DNA of 64,000 bases from Pseudomonadota bacterium (GTDB taxonomy: Bacteria; Pseudomonadota; Gammaproteobacteria; Pseudomonadales; Azotimanducaceae), in assembly GCA_027624035.1 (NCBI GenBank), contig JAQBUI010000004.1:48749-112748 (forward strand). Direction: 5' to 3'. The position numbers and the translations under genes are program-made. This document shows positions 1 to 64,000 of the stretch, piece after piece. The notes beneath the pieces were generated by a model, which did no database searches, was not told the origin of the DNA, and saw nothing but the letters and a program-made list of their open reading frames with translations. Each line of letters starts with the position of its first letter. Positions within the stretch are counted from its first letter, which is position 1.

Positions 1-612
1 TCGATCAAAGCCCTGGATGAACACCCGCGCCCCATCGATTTTCAGACGCTCGATGATCTCAGTCCGGGTCATGTCATTTGCCGTGGCCGTCAGCGCCAGC
101 AGCGGCGTATTGGGGTATCGCTCCTTGAAAAAGCTGAGTTGCAGATAGTCCGGCCGGAAGTTGTGACCCCACTGTGAAACGCAGTGGGCTTCGTCAACCG
201 CGACCAGGGAGATCTCTACAGAATCAAACAACGCCACGATTTCGGGTGTCTGCAGCCGCTCGGGCGCCAGATAGAGGAGCTTCAACTCACCGCTTCGGCA
301 GGCACCCATGACCTGCTCCCGCTCGTCGCGGGACTGTGTGGAATTCAGGAAATCCGCCTTGATGCCCAGTTGGTCGGCGGCTCGAACCTGATCCTGCATC
401 AGGGCAATGAGCGGCGACATCACCACGGTCAGGCCGGGCAACAGCAGCGATGGGAGCTGGTAACACAACGACTTGCCGCCACCGGTGGGCATCAGCACCA
501 GCGCGTCGCCACCGGCCAGGACCTGACCGATCACCTCATCCTGGGGCGAGCGAAAGGTATCGTAGCCAAAGGTCGTTTGTAGTATCTGAAGGGGCGATTG
601 CTGAGTGATGAC
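1..612 (-). CDS. recQ: ATP-dependent DNA helicase RecQ, 5' part (cut by window edge)
   Basis: This is the N-terminal helicase domain of RecQ, an ATP-driven 3'-5' DNA helicase of recombination and fork repair. The minus frame reads continuously to base 1. Visible motifs are a Q-motif-like [10 protein letters not shown], Walker A (MPTGGGKS), motif Ia ([11 protein letters not shown]), the DEAH-like box [13 protein letters not shown] and motif III (ALTATA). The rest of the gene lies off the left edge. The start is a problem. The frame is open only back to base 639, and between there and the Q motif it has no ATG, GTG or TTG. The first ordinary start is the GTG at 534-532, which lies after the Q motif. 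I put the start at 612 only as an approximate limit. A rare start codon, a one-base indel or leader loss are all possible. The family call is sure; the 5' end is not. Confidence 0.9.
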
Positions 613-766
613 GGTTTCCCTGCTTGACGTAGATACAGTTTAGCAATCAGCAGGGGCTTTGTGGTGTATGCGATGTCTGCGTGGGTCCAGCCAGCTGCGG
701 AAATTGTGATAAGCCTTTGACCCTGTTGCCTGAGGCGATTACCCCTTGATGTGGCTACAGGTGTGA

Positions 767-931
767 AAGGGCAGACAGGCCGAGAACAAGGCCCGACTTG
801 CCCGCTTCGAGGAAATGAACCCCGAGGCGTGGGCCGGGTTGGCCGGGAGGTCACTGGCCTCTGCCGACGGAACGCTTGAACTCGTGATCACCGACCTGAC
901 GGCATTTCCCGACCGGCGTATGATGGTTTGA
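767..931 (+). pseudogene. Possible truncated ORF remnant upstream of the LLM oxidoreductase
   Basis: A 54-codon open stretch follows a stop at 764-766 and has coding-like composition (RQAENKARLARFEEM, then NPEAWAGLAGRSL). The only ATG in it is at 815, which would give 38 residues. It ends 22 bases before the next gene. I do not recognise the family. It may be the 3' end of a decayed gene or a short leader gene. The rest of the 340-base gap between recQ and the next gene shows nothing else I can support. Confidence 0.25.
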
Positions 932-953
932 TACTTCTTACAGGGGCACGCTC

Positions 954-1949
954 ATGGCATCACCGAGAATTGACCTGGCCTGCGTCGGCCGCACCGTACC
1001 GGAGAGTATCGAGATCATTCGGGCAAGCGAGGCTGCCGGTTGGCAGGGCGCGTGGATTACCGAAATCAATGGCATGGACGGCGTGACGCACGCCACTGCC
1101 GCAGCGTGCAACCTCAAGGCAGGCCGAACAGGTTCAGCCATCCTGCCCATGCAGACACGGGACCCGCTACTGATGGCCATGACGGCGACGTCCATCAGCC
1201 AGGTGGCACAGGGCGGCTTTGTACTGGGCCTCGGCACCAGCACGAAGATCATTATCGAGGACTGGCATGCAACAGATTGGGGCAAGCCACTGGCGCTGAC
1301 CCGGGACTATGTCTCCCTGGTAAGACGGTTTCTTGCCGGTGAACGTGTCACCACAGAGCAGGGCCGCTGGCGGTACCGTCGCGCTCAACTGGGGGCCCGG
1401 CCAAAGGGAGACATTCCGATTTACCTCGCAGCCCTGAATGATGGGATGCTGCGGCTTGCCGGCGAAATCGCCGACGGCGTCATTCTGAATTTCGTCACAC
1501 CCCGGGACCTGGAACACGCCCGCAAACTGATCGCCGAGGGTGCCGCCATCAGCGGTCGCAGCCTCGATCAGTTTGAGCTTATGGTGTTTTTCCGGGCGAG
1601 TGTGACGGACGACTACGAGCGGGTGCGGGAGCGCTACCAGCGCGAACTCTTTACCTACATCATGTCACCTGTCTATCAATCCATGTTTGATCGCGAGGGC
1701 TACGGGGAAGACTGCAAGAAGATAGAGTCCATGTGGCGTGCGGGTCAGCGTGAGGAAGCGCTGGCGGCCATTCCACCAGCCCTGATTCAGCAGAGGGCCC
1801 TGATTGGCAGTGCCGCCGATATCAGGGCCCGACTGGACGACTACATGGCAGTCGGGTTGCAAACCGCACTCACATTGCCAGTCGCCATACCGGACCAGGA
1901 CTACAAAGAGGACACGCTGCGGACAATCTCAGAGTTGTCTGTGAAATAG
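954..1949 (+). CDS. LLM class flavin-dependent oxidoreductase
   Basis: A 331-residue protein of the luciferase-like (bacterial luciferase / F420- or FMN-dependent monooxygenase) TIM-barrel family, of the usual length. Family features are the early segment around VPESIEIIRASEAAGWQGAWITE, the internal strand GGFVLGLGTS and the later segment PIYLAALNDGMLRLAGEIADGVILN, which is typical of the coenzyme-binding side of the barrel. The ATG at 954 has only a weak ribosome site (AGGGGCACGCTC). The gene stands alone between recQ and a convergent ThDP-enzyme gene, so context does not show its substrate. Whether it uses F420 or FMN cannot be read from the sequence. Confidence 0.88.
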   Translation: MASPRIDLACVGRTVPESIEIIRASEAAGWQGAWITEINGMDGVTHATAAACNLKAGRTGSAILPMQTRDPLLMAMTATSISQVAQGGFVLGLGTSTKIIIEDWHATDWGKPLALTRDYVSLVRRFLAGERVTTEQGRWRYRRAQLGARPKGDIPIYLAALNDGMLRLAGEIADGVILNFVTPRDLEHARKLIAEGAAISGRSLDQFELMVFFRASVTDDYERVRERYQRELFTYIMSPVYQSMFDREGYGEDCKKIESMWRAGQREEALAAIPPALIQQRALIGSAADIRARLDDYMAVGLQTALTLPVAIPDQDYKEDTLRTISELSVK

Positions 1950-2199
1950 AAGACGCCACCATGGCTGATTGACTGGATGAGCTGGCAGTGGTCGTACCTG
2001 CGACGTTTGCCCGCAAGCGTACCCGGACGCAATAGAAACAGCACTTACATGAAAGCGCCGGTGACCACGTATCGACTGGACAAAAAGAACGGCCCAAATG
2101 CCAGAATCCCGAGCGGCCGGAAGCGATATTGCCGATCCGGCCCGAAACAGCGTCGAGTTGGACCCGATGGGACTGGCAACGACGATTTTCGGCCAGCCG

Positions 2200-3762
2200 C
2201 TACGGCATCATCGCTTCGATCAGTGCCGGGCCGGGAGTCGCGAGGGACTTCTGCAGGGCTACAACGAATTCCTCCACCGTGGTGACTCGCCACGCGGGTA
2301 CGCCCATCCCCCTGGCAATATCTGTCCACCTGAGTTCCGGGTTCCGAAGGTCCAGCATGCTCATTGCCTTCGGACCGGGATTGTGGGCACCGACCCGTCC
2401 GAACTCGATCTGCAGGATGGAATACTTCTGGTTTGCAAAGATGATGGTGGTGACATCAAGCCCTTCGCGGGCCTGGGTCCACAGCGCCTGGTTGGTGTAC
2501 ATCCCACTGCCATCGGCCTGCAGGCTGATGACCCGTCGGTCCGGGCAGGCGACCGCAGCGCCGGTTGCACAGGGAAGGCCAAAACCAATGGCGCCGCCAG
2601 TGAGCATCAGCCAGTCGTGGGGTGCGGCCGTGCGGGTCGCCGCAGTACAGCCACCGCCACAGGTGCCACCTTCATCTACCACAATGGCATTCTCCGGAAA
2701 ATAATGCGCCAGCGCTGACCCCAGGGAACGTGGATCAAGATTGCCGCTCGGCAGGCCAGGCTGTGACAGGGGATTGACTCGCGCTTCAACCGCTTTGGCG
2801 CCGATTGCCTCAATGAGCGCCTCCAGAGCACCGTCGATGTCCTCGTCTCGCTCTACCAGAGTATGCAGTTCGCAGCCTTCAGGCGTCAGATAATTCGGCT
2901 TGTCCGGATAGGCAAAGAACGTCACCGGAGGCTGCGAACTGAGCAGAATCAAATGACGGGTCCCTTCAAGAACCTCCGCCGCCTGTTCACCGAAGTACGG
3001 CAGGCGAGGGATCTCCGCCCGGCCAGCACCGCGCTGCACCCGGCCCACAAAGGTATCCATGATCACCCGCGCTCCCGTAGCCTGGGCCACCCGGTCTGCC
3101 ATAGCGGCGCGAGCTTCTGTCAGGACTCCGTTCATCAGAATGACGCTCGGTTCGCCGGTTCGAAGCGCCTTTGCAACCTCGTCTACATTGTCTTTACTGT
3201 AGGGCTTTGGCGCGATGGGCGTTCTGGGGGTAGCCACGGCGGTGGTTCTGTTCCACGCCGTGTCCGCCGGCAGGATCAGGGTCGCGACCTGGCCCGGAGG
3301 CGCCATGGCAGCCTGCACCGCTTCGGCCCCGTCGGCGGCCACCGTATCGGCAGATTCCGACACCTTGACCCACCCCGATACGGGCCGCGCAATACCTTCC
3401 ACATCAGAAGTCAGGGGCGCATCGTATTTGCGATGATAGGTGGCGTGATCCCCCACCACGTTCACGATCGGAGTGCGCGCCTTCTTGGCATTGTGCAGGT
3501 TGGCAATGCCGTTCCCCAGACCCGGCCCCAGATGAGTCAGTGTGACCGCCGGACGGCGAGTCATACGGCCGTAGCCGTCAGCCGCTCCCGTCACGATGCC
3601 TTCAAACAGTCCCAGGACACAGCGCATGTCGGGGTTGTTGTCCAGTGCCGCCACGAAATGCATCTCTGACGTACCAGGATTGGCAAAGCAGACATTGGCC
3701 TCTGCGTCCACCAGGGATTTGACGAGGCTCTCCGCACCGCTGCGGTCCTTTTGATCTGACAT
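2200..3762 (-). CDS. Acetolactate synthase large subunit-like ThDP enzyme
   Basis: A 520-residue thiamine-diphosphate enzyme of the acetolactate synthase / benzoylformate decarboxylase family. FANPGTSEMHF near the start holds the glutamate that activates the cofactor. The C-terminal ThDP/Mg motif is ADGSGMYTNQALW...FANQKYSILQIEF. The middle domain is shorter than in true biosynthetic IlvB, and no small-subunit gene lies nearby, so a catabolic decarboxylase or carboligase is more likely than branched-chain amino acid synthesis. It follows the E2 gene of the acetoin-dehydrogenase-like operon by about 70 bases on the same strand and may be co-transcribed. Two ATGs sit in tandem (3765 and 3762); GGAGAGA spacing favours the second. 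Family call firm, substrate unknown. Confidence 0.88.
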   Translation of the reverse strand: MSDQKDRSGAESLVKSLVDAEANVCFANPGTSEMHFVAALDNNPDMRCVLGLFEGIVTGAADGYGRMTRRPAVTLTHLGPGLGNGIANLHNAKKARTPIVNVVGDHATYHRKYDAPLTSDVEGIARPVSGWVKVSESADTVAADGAEAVQAAMAPPGQVATLILPADTAWNRTTAVATPRTPIAPKPYSKDNVDEVAKALRTGEPSVILMNGVLTEARAAMADRVAQATGARVIMDTFVGRVQRGAGRAEIPRLPYFGEQAAEVLEGTRHLILLSSQPPVTFFAYPDKPNYLTPEGCELHTLVERDEDIDGALEALIEAIGAKAVEARVNPLSQPGLPSGNLDPRSLGSALAHYFPENAIVVDEGGTCGGGCTAATRTAAPHDWLMLTGGAIGFGLPCATGAAVACPDRRVISLQADGSGMYTNQALWTQAREGLDVTTIIFANQKYSILQIEFGRVGAHNPGPKAMSMLDLRNPELRWTDIARGMGVPAWRVTTVEEFVVALQKSLATPGPALIEAMMP

Positions 3763-3835
3763 CATTCTCTCCGATTTTGAATCGCGCCATCATACCCTGT
3801 GAGCGGGAATAGTCACCTCTGACGGCAACCGGGAT

Positions 3836-5200
3836 TCAGACCAGCAGGCGGTATGGCGCGGCGAGGAGATCCCTGACTTCACCCAGAAACTGTGCCGCAG
3901 GTGCACCGTCCAGCACCCGGTGGTCCCAGGTCAATGACAGGTTCATCTTCATGGCTTTGACAGGACGGTCATCATCCCAGGCAAGGCCCTCTACGATTCG
4001 GTTGACACCCAGAATGCCTGCCTGGGGTGAATTGAGGATCGGGGTAAAAGCATCAACCCCGAACATCCCCAGGCTCGAAATCGTGAACGTACCATTGGCA
4101 TAGTCATCCATGGACAGCCTGCCTGCCCTGGCGGCGGCGGCCAGCCGCGCACTCTGCACGGCAATCTCCTTGATGCTCAGCTGATCTGCGTCGCGGATCA
4201 CCGGAACCACCAGGCCCTCGTCCAGCGACACCGCAACCCCGATGTGGATGCCGAAGGCCGTTTCAATGGCATCTTCACCCAGGATACTGTTCATCAAGGG
4301 GTGCTTCCCCAGCGCCCTCGCCACGGCCCTGATCACGAGATCGGTGTAGGTGGGCCGGATACCTTCGTGCTGCCATTCTTCAATCAGCTGGCTCCGAAGC
4401 TTGACTGCATCATCCATCGGGACTTCCATGTCCATGGTGAGCTGAGCGCTCTCCTGCAGGCTGGCATGCATGCGCCGGCCAATGGTTCGACGCATGGTGC
4501 TCAGCGGGATGGAAGTTCCTGGTCTGCCTGGCAGCCCGGGAGACAGAGGCCCGGCCATCGGCAGGTCGGCCTCGACAATCCGCCCGCCGGGGCCGCTGCC
4601 CTGGAGCAGTTGCAAATCAATGCCACGTTCAGCCGCAAGGCGACGTGCTATTGGAGAAGCCGTTACCCGCTGGGCTACCGGCGCGGGCGGCTCTACGGTC
4701 GATGATGGTGCCGCCAGGATGTCTTCCTTGACAATTCTGCCGCCCGGGCCTGTTCCCTTCACCCCGGTCAGGTCGACGCCCATTTCCTGGGCGAGCTTAC
4801 GGGCCGCTGGCGATGATCTGACCCGGCGCCCCGCATCCGCGCGCGGTGCTGGGCTGGACTCCGGTTCACGGGCGGCTGTTGACGGCCCGGCGGCATCGAT
4901 TTCGATCGGGTCCAGTTCCCGTTTCTGAACGGGGATAGAGCCGATGTCTTCCGGCATGGGTTCATCTGCTTCGAAGATAAAGCCCACCACCTCCCCCGGC
5001 GCCAGCGTCGACCCGGCTGGTACCCGATGCCTTACGATGCCATCGGCCCCGGCATCCACATCCATGTTCACCTTCTCGGTCTCAAGGGCATACAACATCT
5101 CGCCCCTGGTCACCGGGTCGCCATCCTCAACATACCATTGCGACACCATGCCCTCGGTCATGGTCATGCCGACCTTGAGCAGATAGATTTCTTTCGGCAT
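3836..5200 (-). CDS. acoC: Dihydrolipoamide acyltransferase (E2) of a 2-oxo acid/acetoin dehydrogenase
   Basis: A 454-residue E2 core subunit that carries acyl groups on a lipoyl arm and transfers them to CoA. Domains in order: lipoyl domain (about 1-78, lipoylated lysine K43 in ETEKVNM), a linker rich in Pro, Ser and Ala, two peripheral-subunit (E3-binding) domains at about 129-161 and 182-213, and the catalytic domain from about 230, ending with the HRVLDG motif (427-432). Two E3-binding domains in a row are uncommon. The gene lies 15 bases after acoX and belongs to the E1 alpha-E1 beta-acoX-E2 operon. The acetoin assignment comes from acoX. On sequence alone it could serve pyruvate or a branched-chain 2-oxo acid. 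No E3 gene is present here. Confidence 0.87.
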   Translation of the reverse strand: MPKEIYLLKVGMTMTEGMVSQWYVEDGDPVTRGEMLYALETEKVNMDVDAGADGIVRHRVPAGSTLAPGEVVGFIFEADEPMPEDIGSIPVQKRELDPIEIDAAGPSTAAREPESSPAPRADAGRRVRSSPAARKLAQEMGVDLTGVKGTGPGGRIVKEDILAAPSSTVEPPAPVAQRVTASPIARRLAAERGIDLQLLQGSGPGGRIVEADLPMAGPLSPGLPGRPGTSIPLSTMRRTIGRRMHASLQESAQLTMDMEVPMDDAVKLRSQLIEEWQHEGIRPTYTDLVIRAVARALGKHPLMNSILGEDAIETAFGIHIGVAVSLDEGLVVPVIRDADQLSIKEIAVQSARLAAAARAGRLSMDDYANGTFTISSLGMFGVDAFTPILNSPQAGILGVNRIVEGLAWDDDRPVKAMKMNLSLTWDHRVLDGAPAAQFLGEVRDLLAAPYRLLV

Positions 5201-5215
5201 TGAATGTCTCCCTTC

Positions 5216-6250
5216 TCAATCGGTGGTTCTTGATGGCTCCAGAAATGACCCCCGGCAGGCGGCCACCTGTAATGCCTTACCAGGGTCGATCACCAGCGGG
5301 CCGGTGCGGGAAAGACGAACGCTGAACGCCTGCCCCGGTTTCACCACCCGTTCACGTTCACCATCCAGTGCAATCACACAGGGGCCCTTCAGGGTCATCG
5401 GTGTGTCGAAGGCCAGCCGCCCGACCTCGGCCACTTCCACACGTTGATAGAGTCCAGGGGCGATCGGTGCGCGCACGGTTCGGCCTGGCCCGGTCCGGAT
5501 CATCAGACCCTCGTCATCGGCCTCGGACACCGGATGAATCAGCCCACCCAGCGCCGACATTCCGACCACAGCGGGGTCGGCACGGGTCAGAAACACCTGG
5601 CGCAGGGCGCCGCTCTTGAGCAGTGCACGGGCGCCGATGAAACGTTCGTCCGTCACCACGGCATCAATCAGCGCAAGATCAGGCGCTTCGCCCTCAATAT
5701 CGATATCAATGATCTTCGCGGTTCGGGCGACTTCACCGATGCTGACGTGGCCCGCTGCGATCAGGCCCAGCGCGGCGCCAGCCACAGTCGCCTCGATCAT
5801 ACGGGGAAAGACATTGTTGGTGCCCGTCGAAATGGCCAGCAGGGGCGCCGTTCGCCAGCCCCGGGTGAAGGCGCGGGCGGTCCCGTCACCGCCCAGCACC
5901 AGGCAGGCAGCACAGGCAAGGCCGCAGAGATCCTCGGCCGCTCGTTCAGTGTCTATGGCAGATGCCGTTTTGGGGCATTCGACGAGCGTGACCTGCGGTG
6001 TGATGTCAAGGTCAGCGGACAACTCCTCCATGACACTGGCAGCAATGCCGTGGGAGTCATCCATGAACGCAAAGTGACGCGCCCCGGCCGCCACGGCACC
6101 CGCCAGGGCCCGCCTGACAATGGTTGCTTTTTCCCGGTTATCGAATACCGATGCCCTCGCCACCAGCCGCCGCACGTCCTTGCCGGATGACGGATTGACA
6201 ACAATGCCGATGGGCGCAACGGCTTGCCGGTCCCGGGCTCTGGCGGCCAT
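5216..6250 (-). CDS. acoX: AcoX-like NAD kinase-fold protein of acetoin catabolism
   Basis: A 344-residue protein of the ATP-NAD kinase fold, the group called AcoX in acetoin operons. The N-terminus reads IGIVVNPSSGKDVRRL and the nucleotide-binding signature LVLGGDGTARAF follows at about residue 110, then STGTNNVFP. These are hallmarks of NAD/diacylglycerol kinase-like proteins. The biochemical role of AcoX is not settled in the literature I know. It sits between the E1 beta gene (9-base gap) and the E2 gene (15-base gap). That position is the main reason to call this complex an acetoin-type dehydrogenase. Confidence 0.85.
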   Translation of the reverse strand: MAARARDRQAVAPIGIVVNPSSGKDVRRLVARASVFDNREKATIVRRALAGAVAAGARHFAFMDDSHGIAASVMEELSADLDITPQVTLVECPKTASAIDTERAAEDLCGLACAACLVLGGDGTARAFTRGWRTAPLLAISTGTNNVFPRMIEATVAGAALGLIAAGHVSIGEVARTAKIIDIDIEGEAPDLALIDAVVTDERFIGARALLKSGALRQVFLTRADPAVVGMSALGGLIHPVSEADDEGLMIRTGPGRTVRAPIAPGLYQRVEVAEVGRLAFDTPMTLKGPCVIALDGERERVVKPGQAFSVRLSRTGPLVIDPGKALQVAACRGSFLEPSRTTD

Positions 6251-6259
6251 GGTGGTGGG

Positions 6260-7258
6260 TCAGATCTCCAGCGTCTTTCTGACCTCAGCCACGATTTTGG
6301 CGGCATTCGGCATATAGGTCGCCTCCAGTACCGGGCTGAATGGCACCGGGGAAAAGGGCGCACCGACTCTCGCAACCGGTGCATCAAGATGGTCGAACGC
6401 CAGTTCCTGAATCTGCGCCGCGATCTCACCCCCAATGCCACCAAACCGGACGGCCTCGTGTACCACGAGTGCCCGGTGTGTCTTTTCAACCGATTTGATG
6501 ATCAAAGCGGTATCCAGTGGCTGAATACTGCGCACATCGATCACCTCTGCATCAAGCCCGAGCCCGGCCAGTTCGTCCGCCGCCTTGACGGCCTCATGCA
6601 CCATTCGGCTGACCGCCACAATGGTGTAGTTGCTTCCCTCCCGGACAACATTTGCTTTGCCAATCGGGACCTCATACACCTCCTCTGGTACTTCCCCGCG
6701 AATCCCGAGGCTCAGTTTATTCAGCACCACAAACACCGGGTTGTTGTCCCGGGCAGCCGCAATCACCAGACCCTTGGCGTCATACGGGGTCGCCGGCATG
6801 ACGACCTTTACACCCGGCAGGTGCGCGAGCCAGGCTTCCAGGCACTGGGAGTGCTGGGCCGCCATATTCATCCCGCCACCGGACATGGTCAGGACGGTCA
6901 CCGGCAGCGTCGCAGCACCACCGAACATATAGCGCATCTTGGCAAGCTGATTGGTGACCTCATCCATGCACTCGGCAATGAAATCCATGAACATGATGTC
7001 GATGATCGGCCTGCAACCGGTGGCAGCCGCACCAACGCCCAGGCCCATGATGGCCTTTTCCGAAATCGGTGTATCAAACAGCCGGTTTTCACCGAACTCT
7101 GCCAGCAGGCCCCGATAGTAGCCAAACACGCTGCCGGCTCCGGCTACGTCTTCACCGGCCACGAACGCGTTGTCCTGTTCGTTCAGGATTGCCCGTACAC
7201 CCTCCGTGATGGCCGCCACGTAGGTGATGCTCCGGGGCTGCTGCTTCGCTTTTTCCAT
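6260..7258 (-). CDS. acoB: 2-oxo acid/acetoin dehydrogenase E1 component, beta subunit
   Basis: A 332-residue transketolase-like beta subunit of the E1 heterotetramer, which with E1 alpha decarboxylates or cleaves the substrate on ThDP. Family stretches are AITEGVRAILNEQDNAFVAGEDV, the pyrimidine-domain segment PISEKAIMGLGVGAAATG, and DVRSIQPLDTALIIKSVEKT in the C-terminal domain. The open frame runs 67 codons further upstream into the E1 alpha gene. The start chosen here (ATG at 7258) gives the normal family N-terminus and has a strong GGGGGAAG ribosome site. It begins 11 bases after E1 alpha ends. Confidence 0.9.
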   Translation of the reverse strand: MEKAKQQPRSITYVAAITEGVRAILNEQDNAFVAGEDVAGAGSVFGYYRGLLAEFGENRLFDTPISEKAIMGLGVGAAATGCRPIIDIMFMDFIAECMDEVTNQLAKMRYMFGGAATLPVTVLTMSGGGMNMAAQHSQCLEAWLAHLPGVKVVMPATPYDAKGLVIAAARDNNPVFVVLNKLSLGIRGEVPEEVYEVPIGKANVVREGSNYTIVAVSRMVHEAVKAADELAGLGLDAEVIDVRSIQPLDTALIIKSVEKTHRALVVHEAVRFGGIGGEIAAQIQELAFDHLDAPVARVGAPFSPVPFSPVLEATYMPNAAKIVAEVRKTLEI

Positions 7259-7269
7259 GATCTTCCCCC

Positions 7270-8493
7270 TCAGGCTACGCTGTAGACATCTTCGAGCAAT
7301 TCGGATGGGTCCGGGAACGGTGACGCTTCGGCGAATTGAATTGCTGCCGCGAGCTCCTCGTCCAGCTTCTTGTAGAAGCTGGTCAGCTTGCGCTTCGTCA
7401 TCACCCCCATGTCTAACAGCATCGCCTCGAAGGAGAGCAGCGCATCTTTCCTGCGCCACGCCTCAAGCTCCTCGTCAGACCGATAGGTCAGACCCATGCC
7501 ACGCATCCCCACATGATCGAAAAAGCGATAGGTTTTTGCTTCCAGCAGCGATGGGCCATCACCCCTGCGAGCACGATCAATGGCCTCACCGGCGGCCTCA
7601 TAGACGGCCATCACGTCCATGCCATCCACCACCACCCCCGGCATGCCATAGCCCGCTGCGCGGTCCGCCACATCGCGAATCGCCTGATGATTCTCCTGGG
7701 CCGTGTACTCGCCATAGCCATTGTTTTCACAGACGAAAATACACGGCAGTTTGTACAGGGATGCCATGTTGGCCGCTTCGTGGAAACTGCCCTCATTGGA
7801 GGCGCCATCGCCGAAGAAACAGACGGCGACCCGGTCGGTACCCCGAAACTTGTTGGAGAACGCCGCACCCATGGCGATGGGCGGGCCTCCGCCCACAATG
7901 CCATTGGCGCCCAGCATGCCGAGGCTCATGTTGGAGATGTGCATGCTGCCGCCCTTACCCTTGCAATAGCCACTCGCCTTGCCAAACAGCTCAGCAAACA
8001 TTTCCGGGAAGGCGCCACCCTTGGCGATCAGGTGGCCATGGCCGCGGTGGGTACTGGTGATCTGATCCTCGTCCGAGAGATGCTGCATGATGCCGGAGGC
8101 GACTGCTTCCTGACCGACGTACAGATGCAGTGCACCCGGAATCTTCCCGTCTTCCATCAGCCCGCCTGCTGCTTCCTCAAACTTTCTGATGCGGGCCATG
8201 CGCAGGTGAAGTTCCTGCAGCACCCGGTCGGATGGGCCGCTGGTGGCGCTTCTGGTGCCGGTTTCGGCTGCGCTCCTGCTCTTTGCTGTACGCCTGGCCG
8301 GACTCCTGGCTCTGCCCTTCTTGCTGCTCTTCGCGGGGCTCTTCGCAGCAGTGTTTGCAGGGCGCTTTGCTGTGCCCCTGGTTGTGCTCTCTGCAGTGCT
8401 TTTTGTTGCGCCCTTCGTTGCGCTCCTGGTGGCGCTCTTTGCTTCGCTCTTTGTTCCGTTAGTACGTGCTCGCCGCACCGGTTGCCTCGCCAT
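7270..8493 (-). CDS. acoA: 2-oxo acid/acetoin dehydrogenase E1 component, alpha subunit, with basic N-terminal tail
   Basis: A 407-residue E1 alpha subunit, first gene of the operon. From about residue 88 it follows the family (LHLRMARIRKFEE, GQEAVASGI, THRGHGH), with the ThDP motif CFFGDGASNEGSFHEAANMA...FVCENNGYGEYT. The first 85 or so residues are extra: low complexity and very rich in Ala, Lys, Arg, Ser and Thr, in loose repeats such as SATRSATKGATKS, like a histone H1 tail. The ATG at 8493 has a GGAGGGAG ribosome site, so the tail is probably translated. An internal start near residue 99 would remove helix residues common to the family. The tail could bind nucleic acid or another E component; this is unknown. 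Confidence 0.88.
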   Translation of the reverse strand: MARQPVRRARTNGTKSEAKSATRSATKGATKSTAESTTRGTAKRPANTAAKSPAKSSKKGRARSPARRTAKSRSAAETGTRSATSGPSDRVLQELHLRMARIRKFEEAAGGLMEDGKIPGALHLYVGQEAVASGIMQHLSDEDQITSTHRGHGHLIAKGGAFPEMFAELFGKASGYCKGKGGSMHISNMSLGMLGANGIVGGGPPIAMGAAFSNKFRGTDRVAVCFFGDGASNEGSFHEAANMASLYKLPCIFVCENNGYGEYTAQENHQAIRDVADRAAGYGMPGVVVDGMDVMAVYEAAGEAIDRARRGDGPSLLEAKTYRFFDHVGMRGMGLTYRSDEELEAWRRKDALLSFEAMLLDMGVMTKRKLTSFYKKLDEELAAAIQFAEASPFPDPSELLEDVYSVA

Positions 8494-8643
8494 GGACTCC
8501 CTCCAGTCTAGGTTAGAACCCCTTCAGAGTAGGCCAGTCTTCAATGTGAATCCAGCCATGTTGTGATCCGCGACTTGCTGACGGTGACCGGCTGATCGAG
8601 CCACGCCGGGGCGGCCGGATCAACGCCGCCCGCCAGAGAGGGA

Positions 8644-10452
8644 TCAGCGAAACTCGATGCCGTCAAAATCTCCCGATTCCCGCCATTGCTTCAGATACCG
8701 GAAGAACGCTACCGGACCCATTGGATAGCCGACCGCCTGTGCTGCCCCCGGCCCCGGGGGCTGACCCTCGTTGTTGTAGTAGCCAGGCGTACAGTCCGGA
8801 GAACCGAGAACGCCGCCGCCCCTGCCAGGGCCGGATAGCAGCAGTTCAATCCAGGCATCCTCACTCTCCTTTGACACCTCGATCTCCTTGAAATCATGAT
8901 CCATGGCATGCCTGACCAGCATCGCGATGGTCATACCTGCTTCGGTCAGATTGTGCGGGACGTTGGAAATCAGCGCCGCCCCCTGGGTGGGCTGCAGAAT
9001 GAACGCGTTCGGGAAACCGTGGACGTGGGTGCCGTGTTTGGTACGCATGCCCTTTGCCCAATACTCCGACAACTTCAGGCCGTCGCGACCGGTCATATCA
9101 AATCCGGCCCGCCTGGTATGAGCTGTGCCCACCTCAAAACCGGAGGCATAGATGATGCAATCCACCTCATATTCCCTGCCGGCCACCACCACACCAGTCT
9201 CGGTAATTCGTTCAACACCCTTGCCATCTGTATCCACCAGTTCAGTGCTCGGATGGTTGAACGCCTGCAGGTATTCGTCATGGAAGCAGGGCCGTTTACA
9301 CAACTGCCGATACCATGCCTTGAGATGCTCGGCAGTGTCCGGGTCTTTGACAATCCGCTCCGCCCGCTGACGGATCTGCTCCATCTTCTCGAAATCCGCG
9401 TCCTCCATGGCTTCCATCATCTTGCTTGGCGTCCGGTCAGCCGGCGCAAGACTGATGACCTTCTCCCGATAGAGACGGGACAGATCCGTCCAGCCGTCCT
9501 GCACCAGGTCCACCTCGGCACCACCACCGGCCTGATTCTGGGTGAAGTTTTCAAGCCATCGCTGCTGCCAGCCCGGGGTAGCAATCTCCTTGAACCACTC
9601 CGGATCAATTGGCTCGTTGTTCCTCTCATCGATAGAGGAAGGCGTTCGCTGGCACACGTATAGCTTGCCGCAGGCCTTCGCAAGGTGCGGCACACACTGC
9701 ACGGCCGTCGCACCCGTACCGATGATCGCCACCCGCTTGTCCGCAAGCTTTTCCATCAGGACGCCTTTCGGGTCTCCGCCGGTGTATTCATAGTCCCAGC
9801 GACTGGTATGAAACGAGTGCCCCTTGTACGACTCGATACCGGGAATGCCAGGCAACTTCGGTACGTGCAGCGGGCCGGTTCCCATACCCACATACTGCGC
9901 CGTAAATTCATCGCCACGGTTGGTGCGAATGATCCACCGTGACCGCGTTTGATCCCACACCAGATCCTTCACTTCGGTATGAAACAGCGCGTTGTCATAC
10001 AGGCCATACTGTTTGCCGATATTCTGGCAGTGCTCCAGGATTTCCGGTGCATGGGCATACTTTTCAGTAGGCATATGCCCGGTCTCCTCCAGAAGCGGCA
10101 TGTAGATCATCGACCCGGTATCGCACTGGGCACCCGGATAACGGTTCCAGTACCAGGTGCCGCCAAAGTCACCCCCCTTCTCAATGATCCGCACATCCTT
10201 GATGCCGTGTTCAACCAGCCGGGCACCGGTAACAAGACCCGCGAAACCACCGCCGATGAAGGCAAACGTCACATGGTCCGTCAGAGGCTCACGTTCCTTA
10301 AAGGGGGTGTAAGGGTCCTCAAGGTAGTGGGCCAGTTGATCCTTTATTTCAAGATACTGTGCATTGCCATCCGGGCGAAGCCGCTTGTCCCGTTCCTGGG
10401 CATACTTGCGCTTGAGGGCTTCTTTATCAATTTTCAATGCGGTATCGGTCAC
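8644..10452 (-). CDS. Flavin-containing Baeyer-Villiger-type monooxygenase
   Basis: A 602-residue FAD/NADPH monooxygenase of the cyclohexanone/steroid monooxygenase type, which inserts oxygen next to a ketone. It has the FAD Rossmann motif FIGGGFAG (about 65-72), the Baeyer-Villiger fingerprint [10 protein letters not shown] (211-220) and the NADPH Rossmann motif IIGTGATA (243-250). The N-terminal extension of about 60 residues resembles the steroid and phenylacetone monooxygenase branch. It is divergent from the EthD-protein gene at 10.65 kb, with a 185-base gap that could hold both promoters. Cyclic or aromatic ketones are likely substrates, by inference from family only. Confidence 0.9.
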
Positions 10453-10652
10453 GTCATGAATCTCCGTTGGCTACGAGTCAAGGGCGCCAGCCCAGCATTC
10501 CCGTTGCATTTTGCCCTGTCATACTACCTGCGCATTGTCCGAAATCAACGGCGGTGCAATCCCTTCATTCTGCCGGTAAAAAGCCCGCCTGAAACATGTG
10601 CTAGAGTGCGGAATCGCAACTACACCAGGAGGGACGTGTGGCCGGAGGAGTC

Positions 10653-11363
10653 ATGGAAACACTGGGCGTCAAGATCATCTATCTGATCCGCAGGCGGCCC
10701 AACGCAACACGGGAAGAGTTGATCGCCCATTGGTACGCAAACCACATGCCGGGAGTGATTGCCAACCAGCAGCGGGCCGCCGCCGGGGGTCGACGCCATG
10801 CCAAACGTTACGTGGTGACTCTGTTCGACGACGCCCCGTCACAGACCTGGGACGGCATGGCGCAACTGTGGTGGGACGAGCCACTGCCGGTGCCGAAGGT
10901 GCCTCACGGGACCACGCCCACCGACTCTTTTCAGGAGAAGGCGGAGCCCTATCTGCCGTGGATTACAGAGGAATATGTCATCGTGGATGGGGCGTTGCCC
11001 GTTGCGCCGCTGACGCTGAACGAACCTTTTCCCTGTACCCGAAGCGGATTCTACAAGAAGAGCTTCCTGGTCAAGGCCAAACCGGACACTGACTATGGCG
11101 CCATGTTTGCCCACTGGATCGACGTCCACGTACCTAATGCCCGGGCCTGCATGGAGCAGGCCGGTGGCTTCCGCTATTGCGTGAGCCACAGCGTCAACCC
11201 GGAGATCGAACCTTACGCGGGGCTGGCAGAGCTGTATTTCCCGGATCGCTCGGGCTGGGAGAAATACAAGCAGATCAACCGACCAGATGGAATGGAGAAG
11301 TTCCTGGACCTGGAGGGGATGTATACCCCCGGCTCAGGTACGGAAATGATCGGTATTCCCTGA
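10653..11363 (+). CDS. EthD domain protein, two repeats
   Basis: A 236-residue protein built from two dimeric alpha/beta-barrel (EthD-like) halves. Each half starts with a phrase of the type K-x-x-Y-L-I-R-R-x-P and a matching HW/HWID segment (LIAHWYANHMPG and FAHWIDVHVPNAR). EthD proteins accompany oxidative catabolic genes, but their exact role is poorly known. Two starts are possible: the ATG at 10653 with GGAGGAG six bases upstream, or the GTG at 10638 with AGGAGG. I chose the ATG. It is followed 43 bases later by an SDR on the same strand and is divergent from the Baeyer-Villiger monooxygenase, so a shared pathway is plausible. Confidence 0.75.
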   Translation: METLGVKIIYLIRRRPNATREELIAHWYANHMPGVIANQQRAAAGGRRHAKRYVVTLFDDAPSQTWDGMAQLWWDEPLPVPKVPHGTTPTDSFQEKAEPYLPWITEEYVIVDGALPVAPLTLNEPFPCTRSGFYKKSFLVKAKPDTDYGAMFAHWIDVHVPNARACMEQAGGFRYCVSHSVNPEIEPYAGLAELYFPDRSGWEKYKQINRPDGMEKFLDLEGMYTPGSGTEMIGIP

Positions 11364-11406
11364 TCGGCAGTCACATCACAACGAACACGTAAATGAGGAC
11401 ATTTGA

Positions 11407-12240
11407 ATGACTGAGAGCAAGAGACTGGATGGAAAGGTAGCCTGGGTGACGGGATCATCACGGGGTATCGGTCGGGTGGTCGCGAGCCATCTGGCCAGCC
11501 TCGGCGCCAGTGTGGCGATTCATGGCACCACGCCGACCTCCACCCGACAACTGGGTGAGGCCGACTCACTGGACGCCGTCGCAAAGGCCATTGCCGACGA
11601 GCATGGCACAGACGTGCTTGCTGTCCATGGCGATCTGACCGCTGAGGACGTCGTGGCTGGCAACGTGGCCGACATACGGGCCCGGTTTGGCAAGATCGAC
11701 ATTCTGATCAACAACGCCGGGGGCGATATCGGCTCAAAAGGCGTCACCGCCGAGCGGGCCGGCAAACCCATTGTCAATGATGCCATCGAGATTCCCATGC
11801 ACGAGGTGCAAACCATCGTCGACCGTAATCTGCGCACCTGCATACTGGTCACCCGGGCCGTCGTGCCGGAAATGATGGAGCGCAAGCAGGGATGGGTCGT
11901 GACCATTGGCAGCATTGCCGGATTGTCAGGCCACCCGTCAGAGGTGTCCTACAGCGTCGCCAAGGCCGCCGTTCACGAGTACACCCGTTGCCTGGCCGCA
12001 CAGATGCGTCCCTATGGCGTCTATGCCAATGTGATCGCACCCGGAGAAATCATCGTGCCCAGGTTTGAAGCCAGCCGGCCCACCCGTGATGAACGAAAAG
12101 TACGGGACGGCGCCCTCACCCGTTACGGCTGGCCGGAGGAAATCGCCCGGGTGGTTGAGTTCTTCGTCACCAGCGATTCATCCTACATATCCGGGCAGGT
12201 GCTTCGGGTGGATGGCGGCGCACAGCTCTGGCCCGCGTGA
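11407..12240 (+). CDS. SDR family oxidoreductase
   Basis: A 277-residue short-chain dehydrogenase/reductase. The cofactor motif TGSSRGIG (15-22), the NNAG motif (INNAGG) and the catalytic Ser...YSVAK are all present, as is the C-terminal GQVLRVDGGAQ typical of classical SDRs. There is an insert between the NNAG motif and the catalytic serine (GSKGVTAERAGKPIVND). The gene follows the EthD-protein gene and precedes a convergent PhyH oxygenase gene. Substrate unknown; NAD(P)-dependent alcohol/ketone chemistry is expected. Confidence 0.88.
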   Translation: MTESKRLDGKVAWVTGSSRGIGRVVASHLASLGASVAIHGTTPTSTRQLGEADSLDAVAKAIADEHGTDVLAVHGDLTAEDVVAGNVADIRARFGKIDILINNAGGDIGSKGVTAERAGKPIVNDAIEIPMHEVQTIVDRNLRTCILVTRAVVPEMMERKQGWVVTIGSIAGLSGHPSEVSYSVAKAAVHEYTRCLAAQMRPYGVYANVIAPGEIIVPRFEASRPTRDERKVRDGALTRYGWPEEIARVVEFFVTSDSSYISGQVLRVDGGAQLWPA

Positions 12241-12250
12241 CCGCCGTCAG

Positions 12251-13186
12251 TCAGTGGGCTGTGAGCCGCTCAAGCTGTTGGCGACCATACTCTGTCACGA
12301 GGGCATCGTCCCAGACGGGTGCCGGCACACGCCAGTCTGCGCCCTTTTTCGATATATCGTTGGGTAAATCGTTTGGCACGTTGTGCATCGTGTCGAAACA
12401 GCAAATGAACGCCCAACGCGGATCCCGGGTCGGATTGGGAAAACTCTGATGAAGCGTCTCCGGGCTGAAGAACACCACTGAACCCGGTTCCATTTCACAC
12501 CACACGCGTTCATGCCCTTGCGCCAGCAACCGGTCTACTTCTTCCGGTAGTGCATGCCGCTCGCCCCACTGCTCGGCCCTGAATTTGATCCGATGGTGAT
12601 GGCTGCCACGGATGACCTGCAAACAGCCATTGTCCCGGTGGTGGCGATCAATGGCGATCAGGGCAATGAGCAGATCCGGATAGGGTCGGCCGGGGCCGCC
12701 ATAGGCGTCCAGACCCGTATTCGAATAGTCACCCCAGTACCAGTAGTCCTGGTGCCACTGAAAACCATTGCCACCATGCTGGCCAGCCTCATCCTTGTCG
12801 GGGGGCAGGTAACTTTCCTCGTCCTTCAGAATGAACTTGCGGTGATGTAACGTCAGTTCGTCGCCCGGCCACTGGTCACGGTCAAGCAGCAGACGCTGCT
12901 GGGCCGAGATCATGCGCTCGCAATAGCACAGCGCATCGTAAACCAGATTATCATTGTCCAGATCTCCAGCGGCACGGGGCCGGCCATGCCCGCCAATGGT
13001 CCACAGTTCAGAGCGACGTCCTTCCTGCCTGGCGCCGCCCCTGCCGTGGCTCTCAAGCTTCCTGTCGTCAGCATCGACGACCCGGCGAACCAGCGACATC
13101 TCCTCCGGCGTGAAGAGCCCCTCCTTGATGAGGAACCCATCCTCCCGGAACCTTGCCACCTCTTCGTCAGTAATCCTGCTTCCCAT
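12251..13186 (-). CDS. Phytanoyl-CoA dioxygenase (PhyH) family protein
   Basis: A 311-residue Fe(II)/2-oxoglutarate oxygenase. The N-terminus (FREDGFLIKEGLFTPEEM) is the standard PhyH opening. The iron ligands are the His and Asp of WHQDYWYWGD and a distal His in SPETLHQSFPNPTRDPRW, with the 2OG-binding Arg nearby. It converges on the SDR gene with a 10-base gap. Upstream (13.19-13.54 kb) there is no gene, only repeat units. The substrate is not predictable. PhyH proteins in such genomes act on lipids, terpenoids and many other compounds. Confidence 0.88.
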   Translation of the reverse strand: MGSRITDEEVARFREDGFLIKEGLFTPEEMSLVRRVVDADDRKLESHGRGGARQEGRRSELWTIGGHGRPRAAGDLDNDNLVYDALCYCERMISAQQRLLLDRDQWPGDELTLHHRKFILKDEESYLPPDKDEAGQHGGNGFQWHQDYWYWGDYSNTGLDAYGGPGRPYPDLLIALIAIDRHHRDNGCLQVIRGSHHHRIKFRAEQWGERHALPEEVDRLLAQGHERVWCEMEPGSVVFFSPETLHQSFPNPTRDPRWAFICCFDTMHNVPNDLPNDISKKGADWRVPAPVWDDALVTEYGRQQLERLTAH

Positions 13187-13263
13187 GAACTGCCCTATAT
13201 ACTGTTACCAGCGCGCCACTATAGAGGTGACTCACCACTTCTGTCGAGGCAGGTAGGAGCAGG

Positions 13264-13410
13264 CTTTCATGGAAGTTCCGGTCCTGCACAGTGAGAGTCC
13301 TGGATACTTCCCGGTACGACTACGGCATCCCTGATACGGGCACGCGCAAGGCTGCTGGTGGACCACACGATACAGTGGCACGCCTGACACGGACACGCTG
13401 ATGGCTTTCA
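13264..13410 (+). repeat. Dispersed repeat locus A (one full unit and one partial unit)
   Basis: The gap 13187-13540 has no gene. It holds a full copy of the dispersed repeat (13264-13356). Its blocks are ATGGAAGTTCCGG, then ACTTCCCGGTACGACTACGG, then a GGGCACGC block and a terminal AAGGCTGCT. A second, partial copy (13377-13410) keeps only the right part, CGCCTGACACGGACACGCTG. In the full copy the right stem-loop is imperfect (GGCATCC against GGGCACGC). Confidence 0.75.
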
Positions 13411-13540
13411 GGACCGTAACGATTTGAGTACTCTGTCCCCGGCGTGGTGGTTTATCGTGATTCGCCCGCCGTACATGCCCCGGTCCGTTGAACCGACCGG
13501 GGTAGCAGAGTTTGGAACGATGTCTGGCTGCGGAGATTAG

Positions 13541-14320
13541 ATGATGGCTGAATCGGTATTGCTGGTAGAAGAGCACGACGGCGTTTGCGTACTGACGCTC
13601 AATCGACCGGAGAAATTGAACGCGTTGTCCCTGGCGTTGCGGCAACGCTTTCAGGAGGAGATCCTTCGGCTGCAACAGGACGACAGCATCAGTGTGGTCA
13701 TACTCACCGGTGCCGGCCGGGCCTTCTGCGCCGGGCTGGACTTGAAGGAGATGGGCGATGCCGAGTTCCGCAAGGGCGAAACGCCAGTGACTGACCCGGC
13801 CACGCTGCTGAGGACACTGAAACAACCGGTGATTGGTGCCATCAACGGGCTGGCCGTGACCGGCGGACTCGAGATCTCACTGTCCTGCGACATTCTGCTG
13901 GCCACGCCGGAAACGCGGTTCGCGGACACCCATGCCAGGGTCGGGCTGGTGGCCGGCTGGGGGCTCTCGCAAAGACTGCCCCGGGTCATAGGCCCTTTCA
14001 GAGCAAAAGAGATGTCGCTGACCGGCAATTTCCTGTCTGCAGAACGTGCCTATGAATGGGGGCTGGTGAATCGAGTGGTGCCCAGGGATGAACTGATGCC
14101 GACCGCCCTCGGAATGGCACAGGACATGATTTCGTGCGTTCCGGAAGCCATGTTCACCTACAAGCGCATGATTGATCATGGCTATGACCTGCCGCTCGGC
14201 GAGGCGATGAACTACGAACTTGAGGCCAACCGGGCACACCGGGGGCCAACGCCAGAGACGGTAGCAGCAAGACTCAGCGGGGTGCAGTCCCGAGGCAGGG
14301 CGCAGGCCAGCAAGGACTGA
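13541..14320 (+). CDS. Enoyl-CoA hydratase/isomerase family protein
   Basis: A 259-residue crotonase-fold protein. N-terminal VCVLTLNRPEKLNALS, the first oxyanion-hole segment GAGRAFCAGLDLKEMG and the second one (AINGLAVTGGLEISLSCD) are all present. The position of the second catalytic Glu in the hydratase alignment is not obvious to me, so hydratase, isomerase or a related lyase cannot be separated. Tandem ATGs open the frame (ATGATG) with GGAG upstream. The gene converges with another crotonase gene at 14.37 kb. Confidence 0.85.
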   Translation: MMAESVLLVEEHDGVCVLTLNRPEKLNALSLALRQRFQEEILRLQQDDSISVVILTGAGRAFCAGLDLKEMGDAEFRKGETPVTDPATLLRTLKQPVIGAINGLAVTGGLEISLSCDILLATPETRFADTHARVGLVAGWGLSQRLPRVIGPFRAKEMSLTGNFLSAERAYEWGLVNRVVPRDELMPTALGMAQDMISCVPEAMFTYKRMIDHGYDLPLGEAMNYELEANRAHRGPTPETVAARLSGVQSRGRAQASKD

Positions 14321-14373
14321 CAGGGACCTCGTTCAACAGAGCCAACCGGGCAGAGCTTACTGTCTTGAAGTAC

Positions 14374-15162
14374 TTAACGCCCCTTGAATTCCGGTTTTCG
14401 CTTGGCCAGAAATGCACTGATGCCTTCTTCCTTGTCCTGGGTCTGCAGCAGTGCGCCCTGGGCAAATTTCTCCATCGTGAGCGCCGCCGCGACTGAACCC
14501 TCCATCCCCTGATGGACCATGGTCTTCATGAAGTGGGGCACAAAAGGTGCGAAGGTCGCGAGGTGCTCTGCCATCCGACTGACCTCCGGGATCAGTTCAG
14601 GCGCCTCCACCATTCTGGTGACAAGGCCAATCTGCAGGGCGCGCTCGGCATTGATTGGCTCACCCATCAGCATCATCTCCAGCGCCCAGCCCTTTCCAAC
14701 AATACGGGGAAGGCGCGCGGTGGCGCCGCCGCCCGGGATAATGCCGAGCTTGCCCTCGGGCGTTGCAAACCGGCTGGCGGGCGTGCAGACGCGCAGGTCA
14801 CACCCGAGGGCGACCTCCAGCCCGCCGCCCATACAAATCCCGTCGATTGCCGCGATGGTTGGTTTCGGCAATTCTTCAAGTTGCCGGGCGAGGCCCTGGA
14901 CAATCGGTTCCATGGCCTTTCGCAGGTCACGACTGGCGACCTCGGCAAGGTCTGACCCGGACGCAAAGGCGCGCCCACCAGCACCGGTGATGGCAATCAC
15001 ACGGACCTGCTCGTCCGCCGCCGCAAGCGAAACTGCCTGCTGCAGTTCAGCCAGGGTCTGCAGTGAGATCGCATTGTGCTTGTCCGGACGGTTCATGGTA
15101 ATCAGCGCCAGCGGCGCCATCACCTCATACAGAATGCACGTGAAAGAATCCGAATTCATCAA
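14374..15162 (-). CDS. Enoyl-CoA hydratase/isomerase family protein
   Basis: A 262-residue crotonase. Motifs are LITMNRPDKHNAIS near the N-terminus, GAGGRAFASGSDLAEVASRD at the first oxyanion hole and AIDGICMGGGLEVALGCDLRV at the second, followed by PEGKLGIIPGGGATARLPR, which fits the hydratase subgroup with a catalytic Glu in this loop. Its ATG overlaps the stop of the upstream TauD gene by 4 bases (ATGA), so the two are translationally coupled. It likely handles a CoA-thioester intermediate in beta-oxidation or a related route. Confidence 0.87.
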   Translation of the reverse strand: MMNSDSFTCILYEVMAPLALITMNRPDKHNAISLQTLAELQQAVSLAAADEQVRVIAITGAGGRAFASGSDLAEVASRDLRKAMEPIVQGLARQLEELPKPTIAAIDGICMGGGLEVALGCDLRVCTPASRFATPEGKLGIIPGGGATARLPRIVGKGWALEMMLMGEPINAERALQIGLVTRMVEAPELIPEVSRMAEHLATFAPFVPHFMKTMVHQGMEGSVAAALTMEKFAQGALLQTQDKEEGISAFLAKRKPEFKGR

Positions 15163-16031
15163 CTTGCCTCAGCGAGCGCCCACTCGTTGTCGCCATCACC
15201 AGCGACAGTAGTGCGTACCATTGATCGTTTCTGGTGCTGCGGCCAGAGATGGCCACGGTGAAGTACACAGCGGTTGTCCCACATACCGAGATCGCCAGGC
15301 TGCCAGCGATATTTCCAGAGCCGGGGAGGCTGGCAGGCATCACTCGTCAGCGTTTTCAGCAGCGCCCGGCTTTCTGCCTCATCCTGGCCAACAATATGAC
15401 TGGCATGGCGCCCGACAAACAGGCTCTTGCGTCCCGTATCGGGATGCACTTTGACCACTGCATGTTCTACCGGAGGCAGATGGCGAACATCCTCGTCAGA
15501 GATCACTTCAAGGCCGCCATGCCAGCTGTGGCTGTAGACATAACTGTGAATCGCCACTTTGTCCTCCAGCCAGTCTTTCATGCCGGCATCCAATGCGTCC
15601 CAGGCGGCACGCATATCGGCCCACTCCGTCTCGCCGCCCTCTTCGGGCACCACGTGGGCCGCGAGCAGCGACGCTTTCGCACCCACCCGCTTGTAGGAGC
15701 TATCGGAATGCCAGTGGGTATTACCAACGTGAAATCGCCACTGCAGGCTCGTCGGTTCGACAACGCTACCGTCCCGGTTGATGTTGGTCATCCTCGCCAG
15801 TGCCGAGGAGACCGATGGCGACGAGGCTCTTTTCAGCCCCTGTTCCAGCCTGCCGAACCGTTTTGAAAACGCCACATGGTCCTCATCGGACAGATGCTGA
15901 TCGCGAAATACCAGCACCCCGAATTCATGCCACGCATCTTCAATATCGCGGAATTCGGACGGACTGATGCTGGAAAGCCTGACGTCCTCGACCAATGCCC
16001 CCAGCGTCGCACCAACCGGCCTGATCTTCAT
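15159..16031 (-). CDS. TauD/TfdA family Fe(II)/2-oxoglutarate dioxygenase
   Basis: A 290-residue 2OG dioxygenase. The N-terminus (PVGATLGALVEDVRLSSIS) and FRDQHLSDEDHVAFSKRFG are typical of TauD/TfdA. Metal ligands are the His and Asp of THWHSDSSY and the distal His in DNRCVLHRG. The closest type by reading is 2,4-D/alpha-ketoglutarate dioxygenase-like. The ATG at 16031 has AGGAGGG six bases upstream; a GTG one codon earlier is also open. It is coupled to the downstream crotonase gene by ATGA overlap and follows a third crotonase gene, so the three probably form one operon. Confidence 0.88.
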   Translation of the reverse strand: MKIRPVGATLGALVEDVRLSSISPSEFRDIEDAWHEFGVLVFRDQHLSDEDHVAFSKRFGRLEQGLKRASSPSVSSALARMTNINRDGSVVEPTSLQWRFHVGNTHWHSDSSYKRVGAKASLLAAHVVPEEGGETEWADMRAAWDALDAGMKDWLEDKVAIHSYVYSHSWHGGLEVISDEDVRHLPPVEHAVVKVHPDTGRKSLFVGRHASHIVGQDEAESRALLKTLTSDACQPPRLWKYRWQPGDLGMWDNRCVLHRGHLWPQHQKRSMVRTTVAGDGDNEWALAEAS

Positions 16032-16059
16032 CACAGCCCTCCTGATTCACCCTTTGGAA

Positions 16060-16941
16060 TCACTTTCTGTAAGTATCCATCTCCTTATAGGGCCCGTCCC
16101 GCCAGGCCAGTGCATCCTTCAGGCCTTTTTCCCGCACCTGATCCCGCCACGCATAGGCATACTCGGTGAACTGGGCCATGGCGTCCTGCTCCGTGCTGCT
16201 GCGCACCGAGGAGTAGATACCCATGTTCTCGTAGAAGCGGTTCATGTTGACCTTCAGAATGCCAAGATGGTCTGCAGACGCGATGGCAATCCGGTCAGCG
16301 AAAGCGATCGTCCGCTCCTCGAGCGAGGCCTCCGGCCAGGCATAGTTGATCATGCCGATTCGCTCTGCCTCGGTCCCGGAGATGTACTCGCCGGTATAGG
16401 ACAACTCCTTGGCCTTGCGCATGCCGATGACCAGCGGCCAGATCACGCCGTTACGGGCAACACCCAGGCCCCGGTGACCAGGATGACCTATCTTGGCGTC
16501 GTCCGCCGCCACCACCAGGTCCGCCATCATGGCCAGTTCACACCCGCCCGCCGCGGCATAGCCATGGATGCAGGCGATGGTCACCTTGGCCATATTCCAG
16601 AAATACATCTGTACGTCTGTAATCTGCTGCATGGCGGTGCGCATACCCATGGTCAGCGGCCTGCCTTTGTCGTCAACGGTCTTGTAGGATCGATTGACCG
16701 CCACACCAGTGCCACCCCGACTCGGCGTCAGATCGTAGCCAGCACTAAAGGCGCGGCCGCTGCCCCGCAGGATGATGGCACGAATGGAATGATCCGCCTC
16801 CATATCATGCAGTGCATGGTCCAGTTCCTGATACAGCTCGCCAGACAGTGCGTTCAGTTTCTCCGGTCGATTGAGCGTGATGCGCCCGACCCGATCATCA
16901 GTGCCAACGCGGTCGATCGCCAGGTTTTCGTAATCAGTCAT
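16060..16941 (-). CDS. Enoyl-CoA hydratase/isomerase family protein
   Basis: A 293-residue crotonase, with the N-terminal phrase VGRITLNRPEKLNALSGE and the oxyanion-hole stretches GSGRAFSAGYDLTPSRGG and CIHGYAAAGGCELAMMADLVV. The C-terminal part (residues 200-293) is longer than in the neighbours and rich in aromatic residues (YENMGIYSSVRSS). The open frame continues 41 codons upstream; the ATG at 16941 gives the normal family N-terminus, preceded by a modest GGAGAACTCT site. It heads the crotonase-TauD-crotonase cluster. Confidence 0.85.
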   Translation of the reverse strand: MTDYENLAIDRVGTDDRVGRITLNRPEKLNALSGELYQELDHALHDMEADHSIRAIILRGSGRAFSAGYDLTPSRGGTGVAVNRSYKTVDDKGRPLTMGMRTAMQQITDVQMYFWNMAKVTIACIHGYAAAGGCELAMMADLVVAADDAKIGHPGHRGLGVARNGVIWPLVIGMRKAKELSYTGEYISGTEAERIGMINYAWPEASLEERTIAFADRIAIASADHLGILKVNMNRFYENMGIYSSVRSSTEQDAMAQFTEYAYAWRDQVREKGLKDALAWRDGPYKEMDTYRK

Positions 16942-17131
16942 AGAGTTCTCCAGTAAAAGGGGCAGGTCAGCAAGGATAAACCACCTTGATTGAATTGTCC
17001 CAGTGGACCTTCTGGCCGCTTGACGGCGACGAGTTCGGGGCGAAGACAATCGCCCGCGACACAAGGCCCGGTTGTCGGAATGACGCCGGTGGCAGACAAT
17101 ACAGCCCCGCTTGCAGGATCAGGAGATCACC

Positions 17132-18100
17132 TTGCCACTGAATCCCCAGACAGAACAGCTCGTCAATGGACTGAATACCGCCAACGAAGGCCGGCCAGCA
17201 ACCCATGAACTCGAACCCGACGTGGCTCGTGCCGGGTATCGTGCGCTGGGCACTGCCTTTGGCCCCGCGCCGGAGGTGCCGTCGGTCAGGGACCGGACCA
17301 TCAAAGGTCCCGCCGGAGACATTCCGGTACGAATCTATTCCCCGGCCGGAGAGGGTCCATACCCACTGATCGTCTATTTTCATGGCGGTGGCTGGGTGAT
17401 CGGCGATCTTGAAACCCACGACCGGGAATGTCGGCTGCTGTGCAACGATACCGGTGCGGTGGTCATGGCCGTGGATTACCGGCTGGCGCCGGAGCATCCC
17501 TTCCCGGCATCCCACGAGGATTGCTGGGCCGCGACTCAATGGGCAGGCAGGCATGCCGCCGAGTTGGCCGCTGACCCCGCCCGGATTGCCGTGGCTGGCG
17601 ATTCCGCCGGTGGCAATCTTGCCGCGTACGTCGCCCTGATGGCCCGCGATGCGGGTCTTGCTCTCGCACTGCAGGTGCTGATCTACCCGGCCACCGACGC
17701 ACGGGGTCACAACCCTGCCTATGCAGGTGAGCGCTATCCATCATTGATTGAAAACAGCGAAGCGCCTTTTTTGACCCGCGATACGATGACCTATTTCTTC
17801 CGACACCTGACGGTCGGACTGGACGCCGGGGAAGTCGCAAACGACTGGAGAATGTCGCCGCTTTTGGCCTCAAGTCACGAGGGGCTTGCGCCAGCCTTTA
17901 TCGCCACCTGTGAATTCGACCCGATCCGGGACGAGGGAAATGCCTATGCAGAGAAGCTCACGGACGCTGGTGTGACGGTCACTCACAAATGCTGGCCCGG
18001 CCAGCCGCACCTGCTGTTTCAGCTCTCACCCGTGCTGGATGACGGCAAGGCATTGATGGCAGAAACGGTGGCGGCGCTCAAGACCGCTTTTGATCGTTAG
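17132..18100 (+). CDS. Alpha/beta hydrolase, hormone-sensitive-lipase (acetyl esterase) type
   Basis: A 322-residue esterase of the HSL family, which hydrolyses short acyl esters. It shows the HGGGW oxyanion motif (YFHGGGWVIGD), the nucleophile elbow GDSAGGN, the catalytic Asp region (ATCEFDPIRDEG) and a C-terminal His (GQPHLLFQL). The open frame begins at a TTG at 17111, but a second TTG at 17132 has AGGAG seven bases upstream and is the better start. Its 3' end overlaps the 3' end of the convergent SDR gene by 23 bases. Confidence 0.87.
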   Translation: MPLNPQTEQLVNGLNTANEGRPATHELEPDVARAGYRALGTAFGPAPEVPSVRDRTIKGPAGDIPVRIYSPAGEGPYPLIVYFHGGGWVIGDLETHDRECRLLCNDTGAVVMAVDYRLAPEHPFPASHEDCWAATQWAGRHAAELAADPARIAVAGDSAGGNLAAYVALMARDAGLALALQVLIYPATDARGHNPAYAGERYPSLIENSEAPFLTRDTMTYFFRHLTVGLDAGEVANDWRMSPLLASSHEGLAPAFIATCEFDPIRDEGNAYAEKLTDAGVTVTHKCWPGQPHLLFQLSPVLDDGKALMAETVAALKTAFDR

Positions 18101-18815
18101 CGCGGATTCGCTTCTGGAATTCGCCATTCGGGTCAAACGGCAGATATTCCTTCTCGTTCCAGAAGACTCTGCCCGTCGGCCCGTCGGCAGGCAGCGTCGC
18201 CAGCATTCTGGCTGTCGGCCAGGTCGCATCGGGAGGCTGCAGATCTGGCCGGTCACGCCCCCAGATGTCGGTGTTGGTGGGTCCGGGAATCAGCATGTTG
18301 ATCAGGATATCCGAATCCCGCACTTCCTCGGCCGCCACCCGGGAAGCGGCGAACATACCGGCTTTGGCGGCTGCATAGCCGGACGTGCCAGGTACGTTCG
18401 CTTCCGCGCCGCGTGAGATGGTATTGATGATGCGGCCGAAGCCGCGCTGACGCATATGCGGTATGGCGGCCCGCATTCCGTTCACGCAGCCAAACAGATG
18501 TAGCGCGATGTGATGTTCAAAAAAGCCATCCGGCGCATTCTCAATCAGGCGGCCATATGCCACACCTGCATTGTTGAACAGCACATCGAGCCTGCCGGTC
18601 TGCTCGACGGCAAAATCCACCATTTGCCTGACCCCCGTGGCGTCGGCCACATCCACTACCCGGGTGTGCAGACGCTCACCTGACAGGGTAGACAGCTTGT
18701 CGCCGTCGATGTCGGCTGCGACCACCGTGGCACCTTCTGCAAGAAAGCCCAGGGCCCAGGCACGGCCCAGACCGCTCCCGGCGCCGGTAATGAGGATGGT
18801 CTGTTCGTTCAGCAT
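18078..18815 (-). CDS. SDR family oxidoreductase
   Basis: A 245-residue classical SDR with TGAGSGLG (10-17), NNAG (FNNAGVAYG) and a YAAAK active site (SGYAAAKAGMF). The catalytic serine position lies in NTISRGAEAN. The last 60 residues are unusual for SDRs (WNEKEYLPFDPNGEFQKR) and lack the common GxxxxVDGG ending. It is convergent with the esterase gene, and the two share 23 coding bases. Confidence 0.86.
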   Translation of the reverse strand: MLNEQTILITGAGSGLGRAWALGFLAEGATVVAADIDGDKLSTLSGERLHTRVVDVADATGVRQMVDFAVEQTGRLDVLFNNAGVAYGRLIENAPDGFFEHHIALHLFGCVNGMRAAIPHMRQRGFGRIINTISRGAEANVPGTSGYAAAKAGMFAASRVAAEEVRDSDILINMLIPGPTNTDIWGRDRPDLQPPDATWPTARMLATLPADGPTGRVFWNEKEYLPFDPNGEFQKRIRANDQKRS

Positions 18816-18853
18816 CTCTTGATCCTCATGCCCTTTTCCCTTCTCCTTTTTCC

Positions 18854-19909
18854 CTATTCTACTATTGCCTTGATCTCTTCATCCGTCATGCCAGCGCGAC
18901 CCGCCGCTCTGGTAATGGCGCCCCAGGACTGATCATCGATGGGAATGCCGCCCGCCAGCCGCTCTGCCATGGATTCCCGCTCCGGCTCGCCTGGCAGTCG
19001 CACCTTGTCGAATCCTCTGGCAGGCTCGGTGGAATGGAGCCAGTCGGACATCCCGGCCACTTCCCGCTGAAAACCGGCGAGTCCACCGAAGAGGTCCGGA
19101 TCAATGATGAACATCAGCATGTGATTGACCGTATAGTCCTGCTGTTTCGAGACATCCTGCATGGTCCACTCACCTGCCAGCCCGCCTCCCAACAGCTCAC
19201 ACATGAGCGCCAGGCCGTATCCCTTGTGCTTTCCGAACGGACCCAGTGTGCCGCCAGAGCCGATTGCCCCGGGGTCATTGGTCGGTACGCCCTCGGCATC
19301 GAACAGGCAGTCATCCGGTACGGCAACGCCCTTCATGCTGGCCACTCGTACCTTGCCCAGGGCAATGGCGCTGGTAGCCATGTCGAGCACGATGGGTTCA
19401 CCCGCAGTTGGGACCGTGCAACAGAAAGGGTTGGTCTGCATCCGCGGATTGCGGCCTCCCCAGGGAGACACAAACGGCGGATGGCCGACCACGTTCACGA
19501 AATGTACCGACACCATGCCAGCCCTGGCACAGTGCTCACCATAGGTACCAATCCGGCCAAGGTGATGGTTGTTGCGGGAACCCACGCAGGCAATGCCGGT
19601 GTCTCTGGCGCGCTCGATGCCGAGGTCTGTCGCCTGCCGCCCCACTACCTGGCCGAAGCCCAGCTTGCCGTCCACCAGCAGAACCGCCCCCTTGTCCCTG
19701 ACAACCTCTGCGTCAGCATTGACCTGTAGTCGGCCGTTCAGCGCACTCCCGACGTAGGTCGGGATCATGCCGACGCCATGGGAGTCATGCCCCTTCAAAT
19801 TGGCTTCCACCAGGTGCGCCGCCGTTTCGAGCGCACGTTCTTCGGTCGCCCCCAGATGAATGAAGACTTGTTTGGCCAGTTCTGTCAGTGGCGCCTGATT
19901 GATCAGCAT
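18854..19909 (-). CDS. Malate/L-lactate dehydrogenase (Ldh) family oxidoreductase
   Basis: A 351-residue NAD(P)-dependent oxidoreductase of the MDH2/LDH2 family, unrelated to classical lactate dehydrogenase. The family phrases KGHDSHGVGMIPTYV (with the catalytic His), GSRNNHHLGRIGTYGEHCARAG and NPFCCTVPT are present. The open frame runs 87 codons further upstream, but that part is derived from a dispersed repeat copy (20004-20092) and does not resemble the family. I therefore set the start at the ATG at 19909 (MLINQAPLTELAKQ). It lies downstream of an SDR in the same direction on the chromosome, with 38 bases between them. Confidence 0.86.
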   Translation of the reverse strand: MLINQAPLTELAKQVFIHLGATEERALETAAHLVEANLKGHDSHGVGMIPTYVGSALNGRLQVNADAEVVRDKGAVLLVDGKLGFGQVVGRQATDLGIERARDTGIACVGSRNNHHLGRIGTYGEHCARAGMVSVHFVNVVGHPPFVSPWGGRNPRMQTNPFCCTVPTAGEPIVLDMATSAIALGKVRVASMKGVAVPDDCLFDAEGVPTNDPGAIGSGGTLGPFGKHKGYGLALMCELLGGGLAGEWTMQDVSKQQDYTVNHMLMFIIDPDLFGGLAGFQREVAGMSDWLHSTEPARGFDKVRLPGEPERESMAERLAGGIPIDDQSWGAITRAAGRAGMTDEEIKAIVE

Positions 19910-20003
19910 GATGGGTGTCCCGAAATTGCCAGAAGAATAAGAGCCGCAATAATCGCCGATTTCGACTTCCCCTGCCAGCCGATGGCATCGGGAATGGGAG
20001 CCG

Positions 20004-20092
20004 ACAGTCCTGAGCGTGCCCGTCTCGGGCACGCCGTAGTCGCGCTGGTAAGTCTCCCGGGCCGCACGCCATAGAAGAGTACTGACATGAAG
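20004..20092 (-). repeat. Dispersed repeat locus G (one unit, minus orientation)
   Basis: A copy of the dispersed repeat on the minus strand between the Ldh-family gene and the GST gene. It holds the perfect right hairpin (GCGTGCCC, loop GAGAC, GGGCACGC). Its left part (TTCATGTCAGTACT, GGCCCGGGAGACTTACCA) matches the second unit of locus B at 41.75 kb far better than it matches the other copies, so the family has at least two subtypes. It is the only minus-strand copy in the window. Confidence 0.75.
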
Positions 20093-20172
20093 GAATGCGA
20101 TCTCGCGGCGGCCCCTTGCACTCGACTCCGGATAATGAGGAAATGAACCAGACATACGACAAAGGAACACCG

Positions 20173-20808
20173 ATGAAACTCTACGACAGTCAGGGCGCGC
20201 CGAATCCGCGCCGCGTGCGCATGTTCATGGCCGAAAAAGGCATCAGCTGTGAAAACCAGCAGTTCAATATCGTCAAGGGCGAAAATCTGGACCCCGCGTT
20301 TCTGGCCAAGAGCCCCCGCGGCATGTTGCCGGCGCTGGAACTCGATGACGGTACTGTCATCGACGAAACCATTGCGATTTGTCGCTACTTCGAGGAAACC
20401 CAGCCCGAGCCGCCGTTGATGGGGACGGACCCGAAGTCCAAGGCCATCATTACCTCCCGCGAGCGACAGATGGAATTCGACGGGTTACTGAGCGCGGCCG
20501 ATGCGTTCCGCAACTCCTTCCCCGGTTTCGCAAAGCGGGGCCTCGGCGGCAGCGTCGGCAGCGTCGAAGCCATTCCTGCGCTGGCAGAGCGTGGCAAGGC
20601 AATGGTCAGCCGCTTCTATGAGAATCTGGACAAGCAACTGGCCAATTCGACCTATGTAGCGGGCGACGAGTTCAGCATTGCTGACATCACGGCCCTGTGC
20701 TCGATCGACTTTGCCCAGGGCGCTGCCAGGGTACCCATGCCGGAGTCCTGCAAGAACCTGAGGCGCTGGTACGATGCCGTATCAGCCAGGCCGAGCGCCA
20801 AAGCCTGA
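20173..20808 (+). CDS. Glutathione S-transferase family protein
   Basis: A 211-residue GST-like protein. The thioredoxin-like N-terminal domain (MKLYDSQGAPNPRRVRMFMAEKG) contains the cis-Pro/GSH-site phrase GMLPALELDDGTVIDETIAICRYFEE, and the helical C-terminal domain carries YVAGDEFSIADITAL, the conserved GST N-capping motif. The ATG at 20173 follows AAAGGA; the longer open frame upstream runs through the repeat. Likely role is glutathione conjugation or isomerisation in detoxification or catabolism. Confidence 0.88.
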   Translation: MKLYDSQGAPNPRRVRMFMAEKGISCENQQFNIVKGENLDPAFLAKSPRGMLPALELDDGTVIDETIAICRYFEETQPEPPLMGTDPKSKAIITSRERQMEFDGLLSAADAFRNSFPGFAKRGLGGSVGSVEAIPALAERGKAMVSRFYENLDKQLANSTYVAGDEFSIADITALCSIDFAQGAARVPMPESCKNLRRWYDAVSARPSAKA

Positions 20809-20931
20809 CCTGCCTGTAACAGTGGGGTGCGGCCGTCATTAATCCCACACACCACTGGCCTGGAATTACCATTGACCTAATTAAAATAGCGACTTAGGGA
20901 AGATATCGAGAATCTTTCTGAAGTCGTTATA

Positions 20932-23166
20932 ATGGTTCGTCCATCCCTTGGAATCAGGCTGATGACCGCAGTCAGCAAACCGGCCGTCGGTGGCGGCATG
21001 AAGAAGGTGCTCTACACCCTTCAGAAGGTGCGCGCCATGGGCGTGGCGAAAGCCACCCGAACCCTGGTGTCCCACAATACCTGCAAGGCCTGCGCACTCG
21101 GTATGGGCGGTCAGGCCGGTGGAATGACCAACGAGCTTGGGGAATTTCCGGCGGTCTGCAACAAGAGCGTGCAGGCGCAATCCACCGATGCCCAGCCAGC
21201 CATCCCCGACGCCATTTTCGATCACAGCATCAGCGAACTGAGTGAGTTGAACGAACGTGAACTTGCCGGCCTGGGGCGGCTGAATACCCCACTATACAAA
21301 CGAGCTGACTCGGACCGGTTTGAACCGGTCGCCTGGCGTACGGCCCTCTTTATGGCCGCGGAGCGATTCAAAAAGACGCAGCCGTCCCGATCTTTTTTTT
21401 ACAGCTCCGGTCGTGCTTCCAACGAGGCGGGCTTTGTGCTGCAGCTTTTCGCTCGAATCTTCGGCACCAACAATGTCAACAACTGCTCCTACTACTGCCA
21501 CCAGGCCACCAGTGTGGCGCTTGGTGAGACCATTGGTACCGGTACCGCCACCGTGGAACTGGAAGACCTGACCAGGTGCGACCTGGTGTTCATCATCGGC
21601 GCTAACCCGGCCTCGAATCACCCTCGTTTGCTGCACCAGTTGAAAGCCTGCCGGGACCGAGGCGGTCAGGTGGTCGTCATCAACCCGGCCCGGGAACCCG
21701 GGCTGGTGCGTTTCGCCGTTCCGAAGAGCCCGCGTTCAATGATCGCGGGCGGCACAGAGATCGCATCAGCCTACCTGCAGCCAAATATCGGTACAGATCA
21801 GACGCTGCTGATGGCACTGGCCAAGGCCGTGATGGAAGACAATGCGGTGGACGGCGAGTTCATCGAGCTTCATACCGACGGCTTCGAACCCTATGCGGCC
21901 CGGGTCAGGGCGCTCGACTGGCAGGACATCGAGCGGCTCACCGGCGTATCGGCCGACAGCATCCAGGACGTAGCCAAGCGGTACTGCGCTGCAAACAACA
22001 CAGTGTTCGCGTGGGGCATGGGGCTGACCCATCATCTGGATGGTGTGGGCAATGTCGAACAGGTGGTCAATCTGGCGCTGCTGCGCGGCATGATCGGCAA
22101 GCCGGCCGCCGGACTGCTGCCACTTCGGGGACACAGCAACGTCCAGGGTATCGGCACCATTGGGGTCAAGCCGGTCCTCGCGAGGGAAATCATCCAAGAG
22201 ATCGAAACCCTGTTCGACATAAGGATGCCTGAGGATACTGGCCTCGATACCATGGCCGCCATGCAGGCGGCAGACGCAGGCGAGATTGATCTGGCACTGC
22301 TGATGGGCGGCAATCTCTATGCCTCCAATCCCAATTCGAACTGGGCCGAGCGGGCACTCGGCAGAATCAGCACCAAGATCTTCCTTACCACCACGCTCAA
22401 TCGCGGCCATCTGATGGGCACAGATGGTTCCGAAGCGCTGATCCTGCCGGTCACTGCCCGGGACGAAGAGTGGCAGCCGACTACCCAGGAATCGATGTTC
22501 AACTTCGTACGACTGTCAGACGGCGGCATCAAACGCCTTGATGGCGTTCGCCCGGAATCCTGGATCATTGCAGAGATCGCCAACCTCGCACTCGGCAAGT
22601 CACCGCTCGACTTCACCGCATTTCAGCAACACAGCAAGGTCCGCGAGGCCATCGCCAGGATCATTCCGGGCATGGAGGCGCTGGCAGATATCGATGTGGC
22701 AAAGAAAGAGTTCCACATCCGGCGACGGATCCTCCATGAGCCGACATTCAATACCGCGTCGGGCAGGGCGCGCTTCGTGATCGGGGGCGACCAGCCGAGC
22801 CCTGCGACCACAACAAGACCTTTCCGCCTGTCTACCGTGCGCAGCGAGGGGCAGTTCAACTCCATCGTCTATGAAGATGAAGACGTCTACCGACAGACAA
22901 CATCACGATGGTGCGTAATGATGTGTCCTGATGACATCAGCGCCATGGGGCTCAAACCCGGAGACCCAGTGGACATTGAATCCGACGATGGCACCATGTT
23001 GAACGTCACCGCGGTAGCCTTCGACCTGCCACCGGGTAACTGTATGTGTTACTACCCGGAAGCCAATATGTTGACCAGCACCCGTGTGGACCCTCGCAGT
23101 CAGACGCCGGCTTTCAAGTGCACCGACATTTCCATCTTGCCGCACCGGCCGGGCCGGGTTGCGTAA
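20932..23166 (+). CDS. FdhF/YdeP-family molybdopterin oxidoreductase
   Basis: A 744-residue bis-molybdopterin oxidoreductase like E. coli YdeP (about 760 residues). It starts with the cysteine-bearing motif NTCKACALGMGGQAGGM, followed by CSYYCHQATSVALGETIGTG, the pterin-binding stretches IIGANPASNHPRLLHQL and VVVINPAREPG, and RGHSNVQGIGTIG. No twin-arginine signal is seen, so it is probably cytoplasmic. The family is annotated after formate dehydrogenase, but its substrate is not established. The first ATG (20932) overlaps a TATAAT hexamer at 20928-20933. If that is a real -10 box, the ATG at 20962 is the likely start. Confidence 0.88.
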   Translation: MVRPSLGIRLMTAVSKPAVGGGMKKVLYTLQKVRAMGVAKATRTLVSHNTCKACALGMGGQAGGMTNELGEFPAVCNKSVQAQSTDAQPAIPDAIFDHSISELSELNERELAGLGRLNTPLYKRADSDRFEPVAWRTALFMAAERFKKTQPSRSFFYSSGRASNEAGFVLQLFARIFGTNNVNNCSYYCHQATSVALGETIGTGTATVELEDLTRCDLVFIIGANPASNHPRLLHQLKACRDRGGQVVVINPAREPGLVRFAVPKSPRSMIAGGTEIASAYLQPNIGTDQTLLMALAKAVMEDNAVDGEFIELHTDGFEPYAARVRALDWQDIERLTGVSADSIQDVAKRYCAANNTVFAWGMGLTHHLDGVGNVEQVVNLALLRGMIGKPAAGLLPLRGHSNVQGIGTIGVKPVLAREIIQEIETLFDIRMPEDTGLDTMAAMQAADAGEIDLALLMGGNLYASNPNSNWAERALGRISTKIFLTTTLNRGHLMGTDGSEALILPVTARDEEWQPTTQESMFNFVRLSDGGIKRLDGVRPESWIIAEIANLALGKSPLDFTAFQQHSKVREAIARIIPGMEALADIDVAKKEFHIRRRILHEPTFNTASGRARFVIGGDQPSPATTTRPFRLSTVRSEGQFNSIVYEDEDVYRQTTSRWCVMMCPDDISAMGLKPGDPVDIESDDGTMLNVTAVAFDLPPGNCMCYYPEANMLTSTRVDPRSQTPAFKCTDISILPHRPGRVA

Positions 23167-23203
23167 CAGGCTCTCGAACCTGAGTGACCAGGAGTGATTG
23201 ACT

Positions 23204-23593
23204 ATGAAGAAGTTTATGGCGTTGTACATGGGTTCCGGCGACGCCCGTACAAGGTCCGATTGGGACGCATTGAGCGAAGCGGACCGCTCAGACCGGGAGC
23301 AGGCTGGAATGGCAGCCTGGGGTGAATGGATGACGCGAAACCAGACTGCCATTCTGGACGCCGGCGGCCCGCTGGGGACGACAAAACGCGCTGCCACCGA
23401 CGGAATATCGGACACCCGGAACCAGGTGGCGGCATACGTCATCGTCCAGGCAGAGTCTCACCAGGCCGCTGTTGACCTGTTCAGCGAACAGCGCTCTGCC
23501 ATTCAACCATCCGCTTGTTTCGACGGGTTGTCCGCGACAGGCGGTGTCGCTGGTGGCATCAGTTACAGATTCACTCCCATTGGCGGAAGTTGA
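23204..23593 (+). CDS. YCII-related domain protein
   Basis: A 129-residue small protein with the YCII-like start MKKFMALYMGSG, a central segment RNQTAILDAGGPLGTTKRA and AAYVIVQAESHQAAVDLFSEQ. These small ferredoxin-like-fold proteins are usually of unknown function. The ATG at 23204 has AGGAG nine bases upstream, and the gene begins 38 bases after the YdeP-like gene, so they are probably co-transcribed. Confidence 0.72.
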   Translation: MKKFMALYMGSGDARTRSDWDALSEADRSDREQAGMAAWGEWMTRNQTAILDAGGPLGTTKRAATDGISDTRNQVAAYVIVQAESHQAAVDLFSEQRSAIQPSACFDGLSATGGVAGGISYRFTPIGGS

Positions 23594-23667
23594 TCCCCAT
23601 ACGGGCCCTCGACGACGCCAGGCACAAGACGCCGCAGACTGTGAAGATTGCGACAGGGCAGCGAAAA

Positions 23668-24465
23668 ATGGCGTCTGATTCGGCCGCTTTCCCGGGCCTC
23701 GACTACTGGCTGGCCCTGGATCATCTGGTAGAGCGATCTCAAATGATTGTCGATCGCCCCGCTGGCTCGTCACACCCGAGATACCAGGATGTGATCTATC
23801 CGCTCGACTACGGTTACCTGCAGGACACACAAGGTGGCGATGGACATGGGATTGATGTCTGGCTCGGGACCGATAGCATTCGGCGAGTGACGGGAATGAT
23901 CGCAACGGTTGATCTGCACAAGAGAGACGCGGAGCAGAAGATTCTGTTGGGGTGCACCCGGGAGGAAGCTGAAATCATTGTTTCGTTTCATCGCAGCGGC
24001 CGGCAGTCAGCCATGCTGTTGTGGCGAAGCGACCCGGGTTTAGTCGTCAAACCTGACGCATCTGCCCATACAACAGATCGCGTGGACCTGGACCGCATTC
24101 GCACCATCTGCAGCCGTTTCCCGGAAGCAGACGAAGATTCACTTCAGGGCCGCCCCATGTTCCATGTGCGGCGGCGGCGATTTGCCATCTTCAACGGCGA
24201 TGACGCCCCACCCCGGAAGCGTTGGCAGGCCTTTGGCAGATCACTGCACTTCGCAACACGGCCCCTGCTGCACTCGCAACTTGCAGACGATGATCGCTTT
24301 CTGGCGTCACCCCATCACGGATTTCGAGGCTGGATGGCACTCGAACTGGGTACCCATGACGTGGACTGGCACGAAATCGAAAGGCTGCTTTTTCAGGCCT
24401 ATCGCCATGTGGCGAACAAGAAGCTGTTACAGGAGCTGGATCGGCCTGACAATGATCACATCTGA
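23668..24465 (+). CDS. Pyrophosphatase-like domain fused to MmcQ/YjbR domain
   Basis: A 265-residue two-domain protein. Residues about 22-118 resemble a class A inorganic pyrophosphatase: VIYPLDYGYL corresponds to the family YPxNYGYI stretch, and DVWLG and DLHKRDAEQK correspond to metal-site regions. The usual DGDPxD metal motif reads DGHGID, with His in place of an Asp, and the N-terminal KYExD segment is missing, so activity is doubtful. Residues about 137-256 match the MmcQ/YjbR family (IRTICSRFPEADE, GRPMFHVRRRRFAIF, GWMALELGTHDVDWHEIERL, AYRHVANKKLLQEL). The start is uncertain: the ATG at 23668 is chosen, but the frame is open to 23515. It follows the YCII gene by 74 bases. Confidence 0.68.
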   Translation: MASDSAAFPGLDYWLALDHLVERSQMIVDRPAGSSHPRYQDVIYPLDYGYLQDTQGGDGHGIDVWLGTDSIRRVTGMIATVDLHKRDAEQKILLGCTREEAEIIVSFHRSGRQSAMLLWRSDPGLVVKPDASAHTTDRVDLDRIRTICSRFPEADEDSLQGRPMFHVRRRRFAIFNGDDAPPRKRWQAFGRSLHFATRPLLHSQLADDDRFLASPHHGFRGWMALELGTHDVDWHEIERLLFQAYRHVANKKLLQELDRPDNDHI

Positions 24466-24517
24466 CAGGCAAGAAAGGATCCTCTCAGTCAGCCGGCTTT
24501 TGCCTGGGCGCACTTTC

Positions 24518-24826
24518 CTACTCGCTGGCGCGAGCACATATACCGGACCTCAAACTCTCCGAACGTAGTTTGTTTCCACTTGTGTTTGGTCCGGTTAATG
24601 AAGACAGGGATACTGGTTCGTCTTCCAGTTGACCCTCTCGCATGTGTGAAACCTCAACGTCACACTCTGCACCGCCACCGTAAGCAGGTGAAAAAACGAA
24701 CTCAGTTCCATCCGTAGCTTTGAAAGTAAAACCAATCTGGATGGGAGTAACGTTGAAACCACCCCGGCAGATTGACCTCTGCCCCAGATAGATATCAAAA
24801 GAGAAAATGGTCTGCGACCCGAGCAC
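24518..24826 (-). CDS. Hypothetical protein, uncertain
   Basis: A 102-codon frame starting with GTG. Its composition is more protein-like than the overlapping frames (GFNVTPIQIGFTFKATDGTE, SPAYGGGAECDVEVSH). I do not recognise it. It lies in an AT-richer stretch (about 24.5-25.4 kb) and is divergent from yefM, with which it would share a 68-base promoter region. It may be part of the same acquired segment or a remnant. Confidence 0.35.
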   Translation of the reverse strand: MLGSQTIFSFDIYLGQRSICRGGFNVTPIQIGFTFKATDGTEFVFSPAYGGGAECDVEVSHMREGQLEDEPVSLSSLTGPNTSGNKLRSESLRSGICARASE

Positions 24827-24865
24827 AAGACACCTATCCTCATTTGTTATGTGGCGTTATACTGC

Positions 24866-24883
24866 TGTACAGTTTCACGTACA
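24866..24883. promoter_or_regulatory. Probable YefM operator upstream of yefM
   Basis: Two TGTACA-like cores, TGTACA at 24866-24871 and CGTACA at 24878-24883, lie 12 bases apart, just before the yefM ATG. In E. coli the YefM-YoeB repressor binds adjacent palindromes with TGTACA cores. A TATACT hexamer at 24858-24863 would be the -10 box, so repressor binding would cover the start of transcription. The autoregulation is inferred by analogy. Confidence 0.6.
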
Positions 24884-24894
24884 GGTCACAGACT

Positions 24895-25146
24895 ATGGAA
24901 AGCATTAGCTATACCGCCGCTCGAAAAGAGTTGGCAAAAACCATGGACAAAGTTTGCGACGACCATGCCCCGGTTGCAATCACTAGAAAAGGAGAGGGGG
25001 CCGTGGTGATGATTTCGATGGAAGATTACCAGGCGCTCGAAGAAACGGCTTATCTGCTAAGAAGCCCCAAGAACACAAGACGTTTGATCGAAGCAATAGT
25101 AGAACTGGAGTCAAGTGGTGGGTTAGAAAAGGAACTGGTTGAGTGA
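24895..25146 (+). CDS. yefM: Type II antitoxin YefM (Phd/YefM family)
   Basis: An 83-residue antitoxin, the same length as E. coli YefM and very similar along it: ISYTAARKELAKTMDKVCDDH, APVAITRKGEGAVVMISMEDY, LEETAYLLRSPKNTRRLIEA. The N-terminal part dimerises and binds DNA; the C-terminal tail neutralises the toxin. The stop codon overlaps the toxin GTG by 4 bases. The open frame reaches further upstream, but the ATG at 24895 matches the family start and lies just after the operator-like repeats. Confidence 0.95.
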   Translation: MESISYTAARKELAKTMDKVCDDHAPVAITRKGEGAVVMISMEDYQALEETAYLLRSPKNTRRLIEAIVELESSGGLEKELVE

Positions 25147-25397
25147 AGCTCGTCTTTTCGGAACATGCCTGGGAAGACTATTTATTCTGGCAAAGAACCG
25201 ATAAAAAGATTCTTCGAAGAATCAACACACTAATAAAGGAAACGACTCGCGACCCCTTCGACGGAATCGGAAAACCAGAGCCCCTCAAGCATGCACTTGC
25301 GGGCTACTGGTCAAGGCGAATAGACGATGCTCACCGAATGGTCTACAAAGTAGAGGAAGATCGTCTGCTTATTGCTCAACTGCGTTACCACTACTAG
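25143..25397 (+). CDS. yoeB: Type II toxin YoeB (ribosome-dependent mRNA interferase)
   Basis: An 84-residue RelE-fold toxin that cleaves mRNA on the ribosome. It aligns end to end with E. coli YoeB (KLVFSEHAWEDYLFWQ, INTLIKETTRDPFDGIGKPE, LKHALAGYWSRRIDDAHRMVYKV, LRYHY). The catalytic residues of YoeB are in place: Glu46 (in PEPLKH), Arg65 (HRMVY) and His83 (RYHY). It starts with GTG overlapping the antitoxin stop, which keeps toxin synthesis coupled to antitoxin. It looks intact. Confidence 0.95.
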   Translation: MKLVFSEHAWEDYLFWQRTDKKILRRINTLIKETTRDPFDGIGKPEPLKHALAGYWSRRIDDAHRMVYKVEEDRLLIAQLRYHY

Positions 25398-25410
25398 CCA
25401 CATAACGAGG

Positions 25411-25605
25411 TTGTATCGAATCGGGTTTACCGTGCTTTCGATAGGGCAGCTCAAGATCATGCAGGAGATCATTACGCTAACGGTGTTCGTTCCCTTCGCC
25501 CTGTACTATCTGAAGGAACCGTTGCGCCTTGACTATCTCTGGGCCGCGCTGTGTATGGTCGGCGCTGCCTTCTTCATCTTCCGGGACCGGCTGGGGAACG
25601 TCTGA
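25411..25605 (+). pseudogene. 3' remnant of a DUF486 (DMT family) membrane protein gene
   Basis: The last 64 codons match the C-terminal half of DUF486 small membrane proteins (RIGFTVLSIGQLKIMQEII, TLTVFVPFALYYLKEPLRLD, YLWAALCMVGAAFFIFRD), which are normally about 110 residues long. The N-terminal half is absent. The match starts abruptly 13 bases after the end of yoeB, next to the right arm of an inverted repeat. The toxin-antitoxin segment seems to have replaced the 5' part of this gene. Confidence 0.7.
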
Positions 25606-25616
25606 CGCGGACCGGG

Positions 25617-26540
25617 TCAGGCCTTCTTCCGTTTCGGTACCGGCTGGGACTGCTTCTTGTAGGAAAAGGCATCATCGAACCCGCACAGCTTTCTGAACAA
25701 GGCAGGGTCGGCACAATCATCCGCCAGCTTCCTGGGAAACGAACCCTTGATGTCCTCCTGGGAGGTCACCATCAGATGCCGGTAATAATTTGCGATGGAC
25801 AGTCGCATGCCCGGTGTCTGCTTCGGAAATGCGCCATGCCAGGTCGCACCGTGGAAGATGGCGACCGACCCCTTGGGCGCCTCTACCGCAACCGCGTTTT
25901 TGGCGGCCATCGGCTGCATCGGATGTGACCCCTGTCGGTGTGAACCGGGCACGTACGCCAGTGCCCCATTGTCTTTCGTATAGTCCGTCAGCATCCAGTT
26001 GGTATTGGCCGTGAGTGCTGTGCGCCCCCACGGCAGGGGCATACGACCCTGATCACAATGCAGGCCGAGCGACGGTCCGTAGCCATAGTCTCCTTGCCAC
26101 TTGACGAATGAGTTATGGGAACTGAACCGCGTGGCTTCTTTGCCAATCATGTGCCGGATCAGGGCCACCGCGACAGGATTCACGGCGAGGTCCCGGAACA
26201 TCCGGTCTATCCGGCCCAGCTGTTGGATCAGAAACTGAGTCGGCTGGTGATCGTCCGCGGCATCGGACAGTCTCGCAAGGTCCTGGGAGCTCTTTGGAAA
26301 TTCCAGCTCGTCAAGTGGGCCCTTGGTCAGGTCAAAGCGGACGCCGGTCATACTCTCTGCCTCGTCCAGGATCCGCTTGGCCAGCTGATTGATGCGGCGC
26401 AGGCTCACCCCGTGGACTTCCGGGGGAACGATGGTCAGTCCCTCCAGCTCCAGTTCAAGCACATAAGGTTCAAGCCCAAGCTCCCTGATTTCATCCGAAT
26501 AAGTCTGTTTCCTGGGTTCGCTCTTGATCACAGCAGCCAT
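25617..26540 (-). CDS. Phytanoyl-CoA dioxygenase (PhyH) family protein
   Basis: A 307-residue 2OG oxygenase. Metal ligands are His and Asp in GLHCDQGRMPLPWG and a distal His in IFHGATWHGAFPKQTPGMR, with the 2OG-binding Arg following. NTNWMLTDYTKDNGALAYVP is the typical strand before the distal His. The ATG at 26540 is preceded by GGAGAG at seven bases; an ATG five codons earlier lacks a ribosome site. The C-terminus is basic (VPKRKKA). It ends 12 bases from the DUF486 remnant and is divergent from the aldo/keto reductase gene. Confidence 0.88.
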   Translation of the reverse strand: MAAVIKSEPRKQTYSDEIRELGLEPYVLELELEGLTIVPPEVHGVSLRRINQLAKRILDEAESMTGVRFDLTKGPLDELEFPKSSQDLARLSDAADDHQPTQFLIQQLGRIDRMFRDLAVNPVAVALIRHMIGKEATRFSSHNSFVKWQGDYGYGPSLGLHCDQGRMPLPWGRTALTANTNWMLTDYTKDNGALAYVPGSHRQGSHPMQPMAAKNAVAVEAPKGSVAIFHGATWHGAFPKQTPGMRLSIANYYRHLMVTSQEDIKGSFPRKLADDCADPALFRKLCGFDDAFSYKKQSQPVPKRKKA

Positions 26541-26615
26541 CGCTTTTCTCTCCATTGGTCGAGACGTTTTTCAGTTCTTTCGGTCAGTTCTTGCAGTCAG
26601 TTCGTTCAACGTTCA

Positions 26616-26629
26616 ATCAGTGCACTGAT
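26616..26629. promoter_or_regulatory. Perfect 14-base palindrome in a divergent promoter region
   Basis: ATCAGTGCACTGAT is its own reverse complement. It lies in the 294-base gap between the divergent PhyH and aldo/keto reductase genes, close to three direct repeats of TCAGTTC (26571, 26584, 26597). This arrangement looks like a transcription-factor operator region. The regulator is unknown and none is encoded nearby. The rest of the gap has no gene. Confidence 0.4.
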
Positions 26630-26834
26630 CCAGTCGCCTTCAGTCGGTACCATCACAGCATACTCTGATCAGTGTCTCTCTTGAATCCACCCGCAAGGGC
26701 TCCCGAGGGATCAGTTTCGGTCACCGGCCCGCAATGTTAAAGTCGCCAGGTCACCCATCGACGGTTACTTGCCGCCGCAATCCGCCATCAGGCAGCGCTG
26801 GCCAGAGAACCAAAAGGATCATAAGGAATATCTC

Positions 26835-27866
26835 ATGTTGAATACCGTACAACTGGGCAGAAACAGCGGGCTGCGCGTTTCGGAACTGTGCCTTGGCACC
26901 ATGAACTTTGGCCAGCCCGGCCGCGGTCACCAGGGTGACTGGACGCTCGGGATCGATGACGCCCGGCCCATCTTCAAGGCGGCCATCGACCATGGGCTTT
27001 TCTATTTTGATTGCGCGGACACCTACGGCATCGGGGCGAGTGAGGAAGTGGTCGGCGCACTGCTCAAAGAGTTGCTGCCCCGGCAGGACTACGTGCTGGC
27101 GACCAAGGTATCCATGCCGATGGGCCGCGGCGCCAATTCCGGGGGCCTGTCCCGCAAGCACATCATGGAGGGCGTCGATGCCTGCCTGAAGCGCCTCGGG
27201 CACGACTATATCGACCAGCTGGTCATTCACCGCCATCCCCACGGCGTTCCGGGCCAGGTGCAGGCACCCATCGAGGAATCCATGGAGGCTCTGCACGATG
27301 TGGTCAAAGCGGGCAAGGTACTCTACCTCGGCGGCTCGTCAATGTTTGCCTGGCAGTTTGCCGAGCTGCAGATGACCGCGCAGATGCACGGCTGGACCCG
27401 GTTTGTGTCCATGCAGAACCACTACAACCTCATCTATCGTGAAGAAGAGCGGGAAATGAACCCGTACTGCCATCACACTGGCGTGGCGCTGACGCCGTGG
27501 TCTCCGCTCGCCAGAGGGATCCTGGCCGGGGCCTACAAGGGCGGGTTCGACCAGGGCTCCACCAATCGTTCAAAGGGGCGCGACCGAAACAGAACCGAAA
27601 GTCTGTATCGCGGCGAGATGGACTTCGCGATTGCAGACCGGGTGATCGAAATTGCCGAAAAATACGGCAAGTCACCGGCGCAGATCGCCATTGCCTGGAT
27701 GCTGAACAAACCGGAAATCACGGCGCCGGTGGTCGGCGTTTCTAAAATCTCGCAGCTCGATGATCTGGTGGCAGCCGCAGGGATCAGGATTGATGACGCG
27801 GATGTGACGTACCTCGAAGAACTCTATAAACCGGTGGAGAACCTGCTGTCTATTGGTTCTTCCTGA
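26835..27866 (+). CDS. Aldo/keto reductase
   Basis: A 343-residue NADPH-dependent aldo/keto reductase with a TIM barrel. The catalytic tetrad can be placed: Asp and Tyr in FDCADTYG, Lys in LATKV and His in VIHRHP. QNHYNLIYREEEREM and GVALTPWSPLARGILAG are typical of the AKR11/12-like group, and APVVGVSKISQLDDLV is the C-terminal cofactor loop. The ATG at 26835 follows AAGGA; the longer upstream frame is not family-like. A VOC protein gene follows by 15 bases, so they are probably co-transcribed. Confidence 0.9.
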   Translation: MLNTVQLGRNSGLRVSELCLGTMNFGQPGRGHQGDWTLGIDDARPIFKAAIDHGLFYFDCADTYGIGASEEVVGALLKELLPRQDYVLATKVSMPMGRGANSGGLSRKHIMEGVDACLKRLGHDYIDQLVIHRHPHGVPGQVQAPIEESMEALHDVVKAGKVLYLGGSSMFAWQFAELQMTAQMHGWTRFVSMQNHYNLIYREEEREMNPYCHHTGVALTPWSPLARGILAGAYKGGFDQGSTNRSKGRDRNRTESLYRGEMDFAIADRVIEIAEKYGKSPAQIAIAWMLNKPEITAPVVGVSKISQLDDLVAAAGIRIDDADVTYLEELYKPVENLLSIGSS

Positions 27867-27881
27867 CAGGAGGGAAGCAAC

Positions 27882-28247
27882 ATGACCTACAAACTCTATC
27901 TGATCCGGGTGTTTACCCAGAAGTGGGAGGAATCACTGGCCTTCTATCGTGATGTGATCGGCTTTCCGGTGACTTTTTCCGATGCTGACATGGGCTGGGC
28001 CCAGTTTGATCTACAGACAGCCGGCATCGGTCTTGAACGACTCGCGCCGGATGACGACGAGGCTGCGGACCTGGTGGGCCGGTTTGTCGGCGCCTCTATC
28101 GAGGTCGAGAACATCGATGCCGTCTATGCCGAGCTCACTGCCAAAGGTGTTTCCTTTCTCGGGGCGCCAGAGCAACAGCCCTGGGGCGGGAAACTGGCGC
28201 ACTTCAAGGACCCGGACGGCAATGTGATCACTCTGCTCGGGTCCTGA
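27882..28247 (+). CDS. VOC (glyoxalase/bleomycin resistance) family protein
   Basis: A 121-residue vicinal-oxygen-chelate protein with two beta-alpha-beta-beta-beta modules. The opening YLIRVFTQKWEESLAFYRDV and the ending APEQQPWGGKLAHFKDPDGN (with a metal-ligand-like His and the DPDGN turn) are standard. It has a good AGGAGGG ribosome site and follows the aldo/keto reductase gene directly. The reaction is unknown. Confidence 0.85.
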   Translation: MTYKLYLIRVFTQKWEESLAFYRDVIGFPVTFSDADMGWAQFDLQTAGIGLERLAPDDDEAADLVGRFVGASIEVENIDAVYAELTAKGVSFLGAPEQQPWGGKLAHFKDPDGNVITLLGS

Positions 28248-28254
28248 TGGAAAA

Positions 28255-28295
28255 GCAGGTCTTGTGCAGGTCTTTGTGCAGGTCTTGTGCAGGTC
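28255..28295. repeat. Short tandem repeat between convergent genes
   Basis: Four GCAGGTC blocks start at 28255, 28266, 28278 and 28289, in a repeat unit close to TTGTGCAGGTC. They fill the 46 bases between the stops of the VOC and CmcJ-like genes. No clear hairpin was seen. The cluster probably arose by slippage. Confidence 0.6.
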
Positions 28296-29097
28296 AGGTA
28301 AAGAGGCAGGTGGCCCGCAGTTCGATGCTGTAACGTGACGGGTTACCCAGTTCCACCTCCGGGTCCCTGACGGCCGCGTGCGGGGTCCAGAAGGGTTTGC
28401 CCGCCGCATCCAACTCACTGTCGTAGGTACGAAAGGCAATCACTTCATCCCGGGTCATCTCCGGATGAATGTACCAGTGGTGGGTTCGGCCCCGGGGCGC
28501 GATCACTGCCAATGCATCGAAGTTAAAGCCACCACCGGCATAGTTGTTCACCGGGAAGGCGCGGACATCTTCTGCCGGAACTGTCCGGGCATCACAGAAT
28601 GCGAGCGGCAGGTCCATTTTTGGCTCACCCACGTTGCGCCAGAACTGCAGGATGAGCATCCGCCTGGCGGAGCGGACGTCCCCCGCGGTGATCCCCTCCC
28701 GCAACAGGCTTGCCGTGGCGTTCGGGTCGGCGGAGCCAAAGTAGTCACGCATCCGGTCGCCGTAGGTGGAAGCGAAATCCGAGTGTGCGAACCTGATCGG
28801 CCCAAGCTGCTGGTGGATCTTGATCTGCTCAGGATTGCGCAGGATATGTCCGCGCACCAGCGCATGATCGCAGCCCGTCAGGGTCTTGGCGAGTGCGGCG
28901 ATCTCATCGTAGTGGATACGCTCGATTTCCGCCCCATCATTCCAGTCAGTCACCGCGGATTCGTGGCTCATCAGTTCGAAACCACAGGCTTCCCAGCCCG
29001 GGTTGTCGAAGTCACGACCGTTGGCGACTTCGACTGCCACCGGGCCTACTCCATTAGCGCCTGCATAGTTGACCTGGGTGTTCCAGACGGCGCCCAC
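28294..29097 (-). CDS. CmcJ/NvfI-like family oxidoreductase
   Basis: A 267-residue protein resembling the CmcJ/NvfI family of 2OG-related oxygenases (once labelled methyltransferases). Visible phrases are GPIRFAHSDFASTYGDRMRD (His-x-Asp), LQFWRNVGEPKMDLPLAFCDA, HHWYIHPEMTRDEVIAFRTYDS and FWTPHAAVRDP (distal His), ending with an Arg-containing segment. It starts with a GTG that directly follows the TAG of the MaoC gene, so translation is coupled. The family includes tailoring enzymes; the substrate here is unknown. Confidence 0.75.
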   Translation of the reverse strand: MGAVWNTQVNYAGANGVGPVAVEVANGRDFDNPGWEACGFELMSHESAVTDWNDGAEIERIHYDEIAALAKTLTGCDHALVRGHILRNPEQIKIHQQLGPIRFAHSDFASTYGDRMRDYFGSADPNATASLLREGITAGDVRSARRMLILQFWRNVGEPKMDLPLAFCDARTVPAEDVRAFPVNNYAGGGFNFDALAVIAPRGRTHHWYIHPEMTRDEVIAFRTYDSELDAAGKPFWTPHAAVRDPEVELGNPSRYSIELRATCLFT

Positions 29098-29580
29098 CTA
29101 GAACACCATCCGCCCAAGGCTTTCTGCCACACAGGCGGGCTTCTCCTGGCCCTGCACTTCAACCACCAGCTCATTCATGGTTTCGATCATACCACCCTTG
29201 ATTTCCACCCGCTTGAGAGTACCCGTGGTTCTGATTTTCGCACCCACCGGCACCGGCGAGGGAAACCTGACCTTGTCAAAACCGTAGTTAATCGACAGCT
29301 TCTGACCTTTGATCGCGGGCCCGGCTGACGCCGACGCCTGAGCCGCCCGTGGCAGGTGAGACATGATAGACAGTGTCAGGTGGCCATGGGCAATGGGTGT
29401 GCCGAAAGGGCCCTTGTTGGCCCGCTCCACGTCGACATGGATCCATTGATGGTCCATCGTGACCTCGGCGAAATCGTTGATTCGCTGCTGGGTGACTTCA
29501 AACCACTCGGATTGGGACGTCTGCTCGCCAATGCGGGCCGTCATGATTTCATACGCTTTCTGCAACGCTTCGTCAGCCAT
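29098..29580 (-). CDS. MaoC family dehydratase
   Basis: A 160-residue hot-dog-fold (R)-specific enoyl-CoA hydratase-like protein. The hydratase 2 motif is present in the form FAEVTMDHQWIHVDVERANKGPFGTPIAHGH, which carries the catalytic Asp and His. The length matches the single-domain MaoC group. The gene directly precedes the CmcJ-like gene with no gap. An AGGAGAGG site lies before the ATG. Substrate is probably an acyl-CoA. Confidence 0.88.
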   Translation of the reverse strand: MADEALQKAYEIMTARIGEQTSQSEWFEVTQQRINDFAEVTMDHQWIHVDVERANKGPFGTPIAHGHLTLSIMSHLPRAAQASASAGPAIKGQKLSINYGFDKVRFPSPVPVGAKIRTTGTLKRVEIKGGMIETMNELVVEVQGQEKPACVAESLGRMVF

Positions 29581-29616
29581 GTGTTCCTCTCCTGTTTGTC
29601 AAAAATTAGGGTGAAT

Positions 29617-30747
29617 TCACTCTACCACACCTGCCCCGGCCGGTGACACGCTACGCTCCTCGGCATAGAGCTCACGGAGGATTCGCCGCCACTCTCCATA
29701 CTTCTCATTCAGGGACCCATCCAGCTCAATCACCGCGCCTTCAATCCCGGCCGATGTGGGCGTGACCTCGGCGTCGAATGACTCGGTCATCTGGCGCAGG
29801 GCATCACCATTTAGCTTTGAGTCCCGATAGACCTCGTAGACCTGGTCCAGTACCGCCCACGAACGCGGACGCTTTTTCTCTGCGCTATCGACCGCCAGGG
29901 TCTCGTTGCCCAGCAGCAATTCATAGCTGTACGCCCGCCAGTACGTATACGTCTTGCCGACCTCGTGATAGAAGCGCTCATAGGCGGCGTCCACGGTGTC
30001 GATGAAGCCATATTCGGACTCACGAATTCGCTGCACCCGGCGAAACATTGCGTCACCGCGGGCCGGCAGGCCAGACAGCTGTACCAGCCCCCGCTCGCCA
30101 GCTACCAGATAGCCGGAGAAAGCCGTGGGGGCAAGCGCGGTGGCATAGCGCAGGTTGGCCACATCCAGGATTCGGTCCAGTTCAGCGCTCGTCAGTTCGG
30201 CCCTCAACCCGCCGAGGTCATTGGCCGCCTGATGGTAGAGGTCTTCAAAGGGATCGACCCGGTAATCCCACTCGCCCAGGTAACCGTGGTCAGTCGCGTA
30301 ATCATGGTAGACCCGGTCGAGCCAGACCTTGCCCGTGGCATCCCGGGCGATCAGGCGCAGCGCGGTTTCGATGCCATTGGATTCAAGGATCATGCCCTGG
30401 ATCTGCAATTCAGCGGCGGGGTCTTCGTCTGGCAGCACCCGGACCGAGCCCCAGCCACCGGATTCCATCAGGGCATCCTGCAACAGCACCGGCAGATACA
30501 TGGATTCGGCCTTGCGCAGCGCCCCGGTCATCTCCCGGCCCGGTCCGGGGCCGGTGGCGCCGGGGTCAAAAACCTCGATAGAAACATTGATGGCCGGGCC
30601 GGGGTGGTTCCACTTCCGCAACTCGGAAACAAGCGGGTCGCGGTGCGGAATCACCAGAATCGGCGGCTGGCTCACACACGCCGCAAGTGACATGACCAGC
30701 GCCAATACCAGCCAATCGGATGCAGGGATTCCGGCGCGGCCTTTCAT
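29617..30747 (-). CDS. Hypothetical lipoprotein (last gene of a lipoprotein operon)
   Basis: A 376-residue protein with a lipoprotein signal peptide: a hydrophobic stretch and the lipobox LAAC with the lipidated Cys at residue 24. I do not recognise the mature part. It is rich in acidic and aromatic residues (YHDYATDHGYLGEWDYRVDP) with predicted helices and no metal or nucleophile motif that I can see. Its start overlaps the stop of the 245-residue lipoprotein gene by 4 bases (ATGA). Likely an envelope component that works with its three operon partners. Confidence 0.8.
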   Translation of the reverse strand: MKGRAGIPASDWLVLALVMSLAACVSQPPILVIPHRDPLVSELRKWNHPGPAINVSIEVFDPGATGPGPGREMTGALRKAESMYLPVLLQDALMESGGWGSVRVLPDEDPAAELQIQGMILESNGIETALRLIARDATGKVWLDRVYHDYATDHGYLGEWDYRVDPFEDLYHQAANDLGGLRAELTSAELDRILDVANLRYATALAPTAFSGYLVAGERGLVQLSGLPARGDAMFRRVQRIRESEYGFIDTVDAAYERFYHEVGKTYTYWRAYSYELLLGNETLAVDSAEKKRPRSWAVLDQVYEVYRDSKLNGDALRQMTESFDAEVTPTSAGIEGAVIELDGSLNEKYGEWRRILRELYAEERSVSPAGAGVVE

Positions 30748-31481
30748 TGGGTTCTCAATTCATCGGTTCCCATCCGGCAGGTCTTGAGCGTTGTCAGCGT
30801 AAATTCACATTCGTACATCCCCTGGCCTTGCTCGAACGGGGTGTAGACGCGGTTCAGGGTAAACGGCTCTCCGGCATCCTTATGATAAGCGGTGGTCGAG
30901 ACATTCAGCCGATTGCCCCTGGCGGATTGAGTCAGCACATAGCGCATGCTCAGACCTTCCGGCAGCCCGACATCAAACACCAGCTGGTCACCGGACCAAA
31001 AGCAGCGCTCCTGGCCAATGGGCATTGTGGTGGCCAGGTTGCCCTCGGGATCGTCCTCCAGACTGCAGGTGAGCGAGAACTCGTCCTGCCGCTCGATCAC
31101 CACCTCCCGGTCGTTCTGCCTGATCGTGAAGACCGGCGATCTGGAAGCCTTCTCTACAAGCCGCCCGAGCGCCAGCACGCCTTCCGCCAGCCGACCCGGT
31201 TTCTGGTCGCCAAGACTGACCACCGGGCCGATGTTGCGGTTTCGCGCATAGCTTTCGCCCGTCGCCTGCTGCCGGCGCTCGATCGCGAGCGCCTCCATGA
31301 CTTTCCAGCGAATCTTTCGCTCGGAATCCTCACTCAGGCGATAGTCCATCTCCCACGAACCGCTGAAATCCACAGGCTGGCGGACCGCATTTTGTTCTAT
31401 CTGCGGACCAGGGTCGGCAACCGGCGTCGAACAGCCGGTGAGTACAAGCAGGCAGAGCGCAAGGATATATAACTTCAGCAT
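30744..31481 (-). CDS. Hypothetical lipoprotein
   Basis: A 245-residue protein starting MLKLYILALCLLVLTGCS, a signal peptide with a clear lipobox (Cys17). The mature part opens with a lipocalin-like phrase (VDFSGSWEMDYRLSEDSERK) and continues as alternating strands (FTIRQNDREVVIERQDEFSL, LTCSLED). I do not recognise the family. It is the third gene of the operon, 24 bases after the 172-residue lipoprotein gene and overlapping the next gene by 4 bases. Confidence 0.8.
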   Translation of the reverse strand: MLKLYILALCLLVLTGCSTPVADPGPQIEQNAVRQPVDFSGSWEMDYRLSEDSERKIRWKVMEALAIERRQQATGESYARNRNIGPVVSLGDQKPGRLAEGVLALGRLVEKASRSPVFTIRQNDREVVIERQDEFSLTCSLEDDPEGNLATTMPIGQERCFWSGDQLVFDVGLPEGLSMRYVLTQSARGNRLNVSTTAYHKDAGEPFTLNRVYTPFEQGQGMYECEFTLTTLKTCRMGTDELRTQ

Positions 31482-31505
31482 TCTGTTTCCTATACGGTCA
31501 GACGG

Positions 31506-32024
31506 TCATTCGCCGTCGGCTGGCCGACATTGGATGTCGGGCAGGAGCCACCGCCGTTGTGATTCCAGCACTTTCATGGACGGCGCGACTCTGGATTGCG
31601 AGGTTCGGGGAACTTGTCGGCCCGCCAACGACGAGCCTGGCTCTGGCACGCCAAGGGCTTCCAGAACACACTCGCCGGATACCAGCAGCAGTCTGAACCG
31701 GTGGACCTGATCGGTGCGGTAGCCCTGGACCAGCCCGTCAATAGTGCGCAACGGAATCGGCTCAATGACCAGCAGTGACGTTCGGGTCAGGGCATCGGGA
31801 GACAGCATCACCTGATCGCGATCAAGAGCCGTCGCCACAACCCGGGCCAGGACATCACGGCTGGCATCGGTGGGGGCAACGATGATGGCCTCCCGTTCAA
31901 CCGGGCTCGAAGCGCAGCCACCCGCCATCAGGATACACAGAACCAGCCATACGGCGGCGCGACGCGGGCCCTGATTCCCCGCGTACCCTCTGAATCCGGA
32001 TGCCCCCGGCGTCCGCCATGTCAT
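31506..32024 (-). CDS. Hypothetical lipoprotein
   Basis: A 172-residue protein. The start is taken at the ATG at 32024, which overlaps the stop of the S41 protease gene (ATGA); a longer frame upstream would run inside that gene. A signal sequence (AAVWLVLCILMAGGC) with a lipobox Cys lies near residue 37. The mature part is not recognised (EREAIIVAPTDASRDVLARV). It is the second gene of the operon. Confidence 0.72.
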   Translation of the reverse strand: MTWRTPGASGFRGYAGNQGPRRAAVWLVLCILMAGGCASSPVEREAIIVAPTDASRDVLARVVATALDRDQVMLSPDALTRTSLLVIEPIPLRTIDGLVQGYRTDQVHRFRLLLVSGECVLEALGVPEPGSSLAGRQVPRTSQSRVAPSMKVLESQRRWLLPDIQCRPADGE

Positions 32025-33829
32025 TGGGCCTCCCCGAACGGCGTGGCCCGCAGGGTCATGGACTTCAGCCACAGGGGTTTGACGGTGACACCCTCAGAGA
32101 TGAGGCTGCTGGCCCGGCGCGTACCAAAGCCGGTCGCTTCCGGGCAGGTTCCCGTGGCCCGATACTCCAGTGCTGCAGCGAGCCTGAGTTCTTCCGGGTC
32201 TCCTAATGCCCTTGAGTAGTCGTCCGGCACGCTGCAACCGGGCAGGACTGCACCACCAACTGCCCCACCGGGTGAGAATCCGTCAGCGAAATCACCAAAC
32301 CCTCTGGCGTTGACGGATCGAAACTGAATGGTGAAATACGTCGTGCCGCAGTTTTCCAGTGGATAGAACCCGAACGGCTTGCCACAAGTGCTGTTGCCAA
32401 TCTGAATCACTTCTACGTTGACGCCATTCAACCCGTTGATGATGGCCTCACTGGCAGAACAGGTACCGCCACCGGTCAGGACAAACACCCGCGGCAGGCT
32501 GAGTGTGGGTAACGGCACCCCGGCGCCACCGAGAAAACCCACGGCGGTGGATCGAAACCGGGTCGGCAACAGGAAGCCGCCCGTGACCGGGTCAAAGAAC
32601 GGATGCTTGTCGTTGAACTCCAGCTCATAGAAAACCTGGCCTGCCACCGCCGTGCCGCCAATCATGTAGGCCAGTTCGTTGGCGATGGACAAGAAGCCGC
32701 CACCGTTGTAACGAACGTCCAGAATCAGATCAGTCACTTGCTCGTCCCCGAGCAATGTGATCGCATCGATGAGTTTGCTCTCGGCGGTGGCGATGTGATC
32801 GTTGAACTGGAGATAGCCAACCTTGCCGGTGTCCGTTTCGATCGTCGCCACCACCGGAACCGGATCTGTGGTGGTCGCTTGACTCACCATGGTAATGGCA
32901 TGGGGCTCGGCAGCACCAAACGCCTGCACCAGGAAGGTGTGTGACTCGCCGTTGGCAACGGGAAACAGCCCGCTGTTCAGGACATCCGCGTTGCCGCTTG
33001 CGACATTGACGCCATCGACTTCGAGTATCTCGGTGCCCCGCGTGAGGCCCGCTGTGGCTGCTGGCGAATCGGCCTCAATATAGGCCACCAGCGCCTGACG
33101 AGGTGGTGTTGTGCGGACCAGCGTGAAGATTGCACCGTATCCCGACACCACGCCCGACTGGGATAGCTGCCGCCATTCCTCCGAATCATAGGTGAAATGG
33201 AACTGATCCTTCGGCCTGCCGGATGGCGTGAGCGCAAAGGTGCGCATCAGTGAAAAATACGTCAGAGGGTCAGCGTACTCGCCCGGGTCGACATCCACGA
33301 TCTCGTCATACCAGAGGTAGGTGTCGTTGCTCATGGAGCGAATCCAGAAATTCTCGTCGGTCACCGTTCCCTGGGTATCCACGAAGTTCCCGGCGCGTGG
33401 GGTCTCGCACAGCGCATTGAAGTTATCGGCGGGCTCGAAAACGCCCGCTACCCAGCCGGAACCCGTGTCAGTTCCGTCACCGGTATCGGTGCCATCGCCA
33501 GACCCATCACCCGCATCTGTACCATCGCCGCTTCCGTCACCTGTATCAGTCCCATCACCTGCGTCGGTACCATCGCCTGTGTCAGTACCATCACCTGTGT
33601 CGGTGCCATCGCCCGTGTCGGTGCCATCGCCCGTGTCAGTGCCATCGCCTGTGTCCGTGCCGTCTCCAGCACCATCACCTCCGCCATCACCTGCGCCGCC
33701 TCCTGACCCGCCATCACTTCCCACCGGGGCCGGCTGTGGCGCGGGGCTACTTCCCCCGCCGCCGCCACCGCAGCCGGCAAGCACGAATGACATCGAAAGG
33801 CAGAACAGCAGGTTGGTTGCAAGACGCAT
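32021..33829 (-). CDS. S41 family peptidase lipoprotein with Asp-Gly-Thr repeats
   Basis: A 602-residue C-terminal-processing-type (S41) serine protease exported as a lipoprotein: signal peptide with the lipobox LAGC (Cys20), a polyglycine stretch, then a linker of about 11 GDGTDTG-like repeats (residues about 50-125). A PDZ-like segment follows (AYIEADSPAATAGLTRGTEI). The protease domain contains GKVGYLQFNDH, DLILDVRYNGGG and the nucleophile region FVLTGGGTCSASEAIING. The start at 33829 gives a normal signal peptide; the frame is open further up. It heads a four-gene operon of lipoproteins and may act on cell-envelope proteins in the periplasm. Confidence 0.88.
   Translation of the reverse strand: MRLATNLLFCLSMSFVLAGCGGGGGGSSPAPQPAPVGSDGGSGGGAGDGGGDGAGDGTDTGDGTDTGDGTDTGDGTDTGDGTDTGDGTDAGDGTDTGDGSGDGTDAGDGSGDGTDTGDGTDTGSGWVAGVFEPADNFNALCETPRAGNFVDTQGTVTDENFWIRSMSNDTYLWYDEIVDVDPGEYADPLTYFSLMRTFALTPSGRPKDQFHFTYDSEEWRQLSQSGVVSGYGAIFTLVRTTPPRQALVAYIEADSPAATAGLTRGTEILEVDGVNVASGNADVLNSGLFPVANGESHTFLVQAFGAAEPHAITMVSQATTTDPVPVVATIETDTGKVGYLQFNDHIATAESKLIDAITLLGDEQVTDLILDVRYNGGGFLSIANELAYMIGGTAVAGQVFYELEFNDKHPFFDPVTGGFLLPTRFRSTAVGFLGGAGVPLPTLSLPRVFVLTGGGTCSASEAIINGLNGVNVEVIQIGNSTCGKPFGFYPLENCGTTYFTIQFRSVNARGFGDFADGFSPGGAVGGAVLPGCSVPDDYSRALGDPEELRLAAALEYRATGTCPEATGFGTRRASSLISEGVTVKPLWLKSMTLRATPFGEAQ
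33462..33665. repeat. 18-base tandem repeats inside the S41 protease gene
   Basis: Degenerate tandem copies, mostly 18 bases long, encode the GDGTDT linker on the minus strand. Third codon positions vary between copies (GTGTC, GTATC and similar on the plus strand), so the array is not freshly expanded. Copy number could still vary between strains. Confidence 0.75.
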
Positions 33830-33896
33830 CGTTTTCACATCGTTATGGCGGTGTTTGGTATAGTGCGCGGTCGGCAAACCATCAAGCACACTGACT

Positions 33897-34598
33897 ATGA
33901 CATCCTCAGAGATTCTTGGTTCTTCCCAATATCTGTACTTTATCAGACATGGCCAGACCGAATGGAATGCCATTCATCGGATGCAGGGCCAGTGGAACTC
34001 CGACCTGAATGCCCTGGGGCGCTCCCAGGCTGACCGGAACGGCAGGCTGCTGGCAAAACTGGGAGTGGATGCGATCTTTGCCTCGCCGCTGGACCGCACC
34101 CGGCAGACCGCAGAGATCATCAACCGCTATCTGTCGCTGCCCGTCACCTACGATGACCGCATCATGGAATGGGACTGTGGCGACTGGAGCGGCCACCTCT
34201 ACGCAGAGGTCCAGCAGAAGTGGCCGGGGCAGTGGCAGGCGTATCAGGCGGACCGCTTCAACTATCGTGGCCCGAATTGTGAAAACTTCCACGACATGAT
34301 TGCACGATCAACACCGTTCATCGAGGAACTGCGCACCCATCCGGCGCGGCGAATTGCCATCGTCTCTCACGGTCTGATCGGCAAGATCATGGTGTCGACC
34401 CTGCTGGGTCTGTCTGAACACGATACGCTGGCCTTCGGCCAGGATAACGATGTGGTCTTCAGGCTGAAACTTGACGGCAGTGAATACGGCGTCGATCAGC
34501 AGGCAGCAAATCAGGCCGGCATTACCGCGGATCACTTCGTCAATGGCAAGGGGCCCTATCCTGGCCATCAAGCGAGCAGAGCGCAGCGAGGGGCGTGA
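33897..34598 (+). CDS. Histidine phosphatase family protein
   Basis: A 233-residue protein of the phosphoglycerate-mutase-like branch. It shows the catalytic RHG motif in YFIRHGQTEWN (residues 17-19), the second pocket region ASPLDRTRQTAEII, the acidic residue region IMEWDCGDWSGH and the second His in IAIVSHGLIGKIM. The length suits a broad-specificity phosphatase rather than a glycolytic mutase. The ATG at 33897 has no clear ribosome site. It is divergent from the lipoprotein operon, with only 67 bases between them. The physiological substrate is unknown. Confidence 0.87.
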   Translation: MTSSEILGSSQYLYFIRHGQTEWNAIHRMQGQWNSDLNALGRSQADRNGRLLAKLGVDAIFASPLDRTRQTAEIINRYLSLPVTYDDRIMEWDCGDWSGHLYAEVQQKWPGQWQAYQADRFNYRGPNCENFHDMIARSTPFIEELRTHPARRIAIVSHGLIGKIMVSTLLGLSEHDTLAFGQDNDVVFRLKLDGSEYGVDQQAANQAGITADHFVNGKGPYPGHQASRAQRGA

Positions 34599-34600
34599 GA

Positions 34601-35647
34601 TCACTTCCGGTGGCGTGCCGGCACGTATCCCAGATCATCACGCACGCCTGTTTCAAGCGTCTGACCAGGGTCAGCCACGATGTAACGGGCAACCCGGCGG
34701 CCATGCTCAGACAGGCTCTCGTAGATGTCCCTCGGAACGCTGGGCGGCATCGGCTCCCGAAACCATGGCGCATAGAATTCAGCATTTGGGATGGCGCGAA
34801 CCTCATCCGAGAGATTCGGCGTGCCACCATGCCAGGCGCGGACATCCCGGATCATGACGCTGCCTGCGGACGCTGGACAGACCGCAGACAGTTTCATCCA
34901 CTCCGGTTCTTCAGCCAGCGCGGGAATGGGCTGCCGGGAATGCTGGGTACCCGGAATCTGGCGGGTCGCGCCGTTGGTCTCGTGTACGTCCACCATCAGA
35001 AAATTACAGCAGACATAGGGCGCCGGCAGGTCCCGATAGCTCAGGATGCCACGAGGGTCGTGAAAAGAGCCGAAGGTAAAGCGGTTGCCGTTCGGCAGCG
35101 GGATTTCTCTGCGCTCACCCATGTCTGAATGTAAAGGTTGATACTCCACCGCCCCTGGCAGACAGAAGTCGCCCCCGCCTCCCCGCGAAATATATTCGTC
35201 CGAGCCGAAGATAGCCGTCAGAATCGGAGTGACCGTGGGCAGGTCCAGCAACATGGCCCATTCTGGATGATGCATGAGATGGCCAGTCTTGCTGGCGCCA
35301 CCAAAGGAATACCGGTGCGAGCCACGGTTACCGACGCGGGTACGGTCCCGGGACGTCATCTCGTGAATCACGCGGTCACAGCCGCCTCTCAGGAAGTCGA
35401 GCTGTCTGGCATCGAGGGCGTCGGAGACCACCACAAAGCCGTCCCGATAGAACAACCTAACGGCCCGCTCCACTTCGTCCGGCCGTAGTACCTCCAGGCC
35501 CTTGATTCCATTGTGCTCTTTCAGATATTCACGCAGTTGGCGGACAGCAGGGGCATCCCGGTCCCGCCCTACCCAACCCAGATCGTTCAGTGCCGTGGAC
35601 TCGGCCTGATCATCGGGCACCAGCTGTTGTGACGCGGCGTCAGCCAT
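34601..35647 (-). CDS. Phytanoyl-CoA dioxygenase (PhyH) family protein
   Basis: A 348-residue 2OG oxygenase. DGFVVVSDALDARQLDFLRGG is the usual PhyH opening, here after a 70-residue N-terminal extension. The iron ligands are His and Asp in LHSDMGERRE and the distal His in VRAWHGGTPNLSDEVR, with the Arg for 2OG following. CCNFLMVDVHETNGATRQIPGTQH is the typical core strand. The ATG at 35647 has GGAGG nine bases upstream. Its stop is two bases from that of the phosphatase gene (convergent). Confidence 0.87.
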   Translation of the reverse strand: MADAASQQLVPDDQAESTALNDLGWVGRDRDAPAVRQLREYLKEHNGIKGLEVLRPDEVERAVRLFYRDGFVVVSDALDARQLDFLRGGCDRVIHEMTSRDRTRVGNRGSHRYSFGGASKTGHLMHHPEWAMLLDLPTVTPILTAIFGSDEYISRGGGGDFCLPGAVEYQPLHSDMGERREIPLPNGNRFTFGSFHDPRGILSYRDLPAPYVCCNFLMVDVHETNGATRQIPGTQHSRQPIPALAEEPEWMKLSAVCPASAGSVMIRDVRAWHGGTPNLSDEVRAIPNAEFYAPWFREPMPPSVPRDIYESLSEHGRRVARYIVADPGQTLETGVRDDLGYVPARHRK

Positions 35648-35793
35648 GTAGAATTGCCTCCTTCCGGATTTTCACCGTCAGGATTGTAGCACTCGCGCCA
35701 TCGCGATCACTCAACCGAAATCAAGGCTTCCCGCCGTTGACCACTCGTCAACGCCGCGAGTTAAACACGCCACGAGTTAAACCAATCACTACC

Positions 35794-37026
35794 ATGAGGG
35801 GACTCAAGCAGACCATGCGCTTGTCACTTGTCAATCTGCTGCTGATGGCACTGTCAGTGTCCATGTTGTGGTGCGGACCTGTTGCGGGCGGCGAAGCGAC
35901 CGACCACCGCGAACTGTCCGATACTGCCGCAGACCTCAAAAGCAGGGGAAACCTGCTACGACTGCAGGGCGATGTCGCCGGCGCGAACCGGATCCAGGAA
36001 GAACTGATCCTGCAGTTTCCTGATGATCCGATCGGCCATGTCTTCAATCTCAATACCATGGTCACCCAGCTGACCTGGAACGAGTCAGATACCCGTTTCG
36101 ATGGTCAGATTCGAGCCGATGCCGGCCGGGTCCTGGCGCTCTGCGAGGCGGCCATCGAGTCCGAACCGGACGACCATCTGGCGCATTACCACTGCGGGCA
36201 GGCTCATTTCGCGCTGTCGTACCTCTCCGCCATTCGGGGCGGTTACTATCAGGCCGGTCGCCACGGCAAGCATGCGATCGCAGAGCTTGAGACTGCGCTC
36301 ACCCTGAATCCCGGGCTGACCGACGCGAAAATGCATCTTGGCATCGCCTATTATCACGCTGACAATCTGCCGGCCTATCTGAAGGCCCTGTCCTGGATCC
36401 TGTGGTTCATCCCCCAGGGGAATTCGGACAGGAGCCTGCCTTATCTGCGGGATGTGATGGCCGAGGGAGATGACTTTCGCGATGTGGCACGATACCTCTA
36501 TGCAGACCTCAGGATATCTGAAGGCCCGGAGGGCAAGCGCGAAGCGAGCGAGATACTCGCCCTGCTCACCCGGCAGTACCCTGCAAACCATCGTTTCCAC
36601 CTGCGGCACATCTCACTGCTGCTGGAGCGGGGACTGAATCGGGAGACGATCGCGGCGGGCGAGCAGTTTCTGCAGACCCAGACCGGCGTCGATCCGTTGA
36701 ATGAGTCACTGGTGCGGTTGTGGATCACCAGAGCCCATCTCACGCTCCAGGACCTGACTGCAGCACGGACTTCCTTTGACGAAATCGACCTCACGGTATC
36801 AACAGACCCGGCGATGCCCCTGTGGGGGCTGCTCTGGATGCTCATCACTCACGCCCAGATGCTGGACCTGGGCGGTGAGCGTGAGGCTGCGCTTGCGACC
36901 TATCGGCGACTGCTTGGCCTGACGGACGAAATTCACATGAATCCTGTGGTCGTGGCCGCCGCTCACCAGGGCCTCAAGACACCCTTCAGTGGGGCCAGCG
37001 GCCTCGATCATCGCGTATTCGACTGA
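35794..37026 (+). CDS. Tetratricopeptide-like exported protein of unknown function
   Basis: A 410-residue protein with a probable signal peptide (MRLSLVNLLLMALSVSML...GPVAGGEA) and helical repeats of TPR type: a spacing of about 34 residues with phrases such as AAIESEPDDHLAHYHCGQAH, AIAELETALTLNPGLTDAKMHLGIAYY and LITHAQMLDLGGEREAALATYRRLL. It is probably a periplasmic scaffold. ATGs at 35794 and 35815 are both possible; neither has a strong ribosome site. The gene is divergent from the PhyH gene and convergent with a carboxylesterase gene. A direct repeat of CGAGTTAAAC (35757 and 35773) lies just upstream. Confidence 0.7.
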   Translation: MRGLKQTMRLSLVNLLLMALSVSMLWCGPVAGGEATDHRELSDTAADLKSRGNLLRLQGDVAGANRIQEELILQFPDDPIGHVFNLNTMVTQLTWNESDTRFDGQIRADAGRVLALCEAAIESEPDDHLAHYHCGQAHFALSYLSAIRGGYYQAGRHGKHAIAELETALTLNPGLTDAKMHLGIAYYHADNLPAYLKALSWILWFIPQGNSDRSLPYLRDVMAEGDDFRDVARYLYADLRISEGPEGKREASEILALLTRQYPANHRFHLRHISLLLERGLNRETIAAGEQFLQTQTGVDPLNESLVRLWITRAHLTLQDLTAARTSFDEIDLTVSTDPAMPLWGLLWMLITHAQMLDLGGEREAALATYRRLLGLTDEIHMNPVVVAAAHQGLKTPFSGASGLDHRVFD

Positions 37027-37048
37027 CGCCAGACAGCTCAGTTCGCCA

Positions 37049-38869
37049 TCAACCGCAACCGGCTGGTACCAGAGTCGCGTATTCGTCGGCGTCAAACGCA
37101 CCCCGGAACAGCATTCGGTACGCTTCACACTTCTCGGCATCTGACGTGAACGTGGCGTCATCCCGGAAGCGGCGCTTGATGACGTCCAACCCCAGCCGAT
37201 CCGAAGTCATTCGAACACCGCCGTCTGTTTCAGTATCAAACACCATGGTTCTTGTCGTCAATGGGCCCTCGTTCTCCCAGGTGGTCCAGGGCACTTCATG
37301 CCCTTCACGCCCCATTCCGGGGTCGCCCTTGTGAGCAAACTCAGCCCAATAAGACATCATGGAATCAGACAGCGGGTCGTACTCATCCTGCATCGAGGGG
37401 GTGAATATCACGCGCCCGGGTTTTGGAAACTTGCCAAAAACAAACGGAACTTCCAGGAAGTGGGCCGCACCGAACAGCACCTTCAAATCAATGAACCCGA
37501 GGTTGCGCCAATCATCCACATCGAACCGATAGGTCCAGACGGATGCGCCCTGCGCCTGCCGGAGCCGCGTGGCAAGCTGGTCCACGGACAGGTATCTGAA
37601 CACATCTGAGCCATAGCGATTGGCACGTTCGTAGGCGTCGGCATCAATGATTTCGAACGGTATCCGAAACCGCATACGGACCAGCCGCGGATCAACGCTG
37701 AGAAACAGTTTCACTTCGTCCCGGTTGGCGCCCAGGATGATCGGCACATCATGATAACGGCCAGGTGTTTCGAATACCTCCGGGCCCTGATCAACGGGTA
37801 ATACATGGCCGTCGGCAAACAGCAATGGCATCTGCAACATGCCGCCCAGGTTGACCTCATAGGCAGAAAACAGCTCGCGAAGTGTCCTGCTGCGTAGATA
37901 TCTGGCAAGGTCGTCCGCTGACATGGTGGCGACCCGCTCCTTGGCGGTCTGCCGGTCAGGTGCCAGGGCATCGGACCGCATCAGCTTGACAATGACCTCG
38001 CTGGAACTGAACGGGTCGCCGGGCACCGGCGCGTCCATCAGATTCTCTGCGACCACCGGGTCAGACAGACGATGTACGCCACTTTGCACAATCGCGCCAT
38101 GAAACAGGCCTGCAGCGAGTGGAGAGGCCATCAGCGAGAGAATATTCGAGCCCCCGGCGGACTCACCGAACAGGGTCACCCGGCCCGGGTCACCGCCAAA
38201 GCGAGCGATGTTCCGTTGCACCCACTGCAATGCCGCAATGATATCCAGCGTGCCGAAGTTGCCGGAATTTTCGGCATCTGAGTTCCCCGGCCGCCTCAGG
38301 GTCTCATGTCGAAACCAGCCAAGCGGTCCGAGACGATAGTTCAATGACACCACGATCAGGTCATGTTCCGAGGCATAGCGGGCCCCGTCGTAAAGGGCCA
38401 TGTCCGCGCCTCCCAGGGAATTCCCGCCGCCATGAATCCACACCATCACAGGAAGTCGATCCGCTCCCTGGGGCACCCGGTCGGGGTGAAAGGGTGGAGC
38501 CCAGACGTTCAGGTACAGGCAGTCTTCATTGCCAACCGGCATCGCATCCGGCCGCGGCAACACCGGCAACTGTGGGCATCGGCGCGAAAATTCAATGACC
38601 TCCTTTCGCCCCTCCCAGGGAATCACAGGTTGTGGTGCCCGCCATCTTAAATGCCCTACCGGGGCTGAAGCGTAAGGTATGCCCAGCCAGGCATGGGAAT
38701 TCTGCCCGCCCTGCATGCCCATCAATCTGCCATCCTCGATCGTTCGCAGGGTACTCGGAGCCGCGATTTTTGGCGGTGGCGCCTCGGGTGATAGATAGGA
38801 AGCCAGGCCATAGGCCCCGGCGCCGACCAACACAACCATGAGGATCAACCCCCATAACAGTATTTTCAT
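37049..38869 (-). CDS. Type-B carboxylesterase/lipase family protein, membrane-anchored or exported
   Basis: A 606-residue carboxylesterase (COesterase family). An N-terminal hydrophobic segment (ILLWGLILMVVLVGAGAYGLASYL) suggests a membrane anchor or uncleaved signal. Hallmarks are IPYASAPVGHLRWRAPQP, EDCLYLNVWAP, the oxyanion HGGG, the nucleophile in FGESAGGSNI, the acid in GANRDEVKLF and the His in GAAHFLEVPFVFG. All three catalytic residues are present, so it should hydrolyse carboxylic esters outside the cytoplasm. A good AGGAC site precedes the ATG. Confidence 0.9.
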   Translation of the reverse strand: MKILLWGLILMVVLVGAGAYGLASYLSPEAPPPKIAAPSTLRTIEDGRLMGMQGGQNSHAWLGIPYASAPVGHLRWRAPQPVIPWEGRKEVIEFSRRCPQLPVLPRPDAMPVGNEDCLYLNVWAPPFHPDRVPQGADRLPVMVWIHGGGNSLGGADMALYDGARYASEHDLIVVSLNYRLGPLGWFRHETLRRPGNSDAENSGNFGTLDIIAALQWVQRNIARFGGDPGRVTLFGESAGGSNILSLMASPLAAGLFHGAIVQSGVHRLSDPVVAENLMDAPVPGDPFSSSEVIVKLMRSDALAPDRQTAKERVATMSADDLARYLRSRTLRELFSAYEVNLGGMLQMPLLFADGHVLPVDQGPEVFETPGRYHDVPIILGANRDEVKLFLSVDPRLVRMRFRIPFEIIDADAYERANRYGSDVFRYLSVDQLATRLRQAQGASVWTYRFDVDDWRNLGFIDLKVLFGAAHFLEVPFVFGKFPKPGRVIFTPSMQDEYDPLSDSMMSYWAEFAHKGDPGMGREGHEVPWTTWENEGPLTTRTMVFDTETDGGVRMTSDRLGLDVIKRRFRDDATFTSDAEKCEAYRMLFRGAFDADEYATLVPAGCG

Positions 38870-39159
38870 GTCCTGTTCCTATTGAGACCCATTGCCCAGA
38901 CCCGCCCGAGGATAACGCACCCCAGTACCTTCAAGGTAGACGCCCCGGGCCTTCCCGGGCCGCATTCCTGATGCGAACCCTCTTGGTGCGCGAGGTCTCG
39001 CCGCGTTCTGGCCACTGCTCAACTCTGTCCGTCCTGCGGTCATTGCAAACAAAGGGTTGATGATAGCGGTCACGCCCATCAGATGCGTCTTGAATTCCCG
39101 GGGGTTTTGTGTAGTTTCGATCGTTCTGACAATGCGATCATCGCGGACACAGGACCCAA
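38870..39159. other. Gap without recognisable gene
   Basis: A 290-base divergent gap between the carboxylesterase and the cyclase-like gene. I see no gene and no dispersed repeat. A GC-rich inverted block (GCCCCGGGCCTTCCCGGGCC) lies at about 38941-38962 but is not a clear terminator. The gap should contain the promoters of both flanking genes. Confidence 0.4.
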
Positions 39160-40356
39160 ATGGCTGAATCTCACGAATCGGGATTATCTGTCACCATCCG
39201 TCGCCTCCATGAAACCGCCAACCTGGACCTGACCGAATGGGTCAAGAAACAGGATTGGCTGGGGCGCAACGCCAAGGATGTGGTGGCCCTGGAAGAGCGG
39301 CTTGGCGACTTCTGGAACCTCGGTCGTAACGTCATTTTGCAGTGGGCCCAGCTACCGGACAGCATTCAGGTGCTGGTGATTCCGCAGTTTCTGCTCGCTG
39401 GTGAGTCTTCAAACGATGAGTCCCACCAGACTTTCGTTCGGGGGCTTCTGGCTGGAAACAAACAGGTATCCAGGGAACAGTTGGAGGTCGCCGCGGACCG
39501 CCTTGGCTATCCAACCATCAACATCAGCATCGGCCACCGGGGCTGGCGCCTTCCACCCGAAATGACCAACGAGGTCGTCAAGCGATACGGGACCAATTAT
39601 ATCGAGGACCAGGCGGTGGCGCTGTTCGACATCGTGGGCTTTTCGCTGTACTCACCGCTGGAACAGGTCAGCCAGTTGAACAGCCTCTCATATTCCCTGA
39701 ACTCGGCCCACGCCAGGATGCTGACCAAAGAGCGGGACATCAACTTTGCTCGTTCCACCACCGGTGACGGGTTCTATGTATGGAACCGTGACAACAGCAT
39801 TCAGGCCAATATCAACCTGTATCACTTCATGCACCTGGCGCTGGCGGACAACGCGATCGCCCGTTCAAAGTCACAGGGCAATGTCACGCCTGAACTGCGG
39901 GCCGCCTTCCACGTTGGGAGCCACTACGAGTTTTATCAGTCCGAGGGGCTCAACCCGACCAGCCACTACTTTATCGTCGGGGATGTCACCATTGAGCTCG
40001 CCCGTCTGGTGGACAGCGCCCGCCCCGGGCAGGTTCTGGTAGGCGACTTCAAGGCACCCATGGGTAACCATGACACCGGTGAAACCGAGCGTGTGGACAC
40101 CGTCCGCTTTATCGAACTCACCCAGGAGACATTGTCCTCTCTGGAAGGGCTGGTGTTGTCTGGCGAACCAGTGGACGCCATACGCTGTTATCTGACTGGC
40201 AGGCGTGATGCCGACAAGTTTCAGGCCCGAAAGTACCAGATTACTGACAAACACGGACTGTCTCGCCTTGCCTACAATGCAAAGATCAACATCTATCGCG
40301 AAAATTCCGACCCGATCTTTCTTGGCCTTCAGGATACTGAAGTGGAGGCTGACTAG
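39160..40356 (+). CDS. Protein with a class III nucleotide-cyclase-like domain
   Basis: A 398-residue protein. Residues about 150-320 resemble a class III adenylate/guanylate cyclase homology domain: ALFDIVGFSLYSPL has the first metal-binding Asp (157), STTGDGFYVWN has the second (203), and FIVGDVTIELARLVDSARPGQVLVGD resembles the C-terminal VGxxxNxAxRL...GQ(I/V)LV part. In that last motif the Asn that contacts the ribose appears replaced by Glu, so catalytic status is uncertain. The N-terminal 140 residues are not recognised (a helical WVKKQDWLGRNAKDVVALEE stretch). No membrane segment. It stands alone. It could make cAMP or be a signalling protein that only binds nucleotide. Confidence 0.6.
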   Translation: MAESHESGLSVTIRRLHETANLDLTEWVKKQDWLGRNAKDVVALEERLGDFWNLGRNVILQWAQLPDSIQVLVIPQFLLAGESSNDESHQTFVRGLLAGNKQVSREQLEVAADRLGYPTINISIGHRGWRLPPEMTNEVVKRYGTNYIEDQAVALFDIVGFSLYSPLEQVSQLNSLSYSLNSAHARMLTKERDINFARSTTGDGFYVWNRDNSIQANINLYHFMHLALADNAIARSKSQGNVTPELRAAFHVGSHYEFYQSEGLNPTSHYFIVGDVTIELARLVDSARPGQVLVGDFKAPMGNHDTGETERVDTVRFIELTQETLSSLEGLVLSGEPVDAIRCYLTGRRDADKFQARKYQITDKHGLSRLAYNAKINIYRENSDPIFLGLQDTEVEAD

Positions 40357-40395
40357 ACCGGAATTCCCCAAGGCATACCCTGCCTGCCACAGCGG

Positions 40396-41508
40396 CTACA
40401 GATCAAATACCCTCGCCGCATTGTCCCAGAAGATCTTGCGCCGGCTTTCCTCGCTGATGGGCTGACGCTCCAACGCCACAAAACCTGCGGGCCAGGTGCC
40501 ATCCGGGTGTGGGTAATCTGTGTTGAAGGTGATGTAGTCGTCGCCCACCAGGTCCACCGCGGCTGGCAGCGTCATCTCATCGCCCCGACAGGCCACCAGG
40601 AAGTTGGACTTGAAATACTCCGTCGGCCGCTTTTTGAGCAACGGATGCTCTGCATTGCCGGAAAATTCCCAGTGCTGTTCCATGCGTTGCAGCCAGTATG
40701 GTAACCAGCCGGCGTCAGCTTCGACGTGCACTACCTTGAGGTCCGGATGCTTTTCGATCACGCCGTACCAGATCAGCGACATCATGGCGACCATTGCCTC
40801 GAATGGGTGTGCGACGATGTGGCCCGAGGTATGGGTGTGCATCCTCTCTCCGAATGAAGGCAGATGGGGAGAACCCGAATCGTGAATGCACATCGGCTTG
40901 CCTGAGGCTTCAATGGCGGCCCACAGCGGTTCCAGATCCTCATGGTAGAAATTGCGACCTTCCACGGGATTGGGCCGAATGTAAAAGCACGAAGCGCCTG
41001 CATCAACAACACGCTTGACCTCTGCCACTGCCCGGTCCGGCGACTGCACCGGGAGCATCGCCGCCATCAGCAGACGCTCCGGCGCGGCACTGCAATACTC
41101 GAGGCTCCAGTCATTGTAGGCAGCGCAGCAGGCCGCGAGCAGATCAAGGTCACGAAACGGCTTGCCGAGCAGCTGGCCGCCTACGGTCGGGTAGATGACC
41201 TGCGCATCCACACCCTCGTCCTCCATGTCGGCCAGCCGGCTCGCGGGGTCAAAACCCCGCTCCCTTGAACCTGCGAATTTCTTCATGCCCTGATTGACCG
41301 CACCATGAAACTCCTCGGAATCCATGGGATAGTTGCCATCCTGTTTGGTGATCGGTTCACCTTCCACCATCATGCCGCGCCGGCCCCCACCCATGTCCCC
41401 CGGGGCAGGGGCGCGGTCCGCAAATGCCGGGTCAATGTAGTCTGCCCACATGGTCGGTGATTCCATCATGTGACAATCCGTATCGACGACCCTGAGACCG
41501 TTTCGCAT
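40396..41508 (-). CDS. Amidohydrolase family protein (amidohydrolase 2 type)
   Basis: A 370-residue metal-dependent hydrolase or decarboxylase of the ACMSD/amidohydrolase 2 group. The N-terminal DTDCHMMESP replaces the usual HxH metal motif (DxDxH). HDSG and AHPFEAMVAMMSLIW give the central metal ligands, and FNTDYPHPDGTWP supplies the late Asp. The length and ending (IFWDNAARVFDL) are typical. Marine and soil bacteria carry many paralogues in catabolic gene clusters. Substrate unknown. A GGGGAAG site precedes the ATG. Confidence 0.88.
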   Translation of the reverse strand: MRNGLRVVDTDCHMMESPTMWADYIDPAFADRAPAPGDMGGGRRGMMVEGEPITKQDGNYPMDSEEFHGAVNQGMKKFAGSRERGFDPASRLADMEDEGVDAQVIYPTVGGQLLGKPFRDLDLLAACCAAYNDWSLEYCSAAPERLLMAAMLPVQSPDRAVAEVKRVVDAGASCFYIRPNPVEGRNFYHEDLEPLWAAIEASGKPMCIHDSGSPHLPSFGERMHTHTSGHIVAHPFEAMVAMMSLIWYGVIEKHPDLKVVHVEADAGWLPYWLQRMEQHWEFSGNAEHPLLKKRPTEYFKSNFLVACRGDEMTLPAAVDLVGDDYITFNTDYPHPDGTWPAGFVALERQPISEESRRKIFWDNAARVFDL

Positions 41509-41657
41509 CGTCTGCTTCCCCCTTTGGTTGATCCTTCGAACCTACCGCGATTTTCACGGGCCGACAAGGTCCCGCTGCCAACACGCCGGATACCCGGACG
41601 TTCGCGCCAGGCAACGGTGCCCTCAGGGTACAAGGTGTAAGTGCTGGTCAAAAGGCG

Positions 41658-41835
41658 CATGGAAGTTCCGGCCGCACGCTGTGCCGTCGTCCGGAAACTT
41701 CCCCGCACGACCAAGACGTGCCTGAACCGGACACGCTCAGGGCTTTTCATGTAAGTACTGTTCTATGGTGTGCCGCCCGGGAGACTTACCATCACGACCA
41801 GGGCGTGCCAACCCGGACACGCTCAAGGCTGCTAG
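41658..41835 (+). repeat. Dispersed repeat locus B (two tandem units of different subtype)
   Basis: The gap 41509-41869 has no other gene. Unit 1 (41658-41745) has CATGGAAGTTCCGG, CCGGAAACTTCCCC and GACGTGCC...GGACACGCTCAGGGCT. Unit 2 (41744-41835) has a different left half (TTCATGTAAGTACTGTTCTA, CGCCCGGGAGACTTACCA) like locus G, and the common right half GCGTGCC...GGACACGCTCAAGGCTGCTAG. It ends only 35 bases before the start of the following hydrolase gene, so it may sit in the leader of that gene. Confidence 0.75.
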
Positions 41836-41869
41836 ACTACCCTGGTCGGAATCGGGCGAGGGCCACAGT

Positions 41870-43003
41870 GTGGATGAAGACGTATTAGTCGATGAGAACG
41901 CCATTGATGTTTCGGTGATGAGACTGTGGCAACAGCGTGCGCCGCAGGCGACCGGTGATGGTCTGCTCGATCAGCCCATGATGTCCATTCACCTGCCCGA
42001 AGCCGGTAACGGCTGTGGCGTGCTGGTATGCCCGGGAGGGGGTTATCGAACCCTTGCGTCCGATCATGAGGGCTTACAGGTTGCAAAATGGTTGAACCGG
42101 ACCGGCATCGCTGCATTTGTGCTGCGGTATCGACTGGGCCCGACCTATCACTCGTCTGTTTCCCTGCTGGATGCACAACGGGCATTGCGTACCCTGCGCA
42201 GCCGGGCCCGGGAATTCTCGATCAGCCCGGATCGAATTGGCATGTTGGGCTTTTCCGCCGGTGGACACCTGAGTTGTGGCGCCGCGACCGGCTGGGATCA
42301 GGGCCAGGCTGACCACCAGGACCCGATAGAGCGTCAATCCTGCAGGCCCGATTTCATCGTTCCCGTATATGCTGTGACCAATGGCAAACGGCGCGGTCGC
42401 AAGGCTGACGAGTATCTCGCTGTAGATGAAGCTGTCACATCAACGACGCCCCCGGCTTTCATTGTCACCACCCACGAGGACAGCATCGTACCTGCCAATC
42501 AGTCAACACTGTTCTACGATGCCATGCTGGCGGCAGGTGCAGCCGCTGAACTGCACATCTTCAATGACGGCGACCACGGCCTGGGGCTGATGCCCGGCGA
42601 CCCGGATGCCGGTCAATGGACCGGTCTGCTGGCGCGCTGGCTCAGACGCCGCGGTTTCCTGACCGATGCACCCCGGCTGGACGTGACCGGTACGCTGCTG
42701 ATCGATGGGGCTCCTCCGGGCATGGCGTGGATCACACTTTTGCCTGAAACCAGTGATCAGCCCCTTGCCCGGGTGCGCATCAACCGTGCAGGTGAGGGCA
42801 GGTTTGAAATTCCCGCCAATGTCGGCCCGACTGCCGGTTGGCATGAGTTGCAGGTTCATCATGTGAGCAATCAGTATCCCCATGTGGGAACCGGCGTCTT
42901 CACGCAGCCGGACGCCAGGGTGTATCGAAAGCGAGTTTACCTCGACGCAGAGAAACCGCTGCTGCTACATCTTGATCTTGGCGGCAGCGATTTCGAGGTG
43001 TAG
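41870..43003 (+). CDS. Alpha/beta hydrolase with C-terminal beta domain
   Basis: A 377-residue protein. The first 260 residues are an alpha/beta hydrolase of the xylan-esterase/BD-FAE type: VLVCPGGGYRTLASDHEG (oxyanion loop), the nucleophile elbow GFSAGGHLS, the acid region VTTHEDSIVP and His in NDGDHGLGL. The last 100 residues (DVTGTLLIDGAPPGMAWITL onward) look like a transthyretin-like beta sandwich. The open frame extends upstream through repeat DNA; I chose the GTG at 41870, the first start after the repeat, but a later one is possible. The PhyH gene follows by 32 bases. Confidence 0.78.
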   Translation: MDEDVLVDENAIDVSVMRLWQQRAPQATGDGLLDQPMMSIHLPEAGNGCGVLVCPGGGYRTLASDHEGLQVAKWLNRTGIAAFVLRYRLGPTYHSSVSLLDAQRALRTLRSRAREFSISPDRIGMLGFSAGGHLSCGAATGWDQGQADHQDPIERQSCRPDFIVPVYAVTNGKRRGRKADEYLAVDEAVTSTTPPAFIVTTHEDSIVPANQSTLFYDAMLAAGAAAELHIFNDGDHGLGLMPGDPDAGQWTGLLARWLRRRGFLTDAPRLDVTGTLLIDGAPPGMAWITLLPETSDQPLARVRINRAGEGRFEIPANVGPTAGWHELQVHHVSNQYPHVGTGVFTQPDARVYRKRVYLDAEKPLLLHLDLGGSDFEV

Positions 43004-43035
43004 CGTCATCAATGACCGGGGAAGGACGAACAAGC

Positions 43036-44174
43036 ATGACTGATACAGATACCGCGCAGCGGACTCCATTCGTACTGCATGAGCTCACGCCGCCGCGCTT
43101 TGATGCCGACGACGCCGCTGGCATCAAGGCGCAGTTAGACCAGGAGGGCTTTGCCTGTATTGCGGACTGCCTGAACCTGGAGGAACTGGATCATGCACGC
43201 GACCTGCTGTGGAATCACCTGGAGGGCACCGAGTGCCCGCAAATGACCCAGGGCGACCGGTGGGATGGAAGCGGGACGACGTCAGCTCATGGGTGCATGG
43301 CCACGGTGATGGCTTGATGACATCTACCTGCCATTGTGACTCAATGTGGTTCGCACGTACGCGGCCAGGGGTCATTGCCGGGTTTCGGGCCGCGTACCAG
43401 GAACAGGACCTCACCGCCGCATTCGACCGCATGTCCATCAACCTTCCCACCGCAACCAGGAACGAAGGCGTCCTGCAGCGTCTGCAGGCCACGAACCACC
43501 GCCACGGCCGACTGAACATGCAGGAACTGCACACTCACAAGAACTCATACTACGACGAGCGCAATGGCGCTCCCTTCACTGATTTCTACTCGATTGTCCC
43601 GCTGTGGGACATGAACCAGGGTACCGGGGCAACCGCCGTTGTGCCACGATCACACAAGCGAGTCCCCGAGATCCAGGCGTTGCGGGCGCGCAACTGGGTG
43701 GTAGACGAGAGCGTCGAGCCGCGCACCAAGGAGCAGTGGTGGGCGAGCCGAAAGTGGGTCGGCAACGGCACGCCGGATGAGGATGTTGAGCAGTACACAG
43801 ATCTCGGCCTGACCCCCTGGGTCACCAACATCAGAGCCGGGGATATGGTGATCTTTGATACCGCCTTATATCATGCGGGTTGCGCTGCCGCCGACCCTAC
43901 CGGGGCTTCAGGCAATGGCACCGACCAGTTGCTGAGGGCAATCTACATCATGGGCATGACCCCCACCCGGCTCAAGACACAAAGGGAACTGCAGGCAAGA
44001 CGGCTTGCCTATGAACTCGACCTGCCATGGTATCCCGACCACGACCATCAGAAGATCACCGAGCAGGTCTTTGTTCAACACACCAGCCAGGGGGGTAACG
44101 TACAGAGCGTGCGTCACTTCCACGAGGCCCCGCCGGAAATCCAGCGACTGATCGACCCCACCGTCACATATTAG
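43036..44174 (+). pseudogene. Phytanoyl-CoA dioxygenase (PhyH) family gene with a frameshift
   Basis: A PhyH-type oxygenase gene split into two frames. The first frame runs from the ATG at 43036 (GGAAGGA upstream) through DQEGFACIADCLNLEELDHAR to about residue 75. The second resumes with VGWKRDDVSSWVHGHGDG and runs to the stop at 44174, including MQELHTHKNSYYDERNG, FYSIVPLWDMNQGTGATAVV and the distal His in DTALYHAGC. A single missing C in the run GACCGG (about 43258) would restore GDPVGWKR. It is either a true frameshift mutation or a sequencing error. If intact it would be about 379 residues. Confidence 0.8.
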
Positions 44175-44214
44175 TCAAAAATTAGGAAAATTAGGGTCAG
44201 AGTCGAATTCTATG
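44172..44214. repeat. AT-rich short repeat resembling sequence near REP-associated transposases
   Basis: AAAAATTAGG, AAAATTAGGG and TCAGAGTCGAATTC follow each other. A related phrase, GTCAAAAATTAGGGTGAATTC, occurs at about 29600-29620. From memory, AATTAGGGTCAGAGT-like strings often border IS200-like/REP-associated tyrosine transposase genes in gammaproteobacteria. No transposase is present here, so at most it is a footprint. Confidence 0.35.
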
Positions 44215-44273
44215 CCGTCCGGAAAACTACCTCACGACCACGGCATTCCTCGCACGGGCACACTCAGGGCTGG
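44214..44273 (+). repeat. Dispersed repeat locus C (partial unit)
   Basis: A shortened copy: GCCGTCCGGAAAACTACC, CACGACCACGGCATTCC, then CGGGCACACTCAGGGCTGG. It lacks the left ATGGAAGTTCC block. It lies in the 342-base gap 44175-44516 after the frameshifted PhyH gene. Confidence 0.65.
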
Positions 44274-44346
44274 TGTACCTAACCGACTACAGGGGCACCT
44301 TGTGAAGAGCGACAGAGGCGTACTCGAATAATGACCACTCGTCCTG

Positions 44347-44511
44347 TCAAGCAGGTAGAGCCTCAATCACTATGGCTACCTGCAGAACGTCAAGCCGATT
44401 TGACACTGGCCTCTGCGGTCCGTCACGCCATGGAGTGACTCCTTGCACCTTGATCCGTTTGCCCCATTTTCTGGGAACTTGAATCTCGAAGGCAACCCGG
44501 CCTCCATACAC
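44347..44511 (-). CDS. Possible small protein or gene remnant
   Basis: A 54-codon frame with GTG start, opening just after the end of the carboxylesterase gene. Its composition is protein-like (VAFEIQVPRKWGKRIKVQGV, TPWRDGPQRP). I do not recognise it. It may be a remnant of a gene disrupted by the repeat elements alongside. Confidence 0.25.
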   Translation of the reverse strand: MYGGRVAFEIQVPRKWGKRIKVQGVTPWRDGPQRPVSNRLDVLQVAIVIEALPA

Positions 44512-44516
44512 TACGA

Positions 44517-46073
44517 TCAGTCAATCATTGCCAGTTGCCGATCGATCCCTTTCATCACGACGTCGTATTTACGCGCCCGGGACACCGGCGACATGCCGAC
44601 ATGAGTGCCCAGTTCCATCAACTGGTCGGCATTGCTGTCGAAGGACTCCCATCGAGGCAATCCATCACCGTTGGGGTCGCCACTTGTGGCGAAATTAACC
44701 CAGAACTGCATCATCGTCGCTGAGAGTTTCCTGTCCGCATCGCGAGACAGCGGCGCCAACATGTCGTCGCCGAAAACGTACGCGATCTCCATGGCATGAA
44801 AGGAACCGAGCCTGCCCTGGGAATCTCCTTCAGGTGTCTGGGTAAAAAAGTACGGATAGCAGCGCCTGCCCTGCTCCGACATCGCCTGGGCAACCGCTCG
44901 GGTCGGGGCGCCAAAGAGCGAGTCGCCGCACATCTGCTTGGAGGACTCGATCATCTCCTCCCGGGAGGTGGCGGGGTACAGTTCCAGGGCCTCGTCCGCA
45001 TCTTCTGCAAAGATGCGCCGAAACTCCGATGCATAAGTATCCACGTCCTGGCACAGCGTCATCTGTGCCATCGGTGCACCCCAGTACAGGGCAGAACCCT
45101 CATAGGCGTTGCTGCCGATCATGAGCGGGACATCGTTGTACTCACTCGAACGAAATGCAGAAAGTGGGTTCACCAACTGGCAGTAGCCGTCGACGATAAC
45201 ACCGGGGAGCGGAAATGATGCCGACCGGGAAATGATCTCCTCAGCGCCGACATCGCGCATCGCGGCCAGTTGCCCCGGTCCTGCGGGACAGCCGAGCATC
45301 TCGCCCAGCCTTACCCCTGTCTCGTGAGCAGAAAACCGTATTGCGCCGGGCCGATCCAGAAGCTGCGTTGCCTGCGCGCCAACGCCGCTCTGGGCGATGG
45401 CACGATGAATCAGCCCGCGACACAGGGGAGACGTCACCATGGCGCAAGTGGAGTGCCCTCCGGCACTCTCACCGAAGACGGTAACGTTGCCCGGATCACC
45501 GCCAAAGTTCGCGATGTTTCGCTGCACCCACTGCAGCGCAGCGACAGTGTCGAGCAAGCCCTGATTGCCTCGGCATCCTTCCACCGTCAGTTCCGGATGG
45601 GAAAGAAAGCCCAGCGGCCCGAGCCGGTAGTTAATGGTAACCAGCACGACACCCATGTCTGCCAGTTCCTGACCGGGATAGCCCGAACCGGTGCCGGTCT
45701 TGTGCGCACCGCCGTGGACCCAGAACAGCACAGGCATCCTGGCCGAAGGCTCGACCTTCGGCGTGAAGACATTCAGATAGAGGCAGTCTTCACTGTATTG
45801 AAACTCCCGTGCCGGCATTTCATAGCCCAGCGTCTTGCTGATGGTGTCTCGAAATCCGCCCTCACCGGCAATGATCTGGGGGGCGCTCGGCCCCACATCC
45901 GTCGCATCACGCACGCCCTCCCAGGCTGACGGCGGCTGCGGCTCACGCCACCGAAGGTCCCCTACCGGCGGTGCCGCATACGGAATGCCGCCAAAGTAGT
46001 GCACCTGCCGTCCACGTCGGCTGTCAATGGTCGTGCCCCTCAGAACACCGGTATCAATCGTTACTTCAGCCAT
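44517..46073 (-). CDS. Type-B carboxylesterase family protein
   Basis: A 518-residue carboxylesterase. IPYAAPPVGDLRWREPQPP, SEDCLYLNVFTP, the HGGA oxyanion variant (WVHGGAHKTG), the nucleophile in VFGESAGGHS, the Glu in SNAYEGSALYWG and the His in SFHAMEIAYVFG are all present. There is no signal peptide when the ATG at 46073 (AAGGAAAG upstream) is used, so it is probably cytoplasmic, unlike the larger paralogue at 37 kb. The longer upstream frame runs into repeat DNA. Confidence 0.9.
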   Translation of the reverse strand: MAEVTIDTGVLRGTTIDSRRGRQVHYFGGIPYAAPPVGDLRWREPQPPSAWEGVRDATDVGPSAPQIIAGEGGFRDTISKTLGYEMPAREFQYSEDCLYLNVFTPKVEPSARMPVLFWVHGGAHKTGTGSGYPGQELADMGVVLVTINYRLGPLGFLSHPELTVEGCRGNQGLLDTVAALQWVQRNIANFGGDPGNVTVFGESAGGHSTCAMVTSPLCRGLIHRAIAQSGVGAQATQLLDRPGAIRFSAHETGVRLGEMLGCPAGPGQLAAMRDVGAEEIISRSASFPLPGVIVDGYCQLVNPLSAFRSSEYNDVPLMIGSNAYEGSALYWGAPMAQMTLCQDVDTYASEFRRIFAEDADEALELYPATSREEMIESSKQMCGDSLFGAPTRAVAQAMSEQGRRCYPYFFTQTPEGDSQGRLGSFHAMEIAYVFGDDMLAPLSRDADRKLSATMMQFWVNFATSGDPNGDGLPRWESFDSNADQLMELGTHVGMSPVSRARKYDVVMKGIDRQLAMID

Positions 46074-46115
46074 GCATCTTTCCTTCCGGGAACCTTGTTC
46101 CGGCACAGTGTACCT

Positions 46116-46218
46116 TTCATAGAAGTCCACTGAAACGAGCTGCCAGCGTGAGCACCTCCCTGCACGACTACGGCATACCTGAGACCGGCACGCTCAAGGC
46201 TGGCATGGAAGTTCATTG
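46116..46218 (+). repeat. Dispersed repeat locus D
   Basis: One unit (46116-46204) with CACGACTACGGCATACCTG, then CCGGCACGCTCAAGGCTGGC, followed by the start of another (CATGGAAGTTCATTG). The 349-base gap 46074-46422 between divergent genes holds this repeat. The remainder shows an open but not gene-like frame and presumably the promoters. Confidence 0.7.
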
Positions 46219-46422
46219 ATACAAGGTGTCGGCGTCAGCACCTGGAGCGCTGAGCAGGGCCTTGACAGGTGGCACGGTGGGCGCGAAGATCAATTCGTGT
46301 TCGAAGGACACACCCTCGCTTGCGGAAAGGACCCAGTCCACCTTCACCTGGTATTAGCCCAAAGACACCCCACCTTCTTTCTGTCCGGTTCAGCAGGCGA
46401 CGGAGCAATGAAAGGAGGTTCT

Positions 46423-47229
46423 ATGAGCAGATCACTTCCCAAACGACCCAGCCTCGAACACCTGAAGCACGAGGCGAAGCGCATTCTTCGCTCGGTGAAG
46501 GCGTGCGAAGACACCGAGTTGGACCTGATTCGTCTCAATCCGAAGTTCAAAACGGCAACCGTGCAGCAGATCGCCGCGACCGTTACGCTGCTCGATGTCC
46601 AACTGGCGTTGGCGAGGGACTATGGCTGCAGCGGCTGGAAGGAGCTGAGGAGGCTTGTCGAGTCGAAAACCCCGGTCATGATGCCGCTGCGGCCGGTGCT
46701 GAAGATCGACTCTTATGACGAAGCCATCGAACACTATGTGAACTGGCTCGGTTTCAACCTGGACTGGGACTGGCGCATGGCACCGGGCGAGCCCACCATC
46801 GCGGCGCTGTCCTATGGTGATGTGAGTTTCACGCTGAATGAAGACGTCAGCACGCTGGGGCCTGTTGCCATTCACCTGGACGTCAGGAATCTGGAGGTGC
46901 TGGTGGAGGAGTGGAATGAGAAACGACCGGGTTCCGTGACCGTGAGAAGAGCCCCACCCTATGAGTTCCCGGAGGTGGTTGTGCCTGATCCCTTTGGCAA
47001 TGTGTTTTTCTTCGAGGGCAAGGATCAGTCAGCGTTCGCCAGGAAAATCGACGTCGTTAAGCCCAGGATGCGTGCCTACGTCCAGGCACAACTGGATGCC
47101 GGACGCGAACTGCCGACACCTGAAGAAGTTCGCGCAGTGGTGGGCCCGCCCCTCGGCGCCGCGATTGATGTGTTGAATGAGTTTCCGGGTTACGCTGAAG
47201 CGTATGCCCGGATCAAAAGAGAACCCTGA
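46423..47229 (+). CDS. Two-part protein: ankyrin-protein-like N-terminus and VOC/glyoxalase domain
   Basis: A 268-residue protein. The first 85 residues (RPSLEHLKHEAKRILRSVKA, LDVQLALARDYGCSGWKELRRLVE) resemble the N-terminal helical module found in front of ankyrin repeats in many bacterial proteins. Residues about 90-210 form a single glyoxalase-like module (PVLKIDSYDEAIEHYVNWLG, PFGNVFFFEGKD). The ATG at 46423 has a near-perfect AAAGGAGGT site. Function unknown. It is followed by the hydratase-like gene 31 bases later, on the same strand. Confidence 0.75.
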   Translation: MSRSLPKRPSLEHLKHEAKRILRSVKACEDTELDLIRLNPKFKTATVQQIAATVTLLDVQLALARDYGCSGWKELRRLVESKTPVMMPLRPVLKIDSYDEAIEHYVNWLGFNLDWDWRMAPGEPTIAALSYGDVSFTLNEDVSTLGPVAIHLDVRNLEVLVEEWNEKRPGSVTVRRAPPYEFPEVVVPDPFGNVFFFEGKDQSAFARKIDVVKPRMRAYVQAQLDAGRELPTPEEVRAVVGPPLGAAIDVLNEFPGYAEAYARIKREP

Positions 47230-47260
47230 ACCCACTGGGAACAACAAGGAAACCACCTCC

Positions 47261-48001
47261 ATGGAACTGATTGATCAGCTCTGGCAGGACATCAACCGCG
47301 GCACGCTCGACGGTCATTACCCAGAACTGGGTGTGCACGAAGGTCAGCGACTGCAGCTTGCCCTGTGCGACAGGTGGGCCGAGCAGGGGGAGGCCGTGGG
47401 TGGTTACAAGATCGGGCTGACCTCGGGCGCGGCCAGAAACTCCTTCGGGCCCGGGATTCGCCCCTTCGGCTATATTCTTAAGCGGCGCATCCTGACCAGT
47501 GGCGACTCCGTGCGGCTGTCCGACATCGGCAAAATGGGCATCGAGAACGAACTGGTGTTTCGAATCGGGGCGGATACCCGCACCGGCGAAGCCACACCCG
47601 AGAGCGCCAGAGCCATCGTTGACGGCGTGGCACCAGGGTTCGAGATCAACCAGATTCGCCTCACCACGCCCGCCTCCAACGGTATCCGGCTGGCGGAAAA
47701 CCTGACCCAGTGGGGCATTGTGGCTGGTGAATTCATCCACCCTGATCAGGACTACGAGTCGCTGTCCGTGTCGGTGGCGAAAGACGGTGAGACCATTGAA
47801 ACGGTTTCCGCCAGGGATCATATCGACGACCATTTCGTTTCCATCGCAAGGCTGATCAATCGCCTGCACCAGTTCGGTCGGGGTTTGACCAAAGGTGCGC
47901 TCGTCATCACCGGTTCCTATACGCGTCAGGCCGTGCGTGAGCCCGGCAGGTGGCGAGGTGACTTCGGCGCTCTTGGAAGCGTCGAACTGGAAGTCCAATG
48001 A
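47261..48001 (+). CDS. 2-keto-4-pentenoate hydratase-like (FAH fold) protein
   Basis: A 246-residue protein of the MhpD/2-hydroxypentadienoate hydratase group of the fumarylacetoacetate hydrolase fold. It shows YKIGLTSGAARNSFG near the N-terminus, MGIENELVFRIG (metal-site acidic pair) and LVITGSYTRQAVREPG near the C-terminus. These enzymes act late in meta-cleavage pathways of aromatic and steroid rings, but no other meta-cleavage gene is present here. The ATG at 47261 is chosen; the frame is open 28 codons further upstream within the previous gene. Confidence 0.83.
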   Translation: MELIDQLWQDINRGTLDGHYPELGVHEGQRLQLALCDRWAEQGEAVGGYKIGLTSGAARNSFGPGIRPFGYILKRRILTSGDSVRLSDIGKMGIENELVFRIGADTRTGEATPESARAIVDGVAPGFEINQIRLTTPASNGIRLAENLTQWGIVAGEFIHPDQDYESLSVSVAKDGETIETVSARDHIDDHFVSIARLINRLHQFGRGLTKGALVITGSYTRQAVREPGRWRGDFGALGSVELEVQ

Positions 48002-48191
48002 GACGCCTGGCTCATGCACGGCGGTGACCGCCAGAGCCTGACCTGACAGCGGCAATGCGCTTCAAGGCGTTCTGCAGGAGATGACAAGTCAGCCCCGAAT
48101 GTCCGGGAAACCCTGACCAGGGCTCTTTTCCTCCTGGCAGGGCAGCACGCCCAAAACAGGGTACAATCGGGCCGGTCAGACTGGAGGGTCA

Positions 48192-49157
48192 ATGAAAGTT
48201 CTTATTATTCCCGGGCTTACCTTGCCGAACGTCCCGGAGGCAGATCTGCTTCACCTCAGAAACCTCGTTGGCCACAACGGAGAGGTCATTGTCACCGATC
48301 ATCAGGATGCGCATCGCCATGCGGCCGATGCAGAGGTCATCCTGGGATTCGTCAATCGCGAGCTGTTTCAGGCAGCCCCCAGGCTGCGCTGGGTACAATC
48401 CATTTCATCCGGCGTGGACATGTTCTTTTACCCGGAGTTTGTCGCCAGCGATGTTGTGCTGACAAGCGAAAAGGGGCTGGTCGGAGAACACCTTGCAGAT
48501 CACGGCTTTGGCCTGCTGCTGATGCTCACGAGGCAACTGGCAACCGCCCTGCGCCACGGCGCCGACGGCTGGAATCATCGGCCCGAAATGCGCTTTGCCG
48601 AGATTGAACTGACCGGGGCGACATTCGGAATATTCGGTTTTGGCGGAACCGGCCGCGCCATGGCGAGACGAGCCGCTGCATTTGGGATGCGCTGCATCGC
48701 CGTCGACCGGGACGATGTGCCGCCCTCTTCCGAGGTCACGGACGTCTGGGGTCCGGACCGTTTCAATGAGCTTCTGTCCGAATCTGATGTAGTAAGCATC
48801 TGTTGCCCGCTCACTGATGAAACCAGGAACTGCTTTGACCATGATGCTTTTGCCCGGATGAAACCGGAGGCGTTTCTGATCAATGTGACTCGCGGCGAAG
48901 TGATGGATGAGCAAGCCCTTGTTTCAGCGCTGCAAACGGGCCAGATAAGGGGCGCTGGGCTCGACGTCGCGCCAAGGGAGCCATTGCCAGCGGATTCGCC
49001 ACTCTGGAGTATGCCCAACGTGGTCATGACCCCCCACACCGCGGGCGCCAGCCAGTTCCGGGTGCGGCGAAATATCGAACGCTTTACCAGCAATCTTCAG
49101 CGATTTCTGGATGGCGCCCCACTCGAAGGCATGGTCGACAAGAAGCTCGGCTACTAG
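48192..49157 (+). CDS. D-2-hydroxyacid dehydrogenase family protein
   Basis: A 321-residue NAD(P)-dependent dehydrogenase. The Rossmann motif GIFGFGGTGRAMARR, the catalytic Arg in INVTRGEVMDEQALVSAL, the Glu in GLDVAPREPLP and the His in TPHTAGAS are in the right order. The N-terminal substrate domain is short, as in the phosphoglycerate dehydrogenase-like, glyoxylate/hydroxypyruvate reductase group. GGAGG lies before the ATG. A 190-base gap separates it from the hydratase gene. Confidence 0.88.
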   Translation: MKVLIIPGLTLPNVPEADLLHLRNLVGHNGEVIVTDHQDAHRHAADAEVILGFVNRELFQAAPRLRWVQSISSGVDMFFYPEFVASDVVLTSEKGLVGEHLADHGFGLLLMLTRQLATALRHGADGWNHRPEMRFAEIELTGATFGIFGFGGTGRAMARRAAAFGMRCIAVDRDDVPPSSEVTDVWGPDRFNELLSESDVVSICCPLTDETRNCFDHDAFARMKPEAFLINVTRGEVMDEQALVSALQTGQIRGAGLDVAPREPLPADSPLWSMPNVVMTPHTAGASQFRVRRNIERFTSNLQRFLDGAPLEGMVDKKLGY

Positions 49158-49342
49158 AGACCCCCACCCTGGCTACGGCCCGTTTTGGGTCAGAATGTGC
49201 CATTCTGTGGGCCATGATGGACCACCCCCGACCCTTCAGTGCACACATCCGCGCCAGCACGCTGCGCCATGAAGATCGCCTCGATTAAAAATTCTCTATT
49301 TTTTCAATAACATAAGGATTTTGCAGGGCGGTCCCACAAGGT

Positions 49343-49357
49343 TGGCACCAGTATTGC
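49343..49357 (+). promoter_or_regulatory. Sigma-54 promoter
   Basis: TGGCAC and TTGC are spaced so that GG (49344-49345) and GC (49356-49357) are separated by exactly 10 bases, the invariant -24/-12 arrangement (TGGCACN5TTGC). Transcription would start near 49369. An AT-rich stretch lies upstream, suitable for bending to an activator. No protein gene follows on this strand before a convergent gene; a hairpin follows at 49442. Confidence 0.6.
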
Positions 49358-49368
49358 TTTACCTAATA

Positions 49369-49490
49369 CAAGATCACAACCAAGGAGAACGTTTCAAAAC
49401 TCTGGCGCAATGTATCCCCCTGCATTGTGTGAGAGGCAGAAGAAGGCGGCGGGGGTTCCTCCCTCTTCCCCTGCCGCCTTCAACCTCTTT
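49369..49490 (+). ncRNA. Candidate sigma-54-dependent small RNA
   Basis: The interval starts at the predicted sigma-54 start site and ends just after a strong hairpin, giving an RNA of about 120 bases. It contains a Shine-Dalgarno-like AAGGAG (49382-49387) with no start codon at a suitable distance. The only open frame (ATG at 49410) would encode a low-complexity peptide and runs through the hairpin. A regulatory RNA is therefore more likely than a gene. This is an inference from layout; the rest of the 433-base gap (49158-49590) shows nothing more. Confidence 0.4.
49442..49481 (+). terminator. Terminator-like hairpin
   Basis: GAAGGCGGC then GGGG pairs with CCCC, a bulged T, then GCCGCCTTC: 13 base pairs and a 13-base loop. 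The tail (AACCTCTTT) is only moderately T-rich, so it may work as an intrinsic terminator or as an RNA-stabilising stem. Confidence 0.5.
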
Positions 49491-49590
49491 CTGATCTCAC
49501 CGGGACGTCGTAATCCTCAGTCACCTCAACCCGCACACCAGTACCACAATCTTCGAGCCAGCAATCTCCGGGCTCTCAATTTTCAAGCTC

Positions 49591-50091
49591 TCAATTCTTA
49601 AGAAGGGCGCCATAGGCCGCTCTGGTCGCCACAAACCGTTCGAACGGAAATTTGATCGGAACGCCCTCGATGGCTGCGATCAACATCATCAGGTGGGCCT
49701 CCCAGCCGGCGCAGGATCGTGCGACATCCTCACCCTGCGGCACACCAAGGGTGAGTGTGAGACGGCAGCCATCGTCATTGGACTCCAGTTCGAAGCGAAG
49801 TGGCCGGTCGGGCTCGCCGGGGCTGCTCCAGGAATAGGCCAGAACACGACCCGGGTCGCATTCGGTGACGGTACTGTCGATGACGATGCCACTGTCCTGG
49901 AAGTCGAGTCGGGCAACTCCTCCGCAGCGAAGTTCAATCTCACCCGGCGCGAGCCAGTCCACAAAGCGCGCCGGGTCCGTCAGCATCTGCCAGACCGCTT
50001 CCACATTGTGGTCGAACTGCCGCGTCAGGGTGGCAGTGCAGTGGGTCTGCCCCCTGGTGATGGTGCCCAGTTCTTCGTTCTGATCGGCCAT
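49591..50091 (-). CDS. SRPBCC (AHSA1-like) domain protein
   Basis: A 166-residue START/Bet v1-like protein: LTRQFDHNVEAVWQMLTDPARFVDWLAPGE is the family opening, followed by RVLAYSWSSPGEPDRPLRFE and a C-terminal helix beginning CAGWEAHLMMLIAAIEG. Such proteins bind hydrophobic ligands or act as co-chaperone-like modules. The ATG at 50091 has GGAGCAGGAT. A 91-base gap separates it from the upstream SDR gene. Confidence 0.87.
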   Translation of the reverse strand: MADQNEELGTITRGQTHCTATLTRQFDHNVEAVWQMLTDPARFVDWLAPGEIELRCGGVARLDFQDSGIVIDSTVTECDPGRVLAYSWSSPGEPDRPLRFELESNDDGCRLTLTLGVPQGEDVARSCAGWEAHLMMLIAAIEGVPIKFPFERFVATRAAYGALLKN

Positions 50092-50182
50092 ATCCTGCTC
50101 CGCGCTCTGGTCAGTGATTCAGACAACAGGTTACTGCCGTCAGGGCCTGGACGCGTTGACCATCGTCAAAAGGGGTTCCCGA

Positions 50183-50974
50183 TCATCTCGTGCTGGTAGC
50201 GCCTCCGTCACAGGCGACCGTGATGCCCGTGAGGAAGCTGCCAGCCCTGGACGAAAAGAAGATGACCAGTCCGGCGGCATCCTCCATGGCGCCTGCCCGG
50301 CCCATCGGCTGACCCGCCAGCACCTGTTTGGTCATCTGCTCATCGGCGAACAGTGGTGCGGTCATCTTGGACTTGAACAGACCCGGCGCCATGACATTGA
50401 CGTTGATATTGTCGCCGAGCAGGTCTCGCGCCATCTGTACGCTGAGCTGGCCAAGACCGGCCTTGGCCGCGACATAGGAGTAGTTGCGCAGATTACTGGG
50501 CCGCAGACCGTTCACGGACGTGACGTTTACCACCGAAGCCCGATTGTCCGGTGAGGCACCCGCCCGCAGCAATGGCAGCAGCTTCTGAGTCAGGAAGAAC
50601 GGGCTCTTGACGTCCAGGTCCATCACCTTGTCCCAGGCCTTCTCATGAAACTTGTCGATGTCCTCACTCCAGGTCACGCCGGCGTTGTTCACCAGAATGT
50701 TGAGGTGAGGTTCGCGTTCGGCAATCTGATCGGCCAGCTTCTGGCAACCCTCAATCGTTGCGACATCGCCCGGAATGGCAATGCACTCACCGAACTCGGA
50801 CAGGCTTGCCTGGGTTTGTTCACAGGCGTCCTGCTTTCTGGAAGACACGTACACCCGCGCACCGGCCTTGACCAGGCCCTCGGCAATCATCAGGCCGATG
50901 CCTCGTGTCCCGCCCGTCACCAGTGCAACCTTGCCCCGTACCCCAAAGACATGCTCGTAGAAAGAATCGCTCAT
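50183..50974 (-). CDS. SDR family oxidoreductase, RhlG-like
   Basis: A 263-residue classical SDR. It has TGGTRGIG (20-27), NNAG (LVNNAGVTW), the Ser in NVTSVNG and YVAAK. The overall pattern (FGVRGKVALVTGG, INVNVMAPGLFKSKMT, TGITVACDGG) is close to the RhlG/beta-ketoacyl reductase-like group. AGGAAACACC precedes the ATG. It lies downstream of an MDR dehydrogenase gene (41 bases), and the two may be co-transcribed. Confidence 0.88.
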   Translation of the reverse strand: MSDSFYEHVFGVRGKVALVTGGTRGIGLMIAEGLVKAGARVYVSSRKQDACEQTQASLSEFGECIAIPGDVATIEGCQKLADQIAEREPHLNILVNNAGVTWSEDIDKFHEKAWDKVMDLDVKSPFFLTQKLLPLLRAGASPDNRASVVNVTSVNGLRPSNLRNYSYVAAKAGLGQLSVQMARDLLGDNINVNVMAPGLFKSKMTAPLFADEQMTKQVLAGQPMGRAGAMEDAAGLVIFFSSRAGSFLTGITVACDGGATSTR

Positions 50975-51015
50975 GGTGTTTCCTTTTTTTTGAAAGTGCG
51001 TTTTATAACCACCAA

Positions 51016-52140
51016 TTAACGGGCCGGATTAATGAGGTATTTCTCGCCTGTCGCCTGTCGCCCGAACGTGGCGATGGACTCCAGAGTCAGCACCTCTGCC
51101 AGAGAGACCTCCCGGGTATAACTGCTGGCGAAAGTGGTCTTGATCTCGTCGGCGACCTTCTGCCGCAATCGTTGCACCTCCTCGGGCGTGATCCTGCCCA
51201 GAAATGGCGTGAGCAGCCAGCCGCCCATGCCCCAGGACATTCCGAAGTTGCGATTGAAGGTCGTCGGCGATCGATCCAGCCCACCGTAGATATAAACCTG
51301 CTTATGTACCGTTGAACCATAGGCCCCCCGGTCCGTGCTGTAGCGGTTGGCTGCGGCTTCCATCGCGGTGAGAATCTGGCCGGCGAGTTTACCGCCGCCG
51401 GTGGCATCGAAGCCCAGCGTGGCGCGGGTGGCAGTGAGCGCTTCGATCAGTTGCGCCATGAAGTCCGGTTCAGACGAGTTGCAGACGTATTGCGCACCGA
51501 TGCCCTTGAGCAGGTCCACATGCTCCTGACGGCGCACGATGTTGACCAGTTGCACCCCCTCATTGATGCAGAGTTTTTGCAGCATCTGCCCCAGATTGGA
51601 CGCCGCAGCGGTATGCACGAGCGCCGTGTGCCCTTCAAGCCTCATGGTCCCCAACATGCCGAGGACCGTGAGCGGATTGACAAACCAGGAGGCGCCTTCG
51701 GCCGGGGTGGTGCCCTCGTTAAAAACGAGCACCTGATCCGCCCGCACCACACGGTACTTTGAGTACATGCCACCGCCGATCACGCCGACGGTTTTCCCCA
51801 TCATGGCCTGTGCTGCCTTGCCGGACCCGGCGGCAATGACCACACCGGCACCCTCGTTACCACAGGGCAGAGAATTTCCAACACGCGGAGCGACCATGGC
51901 TCGCAGCGCTTCGGGGATGCTGGCCCGGATAACCGGTCGATCTGCTGATCCCGATGCCTCGGCTGTGGACATATCTGCCGGACCAAACAACAGGCCCAGA
52001 TCAGAGGGATTGATGGGTGTCGCCTCAATGCGGACAACCACCTCATTTTCTGCTGGATCAGGGACTTCTGAAGTCTCAAGAGAGAGTTGCAGGTAATAGT
52101 CTTCTGTGACGAGCGAGCGCAGTTGCAGGTTGTCCATCAT
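51016..52140 (-). CDS. Zinc-type alcohol dehydrogenase/quinone oxidoreductase (MDR) family protein
   Basis: A 374-residue medium-chain dehydrogenase. GroES-like N-terminal part (VVVRIEATPINPSDLGLLFG, CGNEGAGVVIAAG) and Rossmann part (HTAAASNLGQMLQKL, GFDATGGGKLAGQIL). The usual zinc ligands are not obvious, so it is more like a quinone/enoyl reductase. The frame opens at a GTG at 52185, but the tandem ATGs at 52140 better match the family N-terminus. It is divergent from the SDR-acyl-CoA dehydrogenase operon, with a repeat copy between them. Confidence 0.85.
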   Translation of the reverse strand: MMDNLQLRSLVTEDYYLQLSLETSEVPDPAENEVVVRIEATPINPSDLGLLFGPADMSTAEASGSADRPVIRASIPEALRAMVAPRVGNSLPCGNEGAGVVIAAGSGKAAQAMMGKTVGVIGGGMYSKYRVVRADQVLVFNEGTTPAEGASWFVNPLTVLGMLGTMRLEGHTALVHTAAASNLGQMLQKLCINEGVQLVNIVRRQEHVDLLKGIGAQYVCNSSEPDFMAQLIEALTATRATLGFDATGGGKLAGQILTAMEAAANRYSTDRGAYGSTVHKQVYIYGGLDRSPTTFNRNFGMSWGMGGWLLTPFLGRITPEEVQRLRQKVADEIKTTFASSYTREVSLAEVLTLESIATFGRQATGEKYLINPAR

Positions 52141-52254
52141 GGATTCCGGTTTCAAAGAGTCAGCCGCGAAAATACTATGATTCACTCAACGGAACCAGCC
52201 CACAGTGGCATCAGCGCTCCCGGCAGACACCAATGCCAACGACAGGCGCTGACC

Positions 52255-52338
52255 TTCACGGAAGTTGCCGCACACTGCGCGTCTGGGAACTTCCTGAACC
52301 AACCAGGGCGTGCCTGGCACGGGCACACAGGGCTACCC
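52255..52338 (+). repeat. Dispersed repeat locus E (one unit)
   Basis: One unit in the 287-base divergent gap: CGGAAGTTGCCG, CTGGGAACTTCC, AACCAGGGCGTGCCTGG, then CACGGGCACACAGGGCTACC. The left stem is present with a mismatch. The unit lies before the tandem 13-base repeats and the SDR operon start. Confidence 0.7.
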
Positions 52339-52349
52339 GGCGTAATGCT

Positions 52350-52387
52350 GACTACAAGTGCAGACTACAAGTGCTGACTACAAGTGC
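52350..52387. promoter_or_regulatory. Three tandem 13-base repeats upstream of a catabolic operon
   Basis: GACTACAAGTGC occurs three times, at 52350, 52363 and 52376, with an exact period of 13 bases. It ends 40 bases before the ATG of the first operon gene, immediately followed by TATATTC, which could be a -10 box. The array may bind a regulator. There is no regulator gene next to it. Confidence 0.5.
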
Positions 52388-52427
52388 TATATTCCCGGTC
52401 CAGGATTCGACACCATTGAGAGGGCCA

Positions 52428-53282
52428 ATGACAGGCAGACTGGAAGGTCAGGTAGCCATCATCACGGGCGGGGCATCGGGTATGGGGCTTGCCACCGTGA
52501 AGCTGTTTCTTGAGGAGGGCGCGCGCGTCATCATCGCCGATATTCAGGATGAACCGGGGGAAAGACTCGCCGCGGAACTGGGGGAATGCGCCCGGTATCA
52601 GCACGTGGACGTCAGCAAGGAGGCCGACGTCGAGGCTGTCGTCGACCGGGCCATGGATGAGTTTGGCCGCCTCGACTGCATGTTCAACAATGCCGGTTTC
52701 GGTGGCGTCGGTGGCGAGCTCGAAACCATGGACCTGACCGATCGATATCGCTTTACCGTGGACGTGCTGTTCACCGGCGTTCTGTCGGGTATCAAGCATG
52801 CGTCCCGGGTCATGAAGACCCAGGAATCAGGCGGTAGCATCATCAATACCGCGTCCGTGGCCGGCCTGCGGGGAGGCTGGGGCCCACATGTATACAGCGC
52901 GATGAAGGCCGCTGTCATTAACCTTTCGAAATCAACCTCTCTCGAATTGGGACCACACAGGATTCGGGTCAATGCCATTTGCCCCGGCTTCATTGCCACG
53001 GCGATCTTCGCTGGCCAGGCAAACATCAGCTGGGACCAGCGAATGCGCTTTATTGAGGAACTGGAGCAGACCCAGACCGTGGCCACACCCATCCAGCGCC
53101 CCGGACGCGGCAAAGATATCGCCGAACTGGCGCTATTTCTGGCAGGGCCGGATTCTACCTTCATCACCGGTCAGGCGATTGCCGTTGACGGGGGTCTGAC
53201 CGCGGGCAACATCCGCAACCCCGGCCCGGAAGGCTGGTCCCGTTTCCAGGAAATCCTCAATCGCGTCCAGAGTGCAACATGA
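52428..53282 (+). CDS. SDR family oxidoreductase (first gene of catabolic operon)
   Basis: A 284-residue classical SDR: TGGASGMG (12-19), NNAG (MFNNAGFGGVGG), Ser in NTASVAGLRGG and YSAMK, then ITGQAIAVDGGLTAG. The Asp in IIADIQDE after the second strand suggests preference for NAD. It starts at the ATG at 52428; the open frame upstream covers repeats. Its TGA overlaps the ATG of the acyl-CoA dehydrogenase gene by 4 bases, so the two are coupled. Likely oxidises a hydroxy intermediate of an acyl-CoA pathway. Confidence 0.9.
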   Translation: MTGRLEGQVAIITGGASGMGLATVKLFLEEGARVIIADIQDEPGERLAAELGECARYQHVDVSKEADVEAVVDRAMDEFGRLDCMFNNAGFGGVGGELETMDLTDRYRFTVDVLFTGVLSGIKHASRVMKTQESGGSIINTASVAGLRGGWGPHVYSAMKAAVINLSKSTSLELGPHRIRVNAICPGFIATAIFAGQANISWDQRMRFIEELEQTQTVATPIQRPGRGKDIAELALFLAGPDSTFITGQAIAVDGGLTAGNIRNPGPEGWSRFQEILNRVQSAT

Positions 53283-54502
53283 GCGCCATTGCAACAGAAC
53301 TGCCTGAAGACGTTCAAATGGCCCGGGACGGCCTGCTTGCCTTCGTGCGACAGGAGGTCATACCCCGACATGATGACCACCGGACACTGTTTGAAGACCC
53401 GCGACGGGTCTACGACGAAAACGGCCGTTTCTCGAGCGAGGTGATCACGCTCATCAATGAGGTCAGAACCGCGTCCGCGCGGGCAGGCTTCTACCACATG
53501 TGCGCGCCCACCAGTCTGGGTGGTGGCGGGCTTGGTCACCTGGCGTACTACGTTGCCTGGGAGGCCCTGTTTCATCAGTGCGGGCCGCAGAACTGGCTCA
53601 TGCTTTACGCCCTCGCGCACTGGGCTTTTGGCCCGAGTCGATTGCTGGAGCAGATCACCCCCGATGCCCGGGAGCGATTCCTGCCAGGCCTCATGGACGG
53701 CAGCCAGTCCATGTGCTTCGGTCTGTCAGAGCCCAATGCCGGATCAGACGCCAGTATGATTGCGACCCGGGCCGTCCCCGATGGCGACGGCTTCCGCATT
53801 TCCGGCAGGAAGATCTGGACCAGCAACGCACCCATCGCCGACTACTGCGTCGTCTTCGCGGTCACGGACCCGACCGGCAAGCCCGGGATCACCGCCTTCA
53901 TGGTGCCGACGGACGCGCCGGGATTTCACATGCAGAGGGTGGTTCGCCTGTTTGGCCACATTGGTGGTGATGAGGCAGAAATCGTACTTGAAGATGTCTA
54001 CGTGGAACCGTGGCAGATCGTTGGCAAGCAGGACAACGGCTTCGCGGCAGCGCTGTATGGCGTGTCACTCGGGAGAATCTATAATTCTGCCCGGTCGGTC
54101 GGCTACGGCCGCTGGGCCCTTGAAATGGCGCTCGACTACTCCGGGACCCGGCGGGCCTTTGGTCAACCGATTTCGGAGTATCAGGGTGTCAGTTTTCCGC
54201 TGGCCGAATCTGCCACCGAGTTGCACGCGGCCCATTTGATGGGGCTGAATGCGGCGACCCTGCTTGACCAGGGCGAGCGCGCCGTCAAGGAGCTTTCCAT
54301 GACCAAAGCTTATTCGGTACAGGTGGGATTCCGGGCGCTGGACCGTGCCATCCAGACCCATGGTGCCATGGGTTTTACCAATGAACTCGGATTGACTGAA
54401 GCTTGGCACTCGCTGCGCATCGTCAACGTGGCAGATGGTACCAACGAGATCCTGAATCGCACGATTGCCCAGCGGCTTTTGAAGGGCGACACGGAACTCT
54501 GA
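53279..54502 (+). CDS. Acyl-CoA dehydrogenase family protein
   Basis: A 407-residue flavoprotein that makes the alpha,beta double bond in acyl-CoAs. Typical blocks are the FAD-binding segment SMCFGLSEPNAGSDASM, the following RISGRKIWTSNAPIADYCVV, the SRRAFG-like block GTRRAFGQPISEYQ and the C-terminal IVNVADGTNEILNRTIAQRL. Coupled to the upstream SDR by ATGA and followed by a CoA-transferase gene 63 bases later. The chain length or ring substrate cannot be read from the sequence. Confidence 0.9.
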   Translation: MSAIATELPEDVQMARDGLLAFVRQEVIPRHDDHRTLFEDPRRVYDENGRFSSEVITLINEVRTASARAGFYHMCAPTSLGGGGLGHLAYYVAWEALFHQCGPQNWLMLYALAHWAFGPSRLLEQITPDARERFLPGLMDGSQSMCFGLSEPNAGSDASMIATRAVPDGDGFRISGRKIWTSNAPIADYCVVFAVTDPTGKPGITAFMVPTDAPGFHMQRVVRLFGHIGGDEAEIVLEDVYVEPWQIVGKQDNGFAAALYGVSLGRIYNSARSVGYGRWALEMALDYSGTRRAFGQPISEYQGVSFPLAESATELHAAHLMGLNAATLLDQGERAVKELSMTKAYSVQVGFRALDRAIQTHGAMGFTNELGLTEAWHSLRIVNVADGTNEILNRTIAQRLLKGDTEL

Positions 54503-54565
54503 CCAGGACCTTAAACTACGGGTCAGTCCCCGCCCCGGAATTGACCAGAATTGATGGAGCAGAAA

Positions 54566-55738
54566 ATGGATTACCCCCTGGCTGACCTCAAGGTATTGGA
54601 CTTCTCCAGGGTACTGGCAGGGCCCTATGCAGGGCGCATGCTCAGCGACCTTGGCGCTGACGTGGTCAAGGTCGAACCGCCGGAAGGGGACGTCACGCGC
54701 TACTGGGGGCACGTCATCGGGGGCCTGCCCGGTTATTACAACCAGCAGAATGCAGGCAAGCGAAACATCTGTGTCGATCTGCGAGCGACCGGTGCAAAAG
54801 ATCTGATTCTCGATCTGGTACGCCATGCTGACATCGTCATCGAGAACTATCGGCCCGACGTGATGGGCCGGCTCGGAATTGACTACCCGGCGCTGTCCAG
54901 TGCCAATCCGCGCCTCATCATGTTGTCCATCTCTGGCTTCGGACCCAATGGCCCGGAATCACGCCGGCCGACTTACGCACCCGTCATTCATGCCGAGGCC
55001 GGCCTGGTGGCCCGCCTCGCCCATCGCAGCGGCCAGCCGCATTCGGATTTCCCCACTTCTCTGGCCGATACCAACGCAGCGTTGCACGGTCTTGTGGGCA
55101 TCCTCGCGGCCCTGCACTACCGGGACCTGAGCGGCCTGGGTCAACACATCGATATCGCAATGATGGATGCGACCATCGGCACCGATGATCAACTTCACTA
55201 TGACCTGGAGGGCTCCCACGACACCGGGCCGTTACCGAACGACATCTGGGAAACACCCATCGGCCCAATTCTGCTGTCAACCGATTTCCGATACCTGTGG
55301 AACTGTCTGACGACCCAGCGGGGCCTCGAAGATCCGTCGGATCCGGACATGCCAAGGCAACAGCGGATCGCGCTGCGCAGAAAGGCAACCGCAAAGTTCA
55401 TGCAGACACTCGCTACCCGCGAGGCGGTGGTCGAACTGATGGATGCCTTCAATATTCCCTGGGGCGATGTTCGCCAGGGCAAAGCGACGCCGGAGCAGAT
55501 CACCCTGCGGCACCGCTCCAGCTTTACCGAAGTGGATGACCGCGCTGGCGGCACGCGCACCGTGACCCAGTCTCCCTATCGATTCAGCAACGCAAAAAGC
55601 GGGGTCCGCGGCCCGGCCCCGCATCAGGGAGAGCACAACGCCGAGGTACTGAAACAGTGGCTGGGTGCCGACCAAAGCCGGATCCACAAGATGCAGGAGG
55701 AAGGCATCCTGCTGACCGATGAAAAACGCGCGAGGTAG
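54566..55738 (+). CDS. CaiB/BaiF (family III) CoA transferase
   Basis: A 390-residue CoA transferase that moves CoA between carboxylic acids. LKVLDFSRVLAGPYAGRMLSDLGADVVKVEPP is the family signature, and the catalytic Asp fits SLADTNAALHGLVGI. The length is normal. The ATG at 54566 has GGAG eight bases upstream; earlier ATG and TTG codons are less likely. With the SDR and acyl-CoA dehydrogenase it forms an activation-plus-beta-oxidation set. Confidence 0.9.
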   Translation: MDYPLADLKVLDFSRVLAGPYAGRMLSDLGADVVKVEPPEGDVTRYWGHVIGGLPGYYNQQNAGKRNICVDLRATGAKDLILDLVRHADIVIENYRPDVMGRLGIDYPALSSANPRLIMLSISGFGPNGPESRRPTYAPVIHAEAGLVARLAHRSGQPHSDFPTSLADTNAALHGLVGILAALHYRDLSGLGQHIDIAMMDATIGTDDQLHYDLEGSHDTGPLPNDIWETPIGPILLSTDFRYLWNCLTTQRGLEDPSDPDMPRQQRIALRRKATAKFMQTLATREAVVELMDAFNIPWGDVRQGKATPEQITLRHRSSFTEVDDRAGGTRTVTQSPYRFSNAKSGVRGPAPHQGEHNAEVLKQWLGADQSRIHKMQEEGILLTDEKRAR

Positions 55739-55806
55739 GGCAGCATGACGCCGTCAAGCTGTGTTACGCTCATGCGCCCCCGGAATTAAGAAAGGACCCA
55801 CGCAGC

Positions 55807-56613
55807 ATGGGAGATCGTCTGAAAGGTAAGGTAGCCGTGATCACCGGCGGAACCAGCGGTATCGGCGAGGCGACCGTAGAACTGTTCGTCAATGAAGGCG
55901 CAAAGGTTGTCTTCTGCGGACGCTCGGAAGAGAAAGGGCAGGCCCTCGCCGATCGGGTCGGCGAGGCAGCGGTGTATGTGAAGGCGGATGTGATGTCTGA
56001 AGCGGATATCAAGCAGACGATTGACACCGCAGTGAGTCAGTTTGGCGGCCTGGACATATTATTCAACAATGCCGGCGGGCCGACCAAAGGGACCATTGAC
56101 GGGGTGACCCCGGAGGATATCAATTACGCCTGGCAGTTGCTGTTCTCCAGCGCGGTGCTTGGCACCAAGCACGCCACCGCCCACCTGAAAGCCAGGGGTG
56201 GCGGTGCGATCATCAATAACTCCAGCATCGCAGCCATCCGTGATAATCAGGGTGACCTGCTTTACTCTGCCGTCAAAGCGGCGCTCACCCACTATTCAAA
56301 GCTCTCAGGGGTTCGTCTCGGTCCCCTCGGCATCAGAGTCAACACCATCTCACCGGGTGCCATCGCCACGCCAATTTTCTGGGGCGGGTCAGCGAGGGCC
56401 AACACCCTTGCCCGGGAAGACAACGAGCGCAAGATGCAGAAGCTGCAGAAAAATCTGGCCAGGGCGACACCACTGCCGACTTCCGGTCTGGCCATCGACA
56501 TCGCCCACGGCGCACTGTTTCTTGCCAGTGACGAGGGTCGCTACGTCAACAGCCATGATCTGGTTATTGACGGCGGGCGCACCAGCCTGTTCAACGAACC
56601 CCCGCCGAGCTAG
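55807..56613 (+). CDS. SDR family oxidoreductase
   Basis: A 268-residue classical SDR with TGGTSGIG (14-21), NNAG (FNNAGGPTKG), the Ser in NNSSIAAIRDN and YSAVK. The C-terminal VNSHDLVIDGGRT is standard. It continues the SDR-acyl-CoA dehydrogenase-CoA transferase operon after a 68-base gap and precedes the rhodanese gene by 4 bases. Confidence 0.89.
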   Translation: MGDRLKGKVAVITGGTSGIGEATVELFVNEGAKVVFCGRSEEKGQALADRVGEAAVYVKADVMSEADIKQTIDTAVSQFGGLDILFNNAGGPTKGTIDGVTPEDINYAWQLLFSSAVLGTKHATAHLKARGGGAIINNSSIAAIRDNQGDLLYSAVKAALTHYSKLSGVRLGPLGIRVNTISPGAIATPIFWGGSARANTLAREDNERKMQKLQKNLARATPLPTSGLAIDIAHGALFLASDEGRYVNSHDLVIDGGRTSLFNEPPPS

Positions 56614-56617
56614 TCCC

Positions 56618-57517
56618 GTGGCCGCGCTCGAAAACCCTGGCTATCTGGTCAGCACGGAATGGCTGCATGATCATCTGAACGATGAAGGCCTTCGCATTCT
56701 GGATGTCACCGCCATGCTGACTTCAGATCTGACCAATCTCGCCAAAGAAAAGTGTTACGACCAGGGGCATATCCCGGGGTCGGTCCTGTTTGACGTCGGC
56801 AGCGGTCAGGGGAAGTTGTCACGCAAGGACGCCGCACTTCCCTGGACCTGGCCCACACCTGACGAATTCGAAACGACCATGGCAGAATTCGGGATCAGCA
56901 ACCATCACCGGGTGGTGATCGTCGCCCGGACCCCCCGTGAAGGGATTGATTCAGGAACCATGTGGTGTACCCGGACATGGTGGACGTTGCATCACTTTGG
57001 CGTGGAATGCGCCATCCTCGAAGGGGGGCTCGAAAAGTGGGAACGTGAGGCCCGACCATTGACCACAGAACCGGCCGGGGGCTTCCCGACCACCCGCTTC
57101 TCCGTGAATCCTGCCTGGCAGCGTGGCTGCGCCAGCAAGCAGGACGTCCTGAAGGCGATAGAGGCCCGGGACACCTGCCTGGTCGATGCATTGCCAGCCA
57201 CCTCCTTCGACGGTACTACTGGCGGCTACGGCCCGAGGAAGGGTCACATTACCGGCGCGATCAATCGGCCCTTCAGAGATCTCATTGATGGCGAGACAGC
57301 GGCATTCAAGACACCGGAAGAGCTGTCGGATACGCTGCAGGACCTGCTGGACGTACCCCGGGTGATGACCTATTGCGGTGGCGCCATCGCGGCCACCGTC
57401 AACGCCTTCGCCCTGCGACTGCTGGGGCATCCGGCCGTCTCCGTCTACGATGGCAGCCTGATGGAATGGGCCAGTGATGACAGCCTTCCGATGACCGACC
57501 CCAGCCAGGAAAGCTAG
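56618..57517 (+). CDS. Rhodanese-type sulfurtransferase, two domains
   Basis: A 299-residue tandem rhodanese (thiosulfate or mercaptopyruvate sulfurtransferase type). The N-terminal domain (LVSTEWLHDHLNDEGLRILD, HIPGSVLFDV) is inactive. The C-terminal domain carries the active-site cysteine in VMTYCGGAIAATVNAFALRL; CGGAIAA differs from the usual CRxGxx loop, so specificity may be altered. It starts with GTG four bases after the SDR stop, without a clear ribosome site, so it depends on coupling. Its place at the end of a catabolic operon is unusual. Confidence 0.86.
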   Translation: MAALENPGYLVSTEWLHDHLNDEGLRILDVTAMLTSDLTNLAKEKCYDQGHIPGSVLFDVGSGQGKLSRKDAALPWTWPTPDEFETTMAEFGISNHHRVVIVARTPREGIDSGTMWCTRTWWTLHHFGVECAILEGGLEKWEREARPLTTEPAGGFPTTRFSVNPAWQRGCASKQDVLKAIEARDTCLVDALPATSFDGTTGGYGPRKGHITGAINRPFRDLIDGETAAFKTPEELSDTLQDLLDVPRVMTYCGGAIAATVNAFALRLLGHPAVSVYDGSLMEWASDDSLPMTDPSQES

Positions 57518-57688
57518 AAAAGCTAGACCTCGCTGCCTGACCGGCAGCGCCCACAACCCGGATTCAACCCCGAACGCGTACGAATTTCTGCAGCGAATGG
57601 CAATCCAGTGGGACCATGCCCCATCGTCCCCCGCCACTGCAGGTCACTTCACTGACGTACAGATCACCCTTTGAATCGGCCCGGATCC

Positions 57689-57862
57689 CATATGGAAGTT
57701 CCGGTCCTACACTGCGCTCGTCTGGGAACACTTCCCGGTACAACCACGGCGTGCCTGACACGGGCACGCTCAAGGCTTTTATGGAAGTTCCGGCCTACAC
57801 TGTGCAAGTCTGGGGTACTTCCCGGTACGACTACGGCGTGCCCGCACGCTCAAGGCTGCTAT
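57689..57862 (+). repeat. Dispersed repeat locus F (two tandem units)
   Basis: The gap 57518-57875 has no gene; it contains the clearest tandem pair. Unit 1 (57689-57780) has ATGGAAGTTCCGGTCCTACA, then GGGAACACTTCCCGGTACAA and GGCGTGCCTGACACGGGCAC. Unit 2 (57780-57862) has ATGGAAGTTCCGGCCTACAC, GGGGTACTTCCCGGTACGAC and GCGTGCCCGCACGC, in which the right loop has shrunk but the stem remains. The ends AAGGCTTTT and AAGGCTGCTATTG are alike. Confidence 0.8.
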
Positions 57863-57875
57863 TGAACCAGCGGGA

Positions 57876-58814
57876 CTAAGTCGTCACCACGCCCTTGATA
57901 TACCCCGACACCTCGCCCTTGACCACGCCTTTCATGAATTCAGGATACTCGGCGATCGGTATCACATGCGTCACCAGCGGTTTCAGGTCAATCACGCCAT
58001 TCTGGATCAGCCGAATCGCGGCGGGGAACGGATCCCTCACCTGGGCCATTGGCGACGAATTGACCACGGTAATGCCCTTGCCGTGCCAGGCCGTGGGGTT
58101 GAAGGTCGCCTCGGTGCCCTTCATCCAGCCGAACAGGTTGATTCGTCCGCCCACCTTGACGATCTCGGTGGACAGGTCCAGCCCCGCCTGAGCGCCGCTG
58201 GTGTCGATGACCACATCCAGGCGACGGGACTGCAGGTCCCGTTTGACGCTGGCAAATTCATCGCTGGTCACGTTGTAGGCTTCTGTCGCGCCCATGTCCA
58301 GGGCCATTTCCAGACGCTTGTCATCCACATCCAGCGCAATGAACTGATCGGCTCCCCAGCCACGCATCCCCTGAACGAACATCAGCCCCATGAAGCCGCA
58401 GCCCACCAGGGCGACCCGTTCGCCCGCCTTGTAGTTGCACAGGTCCATCCCGGTGACCACACAGGAGGCCGGCTCGACCACCCAGTGATGATCCGCCAGA
58501 TTGGAATCGGGGAGCTTGTAAAGACTTCTGAGTGGTGCATTGCGCACCTTCCCGAAACCGCCACCAACCACCCTCTGACCCAGTTCGATCCCCTCGACAC
58601 CCTCGCCGAGTTTGGTGACATAGCCGACTCCCTCGTGTCCTGGCGGCGCCGCTGACGGGCCGTCCGAACCGGTGCGAAACGTCTGGATGTCCCATGAGCA
58701 GATCCCACACGCCGTGTTCTCCACCTGAACCTGCCCGGGGCCAGGGTCACCGATTTCCTGTTCTATGACCTCAGCGCCGCCACCGGGCGTATACCGGATG
58801 TTCTTGAACTTCAT
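57876..58814 (-). CDS. Zinc-type alcohol dehydrogenase-like (MDR) protein
   Basis: A 312-residue medium-chain dehydrogenase, slightly short for the family. CGICSWDIQTF holds a Cys at the catalytic-zinc position, PPGHEGVGYVTKLGEG the His-Glu pair, and VALVGCGFMGLMFVQGMRGWG the Rossmann motif. The structural-zinc four-Cys loop is absent. GGGAGAGCAA precedes the ATG. No near neighbours on the same strand. Substrate unknown. Confidence 0.87.
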   Translation of the reverse strand: MKFKNIRYTPGGGAEVIEQEIGDPGPGQVQVENTACGICSWDIQTFRTGSDGPSAAPPGHEGVGYVTKLGEGVEGIELGQRVVGGGFGKVRNAPLRSLYKLPDSNLADHHWVVEPASCVVTGMDLCNYKAGERVALVGCGFMGLMFVQGMRGWGADQFIALDVDDKRLEMALDMGATEAYNVTSDEFASVKRDLQSRRLDVVIDTSGAQAGLDLSTEIVKVGGRINLFGWMKGTEATFNPTAWHGKGITVVNSSPMAQVRDPFPAAIRLIQNGVIDLKPLVTHVIPIAEYPEFMKGVVKGEVSGYIKGVVTT

Positions 58815-59005
58815 TTGCTCTCCCTTCCATCAGATTCAGATTCGTGAAGGCATCATGCCCAAGTTGGCTCCGGAATTCGAGAACCAGACCTGAAAGTGCA
58901 GAGTCGAAACTTTCGTAAACGTCGCTCTATTGCCCGATATCTGTGCCAGGGGTCCGGAAGCGGGTATTCTGTGCCGATCCAAACGTCACTTGTGGAGCGG
59001 GCGCC

Positions 59006-59824
59006 ATGGACCTGCCACCGATTAACCGGGTTTCAGAATTCAGCGACCTTGGACTTGAACATCGGTTTCGTGCTGAAAATATTGATCGTGCCCGACGGGT
59101 CAACTATCTGACGGCGTTCCCGATCCTCGCCGCGTGCATTCTGTTTATGGCCAATGATATCCAGCAGGGTGGCGTGAGCTGGACCATCATCGCAGCTCGC
59201 ATCCTGCTCGCCATGATCGTCATCGCTTCGGTCTTCGTAACCCGCACGCGTACGCACTGGCAGGAAGTCCATAACATCACCTACCTCATGACGGTGCTGG
59301 TCATGCTCACCGTGGCATGGATTGACTACCGCCGCCCGCCGGATTTCCTGACTCATCTGGGTGTCGACATCATTGTCATCATGGGGGCCTATGCATCGCT
59401 CCCGACGGTACGATCATCGATGATCCTGACGACCCTGTTTACCCTCTATCTGGTCGGTCTACACATTCTGGTAAAGCAGCCAACCTTTCAACTGGACAAC
59501 TACACGGTACCTGCATCGCTACTGCTCGCCAACGTGTTCGGGCTGTCGATGGCGCTGCTATATCAGCGGGTACAGCGCCAGTTTTTTGCCCAATTGCTTG
59601 AGGCCAAGTCCATCAGTGAGGAACTGATCCTGGCAAGGACAGAGGTCCAATCCCTTTCCGCGCTCATCCCCATGTGTTCCGGCTGCAACAAGATCCGGGT
59701 CGAAGACGGCCAATGGACCCATCTGGAGACCTACATGCAGGCGATTTCCGGCTCACAGGTGTCCCATGGGATCTGCCCTGATTGTGAGCGTCGCCTGTAT
59801 GGTGATCTTGGTACAGACCACTAG
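59006..59824 (+). CDS. Membrane protein with C-terminal zinc-ribbon-like tail
   Basis: A 272-residue protein with about six membrane helices in the first 185 residues (YLTAFPILAACILFMANDI, IIAARILLAMIVIASVFV, ITYLMTVLVMLTVAWIDY, VDIIVIMGAYASLPTV, MILTTLFTLYLVGLHILV, TVPASLLLANVFGLSMALLY). A coiled-coil-like helix follows (LLEAKSISEELILARTEVQS), then a cytoplasmic tail with IPMCSGCNKIRVEDGQW...SHGICPDCERR. That Cys-pair tail is known from bacterial sensor and GGDEF-associated proteins (CxxCxKIR...HGICPxC) and may bind metal. Probably a truncated signalling receptor type. The ATG at 59006 has GGAG upstream. Confidence 0.75.
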   Translation: MDLPPINRVSEFSDLGLEHRFRAENIDRARRVNYLTAFPILAACILFMANDIQQGGVSWTIIAARILLAMIVIASVFVTRTRTHWQEVHNITYLMTVLVMLTVAWIDYRRPPDFLTHLGVDIIVIMGAYASLPTVRSSMILTTLFTLYLVGLHILVKQPTFQLDNYTVPASLLLANVFGLSMALLYQRVQRQFFAQLLEAKSISEELILARTEVQSLSALIPMCSGCNKIRVEDGQWTHLETYMQAISGSQVSHGICPDCERRLYGDLGTDH

Positions 59825-59988
59825 GGAACCTGGCTACCCGTCACAGGATGCAAACCCTACACACCATGGCCCACACCTTGCCTCGGCAGGTCTGACGGGG
59901 CAGGATTGGGGGTCGATTCCGTTGCGAGATTGTGGGTAGGTATCGAAAGCCTTTATGCTGGGGCCTCTTGGTATCGGCGGTAGGTTTC

Positions 59989-62900
59989 ATGGCCAGAATT
60001 CAGGTAGAAAACAAGGAGGCGTTTCAGGAGGCCCTGGCGCGCCGCCTTGCCCGACTAGACAAGAGCGAATTCCTGAAACGCTTCGGCGAACGCTACTTCG
60101 CCGAAGTGCCCATCGCCGAATTGTTGCAAAAGGACTGGGAGTACACGGTGGGCAGCCTGGCTTCCTGCTGGGCCTACTTCGAAACCTTCACCGGAAAAGC
60201 GCCGCGGGTCAGAGTCTTCAACCCGACTAAAAAGACCCACGGGTATGACAGCAGCTATACGGTGGTAGAAGTAGTCTGCGGGAACCTTCCGTTTCTGCTG
60301 GATTCAATCCGGATCGAACTCAACCATCGTGGTCTGCTGCTGGCGGACGTGCAGCAATGCATGCTGCCTGTCATTCGCCGGCAGGGTCATGATCCCGTGA
60401 TCACCGACAATGAACAACCCAATGAACTGGTGCTTCATCTGGAGGTCGCCCGGGCCGGCAGTACCAGCGAACTCCAGAAGGCAGTCAGGGATATCGTGCG
60501 CACGGTACAACGGGCCGTCACGGACTTCACACCCATGCGTCGGCAATTGTTGTTATGGAGCGATGAACTGAACGCCGGTGGCACCAGCCACAGTCATGAA
60601 GCGGACCTGGCACATCAGGCACTGATCTGGCTCTACGAGAACAACTTCACGCTACTGGGCTATGAAGAGTTCGACCAGACCGCAGCGGGGGAATGGCGGC
60701 TGAGCAGCAGTGCCTGCCTGGGGCTGACACGCAAGAACCAGTACGCGAGCGGCATTCCCTTCACCGTGCCCGATCCGCCAGCCCAGACGATAATATCGTT
60801 CGCAAAGTCACCCCTCAAAAGTCGTGTCCACCGGCCGGCCTACTTCGATGAGATCACGGTTGCAATCCGAAGAAACAACAGCACCCGCGCCTGTCGCTTC
60901 GTTGGCCTGTTCACATCAAATGTTTACTCACAGAACCCGGCCGACATTCCCATCGTTAGCGACAAGATCGACCATGTTTTCAATCAGCAGGGGCTATCTC
61001 CGACCAGCCACAAGGGCCGCGCACTCGCCAGGATCATCGAAGTGCTGCCTCGGGAGGAACTGTTCCTGGCCGACTCGGACGAGCTATCCAACACCGTGGA
61101 GAAGATCTATGCGGTCCAGGAACGGCGAATGGTGAGGGTACTGGCCCGACGCGACAAGAACGGTCACTTCGTCAACGTCCTCGTGTACGTTCCACGGGAT
61201 ACCTACGACACGGAATTTCGGCTCAAGGTTCAAAAGCTGCTGCAGCAGAGCTTTGATGCGACTGAAGTGGACTTTACCACTTATTTTTCGGAATCAGCCC
61301 TGATCCGCACCCATTTCATGCTCAAGGTCTCACCCGACAGTGCCACATATGTCGATGTCGATGCGATTGAACAGCGCGTCACCGAGTACACCCGCTCCTG
61401 GGAGGACGACCTGTACGCAGTGCTGGTCAAGGAGAAGGGCAGCGCCGAGGCTGACGCGATATTTTCCCGCATCGCGGGCATCTTCCCCCCCCGGTTACCG
61501 GCATGACTACTGGCCAACGACGGCACTGGGCGACATCAGGTTCATCCTGTCCCTGTCGGACGAGGCGCCGCTGCAGGTCTGCCTGTCCCAGTGGATTGTG
61601 GACGGCAAGCCGGAGACGCGATTCAAACTGTTCCACTATCGAGACGCCGTTCCCCTGTCCGACATCATTCCGATATTGGAGAATCTGGGCGCTCGCACCG
61701 TAGAAGAGCATCCCTATGAACTGCGAATGGACGGCCGGCAGATCTGGATTCATGACTTCGTGCTGAAGATTTTTGACGATCCAGATCAGAGTGCCACCCA
61801 TCTTCAGAAGAACTTCGAAGAAGCCTTCGTGGAGATCTGGTTTGATCGAAAGGAAAACGACAGTTTCAATCGGCTGGTCACCGCAGCGAACATGGACCAC
61901 CGGAAGATCTGGATATTGCGTACCTATGCCAGATATTTCGGTCAGCTTCAGAACGGTTTTGGCCAGACGTTTATCGCCAACTGCCTGACGCGTTACAGCA
62001 CATTACGGCCCAGATGTGCGAGCTGTTTGAACTGCGCTGCAGCCCCCATGCGAACCGTGCCACCGCCCCTGCGTTGGCGGCAAAACTGTGCGCCGATATT
62101 TTCGAGAAGATCGACGCGGTCGAGAATCTGAACGACGACCGGATCCTGCGTCGCTACGTGGAAATGATCCTGGCGACCCGGCGAACGAACTACTATCAGA
62201 CTGACGCCCGGGGCGGCTTCAAGGACTACATTGCCATCAAGTTCCAGCCAGACCTGATCACGGAGATGCCGCTGCCAAAGCCGGCACATGAGATCTTTGT
62301 CTACTCCCGTCGATTTGAAGGGGTTCATCTCCGCGGTGGCAAGATTGCCCGTGGCGGCCTGCGCTGGTCCGACAGAACAGAAGACTATCGCGTCGAGGTG
62401 CTGGGCCTCATGAAAGCACAGCAGGTCAAGAACTCCGTAATCGTACCTGTTGGTGCCAAGGGCGGGTTTCTCCCGAAGAAGATCCCCCCGGGGGCGACCC
62501 AGGAGGAAGCGAGGGCGGAGGCAATCATCTGTTACAGGACGTTCATCCAGGGTCTGCTCGACGTCACCGACAACCTCATCAAGGGCAAGGTGGTGCCGCC
62601 GGTCGAGGTGGTCTGCCATGACGACGCGGATTACTATCTGGTGGTCGCCGCCGATAAGGGCACCGCCACTTTCTCCGATATCGCTAACGAGATCGCCATA
62701 GCCAACCGGTTCTGGCTGGGTGATGCGTTCGCCTCGGGCGGCAGCGTCGGCTACGACCACAAGGCGATGGCCATCACCGCAAAGGGCGCCTGGCAATCAG
62801 TGCAGCAGCACTTCCGTAACATCGGCCACAATATTCAGGAACAGGACTTCACTGTGGTCGGGGTCGGCGATATGTCCGGCGATGTCTTTGGCAACGGCAT

Positions 62901-63933
62901 GCTGCTAACCGAGCACATCAAACTGGTGGCCGCGTTCAACCATCTGCACATCTTCATTGACCCGGACCCTGACCCCCGACAGAGTTTTGGGGAACGACAA
63001 CGGCTGTTTGATTTACCACGGTCATCCTGGGCGGACTACAACCGGGAGCTGATCTCCAATGGGGGCGGCGTGTTCCGACGTGACGCAAAAGCCATTGATC
63101 TCTCGCCTCAGGCGCAACGCCAGCTCAACACCAAGGTCAAGAGGATGACACCGACGGCCCTGATCAGCCTGATCCTGAGGGCAAAGGTGGATTTGCTCTG
63201 GAATGGCGGCATTGGGACCTACGTAAAAAGCCGCATGGAGTCCAATCAGGACGTCGGCGACAAGGCAAACGACGGAATTCGCATCAACGGTAACGAACTC
63301 CGGTGCCGTTTCGTCGGGGAAGGGGGCAATCTTGGCATGACCCAGCTGGGCCGGATTGAATTTAACCTGGCCGGAGGCGTCTGCTTCACCGATTCAATCG
63401 ATAATGCTGGCGGGGTCAACTGTTCCGACACCGAGGTCAACATCAAGATCCTGCTCAATCAGCTCGTTGAAAAGGGCAAGCTCAGGGGCGGCGCCCGCAA
63501 ACGGCTTCTGGCCGACATGACCGATGCCGTCAGCGACCTCGTTCTGCGCAGCAACTACCAGCAGGCACAGGCGATCAACCTGATGTATGAGCAGGCGGTT
63601 CGAAGACACTATGAATACTCCCGGGTCATGCGTCAGCTCATCGCTGATGGCCATCTCAACCCTTCTCTGGAATACATGCCCACGGAGGACGAGCTTTCGG
63701 AACGGCTCACAAGGAACCAGTCCTTTACCGCCCCGGAACTGGCGGTGCTGACCAGTTACGTCAAGGGGGTGCTGAAAGGAGAGCTTGAGGACTGTTCGAA
63801 GACCGAACCCTACCTTCAGAATGAAATGGCCAGAGCGTTCCCCGACAGATTGGTCCGGAAGTATGGCAAGGAACTTGCCGAACACCGGCTGCGGCCCCAG
63901 ATCATTGCGACCCAGATCGCCAATAATCTGGTG
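59989..63933 (+). pseudogene. NAD-specific glutamate dehydrogenase (large type), disrupted
   Basis: The gene for the large, proteobacterial NAD-glutamate dehydrogenase (normally about 1,600 residues), which deaminates glutamate. Three pieces in different frames join head to tail: 59989-61506 (DSIRIELNHRGLLLADVQQ in the N-terminal region), a middle piece (YRHDYWPTTALGDIRFILSL), and 62014-63933 with the catalytic core (KIARGGLRWSDRTEDYRVEV, VPVGAKGGFLPKK, VVGVGDMSGDVFGNGMLL). The first break is at a run of eight C at about 61485-61492 (seven would keep the frame); the second needs one added base near 61980. The frame then ends in an ISL3-type element at 63934, so the C-terminal part is cut off. 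The first two may be sequencing errors; the third is structural. Confidence 0.85.
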
Positions 63934-64000
63934 GGCTCTTCCCCTGATCGAGTGGGCAGATTATCGTAGTCCCCTATGAGAGACAAAGACCTATACGCCC
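63934..64000 (+). mobile_element. ISL3-family insertion sequence, left end (cut by window edge)
   Basis: GGCTCTTCCCCTGATCGAG begins exactly where the glutamate dehydrogenase sequence stops matching its family. GGCTCTTC is the usual tip of ISL3-family inverted repeats (for example IS31831 of Corynebacterium). A transposase start follows 42 bases later. If correct, the 8 bases before it (ATCTGGTG) should be duplicated at the other end of the element, outside the window. Confidence 0.75.
63976..64000 (+). CDS. ISL3-family transposase, first 8 codons
   Basis: ATG at 63976 opens MRDKDLYA, which matches the start of many proteobacterial ISL3 transposases (M-[RK]-D-x-[ED]-L-Y-x-Q-[IL]-L-G). Only eight codons are inside the window, so the call depends on the inverted repeat next to it. 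Confidence 0.6.

What the first reader, a model, noticed from the sequence alone, without database searches (positions are those of the whole stretch)
13264..57862. A dispersed family of about 90-base intergenic repeats at seven loci
Similar units occur at 13264-13410, 20004-20092 (minus), 41658-41835, 44214-44273, 46116-46218, 52255-52338 and 57689-57862, ten or so units in all. Shared blocks are ATGGAAGTTCCGG, ACTTCCCGGTACGAC, ACGGCGTGCC and GGGCACGCTCAAGGCT. All lie between genes. Two stem-loops are possible: GGAAGTTCC with GGAACTTCC, and GCGTGCC with GGCACGC. I do not recognise the family. It could be a REP/BIME-like or MITE-like element, or an RNA-level element.
Basis: seen in the sequence. 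Interest (0 to 1): 0.78.

Follow-up and report, generated by a model that had tools for sequence, protein, structure and literature searches.

The report
Folded 87-base mobile repeat, CT-cut
One bacterial genome carries at least 150 copies of an 87-base repeat unit, predicted to fold into two hairpins, that sits at CT sites between genes and, in frame, inside a few genes; it was not found in any relative searched and is likely moved by a Y1 (REP-type) transposase encoded elsewhere in the genome.

Summary
The window has ten units at eight loci (31576-31661 was missed). The genome gives at least 150 model matches (cap reached); 227 distinct units in 153 arrays were catalogued, and about 290 is a rough total. 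None was found in 57 relatives or 389 other genomes of the order. The unit is 86-87 nt, in direct tandem (87 neighbouring pairs same orientation, 2 opposite), with two predicted hairpins; the 5' one shows compensatory changes and a conserved 2-nt bulge. Ends are constant: N|CTTTC-ATGG ... GGG-CT. Four arrays found inside genes are in frame; removing left-CT to right-CT takes out 87, 87, 87 and 246 nt and leaves open proteins; homologues of three of them lack the insert. The genome has two Y1 transposase genes without counterpart in its six congeners. Best reading: a non-autonomous element, likely moved as single-stranded DNA by a Y1 enzyme in trans, working like a REP but not filed as one (direct arrays, 87 nt, no tag next to the two hairpins, no unit-flanked transposase gene). 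The enzyme is inferred, not shown.

The parts
13269..13355 (+). unit (D-type), divergent spacer between PhyH (-) and enoyl-CoA hydratase (+) genes
   Evidence: R1 77.3 bits; flanking genes
13372..13408 (+). 3' fragment of a second unit
   Evidence: nhmmer model positions 50-86, 20.3 bits
20004..20088 (-). unit (C-type)
   Evidence: R1 75.5 bits
31576..31661 (+). diverged unit not in the finding, inside an uncharacterised minus-strand ORF
   Evidence: R1 39.5 bits, E 3.3e-6; ORF 31506-32072 without Pfam match
41659..41746 (+). first unit of a direct tandem pair
   Evidence: R1 81.7 bits
41749..41832 (+). second unit (C-type) of the pair
   Evidence: R1 71.4 bits
44190..44273 (+). diverged unit, convergent spacer between PhyH (+) and carboxylesterase (-) genes
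   Evidence: R1 37.3 bits
46119..46203 (+). unit (B-type)
   Evidence: R1 63.0 bits
52258..52336 (+). diverged unit upstream of a short-chain dehydrogenase
   Evidence: R1 34.5 bits
57692..57779 (+). first unit (D-type) of a direct tandem pair
   Evidence: R1 90.3 bits
57781..57859 (+). second unit of the pair, shortened 3' hairpin
   Evidence: R1 73.7 bits

Best explanation
This is most likely an 87-bp non-autonomous transposable repeat, predicted to fold into two hairpins and found between CT dinucleotides at some 150 places in one genome, that would be mobilised as single-stranded DNA by a Y1 (RAYT-type, HUH) transposase acting in trans. Shown: dispersed copies, constant ends, direct tandem arrays of period 86-87, insertion into genes with a net gain of 87 nt (one unit, three cases) or 246 nt (three units, one case), and covarying pairs in the 5' hairpin. 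Inferred: the enzyme holds the folded strand, cuts at the CT on each side, circularises it (junction GGG-CT-TTCATGG) and joins it into a CT target. Because a resident copy's own 3' end (GGGCT) would itself be a CT target, new copies would land head-to-tail on old ones, which would build the tandem arrays. The effect on the cell is probably selfish spread, with occasional 29-residue in-frame additions to proteins.
For: Copies and restriction: 150 matches at the cap, 227 units in 153 arrays, 0 of 57 relatives, 0 of 389 other genomes of the order. Ends: over 99 complete arrays, left C .92 T .89 T .86 T .95 C .92 before ATGG, right GG-CT at .98-1.00; the left CTTTC lies outside the search model, the right GGCT inside it, so only the left is an independent result. 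Gene insertions: L137 (+87 nt; 4 of 4 other homologues aligned lack it), L128 (+87 nt; 5 of 5 lack it), dnaE2 on L199 (+87 nt; 9 of 9 lack it, in a variable linker), L100 (+246 nt; joined, it reads MSRRTLLGLLGMTLAVSAC, like a lipoprotein signal). Structure: 81 double-change cells against 21.8 +- 3.9 in shuffles, 14 pairs against 7.7; bulge AA/CA/GA/TA in 133 of 144 distinct units. Direct arrays: 87 same, 2 opposite orientation within 150 bp. Enzyme: E. coli TnpA-REP cuts single-stranded REP at a CT 5' or 3' of the structure and needs the stem bulge (PMC8266576, introduction read). By PF01797 the genome has three Y1 genes; four of six congeners have one, two none, and those four are orthologues of L033 at the same place, so L031 and L032 have no congener counterpart. 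Published REPs also sit inside dnaE2 genes (PMC3733652, section read).
Against: No Y1 gene is flanked by intact units in the 3.2-3.3 kb loci looked at: L031 has none, L032 a different flanking repeat plus one diverged unit about 170 bp from its stop, L033 a decayed 5' piece. GTAG or CGTC does not stand directly 5' of either supported hairpin. CT at both ends also fits a recombinase with a 2-bp core. Folding as DNA is mixed: for one A unit the minus strand forms both hairpins but the plus strand does not form the first; for window 57692-57779 neither strand forms the first (z -2.72, -2.42, -1.41, -0.86). No orientation bias with GC skew (0.0008 +- 0.0049 over 127 arrays), where lagging-strand targeting might give one; only about 2.4 kb of flank per array was used. 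The left CT is CC in L137 and TT in L128. The gene cases were found by looking for open frames, so being in frame is partly ascertained.
Confidence: 0.5

Rival explanations
1. The same mobile element, but mobilised by a DNA recombinase with a 2-bp core (an IS110-type transposase or a tyrosine/serine recombinase) through a double-stranded circle whose junction is GGG-CT-TTCATGG.
For: Left-CT-element-CT-right with a single CT at tandem junctions is what a 2-bp core exchange leaves. Two IS110-family genes are present.
Against: No unit lies within the fetched flanks of either IS110 gene (L197, L198). An 87-bp double-stranded circle is stiff (general knowledge). Covarying hairpins with a conserved bulge are not needed by tyrosine or serine recombinases.
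Confidence: 0.17
2. A minimal derivative of an IS200/IS605-type element (PATE-like): the 5' hairpin is the left end and the 3' hairpin the right end of a parent whose transposase gene has been lost.
For: Two hairpins close to the two ends and constant end sequences.
Against: No longer parent was found: 19 exact left-end pattern hits outside the capped model list were fetched and all were units, complete, shortened or cut by a contig end. The pattern listing itself shows 100 of 182 hits, so a parent is not excluded. The three Y1 genes match the REP-transposase model best, below its cut-off; only L033 also matches IS200, weakly.
Confidence: 0.15
3. A structured RNA or regulatory element (terminator, attenuator, protein-binding site) spread by duplication.
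For: Predicted stems, RNA z-scores down to -3.05; compensatory changes.
Against: All gene arrangements occur around arrays (20 divergent, 25 co-directional, 14 convergent of 59 classified) and no orientation bias; no Rfam match; not found in relatives; present inside coding frames. Two of six units folded as RNA were no better than shuffles.
Confidence: 0.08
4. Copies spread passively by slippage and gene conversion, without a transposition enzyme.
For: Tandem arrays, and 18-19 nt mini-units at five loci, show that slippage-like events happen.
Against: Constant ends at some 150 places and exact 87-nt insertions in genes suggest a cut-and-join step.
Confidence: 0.05

Closest known systems
REP / BIME elements with TnpA-REP (RAYT) transposases
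   Same: Short hairpin repeats with a bulged stem, hundreds of copies, mostly intergenic, some inside genes including dnaE2, CT beside the structure, Y1 genes in the genome.
   Different: 87 nt with two hairpins; no GTAG or CGTC directly 5' of them (a GTAG stands 2 nt before a weaker alternative minus-strand hairpin in 40 of 144 units); direct head-to-tail arrays instead of inverted pairs; common in divergent spacers; no unit-flanked Y1 gene found.
Rickettsia palindromic elements (RPE)
   Same: Palindromic units inserted in frame within protein genes, keeping them open.
   Different: RPEs are about 150 bp with a high intragenic frequency (PMC10969869, passages seen); here only four arrays were recognised inside genes. 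Sequences were not compared.
PATEs and other IS200/IS605-derived miniature elements
   Same: Hairpin at each end, no terminal inverted repeats, single-strand transposition (recalled; only a paper listing was seen).
   Different: No parent element with these ends was found.
Pneumococcal BOX elements
   Same: Modular small repeats with tandem copies and predicted secondary structure (recalled; only the listing and abstract start of PMC3049150 were seen).
   Different: BOX has distinct boxA, boxB and boxC modules (recalled); here whole units repeat. Sequences were not compared.

Membership tests
REP (GTAG or CGTC tagged) | tetranucleotide GTAG or CGTC next to the palindrome, at its 5' end | tested here: inconclusive
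   Not next to the two supported hairpins: GTAG occurs on the plus strand of 2 of 144 distinct units; the 4 nt before the 3' hairpin are CAAC or CTAC in 99 of 144; CGTC precedes the minus-strand 3' hairpin in 3 of 144. But on the minus strand GTAG (40 of 144) or GTTG (59 of 144) stands 2 nt before the alternative hairpin, whose support is weaker
REP / BIME | palindrome of 20-50 nt, paired in inverted orientation | tested here: not met
   86-87-nt two-hairpin unit; 87 neighbouring pairs within 150 bp same orientation, 2 opposite
REP / BIME | bulged stem and a CT beside it (group 2 REP) | tested here: met
   2-nt NA bulge in 133 of 144 and CT at both ends, as sequence features only; cleavage itself not testable here
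REP / REPtron | cognate transposase gene in immediate proximity of its repeats | tested here: not met
   Three Y1 genes, none flanked by intact units in the loci held
MITE | terminal inverted repeats and target site duplication | tested here: not met
   Ends CTTTCATGG and GGGCT[C/G] are not inverted copies; in the gene cases the flanks share at most CT; no systematic duplication scan was run
IS200/IS605 derivative (PATE) | parent element with the same ends and a tnpA gene | tested here: inconclusive
   None among 19 fetched left ends; genome about 92% complete and pattern listing cut at 100 of 182
Structured RNA family (Rfam) | match at gathering score | tested here: not met
   0 matches to 4227 families in the window; only hits far below gathering score for L002 1450-1760 at E up to 5

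The most novel reading that the evidence does not exclude
A new class of REP-like transposable DNA: an exactly 29-codon, two-hairpin, CT-to-CT unit without the regular REP tag, moved in trans by a lineage-specific Y1 transposase, which reinserts at the CT of its own 3' end to build head-to-tail arrays and tolerates coding frames because one unit adds a whole number of codons.
Probability: 0.35. Interest if true: 0.68.

Novelty: new variant of a known kind. Interest (0 to 1): 0.55.

Why it matters
How REPs spread is still described as unresolved (PMC8266576, introduction): cleavage is shown in vitro, dissemination is not. Here a large family, found so far in one species-level genome, has exact 87-nt insertions in genes whose homologues lack them, which gives before-and-after sites. 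It suggests that directly repeated hairpin elements may be a second way in which Y1 enzymes seed genomes, and the question can be tested with purified proteins and one oligonucleotide.

Tried and rejected
The default RNAalifold consensus on the MAFFT alignment gave almost no structure (3 pairs), because one subfamily is shifted by a base there; a structure drawn by hand was used for model R1. Alignment A2 is fitted to that structure and leans towards it.

An alternative hairpin (GTGC/GCAC around GGAA/TTCC) is well conserved, but its covariation is weaker: 33 cells against 17.8 shuffled, 7 pairs against 6.0.

The idea that the L033 Y1 gene is the cognate enzyme was dropped: orthologues sit in the same place in the genus without repeats. 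An autonomous parent with the same left end was sought and not found. The one viral hit and the three genome-contig hits to a degenerate pattern were judged chance: one match each, R1 under 20 bits.

Same-genus genomes are only 64-71% identical over the longer DNA matches, so clean DNA-level empty sites in spacers were not available. In G002 the flank left of 57692 is the 3' part of an NHL-like gene (family recalled, not searched); that site is a gene remnant beside the array, not a clean insertion. Stop-free reading is not above shuffles overall (all three plus frames open in 15% against 16%), though one plus frame is (82% against 55%). The copies on contig C138 include a 97% duplicate of a dnaE2 piece at the contig start, probably a strain chimera; that copy was not used as evidence.
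Full report
What is there. The seven loci of the finding are real, and there is an eighth. Model R1, built from 58 units of the window and own-genome loci, finds ten units in the window at E <= 1e-4, and profile scanning a further 3' fragment at 13372-13408. Units in the window are 79-88 nt. In the genome the commonest tandem spacing is 87 (21 of 46 spacings measured between 75 and 119) and then 86 (10 of 46).

How many, and where. In the own genome (4.81 Mb, 171 contigs, about 92% complete) the model search scored 150 candidates, its cap, and all 150 match. Loci for most of them were fetched. Profile HMM scanning of the window, L001-L063 and L087-L156 gave 227 distinct units of 25 bits or more in 153 arrays: 98 single, 39 double, 14 triple, one of four, one of five. 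A 15-base left-end pattern with up to one mismatch occurs 182 times, control 0; 142 of the 227 known units carry it, which gives a capture-recapture estimate of about 291 units. The two samples are not independent, so this is rough. Several units touch contig ends (for example C39:2, C68:2, C42:1, C103:1), as expected for repeats that break assemblies.

Who else has it. None of 57 relatives (6 same genus, 30 same family, 21 same order) and none of 389 other genomes of the order, a sample that shares members with the 57, has a match. Both calls used stricter filters; up to 77 and up to 11 candidates per genome were scored. A degenerate pattern, which hits 50 of the 82 loci then held, met three contigs among 84,980 species genomes, once each, with model scores under 20 bits, and one viral contig, likewise; a family with only a few or diverged copies would have been missed. 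Phage and plasmid collections gave no match to a three-unit array. The tools warn that records very near the own genome may be left out. Names given to some homologues of neighbouring proteins include Gammaproteobacteria and Pseudomonadales, with a few others; the organism itself was not named.

Anatomy. Reading the plus strand: N-CTTTC-AT-[GGAAG-TTC...loop...GAA-NA-CTTCC]-linker with GCACGAC-[GGCGTGCCC...GGGCACGCT]-NAGGG-CT-[C/G]. The first hairpin comes in subfamilies whose sequences differ but whose pairs are kept: at columns 11-36 of alignment A2, U-G 77, C-G 27, A-U 25; at 12-35, G-C 94 and C-G 21; at 4-46, G-C 102, G-U 15, A-U 7, U-A 6. For both hairpins together, cells with double changes number 81 against 21.8 +- 3.9 in shuffles, and 14 of 20 pairs show one against 7.7; slid structures reach at most 48 cells and 13 pairs. 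The alignment is fitted to the structure, and the double changes mark a few subfamilies, so independent events are far fewer than 81. The bulge reads AA, CA, GA or TA in 133 of 144 distinct units. Energy folding is mixed. As RNA, six units had z-scores of -3.05, -2.73, +0.57, -1.51, -2.03 and +0.12. As DNA, an A unit forms both hairpins on the minus strand but only the second on the plus strand, and window 57692-57779 forms only the second on either strand (z -2.42, -2.72, -1.41, -0.86). If single-stranded DNA is the substrate, the minus strand is therefore the better guess.

Ends and arrays. Over 99 arrays with complete ends the left end is CTTTC (69 exact) and the right end GG-CT, with only weak preferences outside: G at -7 (60%), and after GGCT[C/G] mostly Y, Y, A. 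The right GGCT is part of the search profile, so its constancy is partly built in; the left CTTTC is not. Inside arrays the join is GGGCT[T/C/G]TCATGG, one CT where two ends meet. Neighbours within 150 bp are in the same orientation in 87 cases and opposite in 2.

Insertion in genes. Looking for reading frames that cross arrays, and one further hit, four genes with an in-frame insert were recognised: a membrane protein without Pfam match (L137), an FGE-sulfatase-family protein (L128), error-prone polymerase dnaE2 (L199) and an FG-GAP repeat protein (L100) (Pfam). Taking out the stretch from the left CT position to the right CT removes 87, 87, 87 and 246 nt and leaves all four frames open. For L137 the homologue P0068 (71% identical) reads LEP-R-LLSAV where the joined own protein reads LEP-V-LLAAA; four of four non-conspecific homologues aligned lack the insert. 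For L128 five of five lack 27 columns at the place, while the joined own protein differs slightly in a variable loop, and in G012 the match likewise splits around it. For dnaE2 nine of nine lack it, but the linker is variable and the joined own protein keeps a longer linker than P0078, so that case is less clean. For L100 the joined start reads MSRRTLLGLLGMTLAVSAC, which looks like a lipoprotein signal (recalled pattern); no homologue was aligned. Near-identical protein clusters (P0067, 8 members; P0001, 7; P0077, 5) keep the inserts, so they are not private assembly errors; P0001 differs at the left junction (AA for VF). The left CT is CC in L137 and TT in L128.

Context. Of 59 arrays whose two flanks both scored as coding, 20 lie between divergent, 14 between convergent and 25 between co-directional genes, by a rough codon score; GC skew along the element strand is 0.0008 +- 0.0049 over 127 arrays. 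Published REPs favour convergent and co-directional spacers (PMC3733652, section on genome distribution read). No regulatory orientation is visible.

Likely engine. E. coli TnpA-REP recognises the folded single strand, needs a bulge in the stem, and cuts at a CT 5' or 3' of it (PMC8266576, introduction and cleavage-site section read). The unit has these features as sequence. By PF01797 the genome has three Y1 genes; congeners have one (4 of 6) or none (2 of 6), and the four are the orthologues of L033 (a protein query gave one more, weak match in G003). The extra two, L031 and L032, are the natural candidates. L032 is bordered by a different repeat (GGGGTCGGAGTAAAGTGCCGGAGTAA, twice direct and once, imperfectly, inverted), and L031 by no unit. 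All three score below the NCBIfam REP-transposase cut-off but match that model best. So the enzyme is an inference from analogy and co-occurrence. IS110-type genes (two) are the main other candidates; no unit lies in their fetched flanks.

Filing. Against REP, the inverted pairing and the gene-linked arrangement are not met, and the tag test is inconclusive: nothing stands next to the two supported hairpins, but a minus-strand GTAG stands 2 nt before the weaker alternative hairpin in 40 of 144 units. It works like a REP but is not filed as one. It is best called a new variant of the known kind 'non-autonomous hairpin repeat'. Searches of the paper library for RAYT/BIME, in-frame palindromic elements, a related family name with repeat terms, PATE and BOX listed no paper whose title or abstract start describes this family; the library is partial and the repeat's letters were not searched there.

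Noticed in passing
L006, L019, L061, L131, L192: Tandem mini-units of 18-19 nt (about ACACGCTCAGGGCTGTTA) beside arrays: both hairpins are gone and only the end-to-end CT junction is repeated. No such pair in 45 control loci (189 kb).
   Followed up: partly
window 57583-57692 (minus): Remnant of the 3' end of an NHL-like gene, 82% identical over 110 nt to an intact gene in congener G002 (L081), abuts the 57692 array.
   Followed up: partly
L032 1150-2030: A Y1/RAYT gene bordered by GGGGTCGGAGTAAAGTGCCGGAGTAA-type repeats, a separate repeat not studied here.
   Followed up: no
L033 and L158, L159, L161, L162: A Y1 transposase gene kept next to an exbD/tolR-like gene in the genus (neighbour recognised by eye from its translated start), apparently inherited vertically; a decayed unit follows its stop only in the own genome.
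   Followed up: yes
G000 contig C138, about 1-280 and 2850-3160: A piece of dnaE2 with its unit occurs twice at 97% identity, the first at a contig start right after the dnaE2 stop: probably a strain chimera in the assembly.
   Followed up: partly
window 33462-33703: Degenerate coding repeat with spacings of 18-36 nt near the 5' end of a 650-aa S41 peptidase ORF (32021-33973, minus).
   Followed up: no
L100 1-1566 (minus): A three-unit array splits what looks like a lipoprotein signal peptide in frame, which would be expected to change its export.
   Followed up: partly
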